Assembly: GCF_000024365.1 (NCBI RefSeq)
Contig: NC_013235.1
Location: 3,906,001-3,970,000 of the forward strand
Reading direction: 5' to 3'
DNA: 64,000 bases
DNA from: Nakamurella multipartita DSM 44233
GTDB taxonomy: Bacteria; Actinomycetota; Actinomycetes; Mycobacteriales; Nakamurellaceae
Each line of letters starts with the position of its first letter. Position 1 is the first letter of the stretch. A program made the translations under genes and the position numbers. The notes under the pieces are model-generated. The model was given only the letters and a program-made list of their open reading frames with translations. It ran no database searches and had not been told where the DNA came from. Positions 1 to 64,000 of the stretch are shown here, in pieces.

Positions 1-84
1 CACAGCTATACGGCCACCTTCGTGCCGGGCGATCCGGCCAACATCACCGGCAGCACCAGCAACCCGGTGGTGGTGCGCCGCTGA
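1..84 (+). CDS. C-terminal end of a probable Ig-like repeat surface protein (partial)
   Basis: An open frame enters from the left edge and stops with TGA at 82-84. The 27 visible residues include HSYTATFVPGDPANITGSTS. This Thr/Ser/Pro-rich beta-strand style resembles the last repeat of secreted proteins with bacterial Ig-like domains. The start, any signal peptide and the repeat number lie outside the window, so the family call is inferred from composition and pattern only. Confidence 0.4.
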   Translation, partial: HSYTATFVPGDPANITGSTSNPVVVRR

Positions 85-188
85 CGCCCGGCCGGCGGGC
101 GCACGGCCGCCCGACCTGGAGTTGATCATGGGAAGAGGGCCGTTCTGGCGCAGGCCTCGTCAAGGGGTCGTTGCAACACGGGGTTTCG

Positions 189-1201
189 TTAGGCGGCCTG
201 GGCCAGGAACTGGGCCATGGCTTGGGCTGGGGTCCTGAGGCCCAGCGTCGGGCGGGGGCGTTGGTTGAGCGAGTCCTGGACTCGTTTGAGGTCGGCGGCG
301 GTGTGCACGGACAGGTCAGTGCCTTTGGCGAACCAGTGCCGCAGCAGCCGGTTGGTGTTCTCGTTCGTGCCGCGTTGCCACGGTGAACGCGGATCGCAGA
401 AATACAGGGTGGTGTCCAGGGCCAGCTGGATGTCCCGGTAGGCGGCGAGCTCGACGCCGCGGTCCCAGGTGACCGACCGGCGCAGGTGTTCGGGCAGGCG
501 ACGCATCTGGGCGATCATCGCGGCGGCGACCTCGTCGGCGGTGTGCCGGCCGGGCAGGTGCAACAAGATGGTGAACCGGGACGACCGCTCGACCAGTGTG
601 CCGATCGCCGATCCGTTGTTCTTGCCCACGATCAGGTCGCCCTCCCAGTGGCCGGGCACGGCCCGGTCGTCCGCCTCGGCCGGCCGGTCGCTGATCGTGT
701 ACGCCTGCTTGAACGGGCTCGGGTCGCGCCGGGTGCCGGTCCGGGAGACCCGCGCCGACCGTTTGAGGCTGAGCTGTTGGTGCAGGTCAGCGCGTAACAG
801 GCCGCGGGTCTGCACGTACAGGCACTGGTAGATCGTCTCGTGGGACACCCGCCAAGCCTGGTTGCTGGCATGGTCGATCGCCAACACCTGGGCGATCAAC
901 CCCGGGCTCCACCCCTGGTCCATGTAGAGCTCGATCTGCCGGCACAACCGGGGATTGCTCCGCAGCTTGAACGATTTGGGTCGGCGGCGCCGGTTCGCGG
1001 CCTTGACGTGTGCGATCGAGGCGTAATACGTCCCGTCCGGCCCCTGGTTACGAGCCAGTTCCCGACACACCGTGGCCCGGTGCCGGCCGATCTGCCGAGC
1101 GATCTGGGCAGGGATGAGCCCGGCGTGACCGGCCTGGATCACGTCCCGTTCCAACGCGGTCAGGCCCCGACCGACCTGCGCCTGCGGTGCCGGCGCATCG
1201 A
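189..1201 (-). pseudogene. IS30-family transposase, main part (5' end displaced by an IS256 insertion)
   Basis: This frame encodes the helix-turn-helix (QIARQIGRHRATVCREL) and the full DDE catalytic core of an IS30-family transposase, including GHWEGDLIVG, VTWDRGVELA and the late PWQRGTNENTNRLLRHWF segment that carries the catalytic Glu. A TTG at 1154 could start an artificial frame, but the protein really continues upstream to codon GAT at 1199-1197. There the insertion begins. The missing first 13 codons lie at 2671-2709, in frame once the inserted element and one copy of its target repeat are removed. The rebuilt protein is about 349 residues, a normal IS30 length. The gene is broken as it stands. 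Confidence 0.85.
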
Positions 1202-2660
1202 GCCTGTCAAGTCCTTTGTGTAAGGGGTGTGACGGGGGTTACAGGTGGGGTTCGATTCGGTCGGGATAGACCAGGGCGAGTTGGGCCAGCGCTGCTTTCC
1301 AGTTGGTGGTGACGGCGCCTTGGATGAGGCGTCCGGACGCTCGTCGGTCGGCGGCGGGTAGTCCGCGCTCTTTCTCCCGGTCGCGGGCTCGTTTGTCCTC
1401 GATGTTGCAGATCGCCAACCACAGCAGCTTGACCGCGGCTGCGTCGTTGGGGAAGTGGCCGCGGTTCTTGGTGACCTTGCGCAACTGATAGTTCAGCGAC
1501 TCGATCGCGTTGGTGGTGTAGATGACCCGGCGCAGGGCCGGCGGGAACGCCAGGAACGGGGTGAACCGGTCCCACGCCGCCTGGAACGAGCGGACCGCCG
1601 ACGGGTACTTCGACCCCCAGGGCCCGTCCCGGAACGCCTCCAAGGCGGCGAGGGCGTCCTCTTCGGAGCTGGCGGTGTAGATCGGTTTGACCGCGGCAGC
1701 GACGGCTTTGCGGTCGCCGTAGGACACGAACCGCATCGACGCGCGGATCAGGTGGACCACGCAGGTTTGCACGGTCGCGGCCGGCCAGGTCGCCGCGATG
1801 GCCTCGGGGAACCCTGTGAGCCCGTCACAGCACACGATCAGCACGTCTTGCACGCCGCGGTTGGCCAGGTCGGCGCACACCCCGGCCCAGAACTTGGCGC
1901 CCTCATGGGTTTGCACCCAGATCCCGAGAACGTGCTTGATACCTTCCATGTCGACCCCGACGGCCAGGTTCGCGGCCTTGTTCACCACGTGTCCGCCGTC
2001 TTTGATCTTGACGGTGATGGCGTCCAGATAGATCACCGGGTAGATCGGCTCCAACGGACGGCGCTGCCAGGCCAGGACCTCGTCGGCGACCGCGTCCACG
2101 ATCTTGCTGATCGTCTCGTGGGACAGGTCCACCCCGACCGTGGTCGCCAGGTGGTGGGCGATGTCCCGCAACGTCATCCCGCCCGCGTACAGCGAGATGA
2201 TCATCCCGTCGATGCCGTCCAGCCGGCGCTGCCCCTTGCCGACCAGCATCGGGGTGAACGTCCCGGCCCGGTCCCGAGGGACCCGCAATTCGATGTCACC
2301 GATCTCGCTGGACACCGTCTTGGCGTAGTGACCGTTGCGGGAATTGTCGTACTCGGCCGCGTCCACGGCGCCCTTGTCGTAGCCGACGTGGTCGGTCAGC
2401 TCCGCTTCCAGACCGCGTTCCAACGCAGCCTTGAGCATCCCGCCCAGCACCCCGCTGTCGCCGGTCAGCGGCTCCCCGGCATCGATGCGGGCGAACACCC
2501 CGTCCAGCGCACCCGAGGCCTTCAGATCCGCAGCCAACTCAGCCTGCACCCGACGACGCTCGGCCCGCTCCTGCGGGGTCAATCTCGGCATGCCATCAAT
2601 CGTCACAGCTACTCCTCAGACGCTAGATGCCACACCCCTTACACAGTCCATCTGACAGGT
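1202..2660 (-). mobile_element. IS256-family insertion sequence inside an IS30 transposase gene
   Basis: The ends are imperfect inverted repeats of about 30 bp. Both begin with a CCTGTCA block, have a 7-bp non-matching spacer and then share TGTGTAAGGGGTGTG. The 12-bp sequence CCGGCGCATCGA directly abuts both ends (1190-1201 and 2661-2672), so it is the target duplication or includes it. IS256 elements usually make 8-9 bp duplications, so part of the match may be chance. The one gene inside is intact, so the element may still be active. Confidence 0.85.
1239..2606 (-). CDS. IS256-family (Mutator-type) transposase, intact
   Basis: The 455-residue protein has the hallmarks of the Mutator-like transposase family. 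The N-terminal region has the conserved VGYDKG and YDNSRNGHYAKTV motifs. The DDE residues are seen as YLDAITVKI, CCDGLTGFPEA and, late in the protein, TTNAIESLNYQLRKVTKNRG. The helical insertion before the last acidic residue contains the family C-x2-H motif (CVVHLIR). The frame is uninterrupted and the length normal, so it should be functional. It would cut and rejoin the ends at 1202 and 2660. Confidence 0.93.
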   Translation of the reverse strand: MTIDGMPRLTPQERAERRRVQAELAADLKASGALDGVFARIDAGEPLTGDSGVLGGMLKAALERGLEAELTDHVGYDKGAVDAAEYDNSRNGHYAKTVSSEIGDIELRVPRDRAGTFTPMLVGKGQRRLDGIDGMIISLYAGGMTLRDIAHHLATTVGVDLSHETISKIVDAVADEVLAWQRRPLEPIYPVIYLDAITVKIKDGGHVVNKAANLAVGVDMEGIKHVLGIWVQTHEGAKFWAGVCADLANRGVQDVLIVCCDGLTGFPEAIAATWPAATVQTCVVHLIRASMRFVSYGDRKAVAAAVKPIYTASSEEDALAALEAFRDGPWGSKYPSAVRSFQAAWDRFTPFLAFPPALRRVIYTTNAIESLNYQLRKVTKNRGHFPNDAAAVKLLWLAICNIEDKRARDREKERGLPAADRRASGRLIQGAVTTNWKAALAQLALVYPDRIEPHL

Positions 2661-2709
2661 CCGGCGCATCGACCAGACCAAAATGACGGCCACCGATCTT
2701 CAGCTTCAT
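2661..2709 (-). pseudogene. 5' fragment of the IS30 transposase gene
   Basis: An ATG at 2709-2707 opens a frame reading MKLKIGGRHFGLVDAP. It joins in frame to the IS30 body at 1199 when the IS256 element and one copy of the 12-bp target repeat are removed. Past 2661 the frame runs into the IS256 end and stops. The IS30 terminal repeat beyond 2709 was not found and was probably lost to the next insertion. Confidence 0.7.
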
Positions 2710-2779
2710 ACCGGCAGAATCCCGCCACCACCGATGACCACAGTCCAGCGACGCGCCGATCGGCGAGTTGAGTCCACCA

Positions 2780-4204
2780 GAGTGGTGTACGACCACTGAT
2801 CGACCTTGACCCCCTGACCAGGCAGGTCGGGGCGTGTCGGTCCCGGGACGAGGACGGCCACCGCGTGAGGCTTCGAAGGACCTCTCACAGTCTGTCGAAG
2901 GAGACATCACGCGATGACCACTGCACAGCCTAACGACCCCACGACCATGGTCGGCGACATGCTCGCGTCGGCGAGCCCGGACCTGCTCCGCTCGATGCTG
3001 TCCACGTTCATTCAGACGCTGATGGGCGCCGAGGCCGACGCCCTGTGCGGCGCCGGCTACGGCGAACGCAGCCCGGACCGGGTGAACTCCCGCAACGGCT
3101 ACCGACACCGGGACTTCGACACCCGGGTCGGCACCCTGGACGTCGCGGTGCCGAAACTGCGGTCCGGGTCGTACTTCCCGGACTGGCTGCTGGAACGGCG
3201 GACCCGCGCCGAACGCGCCCTGGTCTCCGTCGTCGCGACCTCGTACCTGCTCGGGGTCTCGACCCGGCGGGTGGAGAAACTGGTCCAGGCGCTGGGCGTG
3301 ACGTCGCTGTCCAAGTCGCAGGTGTCGGTGATGGCCCGCGACCTGGACGAGCAGGTCGAGGCGTTCCGCACCCGGCCGCTGGACCAGGGCCCGTACACGT
3401 TCCTCGCGGCCGACGCGCTGGTCCTGGAAGGTCCGCGAGGGCGGCCGGGTCGTGCAGGTCCACGCCCTGCTCGCGACCGGGGTCAACGGTGACGGGCATC
3501 GCGAGATCCTGGGCCTGGACGTGACCAGCCGCGAGGACGGCGCCGGCTGGTTGGCGTTCCTGCGTGGCCTGGTCGCCCGGCGCTTGTCCGGGGTCCGGCT
3601 GGTCACCAGCGACGCGCACAGCGGCCTGGTCGCCGCGATCGGCGCGACCCTGCCGGGTGCCTCGTGGCAGCGATGCCGCACGCATTACGCGGTGAACCTG
3701 ATGTCGATCACCCCGAAGAGCAGCTGGCCGTGGGTGCGGACCATGCTGCACTCGATCTACGACCAGGTCGACGCGAAAGCCGTGGCTGCCCAGTTCGACC
3801 GGGTGATCGACACGCTCGCCGAGAAGCTGCCCGCGGTCGCCGATCACCTCGACCAGGCCCGGGCCGACCTGCTCGCGTTCACCCCGTTCCCGAAGCAGAT
3901 CTGGCGGCAGATCTGGTCCAACAATCCTCAGGAACGGCTCAACAAAGAGATCCGCCGCCGGACCGACGTCGTCGGGATCTTCCCCGACCGGGGCGCTCTG
4001 ATCCGCCTCGTCGGCGCCGTCCTGGCCGAACAGCACGACGAATGGACCGAGGGCCGCCGCTACCTTGGCATCGACGTCCTGGCCCGCTCCCAGACCGCCA
4101 ACGGACCCGACGCGAAGGAGGACACCAGCACCACGCCCGCGATCACCACCGCCGCCTGACCAACGAAGATCACCGGCGGCCGGACCTCGTCACGTACACC
4201 ACTC
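2780..4204 (+). mobile_element. Second IS256-family insertion sequence (decayed)
   Basis: The element is bounded by GAGTGGTGTACG at 2780 and its reverse complement ending near 4204. Weaker similarity extends about 12 bp further outward on both sides, so the exact ends may lie slightly outside these coordinates. It is a different subgroup from the copy at 1202-2660. It abuts the remains of the IS30 element on the left and a truncated gene on the right. Its transposase is frameshifted. Confidence 0.7.
2914..4159 (+). pseudogene. IS256-family transposase with a +1 frameshift
   Basis: ATG 2914 follows a good GAAGGAGA ribosome site. The first frame gives the family N-terminus (RVNSRNGYRHRDFDTRVGTL) as far as ADALVL. 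An extra G near 3426 then throws it out of frame and it stops at 3492. The second frame carries on as KVREGGRVVQVHALLATGVN and contains the rest of the DDE domain, VTSDAHSGL and NNPQERLNKEIRRRTDVVGIF, ending at 4159. Removing one G restores a protein of about 415 residues. The shift could be a sequencing error, but as written the gene is inactive. Confidence 0.8.
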
Positions 4205-4290
4205 AGCTGGGCTTGACCGCACACCCGCGCACGTTCGTCGGCAGCACCCATGACGAAAGACAGGTCAGCGGCCATCATCCAGAGCGGTGG

Positions 4291-4422
4291 TCAACACCGG
4301 GTCACCAGGTCGGCCCGGTCGGTGAGCGCCTTGACGCCCCGCTTCCAGGTGTCCACCGACTGCTCGGTGGCCTGCCGGGCCCGCGCGGCCCCGTTCGTGT
4401 ACGGCTCGGTGTTGACGCTCAT
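4291..4422 (-). pseudogene. Truncated phasin-like protein, N-terminal 43 residues
   Basis: ATG 4422 has a GAGGGAG ribosome site 4 bases upstream. The peptide MSVNTEPYTNGAARARQATE continues with EQSVDTWKRGVKALTDRADL before a stop. It resembles the start of the helical phasin-like proteins of actinobacteria, which carry an Ala-rich amphipathic N-terminus. The rest of the gene would lie toward the IS256 copy ending near 4204, so it was probably lost with that insertion. The family call is tentative. Confidence 0.4.
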
Positions 4423-4786
4423 GACACTCCCTCAAACTCGACGATTCTCGGAGGTGGGAACCCCGGCGGTGCAACGCTGGCTTCTGCACCGCCGGGAATC
4501 GTCGACCCATCGCTCGGACGACGCGGATCCCCACGACGCGGCTTCACGAAGCGCCTGTTGAGTCGCCGCACCACCCGCAATCCCCACCTGTTAGCAGGTT
4601 AGCCAGCTGCAACAAATAACACCCCAATGGGTGTAGCGGCAGTGACCAACAAACTCCGCAGTTTCACCCCACCGTCGGGCTGTCCCGCACGGTGGCATTG
4701 CCGCCGAAACCGGGGCCTTGGTCGCAGCCAGATTTGGGCCCGAGGTTGCCTTCTACGCTGGGGCGGGCTCGCCCGCCCGGCGACCG
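4423..4786. other. Intergenic stretch with a strong hairpin
   Basis: No gene is supported here. The notable content is a perfect 12-bp stem with an 11-base loop (4462-4496). The rest is presumably the 5' regions of the truncated phasin-like gene (reading left) and of the GAF-ANTAR gene (reading right). Confidence 0.5.
4462..4496. terminator. Perfect 12-bp stem-loop, terminator-like
   Basis: CCCGGCGGTGCA (4462-4473) pairs fully with TGCACCGCCGGG (4485-4496) across an 11-base loop. No T-run follows on either strand, as is common for actinobacterial terminators. It lies upstream of both flanking genes, so it might instead be a protein-binding dyad or an old transcript end left by the deletion. 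Confidence 0.35.
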
Positions 4787-5584
4787 GTGCTTGACCGAGG
4801 GAGTAGGCCATGGATCCATCAGGAGCAAGCGGACGACCGGCTGGAGGCCGCCGGGGTTAACGAGTTCGCCGAGTTGGTGGCCCAGACCGCGCTGTCGTTC
4901 CTGAACGAGACCCGCTCCGGGCCGGTGCCGACGTTGGTCGAGCAGATCGTGGCCGGCGCCGTTCTGGTGATCCCCGGCACGGCCGCCGCCGCGGTGGAGA
5001 ACCTCGACCGGCAGGGTCTGCTGCACGCTCCGATCGCCGAAGGTGACGCGGTGGCCCGGTCCGTGATGGATGCCCAGAACACCAGCGGCGAAGGCCCTTG
5101 CCTGGACGCGCTGCGGGACAACAAGCAGGTCATGACCGGCGACCTGCAGACCGATCCACGATGGCCGGAGTTCGCCGCCCGGGCCACCGAGCTGGGTGTT
5201 CGGGTGATCATCTGCACCCCGATGGAAGCGGCCGGGCGGCGGCTGGGCGTGTTGAGCCTGATGAGCCGGACCCTGGACTTCGTCCAGGACGAGGAAGCCC
5301 CTACCATGGCCGCGGTGTTCGCCGCGCACGCCGCGGTCGCGCTGACCGGAGCCCGCCGCGTGGAAGACATCAACCGGGCATTGACTCACCGTGACGTCAT
5401 CGGTCAGGCCAAGGGCATCCTGATGGAACGGTTCCAGGTGACCCCCGACGTCGCGTTCGCGATGTTGGTCCGCACCTCGTCGGTGACCAACCTGAAACTG
5501 CGCGACGTGTGCGACCAGCTCTGCTTGACCGGCGTACTGCTACCCGATCCGCCCCGCTCGCGGCGCCTCCGGTCCGGAACCTGA
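4787..5584 (+). CDS. GAF and ANTAR domain antiterminator-type regulator
   Basis: The product is about 265 residues. An N-terminal GAF sensor domain (from VNEFAELVAQTALSFL through the GEGPCLDALRD motif to AAVALTGARR) is followed by a C-terminal ANTAR RNA-binding domain (RDVIGQAKGILMERF, then AFAMLVRTSS and LKLRDVCDQL). Such proteins are common in actinobacteria and bind paired hexaloop hairpins in leader RNA. The start is a problem. The only strong ribosome site, GAGGGAG at about 4797, serves an ATG at 4810 that is in another frame and stops after 16 codons. In the domain frame the best start is GTG 4787, which has a weak ribosome site. A small indel near the 5' end is possible. Confidence 0.8.
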   Translation: MLDRGSRPWIHQEQADDRLEAAGVNEFAELVAQTALSFLNETRSGPVPTLVEQIVAGAVLVIPGTAAAAVENLDRQGLLHAPIAEGDAVARSVMDAQNTSGEGPCLDALRDNKQVMTGDLQTDPRWPEFAARATELGVRVIICTPMEAAGRRLGVLSLMSRTLDFVQDEEAPTMAAVFAAHAAVALTGARRVEDINRALTHRDVIGQAKGILMERFQVTPDVAFAMLVRTSSVTNLKLRDVCDQLCLTGVLLPDPPRSRRLRSGT

Positions 5585-5734
5585 AGCCCCTCGCGGACGA
5601 CCCCGGAACGACGCGCACGGCTCGTAGCGGCCGGGGGTCTCCCGCGGCGACGCTCTTGTAACGGATGCCTTCTCCGCCAGCAGCCTCAAAAGGGCCGATT
5701 GTGAAACCGATTGGCTACTAGACATCCCGTTCGG

Positions 5735-5941
5735 GACATGTGCCAGATGCCGAGCCCTGGGATGACTCTCGACGGCGGCTAGGAGGTCCATCCGAATCCA
5801 TCGTGAAGGTTCCTGCGGAAGGGTCGAGATCACGAATCCCGCGTAGCCGGGATTCGCGGCGACCTCCTCGCCGATCGCGTCGATGGGCGTCTCGGAACCA
5901 ACGCGTGTGTCGACCAGGTTGATGCGGTTCTTGGCGAACAT
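5735..5941 (-). pseudogene. Remnant of a universal-stress-like protein (C-terminal part)
   Basis: The segment reads DAIGEEVAANPGYAGFVIST followed by LPQEPSRWIRMDLLAAVES. This matches the C-terminal style of actinobacterial stress proteins, in which a TLP-x-SRW-x3-DL motif precedes a final beta strand. The upstream part of such a domain is not visible, and the frame runs on into unrelated sequence downstream. I read it as a decayed fragment. The rest of 5585-6050 has no supported gene. Confidence 0.35.
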
Positions 5942-6050
5942 TCTGCGCCTTGATGGTCAGCTTGCTTGCAGCGGCTGTGGCGGCGTGTTCGTTGCCGTGC
6001 AGGGACAGCAGGTGCCGTATTGGCGCACCACGACCTGCATCCGGCCCAAC

Positions 6051-6437
6051 TCATGCAGTACTCGCGGATTCGGGTCTGCGGGCGGGCGGTGACGCCAGGT
6101 AATGGGGCGGCGCGGCGATCGGCTCGAGCGCCGAGTATTTTTGGTGTCGTGGGGCCGGGTATCGCAGGTTCCCTACTCCGAGGATCTCTGCGCGTTCTTC
6201 CTCGGACAGACCGCCCCAGATTCCGTATGGTTCGCGGGTTCGCAGGGCGTGCCGGCGGCAGTCCTGGAGAACCGGGCAGTCATGGCAGATTGCCTTTGCC
6301 TGGTCGATCCGTCGCTGTTTCTGGCGTTTTCGTTCGCTCGCGGGGTGGAAGAATATCTCCACATCCATACCCCGACATGTGGCGTCCAACTGCCAGTTCC
6401 ATTGTTCGGAGACTGGGAGCAGGGGTGCGGGTTCCAT
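6051..6437 (-). CDS. WhiB-family iron-sulfur transcription factor
   Basis: The protein has 128 residues. The four cluster-ligand cysteines are seen as ATCRG followed by C-x2-C-x5-C in AICHDCPVLQDC. The turn motif YGIWGGLSEEER of the WhiB family follows, then a variable C-terminal tail. WhiB proteins hold a [4Fe-4S] cluster and act with sigma factors on developmental or redox genes. The start MEPAPLLPVSEQWNW is chosen because its ATG (6437) overlaps the stop of the upstream HTH gene as TGATG, indicating translational coupling. The partner and target genes are not evident from the sequence. Confidence 0.92.
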   Translation of the reverse strand: MEPAPLLPVSEQWNWQLDATCRGMDVEIFFHPASERKRQKQRRIDQAKAICHDCPVLQDCRRHALRTREPYGIWGGLSEEERAEILGVGNLRYPAPRHQKYSALEPIAAPPHYLASPPARRPESASTA

Positions 6438-6742
6438 CAGAGCGTGATCCCGACTGAGTCCACGCGACGATCGTGTGAGGCGGGCAGTAAGCCTCGTTCC
6501 TGACGCTGGATTCGTCCGGACTTGCCATTTCTGGTGTTGGCGGCGTAGATGGCGGCGTGGGCGCGGCGGGTCACGCCGAGGGCGGCCAGGATCAGCGTGA
6601 CAGAGTTCTTGATCGTCTGTTCGGCCAGTCCCAGTCGTTGCCCTATCTCCCGGTTGGTCATGCCCTCGCCGATGTAGGCCAGAATCTGTGCTTGCCGGGG
6701 TGTCAGCAAGGGTGTCGTCGCTGCTTCGGGCTCCCTCATCAC
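6437..6742 (-). CDS. Stand-alone LuxR/GerE-type HTH regulator
   Basis: The protein has 101 residues and contains almost only a LuxR-type DNA-binding domain (LTPRQAQILAYIGEGMTNRE, then IGQRLGLAEQTIKNSV). There is no receiver or sensor domain. A ribosome site (AGGAGACC) precedes ATG 6742. The stop codon overlaps the whiB start, so both are made from one transcript. The gene may be a compact single-domain regulator controlling whiB and itself; its signal is unknown. Confidence 0.85.
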   Translation of the reverse strand: MMREPEAATTPLLTPRQAQILAYIGEGMTNREIGQRLGLAEQTIKNSVTLILAALGVTRRAHAAIYAANTRNGKSGRIQRQERGLLPASHDRRVDSVGITL

Positions 6743-7008
6743 GGTCTCCTGTTGTCACTTCAGTTGGATGGGTGTTGGTGGTGGTTCAGGCGTCTGCTCT
6801 CCTAGCTGGGGTGGCCCGGAGGCCCGGAACGGTCGGGCTGAACCGCCCGCCGGTCGACACCAAGAAATGCATGACACGAGGGATGCCCACCGCTCGTCGC
6901 TGCATGTGGATCGAGGCCTTGGGGAAGGCTTAGCGCGACTACACCCCTCCTGCGGCCTCCCGATTGCCCCCTACACACACGCCCCTCGATCACGGTGTCG
7001 CCGGTCGA

Positions 7009-7643
7009 CTAGCCGACGATGAGCACGTACAGGGTGCGCGGTCCGTGCACCCCCTCGACGCGTTCCAGTTCGATGTCGCTGGTCGCGGACGGCCCGGCGA
7101 TCATGGTCAGCGGCCGGAGAGGGTCGAGCCGGGCGATGGCCTCGGGGACGGTCTGCACGATCTGGTCCGCGTGCAGCACGATCAGGTGGAAGTCCGGGAC
7201 CAGGGTGATGGCGCGGCGTCCTTGGCCGGGGCCGCCGTCCAGGGTGATGGTGCCGGACAGGGCGATGCCGACCTTGGCGGTGGTGATGACCGCGTCGATC
7301 GAGTCGAGTTCGGCGGGGGTCAGCACGGCGGGGTTGCCGTCGATGGTGACGGTCCGGTTCGAGCGGGCGGCAGCAGCGGCCAGGTCCGGGTCCAGGTCCT
7401 GAGCGATGACCACCGAACGCGAGCCGGTCAGGGCATCGTCGATGGCGTCCGCGAGTTGGTCGGGGGTGACTTCGCGGACCACGGCCTTGTAGTCGATGAG
7501 CCGGTCGACCATGAGTTCGAGCACGGGCGGGCTGCCGGGCGGGTTGTCGCCGACGCGGATGTAGTCGCGGGGGATCGGCGGTGGCGGGGCCGTATCGGCG
7601 GCCAGGGCGGCGCGGATGCGGTTCAGCACGGCGTCACGGCTGC

Positions 7644-7647
<4 letters not shown>
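7009..7647 (-). CDS. lutC: Lactate utilisation protein LutC
   Basis: This 212-residue LUD-domain protein is the third subunit of the LutABC iron-sulfur L-lactate oxidation complex. Visible family features are the N-terminal RDAVLNRIRAAL helix and the C-terminal VITTAKVGIALSGTITLDGG and RPLTMIAGPSATSDIELERV segments. The last resembles the LUD-domain pattern for organic-acid oxidation. Its ATG overlaps the lutB stop as ATGA. It is the last gene of the lldP-lutA-lutB-lutC run. Confidence 0.92.
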
Positions 7648-9149
<1,502 letters not shown>

Positions 9150-9237
9150 GCCGTCGCCTTTCCAACTCGCCTCGCGGGCTCGGCGACCTGGACGCGGCGC
9201 CGGCAACTGTGTCGATGATTCGTTCGGCACGCCTGCA

Positions 9238-9987
9238 TCATGCGGCGACCTGCTCACGGGTCGAGGCCAGGATCTGGGCCAGGTGGATGGTGCGGATGCC
9301 GGTGTCCTGGCGGGACAGGCCGCCGCCGATGTTCATCAGGCAGGACGCGTCGCCGGCGGTGCACCGGTCGGCGCCGGTGCCGACGATGTTGCCGACCTTG
9401 TCGGCCAGCATCGCCGAGCTGGTGTCGGCGTTCTTGATGGAGAAGGTGCCGCCGAATCCGCAGCACTGGTCGGCGCCGGGCAGCTCGACCAGGTCGATGC
9501 CCTGGACCGCGCGCAGCAGCTGCAGCGGCTTGTCGCCGACCCGCAGCATCCGCAGCGAGTGGCAGGTGGGGTGGTAGGTGACCCGGTGCGGGTAGTAGGC
9601 GCCGACGTCGGTCACCTTCAGCACGTCGACGAGCAGCTCGGACAGTTCGTAGGTGCGGCCGGCCAGGGCGGTGGCCCGGTCGGCCAGCGCGGTGTCCCCG
9701 ACGCGGCGGGCGACCATCGCCTGCTGGTGCCGGACCGACCCGACGCACGATCCGGACGGGGCGACCGCCACGTCGAACGACGCCGCCTCGAACACCTCGA
9801 CGTGGTGCCGGACCACCGGCACCGCCTCTTTCAGGTACCCGGTGTTGACGTGCATCTGCCCGCAGCAGACCTGATCGGGCGGGAAGACCACCTCGTGGCC
9901 CAACCGCTCCAGCAGCACGGTGGTGGCCTTGGCCACCTCGGGGAACAACGCGTCACCCAGACAGGTGGCGATCAACGCGATACGCAT
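9238..9987 (-). CDS. lutA: Lactate utilisation protein LutA (CCG-domain Fe-S protein)
   Basis: This 249-residue protein has two cysteine-rich CCG domains of the heterodisulfide-reductase/glycolate-oxidase type. The signatures are DQVCCGQMHVNTGY and ADQCCGFGGTFSIKN, with further conserved cysteines in PSGSCVG and YHPTCHSLRML. These bind iron-sulfur clusters and take part in two-electron oxidation of lactate to pyruvate. It lies 76 bp downstream of the lactate permease and ahead of lutB, on the same strand. Confidence 0.95.
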   Translation of the reverse strand: MRIALIATCLGDALFPEVAKATTVLLERLGHEVVFPPDQVCCGQMHVNTGYLKEAVPVVRHHVEVFEAASFDVAVAPSGSCVGSVRHQQAMVARRVGDTALADRATALAGRTYELSELLVDVLKVTDVGAYYPHRVTYHPTCHSLRMLRVGDKPLQLLRAVQGIDLVELPGADQCCGFGGTFSIKNADTSSAMLADKVGNIVGTGADRCTAGDASCLMNIGGGLSRQDTGIRTIHLAQILASTREQVAA

Positions 9988-10063
9988 GACGAAACTCCGG
10001 TCAACTCAGTGCGGCGGTGGAAAGAGTTGCAGTGCGGCGTACAACGATTCTGCGACGGACGCG

Positions 10064-11764
10064 TCAGGGGATCATCCAGGCGAGCACGTTGCTCTGCAGG
10101 TAGACCAGGACGCACATGGCCAGCAGCAGGCCGACGCTCCATTTCAGCACCCGGCGCAGGATGTCGGACTCGCGGCCGAGCAGGCCGACCGCGGTGGCGG
10201 CGATGGTCAGGTTCTGCGGGCTGATCATCTTGCCGACGACGCCGCCGGAGGTGTTCGCGGCGACCAGCAGCGTCGGGTCCAGGCCGGCCTTTTCGGCGGC
10301 GGACTGCTGCAGGGTGGCGAACAGGGCGTTGGCGCTGGTGTCCGAGCCGGTGACGGCGGTGCCGACCCAGCCCAGGATCGGGGACAGGAAGGCGAAGAAC
10401 GCGCCGGTGCCGGCGGCCAGCCACTGGCCGATGGTGATGGTCTGCCCGGACATGTTCATCACGTAGGCCAGGCCCAGCACGCTGCCCACGGTCAGCAGCG
10501 CGAACCGCAGCTTGTAGACGGTCTTGCCGAACTCCTTGACGGCCAGGCCGGGCTTGATCCGGTAGGCGATCATCACGATGACGCCGGAGATGATCAGCAG
10601 GGTGCCGGCGTTGGACAGGTAGCCCAGGGTGTACTGGGTGGCGGTGGACGGCTTGCCGGCCAGGGTCAGGATGTTGCCGTCCGAGCCGGGCCAGCCGAAC
10701 TTGATGTCGGTGCTGGCCAGCCAGTTCTTGAGCGGGGTGAACAGTTTGGCCAGGGAGAACACGACGATGACCACGATGTAGGGCAGGAACGCCATCACGG
10801 TGCGGCCGGCGGTCAGTTTCTCGGTGGAGACCTCGGTGACGACCGGGGTGCTGCCGCCGGTGCCACCGTTCGGGCCGCCGGTGGGCTCGACGTGCTCGGC
10901 CTTGGCGGCCAGCGCCAGCCGTTCGCGGGCCTCGACCGTGCCCTTCGGCTTCCAGAACTTGAGCATCGCGACGACGGCGATCAGCGCGGCCAGCGAGGCG
11001 ATGATGTCGGTCAGCTCGACGGAGATGTAGTTGGAGCTGATGAACTGGGCGATGGAGAACGCGACGCCGGAGACCAGGGCGATGGGCCAGGTCTGCTTCA
11101 GGCCCCGCTTGCCGTCGACGATCATCACCAGCAGCAGCGGGACGAACATGGCCAGGATCGGGGTCTGCCGGCCGACGACGGCGCCGATCTCGTGGTAGTC
11201 GATGCCGGTGAGGTTGCCGGCGGTGATGATCGGGATGCCGATCGCGCCGAACGCGACGGGGGCGGTGTTGGCCAGCAGCACGGTGGCGGCGGCGCGCATC
11301 GGGGAGAAGCCGAGGGAGACGAGCATGACGCCGGTGATGGCGACGGGGGCGCCGAAGCCGGCGAGGGCCTCGAGGAGGCCACCGAAGCAGAACGCGATGA
11401 TGATGCCCTGGATGCGGGGGTCGTCGGAGATCCGGTTGAACGAGGTTCGTAGGTCTTCGAACCGGCCGCTGATGACGGTCAGTTCGTAGAGCCAGATCGC
11501 GGCCAGGACGATCCACATGATCGGGAACAGGCCGTACAGGATGCCCTGGGAGGCACCCAACAGGGTCAGGTCGACCGGCATCCCGAACGCCAGGATCGCG
11601 ACCAGGATCGCGGAGGCGAGGCCGGCGAGGCCGGCCCAGTGGGCTTTGGTCTTCAGGATGCCGAGGAAGACGAACACGACCAGCAACGGGATGATCGACA
11701 CCATCGCCGTCAAGAACAGGCTGTCACCGACAGCGGTGACATCGGGTGTGTACGGGGTCGCCAT
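10064..11764 (-). CDS. lldP: L-lactate permease
   Basis: This 566-residue, very hydrophobic protein has about a dozen membrane segments and matches the LctP/LldP family (IMWIVLAAIWLYELTVISGR, FGGLLEALAGFGAPVAITG). It imports lactate, and glycolate in some species, by proton symport. A hydrophilic loop around residues 285-315, rich in Gly and Thr (GGPNGGTGGSTP), is typical of actinobacterial members. The gene heads the lut operon, so uptake and oxidation are probably transcribed together. Confidence 0.95.
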   Translation of the reverse strand: MATPYTPDVTAVGDSLFLTAMVSIIPLLVVFVFLGILKTKAHWAGLAGLASAILVAILAFGMPVDLTLLGASQGILYGLFPIMWIVLAAIWLYELTVISGRFEDLRTSFNRISDDPRIQGIIIAFCFGGLLEALAGFGAPVAITGVMLVSLGFSPMRAAATVLLANTAPVAFGAIGIPIITAGNLTGIDYHEIGAVVGRQTPILAMFVPLLLVMIVDGKRGLKQTWPIALVSGVAFSIAQFISSNYISVELTDIIASLAALIAVVAMLKFWKPKGTVEARERLALAAKAEHVEPTGGPNGGTGGSTPVVTEVSTEKLTAGRTVMAFLPYIVVIVVFSLAKLFTPLKNWLASTDIKFGWPGSDGNILTLAGKPSTATQYTLGYLSNAGTLLIISGVIVMIAYRIKPGLAVKEFGKTVYKLRFALLTVGSVLGLAYVMNMSGQTITIGQWLAAGTGAFFAFLSPILGWVGTAVTGSDTSANALFATLQQSAAEKAGLDPTLLVAANTSGGVVGKMISPQNLTIAATAVGLLGRESDILRRVLKWSVGLLLAMCVLVYLQSNVLAWMIP

Positions 11765-11955
11765 TGAACCTCCATGTACTTGAGTAGAGCGTTGGTCTTA
11801 CCGAGACGTGTCACGACGGCGGCGTGGCGGCGTCGCCTGACCGCTGCTCATCGTGGCCGGTGATCGGGTCGCGGTCTACCTGAGATGTCCTCCGTTCCTA
11901 TACCGATTTGGCATGCCGGACATACCGCAGTTGATTGGGGTCGAGGCGGTGGTTC

Positions 11956-12888
11956 TCAGTGCAGGGAACGAGTTCTCAATGCAGGGACCGAGTGGCGCGT
12001 CTCGGGTGCCACCCAGGGCCCGTGCCGGTCGATCAGGTACGCGGTCAGCTCGCCGGCGAGGCCGGCGAGGGTCGATGGGGCGTGATGGTCGACCCGCCAG
12101 GCCGCGAACAACGGCTCCATCATCGGTCCCTGTGCCGTGATGATGGGAAGCGGAACGAGGCCGAAGGCCGGGTCGCCGGATGCGACAGCGACGCCCCGGC
12201 CGGCGGCCGCGTTGGCCAGCGCGACAGGGGCGGATTCGAACCCTCCCGCCGTGCGGTAAACCAGCCCTGCCTCCGCGGTGGCCACGTCAAGGACCTGCCG
12301 AATGTGATGCTGCCGATCGGGCAGGAGCAGGTCATGATCGATGAGTTCGGTCAAGGTCACCGACCCGTTGATGGCGAGTCCATGATTGGCCGGCACATAC
12401 GCGCGAACGGGCAGCCGGGCCAGAACCCTGGCCGACAGATGTGCCGGCGGCGCGTGCGCCCCCACGGCCAGGTCCGCGTCGCCGTCGACTGCGTCATAGA
12501 GTTTCTCGGTGTCCATCGGGCGGACCGTGAGCGGCGGAAGGTTCGGCGGGGCGGCCGCGATAAGGGGAGCCAGCACGTCGTGCAGGATGGCGGTGGGAGC
12601 CGCAACGTGGACGGCCCCGATCGCGCCGGCCGCGATTTCGCGGGCGAAGGCGCGCACCGCCGCCGCACCGGCCAACAGCGTCCGTGCCCGCGGGAGAAGC
12701 TCCCGACCCGCCGAGGTGATCACCAGCCGGCCGTCCAAGGGGCGGAACAGCACCAGACCGATCTCACGCTCCAACCGGTGAAGTTGCCGAGACAAGGTGG
12801 GCTGACTGACGTAGAGCTCCTGAGCAGCGGCAGTCACCGATCCGGCGTCGGCGACGGCCACGAAGCAGCGCAGCAGCCGCAGGTCCAT
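11956..12888 (-). CDS. LysR-family regulator next to the lactate operon
   Basis: The 310-residue protein has a winged helix-turn-helix at the N-terminus (LLRCFVAVADAGSVTAAAQE, then LYVSQPTLSRQLHRLEREIG) and a LysR substrate-binding domain. ATG 12888 is preferred over upstream in-frame starts because it has a GGGGGAGGGG ribosome site and begins at the usual position (MDLRLLRCF). The gene is on the same strand as lldP, 191 bp upstream, which holds the lldP promoter region. Control of lactate genes by a LysR protein is inferred from position; other lut loci use GntR-type LutR or LldR. Confidence 0.88.
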   Translation of the reverse strand: MDLRLLRCFVAVADAGSVTAAAQELYVSQPTLSRQLHRLEREIGLVLFRPLDGRLVITSAGRELLPRARTLLAGAAAVRAFAREIAAGAIGAVHVAAPTAILHDVLAPLIAAAPPNLPPLTVRPMDTEKLYDAVDGDADLAVGAHAPPAHLSARVLARLPVRAYVPANHGLAINGSVTLTELIDHDLLLPDRQHHIRQVLDVATAEAGLVYRTAGGFESAPVALANAAAGRGVAVASGDPAFGLVPLPIITAQGPMMEPLFAAWRVDHHAPSTLAGLAGELTAYLIDRHGPWVAPETRHSVPALRTRSLH

Positions 12889-13102
12889 CCCCTCCCCCAA
12901 CTGGGGTAGACGCGGAGGCTGGCTACCGGAAACACTCTCTACCATAACCACCTTCGAAAATGAGCGCGCCGGGATGGGAGGCGCTGTCGAGAATTTGGAT
13001 AGCGGCGTTCGAGCGACCAACGAGGTCCGCAAGGCAAGCCCTCCTGCGAGGCGGTGGTCAAGAGTGATCACTGGCGGTCAACCTGGGCCGCCGTAATGAG
13101 CG

Positions 13103-13462
13103 TCAAGGCGGACCGATCGGCGGCCACTCGCGGCCCGCGGGGGCGTCATGCAACCTCTCGGAATCTTTGAATGCGTTGCGGAACGTGTCGAGCAAGTGGG
13201 GGGAGATCAGGTATGTACTGTGGTCTGACCAAGCATTGGTATCATCATAGGGCACACAACCGACACTGTCTAGTGATCGTGACCACTGGAAAATTGCGCC
13301 CAACCCCCCGTAGAAGGTGTTGACGGTGGACATCCATGCGACGTCGCCGTCGGAGCCGTTGGCGAATCTCATCACCGAGCAGCTGTTCGTCTCCGGCGTC
13401 GGAACCGACAACATCGAATCGGTCTGACCAACTCCCCCGGCCGGCACCGACAACTTGGCCAT
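13103..13462 (-). CDS. Hypothetical small protein, unrecognised
   Basis: This 119-residue frame reads MAKLSVPAGGVGQTDSMLSV and has uneven, normal-looking composition (aromatics, a balanced charge mix), unlike the Arg/Pro-rich shadow frames. Its DNA is a little less GC-rich than the neighbouring genes. No domain or motif is recognised and there are no membrane segments. It could be a real orphan gene or a chance frame in a transition zone between the chromosome-like lut locus and the par module. Confidence 0.35.
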   Translation of the reverse strand: MAKLSVPAGGVGQTDSMLSVPTPETNSCSVMRFANGSDGDVAWMSTVNTFYGGLGAIFQWSRSLDSVGCVPYDDTNAWSDHSTYLISPHLLDTFRNAFKDSERLHDAPAGREWPPIGPP

Positions 13463-13823
13463 CGCCGATTCCGCTAGTCCACACGTGTCGCCCGCACCTC
13501 ATTCCGGCACGGGCGCAACCAAGGATGTCAGGGCCGAGGTCGAATTCGTCAGCGGCCGCCGGGGAACGGCCTGGCAGCGTCCTACCTCGATAGATCGGTG
13601 CTCAGGTTCGGACGGGATGGACTCGGGCCATGACTGCCACTCCGGGCCCGGTAACCCGGACAAGGGCCGGCGCCGAGCAATCCCTGGCCCAAGCACCATC
13701 GCCGCCAACCGCTTCGGCGGCGGCGGCCGCGTAGCCATCACACCGGTCAAGCCAACCGTTGGTCATCGAGGTGGACGCCGACGTTGCCCTCATTCAACCG
13801 GTCCGGACGATCGGACCGATCCC
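13463..13823. other. No supported gene
   Basis: Frames here are Arg/Pro/Gly-rich on both strands, and none has a good start or a recognisable domain. It separates the orphan frame at 13.1 kb from the par-linked genes. Confidence 0.5.
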
Positions 13824-14207
13824 CTACTCGTCGTCCCGGCCATCGTCGACGACGTGGAGACCGTTATGTGGCTCCACATAGGCGAGATATAGCCGGCTCA
13901 GTTTGGACTGCGCCTGGTCTGCGGGCTCGCGGGCGGCGCTGGTGACGATGCTGCCCACCCTGGTCAGGTGCTCGACCGCATCGTCGATCAGGGCGGCCGG
14001 ACGAACTCGGTCGCCGAGCTCGTCGACGCCGAGCCGGTCTGCGGGCAGGGCACGGATGCGGTTGCTCAGCTCGCGGCTGATGTGCTCGACGCGGCCGAGG
14101 ATGTCGACAAGGTCGCCGGCTGCGGCGTAGATGCCGCTGATGTCGCTGGGCAGCTCGTAGGCGGCGGTGGCCAATTGTTCGGCCGCAGCCTGCGTCGGTG
14201 CGCTCAT
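13824..14207 (-). CDS. Small helical protein of unknown function in the par module
   Basis: The protein has 127 residues and begins MSAPTQAAAEQLATAAYELP. A near-perfect AAGGAGGA ribosome site stands 6 bases before the ATG, strong evidence that it is real. The sequence is Ala/Leu/Glu-rich and predicted almost wholly helical (VDILGRVEHISRELSNRIRA, then AALIDDAVEHLTRVGSIV), resembling small actinobacterial plasmid and ICE proteins of unknown role. It lies 121 bp downstream of the parA/RHH pair on the same strand. Confidence 0.7.
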   Translation of the reverse strand: MSAPTQAAAEQLATAAYELPSDISGIYAAAGDLVDILGRVEHISRELSNRIRALPADRLGVDELGDRVRPAALIDDAVEHLTRVGSIVTSAAREPADQAQSKLSRLYLAYVEPHNGLHVVDDGRDDE

Positions 14208-14328
14208 CGTGGCTTCCTCCTTGGGCTTGGATTGTTTGTACGCGGTGCCACCGACAGCGGCCGCTGTGCGTGAGTGCCAGGAGTCAGTACTGATGACTCT
14301 ATTAGGGATTTTGCCGGTAAACGTTCGT

Positions 14329-14718
14329 TCAGCTGATGCGCGGGCCGCGGCGCAGCCGTTCGTCCTTGCGGGCCGGGAAGGGCTTGCCGCCGTTGTGTTC
14401 CTTCTGCAGCCGGGCTAGGGCGAGCTCGATGCCCTCCTCGAGGAGGGCGCCGGTGGTCCAGGCTCCGCCGAGCCAGGACAGGGCGTCGCGGGCGCGTTCG
14501 GCGATCTCGGGGTCGATGTAGCCGCCGAACTTGACCTTGCCGGCGCTACTGGGTGTCGCTGGTTGAGATGCCGGCTTCGTCGCCGATCTCGCCGCCGGCT
14601 TCGCGGCTGTGACGGCGGCCGTCGGCGCCGGCGCTGACTGGGTCGGTGCGGTGGCGGCCGCGGGGATGACCGCGTCCAGACCGCTGCTGGACAGGCCGCG
14701 TCGCTGTTTGCCTGTCAT
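14329..14718 (-). CDS. ParA partner, ribbon-helix-helix-like DNA-binding protein
   Basis: The 129-residue protein has a disordered Ala/Pro/Thr-rich N-terminal half, then a compact domain [20 protein letters not shown] followed by [16 protein letters not shown]. One beta strand followed by two helices fits the ribbon-helix-helix fold of centromere-binding partners that work with small ParA ATPases. A flexible tail that stimulates the ATPase is also typical. Its ATG overlaps the parA stop as ATGA. It probably binds the tandem repeats upstream of parA (15548-15584). Confidence 0.7.
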
Positions 14719-15473
14719 GCCCGGACTCCTTCGGTGATCAGCGCGTGGGTGACGGCGCGATAGTCCTCGGTGACCTTTTCGCGGGGCGCGTACAGGGTGA
14801 GCGGCTCGTGCGCCGATGGGGCTTCCCGGACCCGCACGGAGGTCCGGATGGGCGGCAGCACGGCATCGCCGAACCGTTTGGTGATTTCGGCGAGGACGTC
14901 CCGGCTCAGGTTCTGCCGGGCGTCGTACTCGACCGGCAGCACGCCGCTGATTCGCAGGTTGGGGTTGAGACGGGTGGTGACCAGCTCGACTGTGCGCAGC
15001 AGGGCGGCGACCCCGTCCAGCTCCATCGAACCCATGGTGACCGGGATGACGATCTCCCGGGCGGCGACCAGGGCGCTGACGGTGAGCACCCCGAGCCCGG
15101 GTGGGCAGTCGAGCAGGACCAGGTCGTAACCCTCCAGCTGGCTCAGGGCGGCCCCGAGGATGGTTTCCGCGCCTGGTTGCCCGCCGATGGCCCGTTCGGC
15201 GGCCAGAAGGGGCTCTCCGCCCGGTAGGACGTGGACTCCGGGCACGCCGGCCGCGGGGGTGGTGGCGGCGGCGGCGGCGATGTCGCCAATCAGGACGTCC
15301 ATGACGGTGGCCGTGCCGGTGGCGCCCAGCCACTTGGTGGCGTTTCCTTGCGGATCCAGGTCGACGACGAGGGTGCGCTGGCCGGCCTCGGCCGCGCAGG
15401 CGGCGACGTTCACGGCGGTGGTCGTCTTGCCGACGCCGCCCTTCTGGTTGACGACGGCGATGGTTCTGCTCAT
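14715..15473 (-). CDS. parA: ParA-family partition ATPase
   Basis: The protein has 252 residues. The deviant Walker A motif is [17 protein letters not shown], preceded by the usual IAVVNQ strand. Further ParA signatures are [33 protein letters not shown] and [14 protein letters not shown]. The protein has no N-terminal HTH, so it is the small type that relies on a separate DNA-binding partner, here the coupled downstream gene. The cassette is typical of plasmids and integrative elements, although chromosomal Soj is related. The 18-bp tandem repeats lie 75-111 bp upstream of its start. Confidence 0.92.
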
Positions 15474-15547
15474 GGCAAGGGTTCTCCCTTCCGCCTATTG
15501 GCGGGTCGGGCCGATGGTAGGGCTCCAATGGCGGCATTCGTGGTAGT

Positions 15548-15584
15548 GACACTGTTAGAACTGATTGACACTTTTAGAACTGAT
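15548..15584 (+). repeat. Two tandem 18-bp repeats upstream of parA (candidate centromere/operator)
   Basis: GACACTGTTAGAACTGAT (15548-15565) and GACACTTTTAGAACTGAT (15567-15584) differ at one base and are spaced 19 bp apart. They are AT-rich against a very GC-rich background and lie in the 5' region of parA, where par loci carry their centromere and autoregulatory site. A longer iteron array is not present, so an origin function is less likely. Confidence 0.6.
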
Positions 15585-15670
15585 AGATCCCTGGGCACCG
15601 GTGCGTCCAGCCCGGACGCGCAGATCCCCCGGTCGGTCAAGGGAGCCGAGGATCTGCGCACGAACGGGGG

Positions 15671-16168
15671 TCAGATGTCGTCCTGTTCGCCGTCTTGATG
15701 CGTGGTCGACTCCCCCGCCTCGGACTCCGCCAGGCTTTCGGCGCCGATCCTCAGGCCGCAGGCGCGGCGTTCGACGTCGGCGAGGGTGTAGCCCTGGGCG
15801 GCCATGAACGTCAGGTACCGGTGGGTGGCGGGGTTGACCCGACGCCAGGAGTGCACGTCGGTGGCGGCCTCCTGGGCACCCAGCACGACAGCCAGGACGA
15901 CGACCAGGGCGCGGGCGTCGCCGGCATCGCCGAGCAGGCCGATGATCTTAGCGGCGCCGGCGTGGTAGCCCCACATCGGCTGGTCGTCGGTCGGGATCCC
16001 GAGCAGGGTGCGGGCCTGTTCGTGGCCGCGTTCCATGGCCGTGCGTAGCACATGGCCGCCCTCGGCGAGCTCGCGGGCGATGTACCCGATGGTGCCCTTG
16101 GGCGCGCTCTTGCGGGTGAGCAGGGTGCTGACGAATTTGCGGCGGACCGGTTCGGCCGAGCGCCTTCT
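15671..16168 (-). pseudogene. C-terminal half of a plasmid-type ParB protein
   Basis: The reading frame contains RSAEPVRRKFVSTLLTRKSA, PKGTIGYIARELAEGGH and, near the end, EAATDVHSWRRVNPATHRYL. These match the C-terminal domain of large actinobacterial plasmid ParB proteins, in which a DNNKAW motif immediately precedes RSAEPVRR. Here the frame becomes unrelated just upstream of that arginine (16168) and hits a stop. A GTG at 16051 could start a shorter frame, but similarity extends to 16168. The matching N-terminal half, ending at NKA, lies at 62129-62766 on the same strand. Confidence 0.7.
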
Positions 16169-16800
16169 CTGCAGTTGTCAACCGTCGGTGGGCGTCCGGC
16201 CGGTCATGATGTCGATGTGAGTTGTAGCCCCGTCGATGGTCGGGGTCGCCGTAGCTTTCGCCGAGGATCGGGCGGATATACGCATAGCAGCGACTCTGGG
16301 ATTCGGAACTCGCCTTTCCTCGCTTGCCCACCCCACCTTTCGCAGGGCCTTGTCGGCAGGGGCGCAGCTCGGAGAGCAATAGCGTCGGACCACTGTCTCA
16401 CTGGGGAAATAGAAGACGAATCTGCCCTAGGGCAGTCGCCAATCCACTCCCGCTGTGACAAGGGCAGTCCACTTCTCCTTGCAGTAAGACCAGACCAGCG
16501 GCAATCAATCGATCGGAGATAGCTATTCAACCGTTTGGAGGGGTCGGCTCATCGCCAACAGGAAGAGCCTCGGGTCTAGTGGGCCAATCTCTACCCCGAT
16601 CGTTCATCAGTAAGCCCCGAGTGGCCCAATCCTCTCCCGGACGTTCAATACTGTTCGTAACCACTCGATAGACCTGCATGGGCGCGCTCCTATCGCACGT
16701 GCCCGTTGGGCTCTTGCCCTCGGAAGGGTGGCCAGTAGACGCTTCGACAGGCTGGGTTCACCGACCCAGCGGGACACCTGCCAGGGGAGGACAGAGGGAA
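16169..16800. other. No supported gene; par-module boundary and promoter region of the secreted protein
   Basis: At 16173-16192 there is a GGTTGACAACTGCA-like sequence (minus strand) resembling the ends of the recombinase element at 58345-62128, directly next to the truncated parB half. The remainder is less GC-rich and holds no convincing frame. The last part must contain the promoter of the gene at 16801, which has a GGGGAGGACAGAGGGA leader. Confidence 0.45.
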
Positions 16801-17369
16801 TGAGCACTCGAAACGCGAGGGGCAGATCTGCGCCGAGGTTCAAGACGGCCTTGGTTTTGATGGTTTTGGCGTCCTTCGCGACACTCTTCGCTGTGCCAAC
16901 TGCATCGGCCGGGACACCCGCGCCTACAATTCCTGAGGTTCCTGGGCCTAGTCAGGACGACGGCCGAGGGACCACCGGACCTGAATCGCAACTGACGCTA
17001 AACTTCCCGGAACACGTCGGCACAGACGGCAAGGTCGTCCCAATGCACGCAGTGACCTGTACCTACACTGCAAGAGTACCTGGCAAGTCGTTTTCGTACA
17101 TCTCTTACGGCGTGGGCTGGACTTGCAACGACGCGGTCGATATCCGTTCGATTACAATCAAATTGTGGAAGTGGACCGGATCGGGGTATCAGAACGTGGC
17201 AAGCTTGAGTGGCAGCAACACGAGCGCCAACGGCAGTCTAATGGGGCTCTCGCCGTGTTCCAACAATGTTGGAACATACGTGTACCACACGTACTTCTAC
17301 GTGGAAGCCTTCCATGGCAATTGGGGCACTAATGAGGGAAACAGTTCGACTAGGACCCTCACCTGCTGA
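16801..17369 (+). CDS. Secreted protein with signal peptide, function unknown
   Basis: The protein has 189 residues. ATG 16801 is preceded by GGGGAGGACAGAGGGA. The N-terminus has positive charges (MSTRNARGRSAPRFK), a hydrophobic core (TALVLMVLASFATLFAV) and an Ala-x-Ala cleavage site near TASAGTPA. The mature part has several cysteines (MHAVTCTYTA, GVGWTCND, MGLSPCSN and a C-terminal Cys), suggesting disulfides in a small beta-rich exported domain. No family is recognised. The DNA is distinctly less GC-rich than its surroundings, suggesting acquisition. Confidence 0.75.
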
Positions 17370-17398
17370 ACCGGAGTATTCGGGTTCCTGGAGTCGGA

Positions 17399-17884
17399 AT
17401 GACCACTGATCCCTCACACGGGTTCGAAGCGATGGCCCTGCGACGGGTCGGTGATAGCGGGCGTATTCGAGGCGTCGCATCGCGGTCGGATACTGTCGCA
17501 GTCGCGGTCGATACTGACGACCGTCGAAGGTTCCTGGTCATATTTCAGTGGGACGGGAGTGATTGGCAGTCGCCGGAACTTCTTGATGGTCAGTCAATTC
17601 CTGTCTCGCCGTCCGTAGCGCCATCACCAGGTTTCATTCCCGACTTGATGATCACCCAGGTCGCGCTACCTGGCCCCAAAAGGCCAGGTAGCGCGTGGAG
17701 CGCGGCCGCTGGGACAATCGCGAGCGACGCCCGGCGAGTCATAGCTGTCAGTGATCTAGATTCGGCTGAGGCGTTTGCGGGATCCGATGGATTCTTTCTG
17801 CTACTTCTTCGCTGTCGGTGGAGCGCGCGCCCGCACCTCACGCTCTCAACCCAGAGTGGGGCAGAAATCGACATTCAACCCTAA
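17399..17884 (+). CDS. Hypothetical protein, unrecognised
   Basis: This 161-residue frame starts 30 bp after the secreted protein. Segments such as RRRFLVIFQWDGSDWQSPEL and DARRVIAVSDLDSAEAFAGS look like genuine protein, and the less GC-rich composition matches its neighbour. No domain is recognised. A perfect 14-bp inverted repeat (17662-17695) lies inside the frame, unusual for coding DNA. Either the gene contains a regulatory dyad or the true gene ends earlier. Confidence 0.5.
   Translation: MTTDPSHGFEAMALRRVGDSGRIRGVASRSDTVAVAVDTDDRRRFLVIFQWDGSDWQSPELLDGQSIPVSPSVAPSPGFIPDLMITQVALPGPKRPGSAWSAAAGTIASDARRVIAVSDLDSAEAFAGSDGFFLLLLRCRWSARPHLTLSTQSGAEIDIQP
17662..17695. terminator. Perfect 14-bp stem-loop (terminator-like) inside a predicted gene
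   Basis: CGCGCTACCTGGCC (17662-17675) pairs fully with GGCCAGGTAGCGCG (17682-17695) across a 6-base loop. No T-run follows. It could end transcription from the secreted-protein gene, or be a protein-binding dyad. Confidence 0.4.
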
Positions 17885-18190
17885 CGGCGTGGGCAACTGC
17901 CGGCTGGGCGTAGTGCGTTCTTGAAACCCGACTCTCGCCTCGCGGAGGCGGGAGATGGCGCGTACCGCAGTGCACGAGTGGGCTACCCCCGCCGCCAGTG
18001 CTCTAACGACTCCGGCAAAGCAGAGGCCGCCGGTCAGGAGGGTTCAAGGTCGGCTGACCACTGATCGCCGCCGGAGGGCCTCGTGACGTGTGATGGGGTC
18101 GGCTTAGCAGCGGAACGATTCCGGGTGCTTTCGTGATCATGTGACCCGGGCACAGCCGGCTCGGCGTGGATTGGCTTCGGTGGTTGATGG
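17885..18190. other. No supported gene
   Basis: About 300 bp between the hypothetical gene and the 3' end of the serine resolvase. No frame with a plausible start or domain is visible and no strong dyad was noticed. Confidence 0.5.
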
Positions 18191-18832
18191 TCAGCTCGCA
18201 GGCGCTCGACGGGCTCGGACCTGTTTCGGCTTGCCCTTCACCGGCGGCGACGTTTGCGCATCGGCGCGTGCGACTGCTCGGTAGATCGTGGAACGGGTGA
18301 CAGGGAACAGTTCCTCGAGTTCGCCAATGGTGTGCTCGCCGCCGCGGTACAGCTCGACCAAATGGGCTTCCTGCTTCGGGCTGAGCTTGGGCTGCTTGCC
18401 GCGCAGCCGGCCCTTGGCGCGGGCGACGGCCATGCCCTCGCGTGTTCGAGCACGGGCCAGATCGGCCTCGAACTCGGCGATCATGGACAGGGTCGTGAAC
18501 AGGAGCCGCCCGACCGGATCGGTGGGATCGTGCAGCGAGCCGCCGATGTTCAGCCGCACTCCGCCGGCGGTGAGCTCGTCGACGATGTCGCGGGCGTCGG
18601 GCACGGAGCGGGCTAGCAGCCGGTCGAGCTTGGTGACGACAAGCGTGTCGCCGCGGCGGCAGGCCACGAGGGCTTGGCGCAGGCCGGGTCGATCGCGGTT
18701 GGTGCCGGTCAGGCCGTGGTCGACGTAGATGCGTTTCGGGTCGACATCCAACGCGACGAGCGCGTCGTGCTGTGCGGTGAGGTCTTGATCGACGGTGGAG
18801 ACCCGGGCGTAGCCGATCTTGAGTTCGGTCAC
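18191..18832 (-). CDS. Serine recombinase, resolvase/invertase type
   Basis: The 213-residue protein has the catalytic serine in IGYARVSTVDQDLTAQHDAL, the conserved YVDHGLTGTNRDRPGL and VVTKLDRLLAR motifs, the long E helix (RLLFTTLSMIAEFEADLARA) and a C-terminal helix-turn-helix (TIGELEELFPVTRSTIYRAV). Length and domains match Tn3/Hin-type resolvases. A Tn402-like transposon ends 94 bp upstream of its start, probably in its recombination site. The mobile element it once served is not identified; no linked transposase gene remains. Confidence 0.93.
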   Translation of the reverse strand: MTELKIGYARVSTVDQDLTAQHDALVALDVDPKRIYVDHGLTGTNRDRPGLRQALVACRRGDTLVVTKLDRLLARSVPDARDIVDELTAGGVRLNIGGSLHDPTDPVGRLLFTTLSMIAEFEADLARARTREGMAVARAKGRLRGKQPKLSPKQEAHLVELYRGGEHTIGELEELFPVTRSTIYRAVARADAQTSPPVKGKPKQVRARRAPAS

Positions 18833-18925
18833 GGGACCAGTGTGCCGGTTGGCCTCCCTGCACCGGGACGATTCACCGAACCAGTCTTACGGGACGCCGG
18901 CGGCGCGGCCCGCTCGGTCGGCGTC

Positions 18926-18953
18926 TGTCGATTTCCGAGTTCGTCTGCACGGC
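18926..18953 (+). repeat. Left terminal inverted repeat of the Tn402-like transposon
   Basis: It begins TGTCGATTTCCGAGTTCG and matches the right end at 26 of 28 positions. The TGT start is standard for Tn7/Tn5053-group elements. Confidence 0.85.
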
Positions 18954-19043
18954 TGCGCGAGTCTGTCTTCACACGTCAGCCATCTGCCAACTGTCCCAGG
19001 GAGCCGGCTGACCGCACGGAGGATTGCATTCGCCTGCACGGCG

Positions 19044-20058
19044 CTACAGGTCGCGGCGACGCAGAGTCTGCGCGCCGGCGGCCAGCAGTGCTACCGCGAT
19101 GATGAGGTTGAATCCGCTGATGATGAGCATCATCTGGGGGTATTCGGAGTCGGGCACGTAGATCTCGACGCGGTCGACAACCCCCGCTTCTTGCAGGCAC
19201 TCGATGAACTTTGCGCTTTCAGGGCAATTCAGGGTTGATATGTCGATGTCGAGGCCTTCGGAGTCTGCGTAACCGCTCCAGTTGTAGGCCGAGCCCATTC
19301 CCCCAGGGCTTTCGGTGGCGATGCCGGTGCTGTCGTTCCACCAGGTCTGGATGGGGATGAGTTCGCGTGTGTGTTGCACGACCAGTGGTTGCAGCAGGGT
19401 GGTACCGGCGATCAGGATACCGGCGGCGACCAGCCCGGTGACCACACCGCCGACGGTGCGCCAGAGCAGAGCGGCTGCCGCCGCTGCGGCGTAGACGACG
19501 AGGAATCGGGTGGCCGGGATCAGGCCGAGTATGTCGAAGCCTGGCGAGGTGAGTCTGGGCGCCCAGATGATCGAGTCGGAAGCACTATCAACAACCCACA
19601 GGGTTGCTGTCCCCAGCAGCGCTACGGCGGTGAAGACTGGTGCGGCGACGATGAGGACTTTGATCGTCCACCATCGGATCCGGGTCACGCTCTGGGTAAG
19701 GGCGTAGACCTGTGTTCGGTGTTCTTTATCTGGGCCGAAGGTGACCGCGCCGAGTACCGCACCGGCAACGACCGGGAGGACCAAGAGGGCTATCTGGTAT
19801 AGCCCCCACAGCGTCCTCGCGGGCTCTAACTCGCAGGTTGCACCGGGTGTTTCCCACCAGGTCGTCGAGGCACATGACGGGATCAAGAGCACGATCACCG
19901 CGAGCGCCAACCCCCCGCTGGCAACCAGGGCAACGGTGCCGACCACCCCAGAACCGATGTTGTCGCCACGCCGCCTGCCACATACGCGGCGTGGAGGTGC
20001 GAATGGCGGGTTCGCTGTTGTTGAACGCTGGCATGGTGTCCGTTCGGTCGGTCATCAT
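19044..20058 (-). pseudogene. ABC transporter permease with a frameshift near its start
   Basis: The frame from ATG 20058 gives MMTDRTDTMPAFNNSEPAIR and then MWQAAWRQHRFW. One extra G in a GGGG run at about 19946-19949 then shifts it. In the next frame the protein carries on as VVGTVALVASGGLALAVIVL and runs for about 300 residues with some six membrane segments and a large external loop, ending at 19044. Deleting one G gives a single 337-residue permease. Its start overlaps the ATPase stop as ATGA. The shift is in a homopolymer, so it may be a sequencing error. Confidence 0.75.
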
Positions 20059-20930
20059 GCTCCTACCGTGTCGGGGGTGGCAATTTCTGCGCTGCGCAAT
20101 CTGGCTATGACGATTTCGTCGAGGTCGGCCGGCTCATTAATCCAGTGCGCCGGCAGGATCGACGGGGCGAGCGACACCAACACGCTCGTCTGCTGCCCGG
20201 TGGTTCGCACTTCCACTCGATCGGCCGGCGGTAGCCAGTCCAGCGAGTCAGCGGAGGGGCCGGTCAGGATTCGGTGCTGCAGCACCAGGTCGTCCATCGG
20301 CCCGTGGAGTGCGACGCGCCCGTCCTGCAGCAGTAGCAACGCGTCGCAGGCGTCGCGGACCTCGGTCAAGATGTGTGAGGACATCACCACTGTCATGCCG
20401 GTGTCGGCAACCTCAGCCATCAGGGTCTGCTGGACGCGTAGCCGGGCCAGTGGATCGAGGTCTGCCATCGGCTCGTCGAGCAGCACCAGGGCGGGGCGTC
20501 GACCTAGCACCAGGATCAGCGCAAGTCGGGCCCGCTGTCCACCGGACAGCGTCCCGACCCTGTCTTCGAGGGAAAGGGAGGCCTCATCGAGTAGACGGTG
20601 CGCGTGGCGATCGTCCCAATCCGTGTTGAGATCTGCGGTTTGGGCCAGCATGTCCGCAACCCGCCATCGGCGGTACAGCGGCTTTTCCTGCGCGAGGTAA
20701 CCGACCGCCAGGTCCATTCGCCGGTCGACGAGCCGCCCACCTATGGCAATGTCGCCCTCGGTCAACGAGATGAGCCCGGCAGCTGCACCCAGCAGGGTCG
20801 ACTTCCCAGCACCGTTAGGCCCGACAAGAGCGGTGATCGAAGACGCCTCGATCGCCGCGTCGCAGTGGTGCAACGCCCAGCCGCGGTTGTAACGCTTGCT
20901 CGCGTTGTGGGCCTCCAACGAAATGCTCAT
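20055..20930 (-). CDS. ABC transporter ATP-binding protein (YtrB/bacitracin-export type)
   Basis: The 291-residue protein has Walker A (GPNGAGKSTLLGAAAGL), the Q-loop (VGYLAQEKPLYRRW), the ABC signature (GTLSGGQRARLALI), Walker B (ALVLLDEPMADLDPLARL) and the H-loop (VVMSSHILTEVRDACD). It overlaps the GntR regulator upstream and the permease downstream, forming a three-gene operon. Members next to a YtrA-type repressor usually respond to cell-wall-active compounds. The substrate cannot be told from sequence. Confidence 0.92.
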   Translation of the reverse strand: MSISLEAHNASKRYNRGWALHHCDAAIEASSITALVGPNGAGKSTLLGAAAGLISLTEGDIAIGGRLVDRRMDLAVGYLAQEKPLYRRWRVADMLAQTADLNTDWDDRHAHRLLDEASLSLEDRVGTLSGGQRARLALILVLGRRPALVLLDEPMADLDPLARLRVQQTLMAEVADTGMTVVMSSHILTEVRDACDALLLLQDGRVALHGPMDDLVLQHRILTGPSADSLDWLPPADRVEVRTTGQQTSVLVSLAPSILPAHWINEPADLDEIVIARLRSAEIATPDTVGA

Positions 20931-21319
20931 CTGGCCACCTCTCGCTCCCGCTCGTCCAACATGGTGGTCACCAAAGCCATGACGTCGTGCCGCTCCAGCC
21001 CGGATGCGGCTGCCGCAGCCAGCCAGCTCCGCAGTTCCACGGCCAGCGGTGACGCCAGGTCCGACTGAAGCCTGACCAGGTCAGCGGTGACGAAAGTGCC
21101 TGTACCAATCCGACCTTCGACTAGACCCTGCCGCTCCAACTCCCGGTACGCCTTCAAGACTGTGTTGGGGTTGATACCCGTCGCTGAGACAACTTCCCGT
21201 GCCGGCGGAAGTTGATCGCCAACACTGAGCCACCCGTTCTCCAAGGCTCGCCTGGTCTGCTCCACGATCTGCAGATAGGCCGGTACCGTCCCCCGGCGGA
21301 CGATCCGGAACTCGATCAC
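20927..21319 (-). CDS. GntR-family regulator, YtrA subfamily
   Basis: The 130-residue protein has a winged HTH (LENGWLSVGDQLPPAREVVS, then ATGINPNTVLKAYRELERQG) and only a short C-terminal helix pair, the compact YtrA architecture. Such proteins repress a downstream ABC operon, here the ATPase that overlaps its stop codon. GTG 21319 is the apparent start. A perfect palindrome (21328-21341) ends 9 bases before it and is the likely operator. Confidence 0.9.
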   Translation of the reverse strand: MIEFRIVRRGTVPAYLQIVEQTRRALENGWLSVGDQLPPAREVVSATGINPNTVLKAYRELERQGLVEGRIGTGTFVTADLVRLQSDLASPLAVELRSWLAAAAASGLERHDVMALVTTMLDEREREVAR

Positions 21320-21327
21320 GAGAGAAG

Positions 21328-21341
21328 ACTAGTTAACTAGT
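21328..21341. promoter_or_regulatory. Perfect palindrome ACTAGTTAACTAGT, probable operator of the GntR/ABC operon
   Basis: This 14-bp perfect palindrome is AT-rich in a GC-rich context, lies immediately upstream of the GntR start and contains the tniR stop codon. YtrA-type regulators bind similar inverted repeats over their own promoters. The position would allow simple steric autorepression. Confidence 0.65.
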
Positions 21342-22278
21342 GTACCGATCGCAACGTCGAGTGCTCATCCGGTTCGCCGGTGGAGGCGAGGGCACGATAC
21401 ACGGATGCGACCGACGGGTGCTGGCCGGCGTTCTTGCCGGTTTTGATGGTCAGCTTCTTGGCGATATCCGGGACTGGTGTTCCAGCGGCGTGCAGGGCGT
21501 TGGCGTAGATGAGGGAGTCGGGATCAATGACCGGGGGTCGACCGCCGTGCCGGCCGCGGGCGGCGGCGGCCTTCTGCCCTTCCAGGGTCTTTTCTCGGAT
21601 GTAGTCGCGGTCGAGTTGGGCGGCCACGGCCAGGACGGCGAACAGCATCGATCCCATCCCGGTGGGGTCGTAGATTCCGGTGAGCGGGCCGGTGAGCAGT
21701 TCGAGTTGAATGCCATCGCTCTGCAGGGCTGCGGTCAGGGTCATCAGTTCGGCGGCGTTGCGGGCCAGCCGCTTCATCTCGGCGACGGTCAGGATCACGA
21801 CCTGGTCGGGCGCGGCCTGCTTAATCTCCCGGGCCAACACCAGGGCGTTCTCCAGCTCGGGTCGCACCCGGACCCTGGTGCTGATCTTTTCGCTGAACAC
21901 CCGCCGGCACCCGGACCGCTCGAGCAGGTCGAGTTGGCCGGCCAGCTCCTGGCCGCTGGTCGAGCAGCGTGCGTACCCGATCCGAATAGGGCCCGTCTGC
22001 TGCGTCGTCGAGCCGGCGGTGCCGAGGCCGTTGTCGATCGGCGTCCAGGGCTGCCCGGGTCGGCGGCTCGCCGGGGTCGGCACGGCCAGCTCGTCTCGCA
22101 GCGCCGGCACGAGCACGAACCGGGCGGTGTGGTATTTCGCCGCCGTGGTGCCCGACCGCGTGCGGCACGGACTGCCGGCCGGGGCCTGACATTGCGGGCA
22201 GTCGTGCCGCTCGACCGAGTCGGCCGCCGCCGGCGCACCTTGGGGTCTGTGGCTCACGCCCGAAGTCTCGCACAACAC
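21337..22278 (-). CDS. tniR: Serine resolvase of the Tn402-like transposon (TniR-like) with an N-terminal zinc-finger-like segment
   Basis: The frame encodes 313 residues. A short Cys segment (CPQCQAPAGSPCRTRSGTTA) precedes a serine recombinase domain with IGYARCSTSGQELAGQLDLL, an ILTVAEMKRLARNAAELMTL variant of the usual KLDRLAR motif, and a C-terminal HTH (VPDIAKKLTIKTGKNAGQHP, SVASVYRAL). It would resolve cointegrates made during replicative transposition. The GTG at 22278 overlaps the first res dyad, and a second GTG about 7 codons on (at VSHRPQ) is an equally likely start. Confidence 0.85.
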   Translation of the reverse strand: MLCETSGVSHRPQGAPAAADSVERHDCPQCQAPAGSPCRTRSGTTAAKYHTARFVLVPALRDELAVPTPASRRPGQPWTPIDNGLGTAGSTTQQTGPIRIGYARCSTSGQELAGQLDLLERSGCRRVFSEKISTRVRVRPELENALVLAREIKQAAPDQVVILTVAEMKRLARNAAELMTLTAALQSDGIQLELLTGPLTGIYDPTGMGSMLFAVLAVAAQLDRDYIREKTLEGQKAAAARGRHGGRPPVIDPDSLIYANALHAAGTPVPDIAKKLTIKTGKNAGQHPSVASVYRALASTGEPDEHSTLRSVH

Positions 22279-22390
22279 CCTCTCAAAAAAGCGCGATTGT
22301 GCGAGGGATTCTGAGAATCTTCACCAGGGCAAACACCAGCCGCCGAGGACACATCGCGGGTCTCTCACAATTGACCGTTTGTGAGAGGCG
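22262..22390. promoter_or_regulatory. Probable res site of the transposon (two dyads)
   Basis: The tniQ-tniR gap holds TCGCACAA (22268-22275) facing TTGTGCGA (22297-22304), and CTCTCACAA (22362-22370) facing TTGTGAGAG (22379-22387). The half-sites share a CNCACAA core. Paired resolvase sites between tniQ and tniR are the standard arrangement in the Tn5053 group. Confidence 0.7.
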
Positions 22391-22393
22391 CAG

Positions 22394-23617
22394 TCACCCA
22401 CTACGAGCGGCCTGATCCCGGGTGGGGAGAAGCTCGGAAGGAATACCAGTCTCGATCAGCTCTCCGCGGATACGGCTGTAGGCAAGTTCGTTTGGGGTGT
22501 AGCAGGTCAGTAGGGAGAGCAGTTGCCGGGCGGTCCCGGCGTCTTGGCGGGCGATGCCGATGACGTCGCGGATGCTGGTCATCGCGGCCTGCCAGACGGT
22601 GGTCGCCGGGGCCGGGTCTATCCGGTGGTGCGGTGGGTCACCGTCATAGACGGCGGGATGCTGTTGAGCGTGGAGCAGCGGGGCCAGGGTTCCGGCCGCG
22701 GGGATCCGGCCGGTCTCGATGAGGTCGACCGCCGCCGCGGCGGCATGCAGCATCGCCTGCTGGGCCGGCCAGTCGAGACACTCGTAGGGCCGCCACCGGA
22801 TCTGGCCGGCGCGGGGCGAACGTCCGATCGTCTGCCAGACCAGCTGCAAGTTGCTGCGGTAGGACGGTCGGACCGTTGAGGTAGGGGTGTTGACCTCGTC
22901 GAGCAGGGTGCGCAGCAGACGCAGCCACGCGCCGACATGAACCGCTCGGCCGGGCAGGGACACTGTCCCGGTGGCCAGACCCTCGTGGGTGCGGCGGTCC
23001 ATCGCCGTCACGCGGGGATCCGTGGGCGTCGGCACCATGTCCTTGTCCTCCCAGGCGATGAAGGCCCCCAGGGATCCGAACATGGCCTCCAGCCGGTAGC
23101 CGTGCTTCGGACAACCGATCGTCAGCGGGATCCGCGAAGCCAGCGCGAAGACAGCCGACTCGCCGTCCGCGTCGTCGATGCAGCGTGGGCAGGCCCGGCG
23201 CATCATCGGCCGGTCCGGCAGCCAGGCGCGCCAGATCGGCAGATCACGCTTGATGGCCCGGCCCGGTGGGAGGATGACCGAGTCCTGCTGCACGTAGGTT
23301 TCGAACGCCGCAGTCCCTTGGGTGGGGTCGAGGGTGTCCAGCAGCCAGGGCACCCATCCGGCGATCGTCATGCTGGCCAACTGGTCTCGCGGCACCCCGG
23401 TGCGTTCGTGCAGTGCCTCGAGCATGCCGGGCGGCGGCTCCATGTCCAGGTCGCTCAGGTTCTGGTCTCCGAGTTCGAACGATGCCGGCCCGAGGTTGTG
23501 GCGCACCAATTGGCCCGGGGTCATCCCGTAGGCGTCGGCGACCCGGATCAGCCAGGACGACAGCGCTTCCCCCGCTTCGGGTTGCGGGTGCAGCGGCCAC
23601 CGGGCGGCGCCGGTCAT
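22394..23617 (-). CDS. tniQ: TniQ-family transposition protein
   Basis: The protein has 407 residues. The N-terminus WPLHPQPEAGEALSSWLIRV is the classic TniQ opening, followed by the AYGMTPGQLVRHNLG helix region. A zinc-binding pair is seen as RRACPRCIDDADG and IGCPKHGYRL. TniQ links the target selector to the TniA/TniB transposition machinery, as in Tn7-like and Tn5053-like elements. ATG 23617 overlaps the tniB stop as ATGA and fixes the start. Confidence 0.92.
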   Translation of the reverse strand: MTGAARWPLHPQPEAGEALSSWLIRVADAYGMTPGQLVRHNLGPASFELGDQNLSDLDMEPPPGMLEALHERTGVPRDQLASMTIAGWVPWLLDTLDPTQGTAAFETYVQQDSVILPPGRAIKRDLPIWRAWLPDRPMMRRACPRCIDDADGESAVFALASRIPLTIGCPKHGYRLEAMFGSLGAFIAWEDKDMVPTPTDPRVTAMDRRTHEGLATGTVSLPGRAVHVGAWLRLLRTLLDEVNTPTSTVRPSYRSNLQLVWQTIGRSPRAGQIRWRPYECLDWPAQQAMLHAAAAAVDLIETGRIPAAGTLAPLLHAQQHPAVYDGDPPHHRIDPAPATTVWQAAMTSIRDVIGIARQDAGTARQLLSLLTCYTPNELAYSRIRGELIETGIPSELLPTRDQAARSG

Positions 23618-24540
23618 GCGAGTTCTCGTTCGAACTGTCGGCGCCGTTCGGACGGGCCGGCGTAGGTCGACAGCCGCAGGGTGCGCTGGTTGATCGCCTC
23701 CTCGCCTGACTCGATCGCCGCGACCGCCGCCTGGGTCAGCAGGTGGGCGAGTTCGCCTATCGTGCCCTCGCTGCGGGTCAGCAGGTACCGGGCCATCGCC
23801 TCGGTGGCGATGCTCGACGGCCGGCGCAGCGGGAACGCGGTGGCGAAGCTGGCCAGCAGCGAACACGATTCCTGGTCGGGTTCCCACCGCGGCAGCGGGA
23901 ACGGCTGGAAGCGGTTCTCGAGTTGATCGTCGGAGCGGATCGCCAGATAAGCCTCGCGGGTGCCCACGCCGACCAGTGGTATCCGCAGCTCGTTGCCCAG
24001 GAACCGGATCAGGTTAAGGAACTCGCGTCGACGATCGCTGCTGCCGGCCAGCACGTTGTGCAGCTCGTCGATCACCAGCATCCGCACCCCGACCGCCCGC
24101 AGCAGCGTCAGCGTGGCCTGTTCGAGTTCGGCCAGCCGTTGCCGCGGCCGCAACGGCGCACCCATCGCGGCCAGCACCGCGACATAGAACCGGGTCACCG
24201 AGGGCTCGGACGGCATTTGCACGACCAGCACCGGGATCTCCTCCCTGTCCGGGTGGGAGATCGGCGGGTGGCCGCGTCGGAACTTCTCGACGATCATCGA
24301 CTTGCCGTTGTTCGTCGGCCCGATCAGCAGCATGTTCGGCATCCGCTGCCGGCCCGGCCAGCCGTACAACTCCTCCAGCCGCTCCAACGACGCCGCCGCC
24401 CGGCTGTAGCCGATCCACCGGTCCGCGCGCACGAACCGGAGCCGTTCCTCGCCCGGAAGGCAGGCTATCGGCCGGATCTCCGGACGCAGGTGCTCAAGAT
24501 CCGGATCGCCCTCGACTCCGCTACCCGTGCTGCTTCCCAT
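23614..24540 (-). CDS. tniB: TniB-family AAA+ ATPase
   Basis: The 308-residue protein has Walker A LLIGPTNNGKSMIVEKF and Walker B VRMLVIDELHNVLAGS, with sensor regions IPLVGVGTREAYLAIRSD and a C-terminal helical lid. It is the TnsC-like regulator that recruits and activates the DDE transposase at chosen targets. It follows tniA by 19 bp and overlaps tniQ. Its P-loop DNA lacks the GGC codon of the P-loop-targeting element's sites and is intact. Confidence 0.93.
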   Translation of the reverse strand: MGSSTGSGVEGDPDLEHLRPEIRPIACLPGEERLRFVRADRWIGYSRAAASLERLEELYGWPGRQRMPNMLLIGPTNNGKSMIVEKFRRGHPPISHPDREEIPVLVVQMPSEPSVTRFYVAVLAAMGAPLRPRQRLAELEQATLTLLRAVGVRMLVIDELHNVLAGSSDRRREFLNLIRFLGNELRIPLVGVGTREAYLAIRSDDQLENRFQPFPLPRWEPDQESCSLLASFATAFPLRRPSSIATEAMARYLLTRSEGTIGELAHLLTQAAVAAIESGEEAINQRTLRLSTYAGPSERRRQFERELA

Positions 24541-24559
24541 GACCGTCCTGCCTCCTTCG

Positions 24560-26224
24560 TCACCATTGCTCGATCACGTCGAATGGGGCCGCCGGCGTCG
24601 CCACGGCGTCGTCGGGTGGACATTCCGGCGTAGTGCTGCTGGGCCGCTGGGCGCTCGTGCCGCCGCTGGCTGCTCGACGGGCGGTGTCGCGGCGGGCCTT
24701 GCGGGTAGTCGCCGCGGCTGACTCGGTGATGGACCGCATCTGCTCCACCGTCCGGAACAGGGCGTCCTCGTCGACCTGGTCACGGCCAAGGGTGCGGAGT
24801 CGTTCCACCGCCGCCCGGTGTTCCCACACGCTCACCGCCGGATGGGACATGGTCCGGTACGGCACCTCGAGGTAGGTCCCGTCGTCCGGGTCCAGGACCC
24901 AGACCCGGCTGATGTCTCTCGGGTCCCGTCGGATCACGAACCGGCCCAGTCGATCCCGGCGGGCGATCCAGGGCTTGAGCGCGTCGCAGAAGTAGTGCAC
25001 GTGGTCGATCACGAACCCGGTTCTGGTCAGGGTCCGGCGGATCACCGGCAGGAAGTCGACCAGGAACGCCGCCTCGTGGGTGACGACCGCCGGCGCGCCG
25101 GTGGTGGCGATCCCGTCGACCCATCGGGCCGCGGGTGGCTGGCGCAGGGTGCCGTGGACCTGTCCGTGATAGGCGGCCACCGCCAGGGCCAGCCACCGCT
25201 GCAGCTCCGTCATCGTCAGGCAGGCCGTCGCGTCGGCGTCGTACCCCGATCGCTGCCCGGGATTGGAGAACGTCGTCCCGGGCAGCTCGTGGATCAGCCG
25301 CATCATCGTGCCGATCACCCGCTCGACGATGCCGCCGTAGTGCGGCCGCCCGGGTGGCCGGTACCGCAGCGCGATCCCGTGCTGCTCACATCCGCGACGC
25401 AACGCCTCGCTCCTGAATTCCGCGGCGTTGTCCAGGTACAGCTCGACCGGTTTGCCGCTCATCGGCCAGGACGCCTCCACCCCGAGGTGCTCCAGCCAGG
25501 GCCGCTTGTCGGTGACCATGTGCGCCAGGCACAACCCGACCGTGGTCGCCGACGGCGCCTCCAACGTGACCACCAATCCGGGGACCGCCCGGCTGAACAC
25601 GTCGATCCCGGCCGTCAGATACGGGCGGCCGATCGGCAGCCGGTGCCGCTCGTCGACCACGATCAGGTCGACCACCGTATGGTCGATCTGGATCTGTTCC
25701 AGCACCGCGGTGACCGACGGAGGCACCCCGCCGGCCGACGCCCGGGCCCGCGCCGCGTCGGATCCCTCCCGCCGACGCGTGGCCTGCGCCGGGTCGAGCT
25801 TCGCGATCCGCCGCACCACCGAACCCCGCGACGGCGGCCGCAGTCCCTGGGTGCGGCATTGCCGGACGATCTCCCGGTGCACCGTCGCGACCGTCTTCCG
25901 CTGCCGAGTCAGGTATTGCCGGCGCAGCACCTCCCGGATAACCACCTCGACCTCCTCCGGGAGCTGGTCGCGACCACGACCGCCGCTGGACCAGCCCGGA
26001 ATCAGATCCGACACCACCCCCTCGCCCTGCCGCCAGCGGCGAAGCAGCACGTAGACCTGACGAACGGACACCCGCAGCTCCGCCGCGGCTGCCTCCACCG
26101 ACGCCCGACCCACGACATCCCGCTCAGCCAGCGGGCCGATCACAGCTGCCCGACGAACCGCCAGATTCCAAACCTCGTCCGGAACCGACAGCGCCCGCTC
26201 CTGGACCACCGCCTCGTCGACCAT
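24560..26224 (-). CDS. tniA: TniA-family DDE transposase
   Basis: The 554-residue transposase has an N-terminal HTH (VEAAAAELRVSVRQVYVLLR) and an rve-type catalytic core. The acidic residues are visible as QIQIDHTVVDLIVVDE, ELYLDNAAEFRSEALRRG and HYGGIVERVIGTMMRLIHEL. The C-terminal Mu-like beta barrel (RRDPRDISRVWVLDPDDGTY) follows. It is the TnsB-like protein that binds the 19-bp repeats at 26243-26361 and joins the ends to the target. Confidence 0.93.
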   Translation of the reverse strand: MVDEAVVQERALSVPDEVWNLAVRRAAVIGPLAERDVVGRASVEAAAAELRVSVRQVYVLLRRWRQGEGVVSDLIPGWSSGGRGRDQLPEEVEVVIREVLRRQYLTRQRKTVATVHREIVRQCRTQGLRPPSRGSVVRRIAKLDPAQATRRREGSDAARARASAGGVPPSVTAVLEQIQIDHTVVDLIVVDERHRLPIGRPYLTAGIDVFSRAVPGLVVTLEAPSATTVGLCLAHMVTDKRPWLEHLGVEASWPMSGKPVELYLDNAAEFRSEALRRGCEQHGIALRYRPPGRPHYGGIVERVIGTMMRLIHELPGTTFSNPGQRSGYDADATACLTMTELQRWLALAVAAYHGQVHGTLRQPPAARWVDGIATTGAPAVVTHEAAFLVDFLPVIRRTLTRTGFVIDHVHYFCDALKPWIARRDRLGRFVIRRDPRDISRVWVLDPDDGTYLEVPYRTMSHPAVSVWEHRAAVERLRTLGRDQVDEDALFRTVEQMRSITESAAATTRKARRDTARRAASGGTSAQRPSSTTPECPPDDAVATPAAPFDVIEQW

Positions 26225-26242
26225 CGCCGACCCTCACCCGCC

Positions 26243-26361
26243 GTGAACACGAATCCGGACAGAACGGACCATAGTGCACACGAACTCGGACAGCGCGATG
26301 ACCGCGTAACCCTGCACACCACTCCGAGCTACACAGGTCGCCGTGCAGGCGAACTCGGACA
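26243..26361 (+). repeat. Three 19-bp transposase-binding repeats at the tniA end
   Basis: The repeats are at 26243-26261 (GTGAACACGAATCCGGACA), 26274-26292 (GTGCACACGAACTCGGACA) and 26343-26361 (GTGCAGGCGAACTCGGACA). The last lies within the terminal inverted repeat. Arrays of this kind are TniA/TnsB binding sites. Confidence 0.8.
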
Positions 26362-26367
26362 TCGACA
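26340..26367 (-). repeat. Right terminal inverted repeat of the Tn402-like transposon
   Basis: Read on the minus strand it begins TGTCGATGTCCGAGTTCG and matches the left end at 26 of 28 positions. The host sequence GGCGTC follows directly. Confidence 0.85.
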
Positions 26368-26373
26368 GGCGTC

Positions 26374-26725
26374 GTCGCGTCGTCGGTGTGCCGTAGAAGG
26401 TTGGTCCTGCGGAACGGCGACGGCCGGCGTCCGCACTCCAGCGCTGTTGGGCGCTAATCAGCTAGCTAGGGCGCGGATGATCTTCAGCTGGCCAGCAGGG
26501 TCCACCTCCAAGGCTGGATTCCGGCCCCCGAGACAATTGATGATTTCCAGCACCAAGGAATGCGAATAGAACCAGCTTTGCAATTCGTATCGCGAGGAAT
26601 ACTGCTGCTGCCAGCGCAGTCAGGCTGTGCTTCGTCGTCGCGCCGGAGCAGGCCGCCCAGATCCTGGTCAACGAGGCGGCGGACGCCGGCAGTACAACCG
26701 CGCGCAGCAGCGCCGGTGACGGGGC
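26374..26725. other. No supported gene; right flank of the transposon
   Basis: A minus-strand frame of 69 residues (26462-26671) has a hydrophobic stretch but no recognisable family and no clear ribosome site. The region probably holds the other side of the interrupted resolvase/res neighbourhood and decayed DNA before the stress locus. Confidence 0.45.
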
Positions 26726-27169
26726 TCAGACTAGTAGTCCGAACAGGGTGGACGCGCGCTCCCAGTGCCCGGTGTTCGGGTTGCTCACCTCCGGGTCGAC
26801 AATCCGGAAGGACCTGGCCAGCCCGACACTGAGGCCGCCGAATACCTCGGTGAGGACGTCCTCGGTCTCCTCGCCGAACGTCACGTCGCCCGGAGGGCGG
26901 CGCAGCGTCTGGCCGATCCAGTCGCGCATGTCGCCGGCCGTCTCGAGCTTGCCGAACTCGCGCATCCGCTCCTGCAGGCCTTTGGTGATCGGCAGGTCCT
27001 GCGGGGCGATGACGTCCCGGTTGTTCCAGTGGGCGTTGTCGCGCGCGGAGACGGCGATGTCGTCGATCTTCTGGTCGACGAACGCCCGGAAGCGGGCGAT
27101 GTCGGACTTGTCGACGTTGATGTCCCCAGCCTCGCGGAAGAACTTCTTTACCTCGGGTATCCCGGCCAT
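26726..27169 (-). CDS. DUF1931 histone-fold protein
   Basis: The 147-residue protein begins MAGIPEVKKFFREAGDINVD and continues with KSDIARFRAFVDQKIDDIAV and NRDVIAPQDLPITKGLQERM. This matches the DUF1931 family, whose Aquifex member has a single-chain double histone fold. Bacterial members are candidates for DNA binding or stress-associated chromatin roles, but function is not established. It is the last gene of the minus-strand stress locus, 138 bp downstream of the FMN reductase. Confidence 0.85.
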   Translation of the reverse strand: MAGIPEVKKFFREAGDINVDKSDIARFRAFVDQKIDDIAVSARDNAHWNNRDVIAPQDLPITKGLQERMREFGKLETAGDMRDWIGQTLRRPPGDVTFGEETEDVLTEVFGGLSVGLARSFRIVDPEVSNPNTGHWERASTLFGLLV

Positions 27170-27307
27170 GAGCCCTCCTCTGGATCGCCTGTTCTGCTCA
27201 TCGATTTCTGCGTGGGGTGGTTGTTCGTGTCGGGACCAGGTGCGAGCCGGGGAGTCCTCCGGGTCCCGGGAGCGTGCGTGATCCGCCGGTGGTCGTTGCT
27301 ACTGCCG

Positions 27308-27922
27308 TCATTCGTTGCCAGAAGGCTCGCCTGTCGCGTCCTCGTTCGGCTGTTGTGGGCGTGGCAGGACAGTCAGGACCATGCCGATGTAGGTGCGGAA
27401 CTCCGCCATGTAGGCGCGGAGAAATTCTCGAGTGGAGTCGTTGGTGACCTCGCCGTCGTCCCTGAAGACATCGGGGGAGAACTGGATGTAGGCCTCGGGC
27501 GAGGTCATCTGCCGGGCGTTGCAGAAGCTGAGCACACCGCGCAGGCTTTGCTGGCCGATGGCGGTGCCGATCTGGCCGATGGAGGCGCCGATCACCGCTG
27601 CCGGGATGTGGTCGAAGGAGTTCTCTCCCCATGGTCGAGACGCCCAGTCGATCGCGTTCTTCAACGCTCCGGGGATCGACCGGTTGTACTCCGGGGTGAC
27701 GAACAGGACCGCGTCCACGGCAGCGATCGACGCCTTGAGCGCCCTGGCTTCCGGCGGGTAGTCGTTGTCGAAGTCCGGGCTGTACAACGGCAGGTTGCCG
27801 ATCGGAATCTCGCTGAACTCCAGGTCGTTCGGCGCCACCCGGATGAGGGCCTTGGACAGGACGCGGTTGATCGACGTCGACGACAGGCTGCCGACGAAGT
27901 AGCCGACCTTGTAGGTACTCAT
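27308..27922 (-). CDS. NADPH-dependent FMN reductase-family flavoprotein
   Basis: The 204-residue protein has the flavodoxin-like fold. The phosphate-binding start is VGYFVGSLSSTSINRVLSKA, followed by LPLYSPDFDNDYPPEARALK and VTPEYNRSIPGALKNAIDWA, the FMN isoalloxazine loop. It resembles quinone or azo reductases that carry out two-electron reductions and limit oxidative stress. It lies between the TrxR-like gene and the DUF1931 gene on the same strand. Confidence 0.92.
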   Translation of the reverse strand: MSTYKVGYFVGSLSSTSINRVLSKALIRVAPNDLEFSEIPIGNLPLYSPDFDNDYPPEARALKASIAAVDAVLFVTPEYNRSIPGALKNAIDWASRPWGENSFDHIPAAVIGASIGQIGTAIGQQSLRGVLSFCNARQMTSPEAYIQFSPDVFRDDGEVTNDSTREFLRAYMAEFRTYIGMVLTVLPRPQQPNEDATGEPSGNE

Positions 27923-27965
27923 GTGTTCCTCCTGATTTCGCGCCCTCTTGGCGGGCAGTGGCTCT

Positions 27966-29630
27966 TCACCGACGTCCCTCGGCGGCCAGGAACTCGTGGA
28001 CCTGGCGGATCACGACCGAACCTTCGCCGACGGCGGAGGCCACGCGCTTCACCGAGCCACTGCGGACATCGCCGACGGCAAACACTCCATGGCGACGAGT
28101 CCCGAACATCCCGTCCTGGCCGTCGGCGGCGGGTCCGGTGAGCACGAAACCCTTCGCGTCCAAAGGGATCTCCCCTTGGAGCCAGCCGGTGTGCGGGGCC
28201 GAACCGATCAGCACGAACAGTGCTGACGTCGCGATGCGCTGCTTCTTGTGTGTGTGGAGGTCTCGCACGAGCACCTCGGAGAGTTCGTCATCACCGATGA
28301 GCTCGCAAACCTCGCTGTTGCGCCAGACCTTGATGCGTGGCGACTGCTCGACGCGGTCGGCCAGGTAGTGGGACATGTCCCTGCCCAGGTCGTCGTGCCG
28401 GATGACCAGGTTGACCACCGGCGACCGTCGGGCCAGGAAGCAGGCCGCCTGGCCGGCGGAGTTGCCGCCGCCCACCACGGTGACGGGGTCCTGTCGGCAC
28501 AGCTGGGCCTCGAATTCCGTGGCGGCGTAGTAGACGCTGCTGCCCTCGAGACGGTCCGTCCCCGGGATGTCGAGGCGTCGGTAGCGCACGCCGGTGGCGA
28601 CGAGCACGGCGTGTGCGATCAGGTCGTCCCCCTCGGCCAGCCCCACCACGTGGTAGCCGTCGGCCTGTCTGAGCGAGGTGGCCTCGCCCGGGATGGTGAA
28701 AACGGCGCCGAACTTGCGGGCCTGGACGACGGCGCGGTCGGCCAGCTCACCGCCGGTGATGCCGGCGGGGAACCCCAGGTAGTTCTCTATCTGGGAGGAC
28801 GTGGCCGCCTGGCCGCCGGTGGCGAACGCGTCCAGGACGATCGTCGAGAGCCCCTCGGACGCGGCATAGACCGCCGCGGCCAGACCGCCCGGGCCCGCGC
28901 CCACCACGACCAGGTCGTGGGCCGCCCGGTTCGGCGCCGCTCGCAGCCCGATCAGGTCGGCCAACTCGGTGTTGCTCGGGTTCTGCAGGACTCGCTGGCC
29001 CTTCCAGACGACGACCGGTTTCACGGCGACCGTGATGCCCAGGGCCCGCAACAGGTCCTCGGCCTGCGGATCCTCCTCCACATCGACCCACTGGTGAGGG
29101 ATCCGGTTGCGACTGGCGAAGTCCCGGAGCCGCCGGGCGTCCCGGTCGTACTTCGACCCGATGATCCGCAGGCCGACCCCGATCGTGGCCTGGAGTGTGC
29201 GGCGCAGGATGAAGGCCCGCAGGATGAGATCGCCCAACGCCTGGTCATCGGCCACGAGAGTCTTGAGCCGATCGACGCGGACCTCGAGAACGTCGACGTC
29301 GGTGACGGCCACGGCGGTCACGAGAACCTTCTGCCCGGTCAGCAGCGCCAGATCCCCCAGGAACCGGCCGGGGCCGTGGACGGCGATCAGCCGCGGCTCC
29401 GCTGCGGTCTCCTGGACCACGGCGACCTTCCCCTCCAGCACCACGAAGAACCCGCAGTCCTGGTCGCCCTCGCAGTACAAGACGGTCCCTTCAGGCACGC
29501 TCCGGCGGTCGCCGTACCGCGACAACGTCATCAGCTGCTCGTCGGTGAGTCGCGGGTAGGCGCCGCTGACGTCGGGTGTCTCCGGCTGGTCGGCGGGAAC
29601 CCTCAGGTCAGACGAACTGCTCGTCGGCAT
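27966..29630 (-). CDS. Three-domain redox protein: cyclic-nucleotide-binding, glutaredoxin-like and thioredoxin-reductase-like
   Basis: The protein has 554 residues. Residues about 25-150 form a cyclic-nucleotide-binding domain (VPEGTVLYCEGDQDCGFFVV, FLGDLALLTGQ). Residues about 155-235 resemble a glutaredoxin/thioredoxin fold without active cysteines (IIGSKYDRDARRLRDF where Cys would be expected). The rest is a pyridine-nucleotide disulfide oxidoreductase with GAGPGGLAAAVYAASEGLS, FATGGQAATSSQIENYLGFP and GGGNSAGQAACF. The CATC redox centre of thioredoxin reductase is replaced by YAATEFEAQLC, so it cannot reduce thioredoxin in the usual way. ATG 29630 overlaps the zinc-finger gene by 23 bp. 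Confidence 0.88.
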   Translation of the reverse strand: MPTSSSSDLRVPADQPETPDVSGAYPRLTDEQLMTLSRYGDRRSVPEGTVLYCEGDQDCGFFVVLEGKVAVVQETAAEPRLIAVHGPGRFLGDLALLTGQKVLVTAVAVTDVDVLEVRVDRLKTLVADDQALGDLILRAFILRRTLQATIGVGLRIIGSKYDRDARRLRDFASRNRIPHQWVDVEEDPQAEDLLRALGITVAVKPVVVWKGQRVLQNPSNTELADLIGLRAAPNRAAHDLVVVGAGPGGLAAAVYAASEGLSTIVLDAFATGGQAATSSQIENYLGFPAGITGGELADRAVVQARKFGAVFTIPGEATSLRQADGYHVVGLAEGDDLIAHAVLVATGVRYRRLDIPGTDRLEGSSVYYAATEFEAQLCRQDPVTVVGGGNSAGQAACFLARRSPVVNLVIRHDDLGRDMSHYLADRVEQSPRIKVWRNSEVCELIGDDELSEVLVRDLHTHKKQRIATSALFVLIGSAPHTGWLQGEIPLDAKGFVLTGPAADGQDGMFGTRRHGVFAVGDVRSGSVKRVASAVGEGSVVIRQVHEFLAAEGRR

Positions 29631-29829
29631 AGCACCACCTCCAGGTCTCCCCGGGCTCGATCGACCGAACGACGACGTGCCCGGTCGACGCCGCGTGCCC
29701 CCTTGCATGTCGCATGGGGGACGAGTCGCAGCAACCCACCTGGCCGCAGGTCAAGCACTGGCGCAGGTGCACCCACGGGGTGCCGAGCGCCACACACTCC
29801 GCGCACACCCGCCGGGCGGGCGGCGGCAC
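29608..29829 (-). CDS. UBP-type zinc finger protein
   Basis: The 73-residue protein is a single UBP (ubiquitin-hydrolase-type) zinc finger. The ligands are seen as CAECVALGTPWVHLRQCLTC, then GQVGCCDSSPMRHARGHAAS and TGHVVVRSIEPGETWRWCYAD. Bacterial copies commonly sit next to thioredoxin-reductase-like genes, as here. Since bacteria lack ubiquitin, the ligand is unknown; a C-terminal peptide is one possibility. The gene overlaps the downstream TrxR-like start. Confidence 0.9.
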   Translation of the reverse strand: MPPPARRVCAECVALGTPWVHLRQCLTCGQVGCCDSSPMRHARGHAASTGHVVVRSIEPGETWRWCYADEQFV

Positions 29830-29884
29830 GGGCCGGATGATGCCAGGTGTGGGTCGGCGCCCGTGCGGGTCGGGAAGGCGGCCA

Positions 29885-30334
29885 TCACGCCTTCCTTGGG
29901 AGCTTGGACTCGAGCCACGAGCGCAGCTGGGGCTCCGGCCGGGCGCCGATCTGCTTGTCGATCACCTGGCCGTGGTCGAGGATGACCAGGGTCGGGATCG
30001 ACCGGACCTCGAACTGCCGGCTCACCTCCGGGTTGGCGTCGGCGTTGACCTTGACCAGCTTGAGCCTGCCGGCCAGCTCCCCGGCCAGCTTCTCCAGGGC
30101 CGGACTCACCATCCGGCACGGCCCGCACCACGGAGCCCACACGTCGACCAGCACGGGCAGGCTCGACTCGTCGACGACGGCGTGGAACTCGTCGTCGGTC
30201 GCGTCCACCACCCAGCGCAGCGGAGTGCTGCACTTCCCGCAGCGGGGGATGCCGTTGGCGACCGCCGGAACACGGTTCGTGGCTCCGCAGTTGCCGCACG
30301 CCACCTTCGTCGATTTCTGCGCGGCCGCGGTCAT
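29885..30334 (-). CDS. trxC: Thioredoxin with an N-terminal zinc ribbon (Trx2/TrxC type)
   Basis: The 149-residue protein has an N-terminal zinc ribbon ([13 protein letters not shown] and [13 protein letters not shown]) and a classic thioredoxin domain with active site [20 protein letters not shown] and cis-proline motif RSIPTLVI. TrxC-type thioredoxins reduce disulfides under oxidative stress and can act as redox chaperones. ATG 30334 overlaps the clpB stop as ATGA, so it belongs to the chaperone operon. Because clpB is now split, transcription from the dnaK side must pass through a 3.9-kb insertion to reach it. Confidence 0.93.
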
Positions 30335-31126
30335 GCCACTGCCCGTCCCGCTGACGGGCCGCCGGCCGCGGTCACGGTGATCTCTCCGTCGACGACGTCG
30401 ACCGAGATCGTGCTCCCGTCGGCCGCGTCGCCGCGCAGCAGCGCCCGGCCGACCCGGGTTTCCACCTCGCGGGAGATGTACCGCCGCAGCGGGCGGGCAC
30501 CGTACGCCGGGTCGAAGCCCTGGTCCGCGATGAAGCGGCGCGCCTTGGCCGTGACGGCGAGGTTGATTCGCATGTCGGCCAGCCGTTCGCGGAGCTCCTC
30601 GAGCTGGAGGTCGACGATGCGCTCGATCTCGGCGAGGGTCAGCGGCTTGAACATCACGATCTCGTCGACGCGGTTGAGGAACTCCGGGCGGAAGTGCGAC
30701 TGCAAGGTGCGCATCACCGTCGAGCGCGCCTCGTCCTTCACCTCGCCGCCCGCGGTGACTCCCTCGAGCAGGTATTCCGAGCCGATGTTGGAGGTCATGA
30801 TCAGCACGGTGTTGCGGAAGTCGACGGTGCGGCCGTGGGAGTCGGTCAACCGTCCGTCGTCGAGGACCTGCAGCAGTGTGTTGAAGACGTCGACGTGGGC
30901 CTTCTCGATCTCGTCGAGCAGGACCACCGCGTAGGGCTTGCGGCGTACCGCCTCGGTGAGCTGGCCGCCCTCCTCGTATCCGACGTAGCCCGGGGGTGCC
31001 CCGACCAGCCGGCTGACGGTGTGCCGTTCCTGGTACTCGCTCATGTCGATCCGGATCATGTTCTCCGCGGTGTCGAACAGCGCGGCAGCCAGCGTCTTGG
31101 CCAGTTCCGTCTTGCCGACGCCGGTG
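30331..31126 (-). pseudogene. clpB: ClpB, C-terminal fragment beginning within the Walker A motif of NBD2
   Basis: The frame begins [18 protein letters not shown] and contains the rest of nucleotide-binding domain 2: Walker B ([18 protein letters not shown]), the sensor and arginine-finger region ([27 protein letters not shown]) and the C-terminal oligomerisation domain ([20 protein letters not shown]). A start on element DNA at 31209 gives an in-frame 292-residue frame, but it is unlikely to be useful. The 5' part is at 35075-36915. Together the pieces make about 878 residues, the normal ClpB size. Confidence 0.92.
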
Positions 31127-31245
31127 GTTATCCCCGGTTCCTGACGCGCCCTCATCACTGTCATCACCGAGCCCTGTCCTGACGTCCTGCCATCGTCGTT
31201 TCCTCGCAATCAGCGGGTCTTCTTCGACGAGATGGAACGGCAACG

Positions 31246-32427
31246 ATGGCGCAGAGCGTGATGGCCCGACCCGACGGCGGGCCTCGCACGTGGACGGTGA
31301 TCGATCAGGGATACCGGACGGTCGGACCGGTCGAGGAGTGGCTGGAGGCCCACCGGCATCTTTGGTCGCCGAACACGGTCCGCGGGTACGCGACCGCGCT
31401 GAGCCAGTGGTGGACGTTCCTTGAACAGCGGGCCGAGTCCGGGCGGTGGAACGAGATCGGCGTGCCGACGGTGTCGGCGTTCGTGTCCTGGATGCGCAAC
31501 GGGCGCCGGGTCGAGCGTTCCCTGGTGCCGGAGGACGGGCCGTCGCCGGAGACGATGCAGGCGCGGCTGGCCGCGGTCATCTCCTTCTACACGTGGCACG
31601 AAGCCGTGTCCGGCGTTCCGGTGGCCGGCCGGTTGATGCGTGGAGCGCCGCGGCGGGCAGTGGCCCGGGGGCTGCTGTCCCATCTGGATGCCCGCTCGGG
31701 GCCCGCTCCGACGTCGCTGGTCCGGGTGCGCCGCAGCCGGCGGCATCGTCCGCCGTTGCTGATGCCCCAGCAGATCCAGGCGATCCTGGATGGCTGCGCC
31801 ACCTACGATCCAGACACCGGTGAATGGGTCGGAAACCTGCGTGACCGGCTGCTTTTCGCCGTTCTTGCGGAGAGCGGCATGCGGATCGGCGAGGCGTTGG
31901 GTTTGCGGATCAGCGACTTCGTGATGGGTCGCGGCGGCACCCCGTTCATCGAGATCGTGCCTCGCGCGGACAACACCAATGGGGCGCGGGTGAAGATGAT
32001 GCGTCCCCGCCGGGTCTACGTCGGCGCCGATCTCGAGCGGCTGTTCGCCGACTACCTGACCCTCCTGGCCTGCACAGCAGCCGATATGGGCATCGCGGTG
32101 GCGGCGGACTCGCCGCTGCTGGTCAACCTGCAACGGCCGCCGCTGCTGGCTGCGCTGCACGAGGGCACCGTCCGCGACAAGACGGCCGCGCTGCGGAAGA
32201 AGGGGATCGGCCCGCCCGGGTGGACCCCGCACTGGTTCAGGCATAGCCACGCGACCGCGTTGCTGCTGGCCGGCACGGCGGAGTGGGTGGTGTCCCGTCG
32301 GCTGGGGCACGCCCACGTCCAGACCACGCTGGACCTCTACGGCTGGGTCCGCGAGGACGAGGCGCTGCGGGCGGCGGCGAACTGGACGTCGTACGCGTCC
32401 AATTGGCGGGTGACCGATGCGCCGTGA
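31246..32427 (+). CDS. tnpA: Tyrosine recombinase TnpA-like (copy 1)
   Basis: The 393-residue protein has an N-terminal SAM-like DNA-binding domain (LEAHRHLWSPNTVRGYATAL) and a C-terminal catalytic domain. The tyrosine-recombinase residues are seen as Arg in LAESGMRIGEALGL, His-x2-Arg in PHWFRHSHATALLLAG, and His and Tyr in LGHAHVQTTLDLYGW. It matches Tn554 TnpA in size and position. Its 3' end overlaps tnpB by 11 bp. The ATG lies 120 bp inside the left end. Confidence 0.93.
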   Translation: MAQSVMARPDGGPRTWTVIDQGYRTVGPVEEWLEAHRHLWSPNTVRGYATALSQWWTFLEQRAESGRWNEIGVPTVSAFVSWMRNGRRVERSLVPEDGPSPETMQARLAAVISFYTWHEAVSGVPVAGRLMRGAPRRAVARGLLSHLDARSGPAPTSLVRVRRSRRHRPPLLMPQQIQAILDGCATYDPDTGEWVGNLRDRLLFAVLAESGMRIGEALGLRISDFVMGRGGTPFIEIVPRADNTNGARVKMMRPRRVYVGADLERLFADYLTLLACTAADMGIAVAADSPLLVNLQRPPLLAALHEGTVRDKTAALRKKGIGPPGWTPHWFRHSHATALLLAGTAEWVVSRRLGHAHVQTTLDLYGWVREDEALRAAANWTSYASNWRVTDAP

Positions 32428-34576
32428 ACCGGGCGGGGGCCTTCGGCCCGCCGAGGACCTGGATCCCGTTCATCGGCTCTGGCTGGAGCTGCCCGAGCAG
32501 TGGCGGGGTCCGGTGATCGGACCCGGCATCGCGAACTGGGACCGGATCACCGAAAACGGCGACAGGCGAATCGATCTGACTGGGCTGCCTGACCCGTTCC
32601 CGGCCGAACTCGCGTGGATGGCGCACTGGCAGTCCGTCGACGGGACCCGATCGACGGTGCTGGCGATGAACCAGCTGGCCAACATCCTGCGCCGCGCCAT
32701 CCGCGAGGGGCACCCGTTCCCCACCTCGATGCTGGCCTTGGACTGGGAGACGGCCTCGGCGTTGCAGGGGTGGTTCTACGCGCACCGCTGGGGGCGGCTC
32801 CCACCCAAGGACAGCCGTAGCCGGCTGCGGGTGCTGTTCCGGTTCGCCCGGCAGGCGTTGATCGCCCGCTGCCACGATGGCCCGTGGTGGACGCTCGACG
32901 AGTGGCATCCACGTTGTGATCCGCGGATACCGCTGTCGACCCGGGAACCACAGGCCAACTACGGGTGCTCGCCCGGGCAGATCACCCAGCCCTGGCTCCG
33001 GGAAGCCGTCAAGTGGTACCTGGGGACCCAACTGGAGTCCGGGGCGCTGCGCTGGACGACCGTGAGCCAGGACCGGATGAATTGCCTGCGCCGGTTCGAC
33101 GTCTGGCTGACCAGTTGCCTGGACGATCCCATCGAGGTGCTCGGCGATCCAGCGGCGGCCGCCGGGCAGGCGGACAGATATCGACGTTGGGCCATGGAAC
33201 CGGGCCACCGGAAGACCGGCACGTTCGACCGTCGGACGCCCCCGAAGCCGGCCCACCCGCGCCTGATCAACGACGACATCCGGGCAGTGGCAGATCTGTT
33301 CACCTTCATGGTGGCCAACCGAGACCGGGCCCACATCGTCACCGGATACGCCGTCTGGGATCGGGTCACCGACACCCACGTGGCCGGATGGTTCCGCCAG
33401 GTCTCCCGCATCCCGCGGACACCCACCCTGAACGACCGGCACTACGTCGACGACCACGCGCTCGCCCAGATTCCGGGTGCGCTGCCGTTGCTGGGCTTGC
33501 CCCGGGACCAACAGATGACGATCACCCGGGGCGACGGCACCCAGGTTCTCGCCGCCGGCTTCGACGATCCGCAGGCGATGCGGATGATCCTGCTGCAGAT
33601 CCTGACCGGGCGTCGGTCCAGCGAGATCCGCACGTGCGAGTTCGATTGCCTGTCACCGGCTCCCGATATCTCGGTGCAGTCCGGGCAGGACCAGGAAGTC
33701 GTCCGGTTCCGCTACGCCCAAAGCAAGATCGACACCGCGCCGGACACCATCCTGGTCGACCGCGAGGTCTCCGCGGTCATCGAGGAGCAGCAGCGTTGGG
33801 TCCGCGAACACCTGCCGGAGTTCGAACCGCGGCATCTGTTCGTGCAGCGGACCGGGAACCGCAACGGCGACAAGCCCTACCCGCCGGGAACCTACAACTG
33901 GATGCTCCGGGAGCTCAGCAACGTCGCGCGGATCACCGACGGCCAGGGCCGGCAACTGCAACTGAGCAACACGCACCGGTTCCGACACACCAAGCTCACT
34001 CGGCTCGCCGAACTCGGCCTGCCCATCCACGTCCTGCAGCGGTACGCCGGGCACGCCACACCGACCATGTCGATGCACTACGTGGCGCAGCGCGAGGAAC
34101 ACGCCGAGCAGGCGTTCCTGGCCACCGTCAAGCTGCGGGCCGACGGCAGCCGGGTCCAGTTCTCCCGTGAGGACCACGACGGCCTGCACCTGCTCGACCG
34201 GGCCGACCGGTTCCTGCCCAACGGCTGGTGCCTGCTGCCCCCGCTCCAATCCTGCGACAAGGGCAACGCATGTTTGAGCTGCTCGGTCTTCGTCACCGAC
34301 GCGACCCACGAGCCGACACTACGACGCCAACAGGCCGAGACCGAAGCGTTGATCACACGCACAACCAACGCGTTTCGGGAGAAGCACGGTCGCGCCATGC
34401 CCGAGGACAATGTTTGGCTCGCGCAGCGTCGAGCCGAGCAAGCGGCGCTCACCCGGCTGTTGGACACGATGGCCGACCACCCCGAACGGGCGGTGCAAGG
34501 AGGCGGATGCGGCGCACCTCCGACAGGCCCGGTGCCCCTGGCACTCACCGGACCCAGGCGCAGGACCCGGCCATGA
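32417..34576 (+). CDS. tnpB: Large tyrosine recombinase TnpB-like (copy 1)
   Basis: The 719-residue protein has a long N-terminal DNA-binding region and a catalytic domain with Arg in LQILTGRRSSEIRTCE, His-x2-Arg in NTHRFRHTKLTRLAELG and His/Tyr in AGHATPTMSMHYVAQR. After the tyrosine a cysteine cluster (LLPPLQSCDKGNACLSCSVF) forms a probable zinc site, a feature of large Tn554 TnpB-type recombinases. Its stop overlaps the tnpC start as ATGA. TnpA and TnpB probably act together on the two ends and the target. Confidence 0.92.
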   Translation: MRREPGGGLRPAEDLDPVHRLWLELPEQWRGPVIGPGIANWDRITENGDRRIDLTGLPDPFPAELAWMAHWQSVDGTRSTVLAMNQLANILRRAIREGHPFPTSMLALDWETASALQGWFYAHRWGRLPPKDSRSRLRVLFRFARQALIARCHDGPWWTLDEWHPRCDPRIPLSTREPQANYGCSPGQITQPWLREAVKWYLGTQLESGALRWTTVSQDRMNCLRRFDVWLTSCLDDPIEVLGDPAAAAGQADRYRRWAMEPGHRKTGTFDRRTPPKPAHPRLINDDIRAVADLFTFMVANRDRAHIVTGYAVWDRVTDTHVAGWFRQVSRIPRTPTLNDRHYVDDHALAQIPGALPLLGLPRDQQMTITRGDGTQVLAAGFDDPQAMRMILLQILTGRRSSEIRTCEFDCLSPAPDISVQSGQDQEVVRFRYAQSKIDTAPDTILVDREVSAVIEEQQRWVREHLPEFEPRHLFVQRTGNRNGDKPYPPGTYNWMLRELSNVARITDGQGRQLQLSNTHRFRHTKLTRLAELGLPIHVLQRYAGHATPTMSMHYVAQREEHAEQAFLATVKLRADGSRVQFSREDHDGLHLLDRADRFLPNGWCLLPPLQSCDKGNACLSCSVFVTDATHEPTLRRQQAETEALITRTTNAFREKHGRAMPEDNVWLAQRRAEQAALTRLLDTMADHPERAVQGGGCGAPPTGPVPLALTGPRRRTRP

Positions 34577-35028
34577 CCGACGCGAACGCGAAACGCGCCG
34601 CGACGCTGACCGCCGCAGCCAAAGCGAAATCAGCCGCGAAGACCCAGGCCGCCGAGCAAGGCATCCGCGCGCTGGTCAAACGGGGCGAGTCCGTCACCTT
34701 CCAGGCCGTTCAACGGGAAGCCGGCGTCTCGCACGCCTTCCTCTACGGCAGCCCGGACCTCCGCGCGCGGATCGAGCACCTACGTTCCCGCGGCCGCCCG
34801 GGACCGACGCCAGCCAACCCACCGGACTCGGAAAGCACGCTCGTCCTGAGCCTGACCGCCCAGATCACCCAGCTCAAGAAGCGGCACCGGCAAGAGATCC
34901 AGACCCTCAAAGACGCGCTCGCGCAAGCCCACGGGGAGAACCTTGAACTTCGCCGCGAACTCGCCCGCAAGGGCAGCTGCGCCCGGCACCACACCGCTCA
35001 CGTTGCATCGATCGCAGAAACGTCATGA
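34573..35028 (+). CDS. tnpC: TnpC-like coiled-coil accessory protein (DUF6262-type, copy 1)
   Basis: The 151-residue protein starts [21 protein letters not shown] TetR-like helix-turn-helix segment ([34 protein letters not shown]) is followed by a coiled coil ([38 protein letters not shown]). Small third proteins of this kind follow TnpB in Tn554-like elements and influence orientation and efficiency of transposition. The ATGA overlap with tnpB and the lack of other genes in the element support this role. Confidence 0.85.
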
Positions 35029-35074
35029 CCAGCGCAAATGTCGCTCGCAGGAGCCCAAACCGTCGATAACGGTC

Positions 35075-36915
35075 GGGCCGAGGAAGATGAACGACCCGAT
35101 GGGCCGCTGGGGGTTCTTGATGCCCGAGCGGGCGCGGACGACGGCGTCGGCCACCAATTGGACTGCCTCGTCCTGGCCGATGACCCGCTCGTGGAGCACC
35201 TCGTCGAGGCGGAGCAGCTTGTCCCGCTCGCCTTCCTGGAGTCGCGTGACGGGGATGCCGGTCCAGCGCGACACGATGTCGGCGATCTCCTCGGCGGTCA
35301 CCACCTCGCGCAGCAGCCGACGGCGGCCCTGCTTTCCCGCGAGCCGGGACTCGGCCGCCTCCAGTCGCCGTTGGATCTCCGGTAGCTTGCCGTGTCGCAG
35401 GGACGCCGCCCGGTTGAGGTCGTATTCGCGCTCGGCCCGCTCGCTCTCCAGCCGTACCTGTTCCAGCTCCTGGCGTAAAGACTGCACCTCGCGCAGTGCC
35501 GACCGTTCGGCCTCCCACTGCGCGCGCAGGGCATCGGCCTCGGCGCGCGCGTCGGCCAGTTCCTTGCGTAGCTCCTCGAGGCGGGCCATGCTCGCGGCGT
35601 CCTCCTCCTGCGAGAGTGCCGCCTCCTCGATCTCCATCCGGGTCACGCGCCTGGTGAGCTCGTCGAGCTCGGTCGGCATCGAGTCGATCTCGGTGCGCAG
35701 CATCGCGCAGGCCTCGTCGACGAGGTCGATGGCCTTGTCGGGCAGGAATCGGTCGGAGATGTAACGGTGGCTCAGGGTCACCGCGGCCACCAGGGCGCCG
35801 TCGTGGATCTTCACGCCGTGGAACACTTCGAGCCGCTCGCGGAGCCCACGCAGGATCGACAGGGCGTCCTCCTCGTCGGGCTCGTCGACGAGGACGGGCT
35901 GGAACCGGCGCTCGAGGGCAGCGTCCTTTTCGATGTGTGTGCGGTACTCGTCGAGGGTGGTCGCGCCGATCATGTGGAGCTCGCCGCGGGCGAGCAGAGG
36001 CTTGAGCATGTTGCCGGCGTCCATCGCACCCTCGGCGGCTCCGGCGCCGACGACGGTGTGCAGCTCGTCGACGAACAGCAGGATGCGGCCCTCGGCGCTC
36101 TGCACCTCGTTCAGCACGGCCTTGAGCCTTTCCTCGAACTCGCCGCGGTACTTCGCACCAGCGATGAGGGCCCCCATGTCCAGGGCGAAGACAGTCTTGT
36201 TCCGCAGACCCTCGGGCACGTCGCCGTCGGCGATGCGCTGGGCCAGACCCTCGACGATCGCGGTCTTGCCGACCCCGGGCTCGCCGATCAGGACCGGGTT
36301 GTTCTTGCTCTTGCGGGAAAGGATCTGGATCGTCCGGCGGATCTCCGAATCCCGGCCGATCACCGGCTCGAGCTTGCCGGAGGCCGCTGCCGCGACGAGG
36401 TCGCGGCCGTACTTGTCCAGCGCCTCGTAGGTCCCCTCGGGGGTCGCCGACGTCACCCGCTGGTGACCGCGCACCTCGGTCAGGGCAGCCAGGAAGGTGT
36501 CGCGGGTCAGCCCGTGAGCGTGGAGGAGCCGCCCGGCCGCCGAGCCCGAGCCCTCATCCACCAGGGCGATCACGAGGTGCTCGACCGAGACGTACTCGTC
36601 TTTGAGCCGGCGGGCCTCGCGGTCGGCAGTGTCGAGCAGCCGCGAGAGCCGCTGGGTGACGTGCACCTGCCCGGGGGTCACACCGGGCCCGCTGACCCGT
36701 GGGCGGCGGCCGAGCTCGGCCTCCAGGTCCTCGCGGATCCGGTCCGGATCGGCTCCAGCCCGGGCAAGCAGCGGCGCGACCAAACCCTCCCCCTGGTCAA
36801 GCAGTGCCAAGAGCAGGTGCTCCCCGTCCACCTCGACGTGGCCGAAGCGCAGCGCCTTGGTCTGGGCGTCGTGCAGAGCCTCCTGCGACTTCTGGGTCAG
36901 TCTGTTCATGTCCAT
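35075..36915 (-). pseudogene. clpB: ClpB, N-terminal fragment ending in the Walker A motif of NBD2
   Basis: The frame starts [20 protein letters not shown] with a GAGGAGG ribosome site. It contains the Clp N domain (about 1-145), NBD1 with an intact Walker A GEPGVGKT and Walker [11 protein letters not shown], the long coiled-coil middle domain (about 400-530) that marks ClpB disaggregases, and the start of NBD2 to FIFLGPT. It then reads into the element as [15 protein letters not shown] and stops at 35023. The protein lacks all of the second ATPase ring, so disaggregation should be lost unless the element excises. The start overlaps cbpM. Confidence 0.93.
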
Positions 36916-37226
36916 GGAACGCCTCCTCGTCGTGACATTCGCCGTTGCTCCTTCTCCAGCACCGCGATCCGGTCGAGCAGCTCGACGACCAGCCCGATGG
37001 CGGAGTAGCCGAGGTTCAGGCTCATCCGCAGCCGCTGGATCCTGGCCATCTCCCTCACCTGGGAGGGGTCGAACCACAAGCGCCCCTGGGCGTCGCGGGT
37101 GACTTCCAGCAGTCCGAGGGCAACCAGGCGGCGGACCAGCTCGGGATGGACGCCGGTGGCCTGCGCAAAGCTGTCGAGGCTGAGCCGGTACGGGCGAGCG
37201 AGGGCGAAGTGCGTGACCGCGGTCAT
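36906..37226 (-). CDS. cbpM: Chaperone modulator CbpM-like (MerR-type HTH fold)
   Basis: The 106-residue protein has a MerR-like N-terminal helix-turn-helix ([40 protein letters not shown]) and an amphipathic C-terminal helix ([20 protein letters not shown]). CbpM proteins bind and control the co-chaperone CbpA, whose gene directly precedes it with an ATGA overlap. HspR, a related MerR-type repressor of dnaK operons in actinobacteria, is the alternative; the longer GLVVELLDR helix and the neighbouring CbpA favour CbpM. Its end overlaps the clpB start. Confidence 0.8.
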
Positions 37227-38197
37227 CGTCTGCTCCTCGCGTCGAAGCTGGACACCCGCGCGAGCTCCTCGAAGAGCCGCTGCTCGTCGTCGGTGAGCCT
37301 GGTGGGCACGCGGATCTGCAATTCGGCGTAGAAGTTCCCCGGCTTCCCTCGCCTGTCGGGAAGCCCGCGGCCCTGGAGCCGCAAGCGGCGGTGGCTGGAC
37401 GAGCCGGCCGGGACCTTCACCGTGGCGGCGCCTCCGGGAGTGTCGACGGAGACCGAAGCGCCCAGGGCCGCCTCCCACGGAGCGACCGGCAGGAGCGCGT
37501 GCAGGTCGCGACCCTCGACCCGGTAACGCGGGTGGTCGGCGATCCGGACCACCAGGTAGAGGTCTCCGGCGGCCGCCGAACCGCCGCCCGATCCGCCCTG
37601 GCCGCGCAGCCGGATCCGCTGACCGTCGACCACGCCCGCCGGGATGGTGACGTCGAGCGTGCGAGGGCCGTCGGGGCCACTGATCGTCACACTGCGCTCC
37701 GTGCCGTGGTAGGCCTCCTCGACCGACACCTCCACCTCGGCCTCGTGGTCGGAGCCCGGGACCGGGCCCGGTCCCCAGCCGGCCCGGCCCCGACCGCCTC
37801 GCCCCCGGCCGCCGAAGATTCCCCCGAGCAGGTCCTCAATGTCGACGTCGCCGAAGTCGCCCGCTCCGAATCCTCCGGACGGACCCGCCCCCGATGACCA
37901 GCGGCCGCGCGTCCCTGCACCGGCGTCGGCGTACGTCCGGGCTTGGCGCCAGGCGGCCGGATCTGTGTCGGGAGGGACGCGTCGGAAGTCCTCGCCGAAG
38001 GCGTCGTAGCGGCGACGCAGTTCGGGATCGGACAGCACGTCGTAGGCCTCGGCGATGTCCTTGAACCGCTCCTCGGCCCCGGAGTGCTTGTTGACGTCGG
38101 GGTGATGCTGGCGCGCCAGCCTGCGGTAGGCCCGCTGGATGTCGGCCGGATCGGCATCGCGGTTGACTCCGAGAACCTCGTAAAAGTCCTGGGCCAT
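37223..38197 (-). CDS. cbpA: DnaJ-family co-chaperone without zinc finger (CbpA type)
   Basis: The 324-residue protein has a J domain ([20 protein letters not shown]) with the HPD motif in [14 protein letters not shown], a Gly-rich linker ([20 protein letters not shown]) and two C-terminal client-binding domains ([40 protein letters not shown]). The four CxxCxGxG zinc motifs of DnaJ are absent, so this is the class B or CbpA type. It stimulates DnaK ATPase activity and delivers clients. It overlaps grpE by one base and cbpM by ATGA. Confidence 0.93.
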
Positions 38198-38730
38198 CAG
38201 CTTGCCCTGGTCGCCACCACGACCGCGGCCGGTCGCAGGATCTTGTCATCGGGCCCGTAGCCGGGTCGCACGACCTGGGCCACGGTGCCCGGCACCAGCC
38301 CCTCACCGGACACAGTGCCGACCGCCTCGTGCACGGCCGGGTCGAAAGCCCTGCCGTCGTCGTCGCGACGCGGGTAGCCGAGGTCGGCAAGGACGCCGAC
38401 CGCTTGCGCCAGCACGGCACGGACACCCTCGACGACGGTGTCGGGGTCGGGGTCGGACGACGCGTGCTCGAGCGCCCGCTCCAGGTTGTCCAGGACGGGT
38501 AGCCAACTGGTTGCCACGGCCGCCCGTTCCTGCTCGCGGCCGCGGACCATGTCCCGCGCGCAACGCTTGCGGAAGTTCTCCAGCTCGGCAGCCGTGCGCC
38601 GCCACGCGTCCTCCAGCTCCGCGATCTGGAGCGCCTGGTCGACGCGCTCGGGGGTCTCGTTCGCCGGAGCCTCGTCGCTTCCTGTCCTGTTGGATGCGGT
38701 CTGGGTCCTGGGTGCCTCGGGGTCGGACAT
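38197..38730 (-). CDS. grpE: Nucleotide exchange factor GrpE
   Basis: The 177-residue protein has an acidic, disordered N-terminus, the long GrpE helix (LEDAWRRTAAELENFRKRCA, DMVRGREQERAAVATSWLPV) and the C-terminal beta domain (FDPAVHEAVGTVSGEGLVPG, TVAQVVRPGYGPDDKILRPA). It releases ADP from DnaK. It lies 5 bp downstream of dnaK and shares one base with cbpA. Its divergent sequence suggests a dedicated partner for this DnaK, perhaps alongside a second housekeeping set elsewhere. Confidence 0.93.
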   Translation of the reverse strand: MSDPEAPRTQTASNRTGSDEAPANETPERVDQALQIAELEDAWRRTAAELENFRKRCARDMVRGREQERAAVATSWLPVLDNLERALEHASSDPDPDTVVEGVRAVLAQAVGVLADLGYPRRDDDGRAFDPAVHEAVGTVSGEGLVPGTVAQVVRPGYGPDDKILRPAAVVVATRAS

Positions 38731-38735
38731 GGCCG

Positions 38736-40634
38736 TCAGTGAGCGGTGAACTCGGCGTCGATGACGTCTTCGTCATCGCTGTCAGTCGTCCTGTCGGAGG
38801 CGTTGGCCGACCCATCCGAAGATCCGCCGCCGCCGGTCCGGGCGGCGGTGCTCAGCACCTGGCCCATCTGGTGGAGCTCCCCGGTCAGAGCGCGGAGGCG
38901 GTCGACCGGTTCGTCGCCGCTCTCGACGGCCTGCCGGGCCTCCTCGACCAGCATCTCGGCGCGGGCGCGGTCGTGCTGGGGCACCGACGCGCCGGCCTCT
39001 TCCAGGGCCCTGCGTACCCGGTAGGCCACGGAGTCGAGCTCGTTGCGAGCGTCAATCCGTTCGCGTAGGGCGGCGTCCTCACTGCGGTGAGTCTCGGCGT
39101 CCTTGATCATCCGGTCGACCTCCTCCTGGCTGAGCCGGGAGGTCTCGCTGATGGTCACCTGCTGCTCGGCACCGGTGTCCTTGTCGCGCGCCGAGACGTG
39201 CAGGATGCCGTTGGCGTCGATGTCGAAGGTCACCTCGATCTGGGGCACCCCGCGGGGGGCGGGACGGATCTTCTCCAGCCGGAACCGGGCCAGCACCCGG
39301 TTGTCGGCCGCCCTCTCCCGCTCGCCCTGGAGGACGACGACGTCGACCGCGGACTGGTTGTCCTCCGCGGTGCTGAAGATTTCGGTCCGCCGAGCCGGGA
39401 TGGTGGTGTTGCGCTCGATGACCTTGGTCATCACCCCGCCCATCGTCTCGAGCCCCAGCGACAGTGGGGTGACGTCGAGCAGCAGCACATCCTTGACATC
39501 GCCCTTGATGATCGCCGCCTGGACGGCCGCGCCGATGGCGACGACCTCGTCCGGGTTGACGGTCATGTTGGGGTCCTTGCCACCGGTCAGGCGGCGTACC
39601 AGGGCCTGCACGGCCGGGATCCGCGTCGAGCCGCCCACGAGGATGACCTCGTCGATGTCATCGGCAGTGACCTTGGCGTCCTGCATGGCCTGCTTGACCG
39701 GGCCCAGGCAGCGCTCGACGAGGTCGGCGGTCAGCTGATCGAACGTCGATCTCATCAGGTTGACGTTGAGGTGCTTGGGCCCGGAGGCGTCGGCGGTGAC
39801 GAACGGGAGGTTGACGGCGGTTTGGGTGACCGCCGATAGCTCCACCTTGGCCTTCTCGGCAGCCTCGAACAGACGCTGCAACGCCTGGGAGTCGCCTCGA
39901 AGGTCGATGCCGTTGGACTTCTTGAAGTCGTCGGCCAGGTAGTCGACGATGCGCCGGTCGAAGTCGTCGCCGCCCAGATGCGTGTCCCCGGCCGTCGACC
40001 GGACCTCGACCACGCCCTCACCCACGGTCAGAATGCTCACGTCGAACGTGCCACCGCCCAGGTCGAAGACCAGCACGGTCTCGTTCTCGAGCTTGTCCAT
40101 CCCGTAGGCGAGGGCGGCCGCCGTCGGCTCGTTGATGATCCGGAGCACGTCGAGTCCGGCGATCTTGCCGGCGTCCTTGGTGGCCTGTCGCTGCGCGTCG
40201 CTGAAGTGCGCGGGGACCGTGATGACCGCCTCGGTGACCCGTTCGCCCAGGAACTTCCCGGCGTCGTCGACCAGCTTGCGGAGCACCTGCGCCGAGATCT
40301 CCTCGGGCGCATAAGGTTTGCCATTGATTTGGAAGCGCGCCGCGCCGTCGGGACCGGCGACCACGTCGAACGAGACGGTTCCCAGTTCGCTGCTGATCTC
40401 GTCGTACTTGCGGCCGATGAAACGCTTCGCGGAAGAGATCGTCCCCTTCGGATTCAGGATCGCCTGGCGTCGGGCCATCTGGCCGACCAGACGCTCGCCA
40501 TTCTCCAGGAAGGCGACCACCGACGGCGTCGTCCGATTGCCCTCGGCGTTGGGAATCACCTGCGGCTGGCCACCATCCATCGCCGCGATCACCGAGTTCG
40601 TCGTTCCCAGGTCGATGCCGACTGCCCTGCCCAT
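38736..40634 (-). CDS. dnaK: Hsp70 chaperone DnaK
   Basis: The 632-residue protein has the ATPase-domain signatures [38 protein letters not shown] and [20 protein letters not shown], the interdomain linker [19 protein letters not shown], a substrate-binding domain and a helical lid. The acidic tail ends in [12 protein letters not shown]. An in-frame upstream start would add eight residues (MLPVNGVV), but ATG 40634 has a GGAG site and gives the standard beginning MGRAVGID. It is the first gene of dnaK-grpE-cbpA-cbpM-clpB-trx. I could not find an HspR (HAIR) or CIRCE element in the 111 bp upstream. Confidence 0.96.
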
Positions 40635-40745
40635 GACCACTCCATTCACCGGAAGCACTTGTCACCGCCATGCTCTACGGCGCGCAGGTCACCCACATCC
40701 CGTGAACGGGTGCACTTGACGGGTCGGATCGCCTCGGGCTGTGGG

Positions 40746-41636
40746 CTAGCCCACGTGGGCGCGGTGCTGCATAGCCAGCACGGTCAGCTCCACTCGAGAG
40801 TGGATGTCGAGCTTGACGTAGACGTGCTTGAGATGGGCGTCCACAGTGTGGCGGGAAAGGTGGAGCTCCTCCGCGATCCTGCGGTTGGTCATCCCCCCAG
40901 CCACCCAGGAGACGACGCGCCGCTCGGCGTCGGTGAGCGACGCCCACCCGCGGCCCGCGCCATCCTCGCCGTCCGCGCGTACCTTGACCAAGGGATACCG
41001 GGTGCCGGAGGTGGCACTGGCGGGGGGCGGGTACTCGGTCGGGCGCACGTAGTGGGGGTTGTCGATGACCGTGCGGTCCAGCAGAACCGTGGGGTGGGTG
41101 CGGAGCACCTCGACGAGCATCTGGGCCCCGAACTTCTGCAGGTCGTAGAGGCACATCAGGATGGCGGGCATCTGTTCGACGGCGTGGTTGAGCGCCGACT
41201 CATAGCGGAACAGGTCCTCCCAGCCCGGGGGCCCGGGCAGCACCCACGACATCTCACCGGCGGCCCGGAGAAGGTCGAAGTCGTCTGCGATCGCCGCGTC
41301 CGCGCTCTCGCAGAGGAAGCTCATCATGTCCGCGACGCTGAACTCCCCCGAGCGGAGGTAGGCGTCCGATGTCCGTTCGACGTCGAGCTGTGCCGATCGT
41401 CGGGAGTAATCCCGGCTGGGCTGTCCCAAGGCGAGATCCCGGACCAGCGCCGGCTCCACATCGTCGATCAGGCACAGGCACAGGCACTTGTCACCGCACC
41501 GCAGCCCCTCCTCGAGAAACGGGAACAACAGCCGGTCGCGCTCGGCCGGGCCCGAGTAGAGCGCGCAGAAGTGCGTTCCCGGGCTGACAGCTCGCACCCC
41601 GGGGATCCCGAGGCTCAAACCGTTCATGGTGGACAC
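40746..41636 (-). CDS. MEDS-domain LuxR-type regulator
   Basis: The 296-residue protein has an N-terminal MEDS sensor domain (GTHFCALYSGPAERDRLLFP, RSGEFSVADMMSFL, EMPAILMCLYDL-like segment) of the kind found in methanogen and DcmR-like sensors. A C-terminal LuxR-type HTH follows (LTDAERRVVSWVAGGMTNRR, IAEELHLSRHTVDAHLKHVY). Cys residues in GDKCLCLCLIDD could be redox-sensitive. It lies upstream of dnaK on the same strand with a 111-bp gap, so control of the stress operon is plausible but unproven. Confidence 0.88.
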   Translation of the reverse strand: MSTMNGLSLGIPGVRAVSPGTHFCALYSGPAERDRLLFPFLEEGLRCGDKCLCLCLIDDVEPALVRDLALGQPSRDYSRRSAQLDVERTSDAYLRSGEFSVADMMSFLCESADAAIADDFDLLRAAGEMSWVLPGPPGWEDLFRYESALNHAVEQMPAILMCLYDLQKFGAQMLVEVLRTHPTVLLDRTVIDNPHYVRPTEYPPPASATSGTRYPLVKVRADGEDGAGRGWASLTDAERRVVSWVAGGMTNRRIAEELHLSRHTVDAHLKHVYVKLDIHSRVELTVLAMQHRAHVG

Positions 41637-41696
41637 CGCTCACCGATCGAGAACCCCGAATTTGACACTACGCGCATTGCGGCACAATAGCGTCCA

Positions 41697-42003
41697 TGCG
41701 CCCGGTTGGCCCGCCAGGTGGACAGGTTGGCCGAGTCGATTGCCGCGGCGCAGCGGGCCGGCGGACCATCCGGAACCGCACCGGAGGCTTTCCACACCGC
41801 CAGGCAGCTCCACGTCGCCCTCAGTGGTCGTCTCCACGACCCCTACACAGGGCGGTAGATCCAGTTCGTCCGAGGACCGGAATCGAGTGCCGTGCAGATC
41901 GATCATGTGGGTGGCGCTCGGGCTGACCGCGGCGAGCTTCGCTGCCGACGAGCTGGCCAAGTCGGCCATTGAACGCCAGCTGGAGATCACTGCGAGGCAC
42001 TGA
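41697..42003 (+). pseudogene. Decayed HNH (DUF1524-type) endonuclease fragment
   Basis: Read in one frame, the DNA gives ARQLHVALSGRLHDPYTGR, a TAG stop, then IQFVRGPESSAVQIDHV. The DPYTG-x-IxFxRG-x-VQIDHVVAL pattern is the DUF1524/HNH motif of actinobacterial secreted nucleases. An extra G after IDHV (CATGTGGGTGGC for CATGTGGTGGC) causes a second lesion. The 3' part runs into the ISL3 element at about 42094. One nonsense and one frameshift mutation make it inactive. Confidence 0.5.
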
Positions 42004-42093
42004 TCTGGCTGCGCAAGGCGGACCCGAAGTCGCGCAGCGCATTCCCGACACCCCCGGATTATCGGCCTGCGCACTATCCTCGCGCACGGTTAC

Positions 42094-43533
42094 GGGCTCA
42101 TCCCAATCGGGGGTGTAGGAGTTGGGGTCTGAAGCCGCCGGTCTCGAGCAGGCTTCGGGCGATGTAGTTGGTCAGGTTGCGGAACCCGAGTGCGGAGCCG
42201 CGCAGGTGTTCGAGCCGTCCGTTGAGCGCCTCGGTCGGCCCGTTGCTGGTGCCGGGTCGTTCGAAGTAGGCGAGCACGTCAGCGGCTCGCTTCTTCAGGG
42301 TCCGGCCCAGGGTGGTGAGCTCGGTGAGCACCTTGGGGACGCCGGCGCTGAGGTCGGTGATCAGCTTCTCCATGAGCTCGCGGCCACGTTGCCGGTCCTC
42401 GTGGCGATAGGCGGCGATCATGCGCTGGTAGACACCCCAGGTCGCCTCGACCTCGACGTGAGCGTCATCAACGAACAGCGCGCGTAGCCTGTCGCTCTGC
42501 TTGTCGGTGAGCAGGTCCGCGCCGGTGTGCAGCGTGCGCCGCGACTTGTAGAGCGGGTCGTCCCTGAACCCACGGTGCCCGTGGATCGCGAGTTGGACCC
42601 GGCGCCGGCACCTGTCGAGGGCGTCACCGGCCAGGCGCACGACGTGGAAGGGATCCATCACCGTGACCGCGTCCGGGATCTCCTCTGCAGCGGCGGTCTT
42701 GAACCCGGTGAAGCCGTCCATCGCGACCACCTCGACCGCGTCACGGAAGGCGTCGTCGCGGTCGGCGAGCCAGGTCTTGAACGCCGCCTTCGACCGGCCC
42801 TCGACCATGTCCAGCAGCCTTGCTGGGCCGGCGCCATCGCGGACCGGGGTGAGGTCGATGATCACGGTGACGTACTTGTCGCCACGCCTGGTGTGGCGCC
42901 AGACGTGCTCATCGACGCCAATGACCTTCACGCCCTCAAACCGCGTGGGGTCGTTGATCAGCAGCCGATTGCCTTCAGCCAGGACCGCGTTGTTGGCGGT
43001 GTCCCACGCGACCCCGAGTCCCCCGGCGACACGGGCGACGGTGAGGTGTGCGACCACGATCCCTTCCAGCGCCCACCGCAGCCCGGTGCGCGAGAGCTTC
43101 GCGCGTGGCTCCGCCGCGGCGCTGGTGTCTTGGCGCCACACGTGTCCGCAGTCGGCACAGCGGTAGCGGCGCACTACAACTTCCAGCACGGTCGGTCGCC
43201 AGCCCAGCGGCTCGTGGGCCAACCGCCGGATCACGGTGTCACGAGCAACGCCTTTGCTGCCGCACCGTCGGCACCACTGATCTGGTTCCACCACGCGGCA
43301 CGCGAGGACCGCACGATCCGGTTCAAGTCGTTGTCCGGTCACGCTCAGACCGAGGCCGTCGAGTCGAGCGAAGGCGGTCAGGTCAGGGCGGCCGAAGCCG
43401 GCCGGCGGGGTAGCGTCGAACACGTCGAGGTCTTTCGGATGGAGGGCGTAGGAACCTCCGTCGTCTGGAGACCTCGACGTCTATCTGCGGACCGACGCGC
43501 CCGGCCGACCTACACCGTCATCTGAGAAGACCC
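42094..43533 (-). mobile_element. ISL3-family insertion sequence
   Basis: The left end GGGCTCATCCCAATCGG (42094) and the right end, which reads GGGTCTTCTCAGATGACGG from 43533 on the minus strand, are imperfect inverted repeats that share a TGTAGG block further in. One intact transposase gene fills it. I could not find a matching 8-bp target duplication, so the outer ends may be off by a few bases, or one flank was rearranged. Confidence 0.75.
42098..43423 (-). CDS. ISL3-family transposase
   Basis: The 441-residue protein has the N-terminal zinc-binding region (DQWCRRCGSKG, YRCADCGHVWRQDTS) and the ISL3 DDE domain. Conserved blocks are EGVKVIGVDEHVWRHTRRGD, VVAMDGFTGFKTAAAEEIPD, VTVMDPFHVVRLAGDALDRC and, near the end, RPGTSNGPTEALNGRLEHLR. 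The frame is intact and of normal length. It begins at MFDATPPAGFGRPDLTAF, close to the right end of the element. Confidence 0.93.
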   Translation of the reverse strand: MFDATPPAGFGRPDLTAFARLDGLGLSVTGQRLEPDRAVLACRVVEPDQWCRRCGSKGVARDTVIRRLAHEPLGWRPTVLEVVVRRYRCADCGHVWRQDTSAAAEPRAKLSRTGLRWALEGIVVAHLTVARVAGGLGVAWDTANNAVLAEGNRLLINDPTRFEGVKVIGVDEHVWRHTRRGDKYVTVIIDLTPVRDGAGPARLLDMVEGRSKAAFKTWLADRDDAFRDAVEVVAMDGFTGFKTAAAEEIPDAVTVMDPFHVVRLAGDALDRCRRRVQLAIHGHRGFRDDPLYKSRRTLHTGADLLTDKQSDRLRALFVDDAHVEVEATWGVYQRMIAAYRHEDRQRGRELMEKLITDLSAGVPKVLTELTTLGRTLKKRAADVLAYFERPGTSNGPTEALNGRLEHLRGSALGFRNLTNYIARSLLETGGFRPQLLHPRLG

Positions 43534-43771
43534 CTGAAACGTCTTCGACGACGACGGGACCGGCGAGGAGGGGGGCGCGGTGAGCTAAAGGAATGGAGCT
43601 TGCTCGGCTTCGACGCCGCCGCAAGCTCCGGTGAAACGGTCGGTACTGGTCGGTCGTCGTCGGTCACCACCGGATGGCGGCGTCCCCCAAGCTCGGCGTT
43701 TGCGCAGGTCAGCGGCTCGTTCGCCCAGTGGGCGCATCAAGCGATAGACGCAAAGCCGACGTGATTAGGTC

Positions 43772-43798
43772 GTCGGTTCGATTCCGACAGGCAGCTCC
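43772..43798 (+). other. tRNA 3'-end-like fragment (T-arm plus acceptor strand)
   Basis: GTCGGTTCGATTCCGAC is a perfect T stem-loop with the invariant TTCGATTC loop, followed by AGGCAGCTCC, which has the length and place of an acceptor strand. No matching 5' acceptor, D-arm or anticodon arm is found within 100 bp upstream. It is probably a tRNA gene remnant, as left by integration or deletion at a tRNA att site. Confidence 0.4.
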
Positions 43799-43806
43799 GG
43801 CGAACA

Positions 43807-43838
43807 GCCCCTGCCCTGCGCAAACGCAGGGCAGGGGC
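43807..43838. terminator. Perfect 14-bp stem-loop downstream of the tRNA-like fragment
   Basis: GCCCCTGCCCTGCG (43807-43820) pairs fully with CGCAGGGCAGGGGC (43825-43838) over a CAAA loop. It lies 9 bp after the tRNA-like sequence, where a tRNA terminator would be expected. Confidence 0.6.
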
Positions 43839-44055
43839 GGTTCGGTCCTGGTGGTCGCGCGATGCGCTGGCCTCACGGCTCTGCCCGACACCGACGTCGC
43901 TCTCCTCTGCGACGGACCCCTCGCCGGCTGAGCGCTCGCGGCCGGCTCTCTGTCCGTGTGCCGATAGGCCTCACACCGCTCGGCAACGCAGCGTGGCGTT
44001 GCGTCGCGACCTGGCGACGGCTCGGCGGGGCGCGATCGTCTCGTGCGTTGGCGGA

Positions 44056-44367
44056 CTACGGGAGCTTGGACGCGAGGACGTCGGCCGCCAGGATCTCGGG
44101 TGCTGCGCCGAGGAGGTGCTGGTTGGCCATCAGGGCTGCGACGATGGCGCCGTTGGCGTGGGCGTCGCGAGCGGCCTCGTCGGGGAATGCATCGAAGATC
44201 CAGAAGGTGTCGGCGTGGGTCCTGACCGCGAACCAGACAATCGTTCCTTCTTCTTCGTTGGCGAGCGCGACAGCGCCGGCGAGCAGATCGGCGAGCGCGT
44301 CGTGCTGTCCATCGGCCGCGACGATCTTGGCGACGAAGGCATACGGAAGTGATGCGGGTGTGGACAT
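44056..44367 (-). CDS. Antibiotic biosynthesis monooxygenase (ABM) domain protein
   Basis: The 103-residue protein is one ABM/YgiN-type dimeric barrel domain: FVAKIVAADGQHDALADLLA, EEEGTIVWFAVRTHADTFWI, FDAFPDEAARDAHANGAIVA. These small proteins include quinol monooxygenases and heme-degrading or unknown oxidoreductases. It is transcribed away from the GlxA-type regulator gene across a 108-bp gap, so that regulator probably controls it. Confidence 0.88.
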   Translation of the reverse strand: MSTPASLPYAFVAKIVAADGQHDALADLLAGAVALANEEEGTIVWFAVRTHADTFWIFDAFPDEAARDAHANGAIVAALMANQHLLGAAPEILAADVLASKLP

Positions 44368-44475
44368 GAGGGGTTCTCCTAGGTGTCGAGGTTTCTTGGT
44401 GAAGCGAGTTCAGCGTATGACGAGCAAGGGCATGTGAGAAGTGGCGTATACGGCAGTATTGCTATTGTTCGCGCC

Positions 44476-45417
44476 ATGCGTATCGGACTGATCGCGATCG
44501 ACGGCTGCTTCGGTTCGGCTGTCGCGTCGGTCATCGACATCGTGCGGGTGGCCGACGGAGCCCGCGGCGATGTCGACCCGCGGATCGACCCGATCGAACT
44601 CGCCATCCTCGGACCGAAACGGCGAGTGACCACGACGGCATCGATGACCCTGTCGGTGGACCACCCGCTGTCGGAGTCCGCAGAGTTCGACGTGGTCGTC
44701 GTCCCTGCGCTTGGAACCCTCACGGCCGCCGCGACCCACGACGCCCTCCAGAGCCGAGATGCTCGTTCGGTCATCGCCTCGCTCGGGCGCCTCGACGACG
44801 CGACCACCCGGATCGCCGCGGCGTGCACCGGCGTGTTCGCCGTCGCCGAGACCGGACGGATGCATCATCGGCGGGCGACGACCAGCTGGTTCCTGGGGCC
44901 GGAGTTCCTGAAGCGCTATCCGACCGTCGCCCTCGATCTCGACACCATGGTCGTGGTCGACGGGAACCTCGTCACCGCCGGCGCCGCGTTCGCCCACATC
45001 GACCTCGCGCTCTCACTCGTGCGATCGATCAGCCCCGACCTGGCCCAACATGTCGCCAAGCTCCTCATCATCGACGAGCGTCCGTCGCAGGCGGCCTTCG
45101 TCGCCTACGAACATCTCCGGCACGAGGACCCGATCGTCGTCGAGTTCGAACGCTTCGTGCGCGCCCGCCTGGACGAACCGTTCAACGTCGCCTTCGTCGC
45201 GCAGTCGCTCGGCACCAGCCGGCGCACCCTCGAACGACGAGTCCGTGCGGCGCTCAACCTCACTCCGCTCGGCTTCGTCCAACGGCTTCGCATCGAACGA
45301 GCTCGGCACCTCTTAGCAACCACGGACCTCACCTCCGCCGAGATCGCGCTACGGGTCGGCTACGCGAACGCCGAGACTCTGCGCTCCCTCCTGCGCAGGG
45401 AGCGACGCCGTTCCTGA
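44476..45417 (+). CDS. GlxA-type transcription regulator (DJ-1/PfpI-like domain plus AraC HTH)
   Basis: The 313-residue protein begins MRIGLIAIDGCFGSAVASVI, a DJ-1/PfpI-like sensor domain with the nucleophile-elbow sequence RIAAACTGVFAVAETGRMHH. A C-terminal double AraC HTH follows (FNVAFVAQSLGTSRRTLERR, AEIALRVGYANAETLRSLLR). ATG 44476 is chosen over an upstream in-frame start because it begins at the domain edge. It is divergent from the ABM gene and is its likely regulator; the inducer is unknown. Confidence 0.9.
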   Translation: MRIGLIAIDGCFGSAVASVIDIVRVADGARGDVDPRIDPIELAILGPKRRVTTTASMTLSVDHPLSESAEFDVVVVPALGTLTAAATHDALQSRDARSVIASLGRLDDATTRIAAACTGVFAVAETGRMHHRRATTSWFLGPEFLKRYPTVALDLDTMVVVDGNLVTAGAAFAHIDLALSLVRSISPDLAQHVAKLLIIDERPSQAAFVAYEHLRHEDPIVVEFERFVRARLDEPFNVAFVAQSLGTSRRTLERRVRAALNLTPLGFVQRLRIERARHLLATTDLTSAEIALRVGYANAETLRSLLRRERRRS

Positions 45418-45809
45418 CCTATCGTCATGCCTGTAGCCGGTGTCCTAGTGCTCGACTGGAACCACCTCTCAGCACGTCGCGTCGACGTTCCTGCGTCGCC
45501 CCTGGACGACCCGCTCGACACGCCCGCAGCACAGGCCATGAGACGTGCCCCGGCTTCCCAGACGGTCGGGGTTGGGTGGCTGTGATGTCGCTGCGTTCTC
45601 GTCGAGGGGGTCAGCAGACTCGATCAGGGTCGATTGGGATGAGCCGCGAAGGCGGTCAGGTCAGGGCGGCCGAAGCCGGCCGGCGGGGTAGCGTCGGTCA
45701 CGTCGAGGTCTTTCGGATGGATGGCGTAGGAACCTCCATCGTCGGGAGACCTCGACGTCTATCTGCGGACCGACGCGCCCGGCCGACCTACACCCTCATG
45801 TTTTGCTTC
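45418..45809. other. Intergenic region holding an ISL3 remnant
   Basis: The first 200 bp have no supported gene. From 45646 the DNA copies the right end of the ISL3 element. Just before it, CGATTGGGATGAGCC (45631-45645) matches the reverse complement of the ISL3 left end. An IS3-like element starts at 45810. Confidence 0.5.
45646..45800 (-). repeat. ISL3 end fragment, about 150 bp
   Basis: The sequence repeats 43368-43520 with a handful of differences. It covers the first codons of the transposase (starting with the GFGRPDLTAF region) and most of the right terminal repeat. It diverges just before the outermost bases, where the neighbouring IS3-like element begins. It is a dead relic. Confidence 0.75.
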
Positions 45810-45886
45810 TGACTTCGTGTCAGAGATCGGCGTGTTGATCAGCCAACATCCGACGACTCCTTCGACCCGTCTCGGAGGATCCGAAG

Positions 45887-46231
45887 ATGACCCAACCCGA
45901 TCGTGGCAAGGACCGTGCCGGCCGGCGCACCAAGCGGTTCCTGACGCCCTCGGAGAAGTACGAGATCTGGCTGCAACTGGTCCGGCAGGAGGTGACGATC
46001 GCCGAGGCCGCCGAGCAGCAGCAGGTCGACCGATCAACGATCATGCGGATACGCACCGTCGCCAAGGAGGGTGCGTTGGCCGCGCTCGCTGCGTCCAAGC
46101 CCGGCGTCGCGGCGGCGCAGCGGGACTACGAGATGGAGGCCGCGAAAGCCGAGATCGCCCGGCTGTCCGAGGCGGTCAAGCAGATGGCGGTCAAGCTCAC
46201 CCTGGTCGAGGGAAAAGGCGGCTGGGCCTAG
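45887..46231 (+). CDS. IS3-like OrfA, HTH protein
   Basis: The 114-residue protein has a helix-turn-helix (FLTPSEKYEIWLQLVRQEVT, IAEAAEQQQVDRSTIMRIRT) followed by a leucine-zipper-like coiled coil (AKAEIARLSEAVKQMAVKLT). It probably binds the IS ends as OrfA and forms the N-terminal part of the OrfAB transposase after a frameshift at GGGAAAA (46210-46216). Confidence 0.88.
   Translation: MTQPDRGKDRAGRRTKRFLTPSEKYEIWLQLVRQEVTIAEAAEQQQVDRSTIMRIRTVAKEGALAALAASKPGVAAAQRDYEMEAAKAEIARLSEAVKQMAVKLTLVEGKGGWA
46210..46216 (+). promoter_or_regulatory. Probable -1 programmed frameshift site GGGAAAA
   Basis: In the OrfA frame the heptamer is read G GGA AAA, a standard X XXY YYZ slip site. A one-base backward slip enters the OrfB frame at 46216. 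It lies five codons before the OrfA stop, as in other IS3 elements. Confidence 0.7.
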
Positions 46232-47319
46232 ATGGCCGGGTCCCGCGCCGCGTCGAGGCGGCCATCAAGGATCAGCTGCTCACGCTGCTGGACCAGGCGC
46301 TGGACGCCGGCTGGTCCCTACGCGACGCGTGCGGCGTACTGGAGCTGCCCGAGCGACGCGCGTACCGCTGGTTGGACCGCCGAGCCGAGGGACGGTTGGC
46401 CGACTCGCCGCCGGGCGGGTCGCCGATGCACGGCCTGCTCGACGATGAGGTGGCCGCGGTCCTGGCCTTGTTCGACGAGTGGGGCGAGACCGACCGCAGT
46501 CATCGCAAGCTGGCCCACCGGGGCTCCTACCTGGGCCGGGTATGGGTGTCACCATCAACGGTGCGGCGAGTGTTGTTCCTGGCGGACAAGCACTTCCGGC
46601 CGCTGCCCAAGCCCGGCCGCAGCTCCAAGCGGCCGTTCCCGGAATGGGCCGAGTACAAGCCGAACAGTCTGTGGATCTACGACACAACGCACTTCACCAG
46701 GGCCGGGATGGCGGTGCTGATCGTGGAGGACCTGGTCTCCCGCAAGTGGCTGAGCACGGTCGTGTCGGCCGAGGAGACCTCGACGCAGGTGCAGGTCGGC
46801 TTCACCCGCGCCCTGCACGCCGAGGGGCTGCTACAGCTGGTCGACGCCCGGCACGACGACGGCCGCGTCGACCTGGGCGTCGACGACGAGCACCGGCCGA
46901 TCCTGCTGGCGATCTCGGACAACGGCCCGCAGATGACCTCCGGGTCGACCCGCGAGTTCATGGCGTTGTGCGCGATCGCCCAGCACTTCGGCCGGCCCGG
47001 CACACCGACCGACCAGGCGTGGATCGAGAGCCTCAACGGGCACCTCAAGGCCGAGTACCCGCACCTCCTGGCCATCCGCGACCCGGCTACGCTGCGTGCC
47101 GAACTGGACCAGGTGCGGGCGCACTATAACGGGGTCCGGCTGCACCAGGGCATCGGCTACGTCTGTCCCAACGACGAACACCAAGGACGAGGAGCCCAGA
47201 TCCGCAAGGCCCGCCAGGCCGGCCTGGAAACCGCCCGCCAACGACGGCTAACCTGGCACCGCGAGCACCGGAACGACCAACACCAACCACCCGCCCCGGA
47301 GCCCGACGATGTTGGCTAA
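46216..47319 (+). CDS. IS3-like OrfB, DDE transposase (frameshift-dependent)
   Basis: The roughly 367-residue region contains an HTH_21-like segment (GWSLRDACGVLELPERRAYR) and an rve catalytic core: SLWIYDTTHFTRAGMAVLIV, LLAISDNGPQMTSGSTREFM and TDQAWIESLNGHLKAEYPHL hold the DDE residues. The frame is open well upstream, but no good start is present, so it is likely made as an OrfAB fusion. The catalytic region is intact. Confidence 0.9.
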   Translation, partial: RRLGLDGRVPRRVEAAIKDQLLTLLDQALDAGWSLRDACGVLELPERRAYRWLDRRAEGRLADSPPGGSPMHGLLDDEVAAVLALFDEWGETDRSHRKLAHRGSYLGRVWVSPSTVRRVLFLADKHFRPLPKPGRSSKRPFPEWAEYKPNSLWIYDTTHFTRAGMAVLIVEDLVSRKWLSTVVSAEETSTQVQVGFTRALHAEGLLQLVDARHDDGRVDLGVDDEHRPILLAISDNGPQMTSGSTREFMALCAIAQHFGRPGTPTDQAWIESLNGHLKAEYPHLLAIRDPATLRAELDQVRAHYNGVRLHQGIGYVCPNDEHQGRGAQIRKARQAGLETARQRRLTWHREHRNDQHQPPAPEPDDVG

Positions 47320-47389
47320 TCAAACGCCGAAATGCGTCATTAAGTCAGACACACGTCACTCATCTGGGAAGAGCCCGGTTACGCCCGTA

Positions 47390-47497
47390 GTCGATGAAGC
47401 CGTCGTCTGGAGCGTCGACGACGCGTGAAAAGCATATTGCTCCCACCGAAGACACCCGTGCTGCTGAGTCCGGCTCCTATGAGTTGCGCGGCGAAGC
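47390..47497 (+). pseudogene. Possible TetR-type regulator start, split by IS21
   Basis: Joining the DNA across IS21 at the GAAGC duplication gives a frame reading PTEDTRAAESGSYELRGEAR on the left and TLAILEAALELFLSRP on the right (53620 onward). The second part looks like helix 1 of TetR-family regulators. The frame loses similarity after about 53665. I regard it as an old TetR fragment that was the IS21 target; the evidence is modest. Confidence 0.35.
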
Positions 47498-47566
47498 TGT
47501 CGACGACGCTTGAAAACGAGGCCAAAGCGACGGCCGAAAACGAGGCCACCCAGACAGATTGGATGG

Positions 47567-48799
47567 GTGATCTCTGTGGAGGATTGGGCTCTGATCCGGC
47601 GGCTGGTGGCGGACGGTGTTCCGCAGCGCCAGGTCGCACGGGACCTGGGCATCGGGCGGGCGACGGTGGCGCGGGCGTTGGCTTCGGACCGGCAACCGAA
47701 GTACGAGCGGCCAGTGGTGCCGACCTCGTTCACACCGTTCGAACCGGCGGTGCGTCAACTGCTGGCCACGACGCCGGACATGCCGGCCACCGTCATTGCC
47801 GAGCGGGTCGGTTGGACCGGGTCGATCACCTGGTTCCGCGACAACGTGCGGCAGCTGCGGCCTGAACACCGGCCGGCCGATCCTTCGGACCGGTTGATCT
47901 GGCTGCCCGGCGATGCGGCCCAGTGCGACCTGTGGTTCCCGCCGAAGAAGATTCGGCTCGAGGACGGCAGCAAGACGCTGCTCCCGGTCATGGTGATCAC
48001 CGCAGCCCACTCGCGGTTCATGGTCGCCAAGATGATCCCCACCCGCCACACCGCCGACCTCCTGCTGGCGATGTGGCTGTTGCTGCAACTCCTGGGCAGG
48101 GTCCCGCGCAGGCTGATCTGGGACAACGAGTCCGGCATCGGCCGCGGCAAGCGCCACGCTGAAGGTGTGGGCGCGTTCACCGGCGCCCTGGCCACCACCC
48201 TGATCCGGCTCAAGCCCTACGACCCCGAATCGAAAGGCGTCGTGGAACGCAGGAACGGTTACTTCGAGACCTCCTTCATGCCCGGCCGCGACTTCACGTC
48301 GCCGGCCGACTTCGACGCCCAGTTCACCGACTGGCTCACGATCGCCAACGCCCGAGTGGTGCGCACCATCAAGGCCCGACCCATCGACCGGCTCGATGCA
48401 GACCGGGCGGCGATGCTGCCCCTGCCACCAGTGCCGCCAGCGGTGGGTTGGATCAACCGAGTCCGGCTGGGACGCGACTACTACGTCCGCGTCGACAGCA
48501 ACGACTACTCCGTCGACCCGGCAGTGATCGGCCGGTTCGTCGACGTCACCGCCGACCTGGCACGAGTCCAGGTCCGCCACGAAGGACGCCTCGTCGCAGC
48601 CCATGAACGAGTGTGGGCCCGCGGACAGGTCGTCACCGACCCCGCCCACGTCGCGGCCGCGAAGGCGCTGCGCGAGCAGCTCCAACTGCCCCGACCAGCA
48701 CCCGGCCACCACGACGAACTTGCCCGGGACCTGGCCGACTACGACCGCGCCTTCGGGCTCATCACCGGCGGCCTGACCGACGGCGAGGAGGTGGCGTAA
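47567..48799 (+). CDS. istA: IS21 transposase IstA
   Basis: The roughly 410-residue protein has an N-terminal HTH (VADGVPQRQVARDLGIGRAT) and an rve DDE core (AAQCDLWFPPKKIRLEDGSK, RLIWDNESGIGRGKRHAEGV, DPESKGVVERRNGYFETSFM). A C-terminal Mu-like barrel (DYYVRVDSNDYSVDPAVIGR) follows. GTG 47567 is taken as start because the open frame upstream lies in the terminal repeats. Its TAA overlaps the istB ATG as TAATG. Confidence 0.92.
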   Translation: MISVEDWALIRRLVADGVPQRQVARDLGIGRATVARALASDRQPKYERPVVPTSFTPFEPAVRQLLATTPDMPATVIAERVGWTGSITWFRDNVRQLRPEHRPADPSDRLIWLPGDAAQCDLWFPPKKIRLEDGSKTLLPVMVITAAHSRFMVAKMIPTRHTADLLLAMWLLLQLLGRVPRRLIWDNESGIGRGKRHAEGVGAFTGALATTLIRLKPYDPESKGVVERRNGYFETSFMPGRDFTSPADFDAQFTDWLTIANARVVRTIKARPIDRLDADRAAMLPLPPVPPAVGWINRVRLGRDYYVRVDSNDYSVDPAVIGRFVDVTADLARVQVRHEGRLVAAHERVWARGQVVTDPAHVAAAKALREQLQLPRPAPGHHDELARDLADYDRAFGLITGGLTDGEEVA

Positions 48800-49152
48800 T
48801 GGCTTCGGCGAAGACGAACAGCGGCACGACCGAGGCGCTCAAGCAGCTGACCTACCTGGCGTCGGCGTTGAAGGCGCCACGGATCACCGAAGCAGCAGCC
48901 CGGTTGGCCGACCACGCCCGCGACGCCGGCTGGACCCACGAGGAGTACCTCGCCGCGGTCCTGGACCGGGAGGTCGCCGCCCGCAACGCATCCGGCGCCC
49001 AGCTACGGATCCGCGCGGCCGGGTTCGCCGCACGCAAGACGATCGAGGAGTTCGATTGGGACGCCCAACCCGCCACGCGCCAACAGATCGCCGCCCTGGC
49101 ATCGGGTGGCTTCCTCACCGAAGCCCGCAACGTCGTCCTACTCGGCCCGCCC
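48799..49152 (+). pseudogene. istB: IstB helper ATPase, N-terminal fragment
   Basis: The frame begins MASAKTNSGTTEALKQLTYL, has the IstB N-terminal helical region (YLAAVLDREVAARNASGAQL) and reaches the P-loop strand NVVLLGPP. There the element begins, and translation continues as VIPGS and stops. The C-terminal part is at 53101-53550. Deleting the element and the four carried bases rejoins the gene as GPPGTGKT. Confidence 0.9.
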
Positions 49153-49271
49153 GTTATCCCCGGTTCCTGACGCGCCCTCATCACTGTCATCACCGAGCCC
49201 TGTCCTGACGTCCTGCCATCGTCGTTTCCTCGCAATCAGCGGGTCTTCTTCGACGAGATGGAACGGCAACG

Positions 49272-50453
49272 ATGGCGCAGAGCGTGATGGCCCGACCCGA
49301 CGGCGGGCCTCGCACGTGGACGGTGATCGATCAGGGATACCGGACGGTCGGACCGGTCGAGGAGTGGCTGGAGGCCCACCGGCATCTTTGGTCGCCGAAC
49401 ACGGTCCGCGGGTACGCGACCGCGCTGAGCCAGTGGTGGACGTTCCTTGAACAGCGGGCCGAGTCCGGGCGGTGGAACGAGATCGGCGTGCCGACGGTGT
49501 CGGCGTTCGTGTCCTGGATGCGCAACGGGCGCCGGGTCGAGCGTTCCCTGGTGCCGGAGGACGGGCCGTCGCCGGAGACGATGCAGGCGCGGCTGGCCGC
49601 GGTCATCTCCTTCTACACGTGGCACGAAGCCGTGTCCGGCGTTCCGGTGGCCGGCCGGTTGATGCGTGGAGCGCCGCGGCGGGCAGTGGCCCGGGGGCTG
49701 CTGTCCCATCTGGATGCCCGCTCGGGGCCCGCTCCGACGTCGCTGGTCCGGGTGCGCCGCAGCCGGCGGCATCGTCCGCCGTTGCTGATGCCCCAGCAGA
49801 TCCAGGCGATCCTGGATGGCTGCGCCACCTACGATCCAGACACCGGTGAATGGGTCGGAAACCTGCGTGACCGGCTGCTTTTCGCCGTTCTTGCGGAGAG
49901 CGGCATGCGGATCGGCGAGGCGTTGGGTTTGCGGATCAGCGACTTCGTGATGGGTCGCGGCGGCACCCCGTTCATCGAGATCGTGCCTCGCGCGGACAAC
50001 ACCAATGGGGCGCGGGTGAAGATGATGCGTCCCCGCCGGGTCTACGTCGGCGCCGATCTCGAGCGGCTGTTCGCCGACTACCTGACCCTCCTGGCCTGCA
50101 CAGCAGCCGATATGGGCATCGCGGTGGCGGCGGACTCGCCGCTGCTGGTCAACCTGCAACGGCCGCCGCTGCTGGCTGCGCTGCACGAGGGCACCGTCCG
50201 CGACAAGACGGCCGCGCTGCGGAAGAAGGGGATCGGCCCGCCCGGGTGGACCCCGCACTGGTTCAGGCATAGCCACGCGACCGCGTTGCTGCTGGCCGGC
50301 ACGGCGGAGTGGGTGGTGTCCCGTCGGCTGGGGCACGCCCACGTCCAGACCACGCTGGACCTCTACGGCTGGGTCCGCGAGGACGAGGCGCTGCGGGCGG
50401 CGGCGAACTGGACGTCGTACGCGTCCAATTGGCGGGTGACCGATGCGCCGTGA
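49272..50453 (+). CDS. tnpA: Tyrosine recombinase TnpA-like (copy 2)
   Basis: Its 393-residue product matches the TnpA of copy 1 (31246-32427) throughout. Catalytic residues are in GMRIGEALGL, HWFRHSHATAL and GHAHVQTTLDLYG. It overlaps tnpB by 11 bp. The complete agreement shows either very recent transposition or gene conversion between the copies. Confidence 0.93.
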   Translation: MAQSVMARPDGGPRTWTVIDQGYRTVGPVEEWLEAHRHLWSPNTVRGYATALSQWWTFLEQRAESGRWNEIGVPTVSAFVSWMRNGRRVERSLVPEDGPSPETMQARLAAVISFYTWHEAVSGVPVAGRLMRGAPRRAVARGLLSHLDARSGPAPTSLVRVRRSRRHRPPLLMPQQIQAILDGCATYDPDTGEWVGNLRDRLLFAVLAESGMRIGEALGLRISDFVMGRGGTPFIEIVPRADNTNGARVKMMRPRRVYVGADLERLFADYLTLLACTAADMGIAVAADSPLLVNLQRPPLLAALHEGTVRDKTAALRKKGIGPPGWTPHWFRHSHATALLLAGTAEWVVSRRLGHAHVQTTLDLYGWVREDEALRAAANWTSYASNWRVTDAP

Positions 50454-52602
50454 ACCGGGCGGGGGCCTTCGGCCCGCCGAGGACCTGGATCCCGTTCATC
50501 GGCTCTGGCTGGAGCTGCCCGAGCAGTGGCGGGGTCCGGTGATCGGACCCGGCATCGCGAACTGGGACCGGATCACCGAAAACGGCGACAGGCGAATCGA
50601 TCTGACTGGGCTGCCTGACCCGTTCCCGGCCGAACTCGCGTGGATGGCGCACTGGCAGTCCGTCGACGGGACCCGATCGACGGTGCTGGCGATGAACCAG
50701 CTGGCCAACATCCTGCGCCGCGCCATCCGCGAGGGGCACCCGTTCCCCACCTCGATGCTGGCCTTGGACTGGGAGACGGCCTCGGCGTTGCAGGGGTGGT
50801 TCTACGCGCACCGCTGGGGGCGGCTCCCACCCAAGGACAGCCGTAGCCGGCTGCGGGTGCTGTTCCGGTTCGCCCGGCAGGCGTTGATCGCCCGCTGCCA
50901 CGATGGCCCGTGGTGGACGCTCGACGAGTGGCATCCACGTTGTGATCCGCGGATACCGCTGTCGACCCGGGAACCACAGGCCAACTACGGGTGCTCGCCC
51001 GGGCAGATCACCCAGCCCTGGCTCCGGGAAGCCGTCAAGTGGTACCTGGGGACCCAACTGGAGTCCGGGGCGCTGCGCTGGACGACCGTGAGCCAGGACC
51101 GGATGAATTGCCTGCGCCGGTTCGACGTCTGGCTGACCAGTTGCCTGGACGATCCCATCGAGGTGCTCGGCGATCCAGCGGCGGCCGCCGGGCAGGCGGA
51201 CAGATATCGACGTTGGGCCATGGAACCGGGCCACCGGAAGACCGGCACGTTCGACCGTCGGACGCCCCCGAAGCCGGCCCACCCGCGCCTGATCAACGAC
51301 GACATCCGGGCAGTGGCAGATCTGTTCACCTTCATGGTGGCCAACCGAGACCGGGCCCACATCGTCACCGGATACGCCGTCTGGGATCGGGTCACCGACA
51401 CCCACGTGGCCGGATGGTTCCGCCAGGTCTCCCGCATCCCGCGGACACCCACCCTGAACGACCGGCACTACGTCGACGACCACGCGCTCGCCCAGATTCC
51501 GGGTGCGCTGCCGTTGCTGGGCTTGCCCCGGGACCAACAGATGACGATCACCCGGGGCGACGGCACCCAGGTTCTCGCCGCCGGCTTCGACGATCCGCAG
51601 GCGATGCGGATGATCCTGCTGCAGATCCTGACCGGGCGTCGGTCCAGCGAGATCCGCACGTGCGAGTTCGATTGCCTGTCACCGGCTCCCGATATCTCGG
51701 TGCAGTCCGGGCAGGACCAGGAAGTCGTCCGGTTCCGCTACGCCCAAAGCAAGATCGACACCGCGCCGGACACCATCCTGGTCGACCGCGAGGTCTCCGC
51801 GGTCATCGAGGAGCAGCAGCGTTGGGTCCGCGAACACCTGCCGGAGTTCGAACCGCGGCATCTGTTCGTGCAGCGGACCGGGAACCGCAACGGCGACAAG
51901 CCCTACCCGCCGGGAACCTACAACTGGATGCTCCGGGAGCTCAGCAACGTCGCGCGGATCACCGACGGCCAGGGCCGGCAACTGCAACTGAGCAACACGC
52001 ACCGGTTCCGACACACCAAGCTCACTCGGCTCGCCGAACTCGGCCTGCCCATCCACGTCCTGCAGCGGTACGCCGGGCACGCCACACCGACCATGTCGAT
52101 GCACTACGTGGCGCAGCGCGAGGAACACGCCGAGCAGGCGTTCCTGGCCACCGTCAAGCTGCGGGCCGACGGCAGCCGGGTCCAGTTCTCCCGTGAGGAC
52201 CACGACGGCCTGCACCTGCTCGACCGGGCCGACCGGTTCCTGCCCAACGGCTGGTGCCTGCTGCCCCCGCTCCAATCCTGCGACAAGGGCAACGCATGTT
52301 TGAGCTGCTCGGTCTTCGTCACCGACGCGACCCACGAGCCGACACTACGACGCCAACAGGCCGAGACCGAAGCGTTGATCACACGCACAACCAACGCGTT
52401 TCGGGAGAAGCACGGTCGCGCCATGCCCGAGGACAATGTTTGGCTCGCGCAGCGTCGAGCCGAGCAAGCGGCGCTCACCCGGCTGTTGGACACGATGGCC
52501 GACCACCCCGAACGGGCGGTGCAAGGAGGCGGATGCGGCGCACCTCCGACAGGCCCGGTGCCCCTGGCACTCACCGGACCCAGGCGCAGGACCCGGCCAT
52601 GA
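50443..52602 (+). CDS. tnpB: Large tyrosine recombinase TnpB-like (copy 2)
   Basis: Its 719-residue product matches the TnpB of copy 1 (32417-34576), with the same catalytic motifs (TGRRSSEIR, NTHRFRHTKL, GHATPTMSMHYV) and C-terminal Cys cluster. No stop or frameshift distinguishes the two, so both could supply active recombinase. Confidence 0.92.
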   Translation: MRREPGGGLRPAEDLDPVHRLWLELPEQWRGPVIGPGIANWDRITENGDRRIDLTGLPDPFPAELAWMAHWQSVDGTRSTVLAMNQLANILRRAIREGHPFPTSMLALDWETASALQGWFYAHRWGRLPPKDSRSRLRVLFRFARQALIARCHDGPWWTLDEWHPRCDPRIPLSTREPQANYGCSPGQITQPWLREAVKWYLGTQLESGALRWTTVSQDRMNCLRRFDVWLTSCLDDPIEVLGDPAAAAGQADRYRRWAMEPGHRKTGTFDRRTPPKPAHPRLINDDIRAVADLFTFMVANRDRAHIVTGYAVWDRVTDTHVAGWFRQVSRIPRTPTLNDRHYVDDHALAQIPGALPLLGLPRDQQMTITRGDGTQVLAAGFDDPQAMRMILLQILTGRRSSEIRTCEFDCLSPAPDISVQSGQDQEVVRFRYAQSKIDTAPDTILVDREVSAVIEEQQRWVREHLPEFEPRHLFVQRTGNRNGDKPYPPGTYNWMLRELSNVARITDGQGRQLQLSNTHRFRHTKLTRLAELGLPIHVLQRYAGHATPTMSMHYVAQREEHAEQAFLATVKLRADGSRVQFSREDHDGLHLLDRADRFLPNGWCLLPPLQSCDKGNACLSCSVFVTDATHEPTLRRQQAETEALITRTTNAFREKHGRAMPEDNVWLAQRRAEQAALTRLLDTMADHPERAVQGGGCGAPPTGPVPLALTGPRRRTRP

Positions 52603-53054
52603 CCGACGCGAACGCGAAACGCGCCGCGACGCTGACCGCCGCAGCCAAAGCGAAATCAGCCGCGAAGACCCAGGCCGCCGAGCAAGGCATCCGCGCGCTG
52701 GTCAAACGGGGCGAGTCCGTCACCTTCCAGGCCGTTCAACGGGAAGCCGGCGTCTCGCACGCCTTCCTCTACGGCAGCCCGGACCTCCGCGCGCGGATCG
52801 AGCACCTACGTTCCCGCGGCCGCCCGGGACCGACGCCAGCCAACCCACCGGACTCGGAAAGCACGCTCGTCCTGAGCCTGACCGCCCAGATCACCCAGCT
52901 CAAGAAGCGGCACCGGCAAGAGATCCAGACCCTCAAAGACGCGCTCGCGCAAGCCCACGGGGAGAACCTTGAACTTCGCCGCGAACTCGCCCGCAAGGGC
53001 AGCTGCGCCCGGCACCACACCGCTCACGTTGCATCGATCGCAGAAACGTCATGA
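52599..53054 (+). CDS. tnpC: TnpC-like coiled-coil accessory protein (copy 2)
   Basis: Its 151-residue product matches the TnpC of copy 1 (34573-35028): an HTH-like N-terminal part and a C-terminal coiled coil. It overlaps tnpB as ATGA. The right end of the element is 42 bp past its stop. Confidence 0.85.
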   Translation: MTDANAKRAATLTAAAKAKSAAKTQAAEQGIRALVKRGESVTFQAVQREAGVSHAFLYGSPDLRARIEHLRSRGRPGPTPANPPDSESTLVLSLTAQITQLKKRHRQEIQTLKDALAQAHGENLELRRELARKGSCARHHTAHVASIAETS

Positions 53055-53100
53055 CCAGCGCAAATGTCGCTCGCAGGAGCCCAAACCGTCGATAACGGTC

Positions 53101-53550
53101 GGCACCGGCAAGACCCACCTGGCCACCGGGCTCGGCATCGCCGCAGCGAACCACGGCCACCGCGTCTTGTTCGCGACCGCGACCGAATGGGTCACCCGGC
53201 TCACCGACGCCCACCGCGCCGGACGACTACCGCAAGAGCTGGCCAGGCTGCGGCGCTACGGGCTGATCATCGTCGACGAGGTCGGCTACCTGCCCTTCGA
53301 GCAAGACGCGGCGAACCTATTCTTCCAACTCGTCTCATCGCGATACGAGCACGCCTCGCTGATCCTCACATCGAACCTGCCGTTCAGCGGCTGGGGCGGC
53401 GTCTTCGGCGACCAGGCCGTGGCCGCCGCGATGATCGACCGAGTCGTCCACCACGCCGACGTTCTCACCCTGAAGGGCGCCAGCTACCGGCTACGCAACC
53501 GCGGAATCGACACCCTGCCCAGCATCAGAACCCACGACACCGCAGACTGA
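53101..53550 (+). pseudogene. istB: IstB helper ATPase, C-terminal fragment
   Basis: The frame resumes as GTGKTHLATGLGIAAANHGH and holds Walker B (RRYGLIIVDEVGYLPFEQDA), the sensor region (SLILTSNLPFSGWGGVFGDQ) and the C-terminal IstB block (MIDRVVHHADVLTLKGASYR). With the N-terminal fragment this gives about 268 residues, the normal IstB size. Without its P-loop joined the ATPase cannot bind ATP. Confidence 0.9.
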
Positions 53551-53850
53551 AGCCACGAACCGGTGGCCTCGTTTTCGATCGTCGGATCGGCCTCACTTTG
53601 GAGCGTTGCCGACAGAAGCACGCACGTTGGCGATCCTCGAGGCCGCCCTCGAACTTTTTCTTTCACGGCCGCGGACATTTCCGGAGCTGGGCGCGGCCCA
53701 GAGAATGAAAGGTCGCTGTCCTGTCGATGCTGCGACGAGACACACAATCGGCGTCCCGCAACGGGATCCCCATACGGGCACCTTGCCCGTGCCGGTGGCC
53801 GCTGGCTAGCGTGCGTGCGGTGACGGCCATCCGAGCCGGCTGGAGGCGAG

Positions 53851-53946
53851 ATGCCGGTTCGCTACCCGTCCGACCCTGAGCTTGCCCGGCTCAGCAGTTG
53901 GCCGGACGAGATCGACGTCGCCGACGCGGTCACCTACTTCACGTTG
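53851..53946 (+). pseudogene. Tn3-family transposase, N-terminal 32 codons
   Basis: A GGAGGCGAG ribosome site precedes ATG 53851. The peptide MPVRYPSDPELARLSSWPDE continues with IDVADAVTYFTL, matching the start of Tn3-family transposases. An IS3 element interrupts it directly after the TTG leucine codon (53944-53946), which is duplicated at 55308-55310. The main part follows at 55311 in the same frame. Confidence 0.75.
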
Positions 53947-53997
53947 TGAATCCCCCCGGCGTGTCCGGAGACTCCAGAGCTTGGGAAGGTTGGAGTC

Positions 53998-54324
53998 ATG
54001 CCGGGAGATTCAACGAGGCGGTACCCGCTGGAGCTGAAGCAGCGGGCTGTACGGATGGTCGCGGAGATCGCGGGTGAGCACGAGTCCGAATGGGCGGCGA
54101 TGAGCCGCGTGGCTGAGCTGCTCGGCGTCGGTACTGCCGAGACGGTCCGTAAGTGGGTGCGGCAGGCCGAGGTCGACACCGGGACCCGGGTCGGCACCTC
54201 CTCGGAGGAGTCGGCCGAGCTGCGCCGGCTGCGTCGGGAGAACGCAGAACTCAAGCGCGCCAACGCCATTCTGAAGGCAGCTTCGGCTTTCTTCGCGGCC
54301 GAGCTCGACCGGCCTTCCCACTGA
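53998..54324 (+). CDS. IS3-family OrfA, HTH protein
   Basis: The 108-residue protein has a HTH_Tnp_1 domain (YPLELKQRAVRMVAEIAGEH, RVAELLGVGTAETVRKWVRQ) and a leucine-zipper segment (ELRRLRRENAELKRANAILK). It overlaps the orfB frame, which lies one base back, so the full transposase is probably made by -1 frameshifting near its 3' end. Confidence 0.92.
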   Translation: MPGDSTRRYPLELKQRAVRMVAEIAGEHESEWAAMSRVAELLGVGTAETVRKWVRQAEVDTGTRVGTSSEESAELRRLRRENAELKRANAILKAASAFFAAELDRPSH

Positions 54325-55277
54325 TCGCGGAGTTCATCCGCCGCCACGCAGGCCGCCGGGAGGCCGGCGGTCTGCGGTGGGGAGTCGAGCCGATCTGCAA
54401 GGTCCTGTCCGAGCACCTGGGTCTGCGGATCGCCCCGTCCACCTACTACGAGCACGCCGCCCGGCCCGCCCAGACGCGGCCGGCCGCGGTGCGGGATGCG
54501 GCCCTGCTCGAGCAGATCCGCCGGGTCCACACAGAGAACAACCACGGCACCTATGGTGCCCGGAAGGTGTGGCTGCAGCTGAACCGGGAAGGCGTCTCGG
54601 TGGCCCGGTGCACCGTGGAACGGCTGATGCGCTCCGCCGGCCTGGTCGGTGTCCGCCGGGGCAAGATCAAGCGGACGACGGTCGCCGATCCGGGTGCGCA
54701 GCGGCCCGCTGACCTGGTGCAACGACGGTTCGGCGCGCTCGTGCCGGATCGTTTGTGGGTGGCCGACATCACCTACGTGAGTACCTGGTCGGGATGGGTG
54801 TACGTGGCGTTGGTGACCGATGCCTACGCCCGCCGCATCCTGGGCTGGCGGGTCGCGACCACGATGACCACACAGCTCGTCCTGGACGCGTTGGAGCAGG
54901 CCATCTGGACCCGTCAACGGGCCGACCGGACTGTGGAACACGTCGTGGCGCACAGCGACCGCGGGTCCCAGTACACATCCATCCGGTACTCCGAACGCCT
55001 CGCCGAGGTCGGCATCGCAGCATCGGTCGGCAGCGTCGGCGACTCCTACGACAACGCCCTGGCCGAAACAATCAACGGCCTGTACAAGGCCGAAGTGATC
55101 CGTCACCGCGGCCCCTGGCGCAGCATCGACTCCGTCGAATTCGCCACCGCCGAATGGATCGACTGGTACAACCACCGACGCCTGCACGAGTACTGCGGCG
55201 ACATCCCACCAGCCGAACTCGAGGACGCGTTCTACGCTCACCACCGAGCCCAGCAAACCGCCGGACTCACCGTTTGA
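54153..55277 (+). CDS. IS3-family OrfB, DDE transposase
   Basis: The frame is open from 54153, but the conserved protein begins near 54320 (FPLIAEFIRRHAGRREAGGL). It has the HTH_21 region (IRRVHTENNHGTYGARKVWL) and the rve core with LWVADITYVSTWSGWVYVAL, EHVVAHSDRGSQYTSIRYSE and SVGDSYDNALAETINGLYKA, including the DDE residues. It ends 30 bp before the right end. I did not pin down the slip heptamer. Confidence 0.9.
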   Translation: MGAAGRGRHRDPGRHLLGGVGRAAPAASGERRTQARQRHSEGSFGFLRGRARPAFPLIAEFIRRHAGRREAGGLRWGVEPICKVLSEHLGLRIAPSTYYEHAARPAQTRPAAVRDAALLEQIRRVHTENNHGTYGARKVWLQLNREGVSVARCTVERLMRSAGLVGVRRGKIKRTTVADPGAQRPADLVQRRFGALVPDRLWVADITYVSTWSGWVYVALVTDAYARRILGWRVATTMTTQLVLDALEQAIWTRQRADRTVEHVVAHSDRGSQYTSIRYSERLAEVGIAASVGSVGDSYDNALAETINGLYKAEVIRHRGPWRSIDSVEFATAEWIDWYNHRRLHEYCGDIPPAELEDAFYAHHRAQQTAGLTV

Positions 55278-55307
55278 GACAGCCTCCGGACACGCCGGGG
55301 GGATTCA

Positions 55308-58246
55308 TTGTCCAGCGATGACCTGTCCTGGGTCGCGGGCTTCAACCGGGTCGAGAACCGGTTGGGTGTGATGGTGCAGCTGTGCGCCTTGCCGTGGCTG
55401 GGCTGGATCCCGGACGACCTGAGCGCGTGCCCGGCAGCCGCCCTGGACCGCTTGGCCGCCGCATTGGCGGTCGCCCCTGATCAGGCGGCCGGCTTGCTGG
55501 TGGCCTATGGCGGCTGGCGGGGAGAGACCCGACGCACCCACCGGGCCCAGGTGCTGGCCCGGCTCGGCTGGCGCTGGTGTGCCGCCGGCGAGCGCAAGCA
55601 GCTCGATGAATTCCTGCTCGCCCGCGCGTTGGAGCACGACGCGCCCACGCTGCTGCTGCAGATGGCCTGCGACTGGCTACGCGGGGAACACATCGTCCGG
55701 CCGGCGGCCGACGCGCTGACGAGGCGGATCGCGTCCGCGCGTGATGCCGCCCGCGCGGAGACCTATCACCGGCTCCGACCGTTGCTGTCCCCGCCTCGGC
55801 CACGCCAGCTCGACGGGCTGCTCGACGTCGACCCGGATCTGGGGATCACCCGGCTGACCTGGCTGCGCCGCGGCGCGACGGCCGCGACCCCGGAGGTGCT
55901 CAAGGCCGAGATCGACAAGCTGGAATTCCTGCGTGGGCACGGCGCCGACACCCTGGACCTGTCCCGGCTGCCGGCCGGCCGGCGCCGGCTGCTGGCCGAG
56001 ATCGGCCGGCGTTCCACCAACCAAGCCCTGCAGCGTGCCGATGTCGACCGCCGGCATCCGGTGCTGCTGGCCACGCTCGCCGAGACCTACGTCGAGGTGC
56101 TCGACGAGCTGGTCCAACTGCTCGACCAGGCCCTGGCCGGCGCGGAGTCCCGCGCCCGGCACGAGCTGTCGCAGCGGCTGGTCGACCGCGCGAAGGCCGA
56201 AGCCGACCGCGCCCGGCTGCTCGATGAGATCCTCGACGTGCTGGCCGATCCGAGCGTCGCCGACGCCGCCGCCGGCCGCCTGGTGCGCCAACGGGTCGGT
56301 ATGCCGCGTCTGGTCGCTGCGCGCCGGCCCGCCGGGGAACGCGAGCAGCGCGACCACGGCCACTTCGATCTGCTCGCCGCCCGCTACAAATACCTGCGCA
56401 CCTTCACCCCAGCCGTGATTGCGTCGCTGCCGCTGACCGGCAACACCGCCAGCCCGGCCGTCAGGTCCCTGCTCGACGCAGTCGCCGTGCTGCGGGAGCT
56501 GAACACGGCCGGACGAAGCATGGTGCCCGACGACGCGGCCACGGCGGAGGCGACGTCATTCGTCCCGGCCCGCTGGCGCGACTACCTGGACGCGACCCGC
56601 GGACAGGGCCGCGGCGCGGCCTACCGGCACTACTGGGAACTCGCCGTGCTGTACGGGGTGCAGGCCGGGCTGCGTTCGGGTGACCTGTGGGTGCCCGGCT
56701 CACGCCGGTACACCGACCCCGCCGCCCTGCTGTTGCCGGTCGAGCGGTGGGCCGTCCAACGCGACGACTTCTGCACCCTCACCGGAGCCGACGCGAACCC
56801 GCACCGGCAACTCGACCGACTCGACGGCGAACTGCACTCGGCGATCGCCTCTCTGGAGGCCGTGCTGGCCGACCCCTCGGCCGAAGGCCTGGCCCGCCTC
56901 GGCGACGACGGTGATCTGATCGTGTCGCCGCTCGCCGCTGAGCAGGTCCCGGCCGCAGCGGACGAACTCGCCGCGGCGTGTGCCACCCGGCTACCGCGCG
57001 TGCAGCTGCCGGCACTGCTGATCGAGGTCGACCAGATGACCGGGTTCAGCCAGGAGTTCACCCATGCCGGCGGCGCCCAGCCCCGCAACCCTGATCTGCG
57101 CCGCAACCTGTACGCGGCGTTGATCACCTACGCCTGCAACCTCGGCTACGCCGGGATGGCCGACGCCTCCGGCATCTCCGAAGACCAACTGGCCTGGACC
57201 TCCCAGTGGTACCTGCGGCAAGACACGCTGCGCGCAGCAAACACCCGGCTGGTCAACGCCCACCACGCGAATCCACTCGCTGCCCTGTGGGGCGGCGGCA
57301 CCCTGTCCTCGTCCGACGGGCAACGGTTCCCGCAGCGCGGCCGCAGCCTCACCGCCCGCGCCCTGTCCCGGTACTTCCTCGACGAGGGCACCACCACTTA
57401 CACCCACGTCTCCGATCAACACTCCACGTACGGCACCAAGGTCATCCCGACGACCTGGCGCGAAGCCGTCGCCGTGCTGGACGAGATCTTCGGCAACCCC
57501 ACCGATCTGCCGCTCGGCGAGCACACCGTCGACACCGCCGGCCAAACGCTGGCGACGTTCGCGATCTTCCACCTCGCCGGGTTGCAGTTCTCCCCACGCA
57601 TCCGCGACATCGGCCGCCTACAGCTCTACCGCCTCGGCGCAGCATCGACCTGGCGCGCCCGCTACCCGCACGCCGGACCGCTGCTCGGCCAACCGATCCA
57701 GACCCAGCTGATCGCCGAGCACTGGAACGACATGCTCCGCCTGGTGGGCTCGATGAAGTTCGGGCACACCACCGCCAGCCTGCTCATCGCCAAGCTGCAC
57801 GCCAGCAGTCGGCAATCCAGCCTGGCCAGGGCGCTGCACGAGTACGGCCGGCTGATCCGCACGATCTACGTCTGCCGTTACGTCGCCGACGAAGAACTCC
57901 GTCGCCGGGTGCGGCGTCAGCTGAACAAGGGCGAGAGCCTGCACGCGCTGCGCCGCGACCTGTTCTTCGCCCACCAAGGCCACGTCCGCCGACGGCACCT
58001 CGACGACCAGATCGACCAGGCCCTGTGCCTGACCCTGGTGACCAACGCCTGCGTGCTGTGGACCACCACCTACCTCGCCGACGCGCTCGATGCCCTCCGC
58101 ATGGAAGGACATGACGTCGACGACGAGATCGCCGCCCACCTCACCCCGCGCAGCACGACCACATCAACTTCTACGGCACGTATTCCTTCGATCTCGACGC
58201 CGAACTACGCCGCGAAGGACACCGGCCACTCCACGTGACCGCCTGA
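55308..58246 (+). pseudogene. Tn3-family transposase, main part (IS3-split and frameshifted at its end)
   Basis: The frame continues as SSDDLSWVAGFNRVENRLGV and has the Tn3 catalytic domain: QLPALLIEVDQMTGFSQEFT, GGGTLSSSDGQRFPQRGRSL, TTYTHVSDQHSTYGTKVIPT, LVGSMKFGHTTASLLIAKLH. A TTG at 55308 allows a 976-residue frame. Near 58148 one base is missing. The original C-terminus QHDHINFYGTYSFDLDAELR is readable in another frame and would stop at 58244-58246, while the present frame ends at 58238. Both lesions point to a dead transposon; no resolvase or clear 38-bp ends were found. Confidence 0.85.
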
Positions 58247-58368
58247 CTAACCCAGCAAGATCACCAAAACACCCAGATCCGTTCCGTTGCTACGGCGACC
58301 CGGTGATGGTGGCGCGCTCAGTTTCTTCGACCGGCGGCCGCGAGGCTTGTTGATCAACTCCGGCGCCT

Positions 58369-60852
58369 TCAGGCGACGCCGTGATGATTGAGCACTGCCG
58401 GTCCGGCACATCCGCCCGATCCTCGTCGAGAAGCTACGGCAACCCCTGGTTGTCCGGTTGGGATCGTCATCGGTGGTGCGGTGAGCAGCAAGTCGATCGG
58501 CAAGCCGTCGCTGCCTGGGGACAGCGCCACCTGTTCCTTCTTGGCCTTGAGATGTTCCAAAGTGACCCGGAGCTGGTCGAGGTCGCCGAACCACTGTTGC
58601 TGCTGTGCTCGGTCGACTCGTTTGTGCAGGTCCTGTTCGATGGCGTCCAGGCGGCCGGCCTGGTCGGCGCTGACGTGCAGGTAGTCGCAGCGGATGCAGG
58701 CGTGTTCGTGGCTGCATCCGGTGCCGTAGGGGCGGGCGCAGTTGCCGAGCTCGACCCGGCGCCGGCCGAAGTGTTCGGCGAACTCCTGCAGTTCCTCCGG
58801 TGTTGTAGAGCGGTATTCGTCGGCGGGGCGTTGCGCGCGGCGCCGGGCGAGGTAGGAGTCGTAGGCGGCGAACACCTCCGTCGGGTAGGTCGCGACGTAG
58901 CCGCGGGTGGTGTTGATGTCGTCGTGACCGGCCAGTTGGGCGGCGATGTGGATGGGCAGCCCGTTGGTCACGGCGTCGGTGAGGAACAGGCGCCGGAAAT
59001 CGTGCGGGGTGAACCGGATCGGGGCGCCGTCGGTGTCGCGCAGTCCCGCGGCGACGGCGGCCTTGTCGAGTCGGTTGCGGACGAACGCCCCGCTCATCAC
59101 GGTGCGGCGGCCGCTGCCCAGTCGGCGTTGGAACAGGAACGGCAACGGTGTGCTGTAGGTGAGTTCGTACTCGTCCCGTCGGGAGACCAGGGGCAGCATC
59201 GGCCCGCGGTCGTCGACCGGCGCAGCCTGTTGGTGCGCCAGCTGCCGGGCCACGATCCGGCTCAACGCGTGGGTGAGTTGCGGGCTGGCCGGCAGGACCC
59301 GTTCCATGTTGGTCTTCGACGGCGCGATCTGGATCAGCGGCACGACCTGCCCGTCGGGTTTGCGGAACGCCCGGATCGACAGGTGAGTGAGCTCGAGCAT
59401 CTCCTCGATCCGGATACCGCTGTGCCGTAGCACTTCCACCGCCGCCCACGTCCAGAACGCGGCATCTTCCTCGGCGGTCAGATCAAGCTGCCGGCCATCC
59501 GGGGACAGCACGAACACCTGCGTTCGGGTGTAGCCGCCGGTGTGCGTGTTCGGCGCGACCCGCCAGGCCTGGCCGTCGAGTAGGAACTCTTCCCCGGCCG
59601 GGATCCCGGTCGCCGCCCGCAGCCGCTTCTCGGCGATTCGCAGGGTCTCGGCGATGCTGCTGACCAGTTGCGGCACCACCATCGTCAGGCTGCGGGTGCG
59701 GGCGGCCATCGCGGCGGTTTGCCGCTGCGTGTTCTGCCGTTGCATCCGGCTGGTCTCGCGGCCGTTGAACGGGCAGGGACGCGCCCATGGCGCCCAGCGT
59801 GCCGGGTCGTCGTGGGCCCAGGACGCGATGTCCAGGTAGAGCGCGCGGGCCGCGCTCACCACATGGCCGAGGTCCCGGCGGGGTTTCCCGTTGGGCAGCG
59901 TCGCGATCCGCTGCCGCCACTGGGTGGCCTCGCTGACCGTGAGCGCCAGGTCGGCCTTCCCCGGGTAGTGCCGCTGCAGGTCGCCCCAGAACAGCTTCAG
60001 CAACATCCTGGCCAGGCCCGCGATAGTGCTGTAATCGCAGGAGGTCTGCCGCTCGGTGAGGTAGTCGACGAACATCGCCGCGACCGCGGGATTCTCGACC
60101 CCGTGGTGGGCGACCAGCTGCGCCGGCGTCCGCTGTCGGACTCGCAGCACCTCACCCAGCTCGAACGGTTCCCCTGCCAACAGCCCGGCCCGCCGCGCGT
60201 ACGTCCAGGCCACGTACATCGCGCCGCGCATCCCGGCCTCGATCAGCACCTCCCGTTCGGCCAGGAAATCAGCCGCCCGCAACTCCGCCAGGGATCGGCC
60301 GGAGCTGATCGACATCCGGGACAGCTCGATCAACGTGACGACCCGGACCCGGATCGCTGGTGTGCCCGCCTCGAGCAGGTTCCGGATCCGGTCGAACAGG
60401 TCGGCGTCGTGATACGTCGTCCACAGACTCCACAACCGCGCCCGGCTCATCGACAACATCCACCGGGAGGTTGGTCGGATCGCCTGCAGGACAATGAGAG
60501 CGTCGATCGCCATCCGAGACACGTTGCGGGTCGTGCCGCTCATCGCCTGCAGCCACGCATTCCACCCGGACCCGTTGGGGCCACCGCCGGCGTCCCACCG
60601 CTGTCTCCACGTCACGCCGTCCTGTTGCTCCAGCCAGTCCAACACGCGGCGGGCTCCCCGGGCGCCTAACCCTCGACCGGCGGCGACCTGCGACGGTGGG
60701 AGGACCTCGGAGATCAACGCCCGGATAAGCGGCTCGAGCTGTTCGCGGTCCAAGCGGTCAAGACCGCCGGCGGCCAGCGCCGCCTGCACCGCCGGGACCG
60801 GCCGGCCGGGCCGCCACGTCTGCACCCGGCCGGTGTCCGGCGAGCCGGTCAC
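58369..60852 (-). CDS. Large tyrosine recombinase, TnpB-like
   Basis: The 827-residue protein has a long N-terminal region and a catalytic domain with Arg in VLRHSGIRIEEMLELTH, His-x2-Arg in FTPHDFRRLFLTDAVTNGLP and His/Tyr in LAGHDDINTTRGYVATYP. A Cys/His cluster (GNCARPYGTGCSHEHACIRC) follows, as in the other TnpB protein here. GTG 60852 overlaps the upstream stop as GTGA and fixes the start; a longer upstream frame is a shadow. It is only distantly related to the P-loop element's TnpB. Confidence 0.88.
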   Translation of the reverse strand: MTGSPDTGRVQTWRPGRPVPAVQAALAAGGLDRLDREQLEPLIRALISEVLPPSQVAAGRGLGARGARRVLDWLEQQDGVTWRQRWDAGGGPNGSGWNAWLQAMSGTTRNVSRMAIDALIVLQAIRPTSRWMLSMSRARLWSLWTTYHDADLFDRIRNLLEAGTPAIRVRVVTLIELSRMSISSGRSLAELRAADFLAEREVLIEAGMRGAMYVAWTYARRAGLLAGEPFELGEVLRVRQRTPAQLVAHHGVENPAVAAMFVDYLTERQTSCDYSTIAGLARMLLKLFWGDLQRHYPGKADLALTVSEATQWRQRIATLPNGKPRRDLGHVVSAARALYLDIASWAHDDPARWAPWARPCPFNGRETSRMQRQNTQRQTAAMAARTRSLTMVVPQLVSSIAETLRIAEKRLRAATGIPAGEEFLLDGQAWRVAPNTHTGGYTRTQVFVLSPDGRQLDLTAEEDAAFWTWAAVEVLRHSGIRIEEMLELTHLSIRAFRKPDGQVVPLIQIAPSKTNMERVLPASPQLTHALSRIVARQLAHQQAAPVDDRGPMLPLVSRRDEYELTYSTPLPFLFQRRLGSGRRTVMSGAFVRNRLDKAAVAAGLRDTDGAPIRFTPHDFRRLFLTDAVTNGLPIHIAAQLAGHDDINTTRGYVATYPTEVFAAYDSYLARRRAQRPADEYRSTTPEELQEFAEHFGRRRVELGNCARPYGTGCSHEHACIRCDYLHVSADQAGRLDAIEQDLHKRVDRAQQQQWFGDLDQLRVTLEHLKAKKEQVALSPGSDGLPIDLLLTAPPMTIPTGQPGVAVASRRGSGGCAGPAVLNHHGVA

Positions 60853-62048
60853 GGTGTCAAACCCGGGAACAGGACCTGCATGTCGTCCTGGTCGTAGCCC
60901 ACGGCCACGGTGGGCGCCGGCGCCGGCCGGGCCAGGTGCTCGTGCAAGCGGGTCACCAACTCGTCCAACCTGGCCGCGGAGTAGTCCGTCAACGTCGTCA
61001 GGCTGCGGTGCCGCATCAGCGTCTGCACATCCGTCAGTGACAACCGGTCGTCGGCCAACAGCCGATGCGCGAACGTGTGACGGAAGTCGTGCCAGGTGAT
61101 GTTCGTGCCGAGCTCCTGGTTGACCCGCTCCAGGACCTGACGCATCGCGAAATACGTCAACGGATGAGCCGGCCGACGGATCGTCATCCACACCGGGTCG
61201 TCGGGTAACCCCAGTGGTTGCGCCGCGAGGTAACGGCCAATCAACACCAGCGCCTCCGGCGCCAGCGGTATCCACACCCGACCCGGTCGACCCTTCGGAA
61301 CCACCGACACCACACCCAAGCCGACGTCGATCCCGTTGCGGACCATCGACAACAACTCGCTCGCCCGCGCCCCCGAACTCAACGCCACCGCGATCAGGGC
61401 ACGGTCCCGGTCATGCCGCAGAGCCGCGAACACACGCTGCAGCAACGGCTCGGACAGCGCGCGGGGTTGAGCGACCGGTTCCCGCTGCCGATAGGCCGGG
61501 CCGCCGACAGCCGCTCGTGCCGTGGACTGGCCGGGGAACCGGGTCACGCTCCGCCGCAGCGGCACCGGGCTCCGCAACGGGCCGAGATCGGCGTCGACGG
61601 CGTGCCGATAGAACTCGCTGAGCACCGACAACGCATGGTTGATGGTCCTGGGCGCATACCCCGCCGCTAGGTAGGCCTTGCCCGTCGCGGTGTTCACCGT
61701 CCCGGCCGGTGGCCGGCCACCCGCCGCTGTGCGCCGGTCGCGGGCTGGGTTGGCCGCCGTGCGCAGCCACCGCACGTAGTCGCGCACCTCGACCCTGCCG
61801 GCCTGCTGCCACGAAACGCCCACCGCGGCAAGGAAACGCAGCCACCGCAGAATGTCGTGGGCGTAGGAACGGCACGTCGCGGCGGAACACCCGCCGGCGA
61901 CAAGCTCGCCCCGGAAACTCACCCACGCCAGCACCGGCTCGCCGTCTGCGCCCAGCACCTCCCACGGACCCCGACCAGTCCGGTGGACCCGGCCGATCGT
62001 TGGAACACGAAGCATCGCGACATCGCGCGGCGCGGGCAACGAATCCAC
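60849..62048 (-). CDS. Tyrosine recombinase, TnpA-like
   Basis: The 399-residue protein has a SAM-like N-terminal domain (AATCRSYAHDILRWLRFLAA) and catalytic residues in VALSSGARASELLSMVRNGI, ITWHDFRHTFAHRLLADDRL and TLMRHRSLTTLTDYSAARLD. GTG 62048 is chosen for its GGGAGGTGG ribosome site. A longer frame to 62126 would begin in the element's terminal repeat. The gene pair is transcribed toward 58.4 kb. Confidence 0.88.
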   Translation of the reverse strand: MDSLPAPRDVAMLRVPTIGRVHRTGRGPWEVLGADGEPVLAWVSFRGELVAGGCSAATCRSYAHDILRWLRFLAAVGVSWQQAGRVEVRDYVRWLRTAANPARDRRTAAGGRPPAGTVNTATGKAYLAAGYAPRTINHALSVLSEFYRHAVDADLGPLRSPVPLRRSVTRFPGQSTARAAVGGPAYRQREPVAQPRALSEPLLQRVFAALRHDRDRALIAVALSSGARASELLSMVRNGIDVGLGVVSVVPKGRPGRVWIPLAPEALVLIGRYLAAQPLGLPDDPVWMTIRRPAHPLTYFAMRQVLERVNQELGTNITWHDFRHTFAHRLLADDRLSLTDVQTLMRHRSLTTLTDYSAARLDELVTRLHEHLARPAPAPTVAVGYDQDDMQVLFPGLTP

Positions 62049-62128
62049 CGGACCACCTCCCGCCACAGCATGCGCCGCCGACCCGCCCCAAGGCCGACAA
62101 CGCGCCCACGTTCGTGCAGTCAACAAGC

Positions 62129-62766
62129 GAGGCCTTGTTGGAGTCGATGGTGTCGCGGCGTTCGGCCCGCTTGGCTTCCCGCTGCGCGTCGGTCATCTCG
62201 CTCGGGTCGGGACGGCCGGCGCCGCTGCCCCAGCGGGTGTGGTGGCCGTGCTCCCGGAAGTTCTGGCAGACGACGTCGGTGGTCAAGCCCCGGGCAAGCA
62301 CCTCAGCGACCGCTCCTCCATCGCTCCGATCCACGTCGTCGTCATGGTCGTCCGGCTCGGGGTCGTCTGGGTCGTCGTCGGCTACGGTCCAGCCGGCGGG
62401 CACCTGGTCGGCCGGGAAGTAGTCGACGTCCTCCCGGACGACGACGGCGTGGCCGGGGCAACTGATGTGGTCCTGGTCCTGGATGCGGCGACCGGCCTAG
62501 TCGAGTAGGTGTTGCACGTACTCGGTGTGGTCGTGGTGCACTTCGGCCTCCTGCAGCACGGTGATGCCGGCAGCGTCGAGTTCAGCGGCGTAGGCATCGA
62601 TCCGGGCCTGCTCGTCGCGGCGGTCTCGCAGCTGCTGGGCGACATGGTCGAATCGGCCGGTCTTAGCCGCCGCGACCAGCGCCTTGACCGCCTCGGTGTC
62701 GGACTCGATTATGTGGACAACAGCGGGTGGCGGTCGGGTGTCGTACCAGCATGCTGTGGTGCCTGG
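62129..62766 (-). pseudogene. N-terminal part of a plasmid-type ParB protein, decayed
   Basis: The frame contains TACWYDTRPPPAVVHIIESD, TEYVQHLLD followed by a TAG stop (about 62499), then AGRRIQDQDHISCPGHAVVV, VCQNFREHGHHTRWGSGAGR and MTDAQREAKRAERRDTIDSN-KA, where the recombinase element begins. The last block is the conserved lead-in to the RSAEPVRR segment of plasmid ParB proteins, seen at 15671-16168. The TAG probably replaced a Glu codon. The true N-terminus is missing, cut by the element beginning near 62767. Confidence 0.65.
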
Positions 62767-63878
62767 ATGCGAGTCCAGGTGCATCGACAAGACGGTGTCG
62801 TGGCTGCGGTCGCCGTTGTCACGGCCGATGGTCTCGAGGTCGATTGCGCCGCCCGGTTCCTGCGGCACGTCCTTGATTCTGGGTGCAGCCCGAACACCGC
62901 GGCCGCCTACGGGTACGACTTGAAGTATCTGTTCGAGTTCCTCGCTGAACGTGGGCTCGATTGGCGGGACTTCCGACCTGCGGTGGCGTTGGAGTTCCTG
63001 GGCTGGCTTCGTCGGCGGCCTTCCCGACGGCCGGCGCAGCGGTTGGGGATCTCGGCGACAGTGCCCGCGGGCCGGCTGTTGGCGCCGGCGACGGTGGCCC
63101 GGGCATTGGCCACCGTGTCGAGCTTCTACGGGTGGGCCGTGATCGCCGAGGAGTTCGCGGGTGAGAACCCGATGCGTCGGCAGTCGGATCTGGCCTCGCT
63201 GATGCACCTGCCCGGCGGCAACCGTTCACGGGTGGAGCGAGCCGGCAACGACCGGTGTCCCGAGAGGTCCGGATCCGGCTGCCGATGCGGCTGCCCCGGC
63301 CGATGAGCGAGGCCGATGTGACCGCCCTGCTCGGCAGCCTGAAGAACCTGCGGGATCTGTCGATGGTGCTGTTGATGCTCGACGGTGGCCTCCGGCCGGG
63401 TGAGGTGCTTGGGTTGCAGCTGACCGACATCGCTTACGGGCGGCGGCGGGTGACCGTGCGCAAACGCGACGACCACCCCCGCGGCGCGCGGGGAAAGTCC
63501 CGCCAGGAACGGGTCGTTGATCTGGCCGAACCGCGCACATTGGACGCGGTCAGCCGATACGTACTCCACGAGCGGCCCCTCGATGCCGACAGCCCGTTCG
63601 TGTTCCTGGTCGGCGGCCGCGGCAGCCGCCGGGACGTGCCGTTGTCGTATGACGCGTTGGTGAGAATGTTCGCCCGCCGGCTCGACGCCCTGGGTCTGCG
63701 GTCACCGGACAAGACACCACACGCGCTGCGGCACACCCATGCCACCGCGATGTGGGAGGCGGGCATGCGAGAGATGGCTCTCCAGGCCCGGTTGGGACAC
63801 GCATCGCCGGAATCGACCCGGGTCTCTGATCACCAGGTCAGGGCCGAATACATCGCCGCGCTGGGCATGGACCGATGA
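62767..63878 (+). pseudogene. Tyrosine recombinase, TnpA-like, with a frameshift between its domains
   Basis: The first frame (from ATG 62767, MRVQVHRQDGVV) gives the SAM-like domain SGCSPNTAAAYGYDLKYLFE, FLAERGLDWRDFRPAVALEF, then loses frame near 63245 and stops at 63306. The second frame (from about 63255) gives the catalytic domain LLMLDGGLRPGEVLGLQLTD, TPHALRHTHATAMWEAGMRE, RLGHASPESTRVSDHQVRAE. The usual final tyrosine appears to be replaced (STRVSDH where STxxYxH is common). A single indel joins the halves into about 370 residues. It may be real decay or a sequencing error. Confidence 0.65.
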
Positions 63879-64000
63879 GTTCGCCGTCGATCGCTGCGCT
63901 CACTGTTGAACCACCCGGAACCGGACGGTGGCGGATTCATGCCCGGATCGAGGACTACCGGTCCTGGGTGCGCGAGTACATCCCGCACGAGGCCGTCCGG
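63875..64000 (+). CDS. Start of a second recombinase-element gene (probable TnpB-like, cut by the window edge)
   Basis: ATG 63875 overlaps the upstream recombinase stop as ATGA. The visible 42 codons read MSSPSIAALTVEPPGTGRWR and then IHARIEDYRSWVREYIPHEA. In other Tn554-like elements the large TnpB recombinase follows TnpA with just this overlap, so that identity is likely. The catalytic region lies outside the window. Confidence 0.5.
   Translation, partial: MSSPSIAALTVEPPGTGRWRIHARIEDYRSWVREYIPHEAVR

Follow-up and report, generated by a model that had tools for sequence, protein, structure and literature searches.

The window, a stretch of 64,000 nucleotides of Nakamurella multipartita DSM 44233 (contig NC_013235.1, positions 3,906,001 to 3,970,000), contains two copies of an element of 3944 bp, which are identical over their entire length when compared within the window sequence (Table 1). 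Copy 1 interrupts clpB in NBD2, and copy 2 interrupts istB of IS21, the reading frame of which stops 18 bases inside the element. The comparison and the domain matches confirm the sequence-only reading that the two copies occupy the same P-loop position in these genes, and the junctions confirm that they run in opposite directions relative to clpB and istB. For the N-terminal part of clpB, the domain scan covered the 500 residues adjoining the junction.

The element exhibits the termini GTTATC...GATAAC, and its body consists, from end to end, of three ORFs on the same strand. A Pfam scan identified two PF00589 proteins and no intein or endonuclease domain in orf1, orf2 or orf3. The two tyrosine recombinases and the DUF6262 protein support the proposed relationship to Tn554; the kinship itself rests on the statement of Van Houdt et al. 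2012 (PMC3414803), and the likeness of orf3 to TnpC on the same paper and on its position.

Table 1. Features of the two element copies and of the interrupted genes (positions in the window).
Feature	Position	Strand	Evidence or remark
clpB C-terminal part, starts in P-loop (TGVGKT...)	30331..31126	-	AAA_2 E 3.6e-65, ClpB_D2-small E 3.1e-26
Copy 1 left spacer GGTG, read as target's own	31123..31126	.	inferred by analogy with other copies
Element copy 1, 3944 bp	31127..35070	+	identity with 6 other copies
Copy 1 left terminal GTTATC	31127..31132	+	
Copy 1 orf1, tyrosine recombinase of ordinary size, 393 aa (TnpA-size)	31246..32427	+	PF00589 E 1.5e-14, SAM-like N domain
Copy 1 orf2, long tyrosine recombinase, 719 aa (TnpB-size)	32417..34576	+	PF00589 E 3.4e-9
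Copy 1 orf3, 151 aa, DUF6262 (TnpC-size)	34573..35028	+	PF19776 E 2.3e-12
Copy 1 right terminal GATAAC, inverted match to left end	35065..35070	+	
Copy 1 right spacer GGTC, read as brought from donor copy	35071..35074	.	inferred
clpB N-terminal part, end ...FIFLGPT	35071..37077	-	AAA_lid_9 and AAA; start from ORF list
IS21 istB N-terminal part, end ...NVVLLGPP	48799..49152	+	PF01695, genome 3954859-3955155, over cut-off; start from reading frame
Copy 2 left spacer GCCC, target's own	49149..49152	.	same istB with opposite insertion at 4059814 has GGGC, the reverse complement
Element copy 2	49153..53096	+	identity with copy 1
Copy 2 orf1	49272..50453	+	identical to copy 1
Copy 2 orf2	50443..52602	+	identical to copy 1
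Copy 2 orf3	52599..53054	+	identical to copy 1
Copy 2 right spacer GGTC, read as donor's	53097..53100	.	inferred
IS21 istB C-terminal part GTGKTHLA...	53101..53550	+	PF01695 (IstB_IS21) E 7.9e-50

Insertion point in the Nakamurella genome

A genome-wide search identified seven identical copies of the element in the 6.06-Mb genome, all of which are located at one exact position within Walker A (P-loop) codons. Six of them interrupt istB of IS21 and one interrupts clpB NBD2; three run along the gene and four against it. The junction reads GGNCC-[4 bp]-GGNNNNGGNAA in both clpB and istB, with the element in opposite orientations. The strict pattern GGNCCNNNNGGNNNNGGNAARWSN has 93 unoccupied occurrences in the 6.06 Mb, compared to six when it is read backwards. 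As a random insertion would hit such a site with a chance of about 1.6e-5 (our own arithmetic: 100 sites / 6.06 Mb), the presence of all seven copies in P-loops is not due to chance, even if two copies are counted as one event.

The two copies in question, at 4104939 and 3813289, have identical IS21 flanks and may represent a single event. Such flanks would also be expected if the seven copies had spread as passengers of IS21 or by duplication, without any targeting of their own. This is very improbable, as the remaining copies occupy four other target sequences, including clpB, in both orientations, and the spacers differ between copies; the differing spacers and genes already mostly refute it. 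A natural empty site is present: an intact IS21 istB can be aligned with both 400-bp flanks of the copy at 4104939, which have exactly 4 bp in common, GGTC. One IS21 sequence was entered twice at a single position, once in each orientation, and the two left spacers give the same target sequence, GCCC.

Targets of related elements and the P-loops that are used

With regard to the relatives of the element, 58 of the 68 readable insertions, the seven Nakamurella copies included, are in P-loops. The sequence-only reading had named a majority of copies outside P-loops as evidence against itself, and the majority is inside them. The other ten insertions are in prim-pol genes (4), ISKra4 transposase genes (3), IS605 (2), and a palindrome of no assigned gene (1); the halves of the ISKra4 transposases were recognised by NCBIfam, without a Pfam model. 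The target class largely tracks the orf2 tree. Judged from these sequences, P-loop targeting is a trait of a large subgroup and not of the whole family, other recombinase sequences being associated with other targets.

These counts include all seven Nakamurella copies, two of them with identical flanks, and, of the 55 plasmid records with a match, the best 15 (orf2 identity of at least 53%) together with H16, H17, H21, and H31. They leave out 26 distant loci (orf2 identity below about 45%, including L063, L064, and L067), the ends of which could not be defined, the fragment L066, two further copies of G528 and one of G578, and seven loci with an unreadable junction (L024, L026, L052, L059, L065, L071, and L162). 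Ten duplicate records (L068, L081, L084, L090-L093, and L096-L098) were dropped, as were L159, which duplicates L039, and L151, which has the left flank of L076 and a right end that was not found. One scan of viral contigs and the phage records gave no relatives, and nothing emerged from searching the genus and the family to which G377, itself with only a distant relative, belongs.

Among 54 P-loop insertions compared together, 38 exhibit both halves of one P-loop pattern. In L018, L033, L056, and L076, both flanks are N-terminal halves; L070 likewise exhibits two N-terminal halves by eye, with a left junction one base off, and L057 is one base short on the right. No identity was obtained for the left-flank gene of L161. 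L061 was rejected as a P-loop insertion, since its match to the weak pattern arose by chance (a palindrome with an in-frame stop codon), and it was assigned to the remaining class.

The majority of the P-loop targets resemble the IstB of IS21, on the basis of domain scans for the Nakamurella copies, L003, L007, L022, and L058, and of 15 residues for the others. ClpB NBD2 is the one firmly identified non-IstB target; L022, the left flank of L033, L035, and L083 are probably further ones, less firmly assigned from their flanking sequences. The diverse ATPases proposed as targets are thus represented by one firm and four less firm cases, next to a majority that looks like IstB.

The residues of the targets are more restricted than the P-loop in general. 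In 35 of the 36 distinct C-sides, T or V occupies the middle of G-x-G; the remaining one has D, and L161, which was found later, has N. In the Nakamurella genome, all seven occupied P-loops are of the T/V type, compared to 23 of the 93 unoccupied ones, which are left unused (p = 0.0001; p of about 0.0014, by our own arithmetic, with only the five distinct target sequences counted). No use of P-loops of the A/S/C type, which is that of ABC transporters, was observed among the insertions examined. At the DNA level, the codon positions GG, CC, GG, GG, and AA carry 2 bits each, around wobble positions that are almost free at -3, +3, and +15 (0.23, 0.22, and 0.27 bit) and less free at +9 (0.59), +6 (0.77), and +12 (1.29 bit). 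This conservation is partly IstB's own, since most targets appear to be homologous IstB genes. A His follows GK[T/S] in nearly all targets except ClpB, which suggests that the true DNA motif may extend beyond GK[T/S].

The same His is IstB-like, and a narrower form of P-loop targeting has to be considered, in which the specificity is for istB of IS21, with clpB and a handful of other P-loops as rare off-targets that resemble istB. The IstB-like flanks at most readable P-loop insertions and the 12 halves of the six interrupted Nakamurella istB genes, all of which score over the PF01695 cut-off, are in agreement with it. Nevertheless, clpB was entered at the same base, four more flanks are unlike IS21 istB, and the IstB share may reflect supply, IstB being a frequent multicopy target (12 full-length matches, one of which contains a stop codon, are still uninterrupted in the genome). 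We regard this narrower form as possible and rather doubtful, its odds overlapping with those of the wider reading.

Based on these observations, the element is best described as a Tn554-related transposon inserted in GP-x-G-[T/V]-G-K-[T/S] codons, the recombinases of which likely recognise the P-loop coding sequence as attachment site (probability of about 0.8). The attachment site proposed from the sequence alone is therefore retained for most insertions and narrowed to P-loops of the T/V type, mostly IstB-like. As P-loop DNA is conserved through the protein, with variation at several wobble positions among the used sites, a single pair of recombinases would meet suitable targets in many unrelated hosts, and istB of resident IS21 elements would be the commonest landing place.

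For the family as a whole, we lean, at slightly better than even odds, towards attachment sites that are conserved protein motifs, mostly in other mobile elements, with a switch of motif from clade to clade. The motifs would be the P-loop GPxG[T/V]GK (IstB and other ATPases), T[P/A][S/T]GGxH in prim-pol, IHV[L/V]EYxWKAAW in the ISKra4 transposase, and IS605 OrfB together with the palindrome at its end. If so, these elements parasitise parasites and gain host range through protein conservation.

Spacers and the mode of transposition

The 4 bp flanking each copy retain a record of transposition: the target is not duplicated, and the right end carries what is read as the donor's spacer. Of 19 right spacers, 16 match a left spacer that belongs to a different copy within the same genome, compared to a null mean of 2.1 and to 10 of 19 for the opposite polarity; none of 10,000 random draws matched or exceeded this agreement. 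For the other three, the copies examined include no donor, and the 19 cases are not independent, as six Nakamurella right spacers are all GGTC.

This agreement supports a copy-out/copy-in mode, as for SE elements and Tn554. A circular copy, closed through GATAAC-N4-GTTATC, would recombine with the target GGNCC-N4-GGNNNNGGNAA, the left junction retaining the spacer of the target and the right junction receiving the one that flanked the donor on its left. The 4-bp spacer likely lies within an overlap of 6 bp, C-N4-G. The 4-bp position of the join in the sequence-only reading is the same in both genes and is reinterpreted as this spacer, from the target on the left and from the donor on the right. 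Excision as a double-stranded circle followed by integration, i.e., cut-and-paste, would form the same joint. We consider it unlikely, as each of the seven Nakamurella right spacers has its counterpart to the left of a copy that still occupies its site (for two of them, the twin within the same IS21), which fits copying, and as strand-biased circles have been described for SE elements and Tn552-II in the accessible parts of PMC10214605 and PMC12486829.

Comparison with known systems

The element class and the seven Nakamurella copies were already tabulated in 2012, according to the accessible part of PMC3414803, so the specificity is undescribed only as regards the target: section 10 of that paper names none and goes no further than to suppose that there are several similar attB sites. 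In the literature searched, partly accessible in full, we found no description of P-loop or istB targeting by such an element. The P-loop target, its tie to protein motifs and the target switching between clades are new. A single conserved address is the norm for site-specific elements. In this case, a recombinase pair appears to use protein-motif DNA as a degenerate address common to many genes and hosts. Insertion mostly in resident insertion sequences would limit harm to the cell. The family provides a case for how tyrosine recombinases switch targets, with a spacer record that gives the order of transpositions, and may supply recombinases that are specific at the level of a motif.

Many inteins and homing endonucleases are located in the codons of conserved motifs. 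Unlike inteins, the element shows no splicing, no in-frame insertion and no splicing domain. The preferred att site of Tn554 is in radC. In contrast to this single site, the Nakamurella element exhibits seven insertions across two gene families, at a degenerate codon-like motif and in both orientations. Tn554 has been ascribed "a unique integration site" (PMC3414803) and transposition without target duplication, the latter by the title of a paper cited in the SE literature; for Tn554 and Tn552-II, which have TnpABC, the accessible part of PMC12486829 describes a circle that brings the donor att to the right end.

According to the accessible part of PMC5385486, GInts share with the element several recombinases and the preference for a conserved gene (the end of ssb), and differ by having four genes and inserting mostly at a gene end, whereas the element inserts in a catalytic motif. 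RITs and GInts have three recombinases, compared to two here. As for the GmtZ of gamma-mobile-trio islands, orf2 reaches 19.5 bits against the integrase model NF047926 (NCBIfam), below the cut-off of 600. SE elements, as covered by the accessible part of PMC10214605, which does not mention a P-loop target, have four genes (intA-tfp-intB-srap, tfp being the fourth) and gammaproteobacterial hosts, unlike the three-gene element; they resemble it in their two recombinases, their circular intermediate and the transfer of the donor's left spacer to the right footprint. The closest likeness is to the actinobacterial Tn554-related elements (PMC3414803), with a tyrosine recombinase of ordinary size and a long one in the same direction, followed by a TnpC-like ORF, no target duplication, and the donor spacer at the right end, for which the evidence here is the sequence record.

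Element copies and insertion site in N. multipartita

The two window copies of the Tn554-related element show no difference over 3944 bp in a pairwise comparison, and a genome search revealed five further identical copies outside the window in the 6.06-Mb genome. Each copy ends in GTTATC...GATAAC and contains three ORFs in one direction, encoding two tyrosine recombinases (PF00589) of 393 aa (orf1) and 719 aa (orf2) and a 151-aa DUF6262 protein (orf3). As orf2 is absent at E 1e-30 from 16 of 16 other genomes of the genus searched, the seven identical copies look like the product of a recent arrival and burst. Table 2 of PMC3414803 lists this element class, with seven copies in N. multipartita; its section on the class gives no targets, and our literature search found no account of P-loop, istB or motif targeting.

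All seven copies are located at one same position within P-loop (Walker A) codons, at a site reading GGNCC-[spacer N4]-GG NNNN GG N AA along the gene, with three copies oriented with the host gene and four against it. The host gene is istB, the ATPase gene of IS21, in six cases, where 12 of 12 interrupted halves score above the PF01695 cut-off, and clpB (NBD2) in one. A second clp gene, whose DNA is 81% identical to clpB over the 346 bp adjoining the site, is uninterrupted. A T or V is present in G-x-G at 7/7 occupied sites versus 23/93 unoccupied sites of the strict pattern (p = 0.0001; p about 0.0014 by our own arithmetic when only the five distinct target sequences are counted).

The IS21 that holds the insertions at 4104939 and 3813289 has an intact third copy at 3158070, which constitutes a natural empty site. 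The flanks align to it over 400 bp each (left 99.75%, right 100%), and these alignments overlap by exactly 4 bp, so that, spacer aside, nothing was lost or duplicated at insertion. A different IS21 was hit in two of its copies, which agree without a mismatch over 1652 and 514 bp: the insertions at 3955153 and 4059814 share one position there and point in opposite directions.

Targets of relatives in other genomes

The main set comprised 63 insertions with a readable junction, including the seven of N. multipartita, and 54 of these were in a P-loop (51, plus three from a lower identity band); L061, which matched a weak P-loop pattern, was counted as other. Four more P-loop loci (L149, L150, L160, L161) and one prim-pol locus (L040) bring the P-loop to 58 of 68 readable insertions, the same seven included, with ten in other targets. 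Two of the added loci, L160 and L161, are new P-loop insertions from a later draw, taken once the claim was fixed, whose four new loci also comprised one duplicate and one unreadable junction. Above 61% orf2 identity, 58/62 insertions are in P-loops and 4/62 in prim-pol genes; below 58%, the P-loop is the target in 0/6.

Targets other than the P-loop among relatives of the element
Target	Loci	Assignment
Prim-pol gene, motif T[P/A][S/T]GGxH	L055, L077, L078	PF09250
Prim-pol gene, motif T[P/A][S/T]GGxH	L040 (54-11462)	by reading
ISKra4 transposase, motif IHV[L/V]EYxWKAAW	L044, L054, L085	NF033572
IS605, inside OrfB	L045	PF01385
IS605, palindrome at end of OrfB frame	L043	PF01385
Palindrome without assigned family	L061	

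The L043 and L061 insertions lie at the centre (TAAA) of near-perfect palindromes. L040, from a Pseudonocardia bin, has about 11.4 kb between matching ends and is a larger element that carries additional genes.

In the orf2 tree (60 rows, L040 unlabelled), the ISKra4 rows and the prim-pol rows each form a single group with full support; L040 joins the prim-pol group at 100/99, and the IS605 group has 99/97. The P-loop label needs five changes, at least three of which are forced because unlabelled and prim-pol rows stand among P-loop rows. All target labels together need 9 changes versus 13.7 in shuffles (0/200 as low), a contrast inflated by near copies.

With regard to P-loop targets other than istB, clpB is firm, while four others are less firm. 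L022 has an IstB_IS21 domain in its C half; among the surrounding ORFs, named by reading, replication- and relaxase-like ones were found and no istA was seen. The left flank of L033 encodes an RNase_H_2 protein in its N half, and the first half of the P-loop alone is visible. No Pfam family was found for the N half of L035; the ORF that follows lies in a different frame and has a MarR-like wHTH. L083 has a NERD domain in its N half.

Several relatives differ in structure. In L018, L033, L056 and L076 (and L070, by eye), both flanks are N-terminal halves of different P-loop genes; these loci appear as if two opposite-orientation copies had recombined, inverting the DNA between them. The L033 contig, from an 'Acidobacteria' bin, is probably mis-binned, since the element on it shares an identical orf2 with L095, whose genome belongs to the order of the window. 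In L029 (3955-4049), the GATAAC right end occurs twice, the outer one about 94 bp past the first, as if it had been duplicated in tandem. The right side is about 450-560 bp longer than in the window element in the Streptomyces loci L020-L023, L049, L051 and L079, and lacks this extra length in L025, L047 and L074.

Target reading and spacer record

Among used sites, the wobble positions -3, +3 and +15 vary almost freely (0.2-0.3 bit), +9, +6 and +12 are less free (0.59, 0.77 and 1.29 bit), and the motif's first and second codon positions mostly reach 2 bits. This is the pattern expected if the target is read as a protein motif. IstB homology alone, however, yields the same pattern, so the recombinase's requirement for the motif is an inference.

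The spacers, the 4 bp adjoining each element end, were compared in five genomes that each had two or more readable copies. In 16 of 19 cases, the right spacer recurs as the left spacer of a different copy from that genome; the cases are not independent, because GGTC is the right spacer of six N. multipartita copies. Random spacers from other genomes' copies gave a mean of 2.1 matches and a maximum of 8 in 10,000 draws, and the reverse comparison 10/19. An initial comparison, covering three genomes, found matches in 14/15 cases, and in 5/15 when the right spacer was read as its reverse complement. In L085, the base just within the left end likewise agrees with the target, which suggests an overlap of 6 bp. 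In SE elements and Tn554, a new copy receives at its right end the bases that flank its donor on the left (PMC10214605, PMC12486829); the spacer record of the present element is the same footprint.
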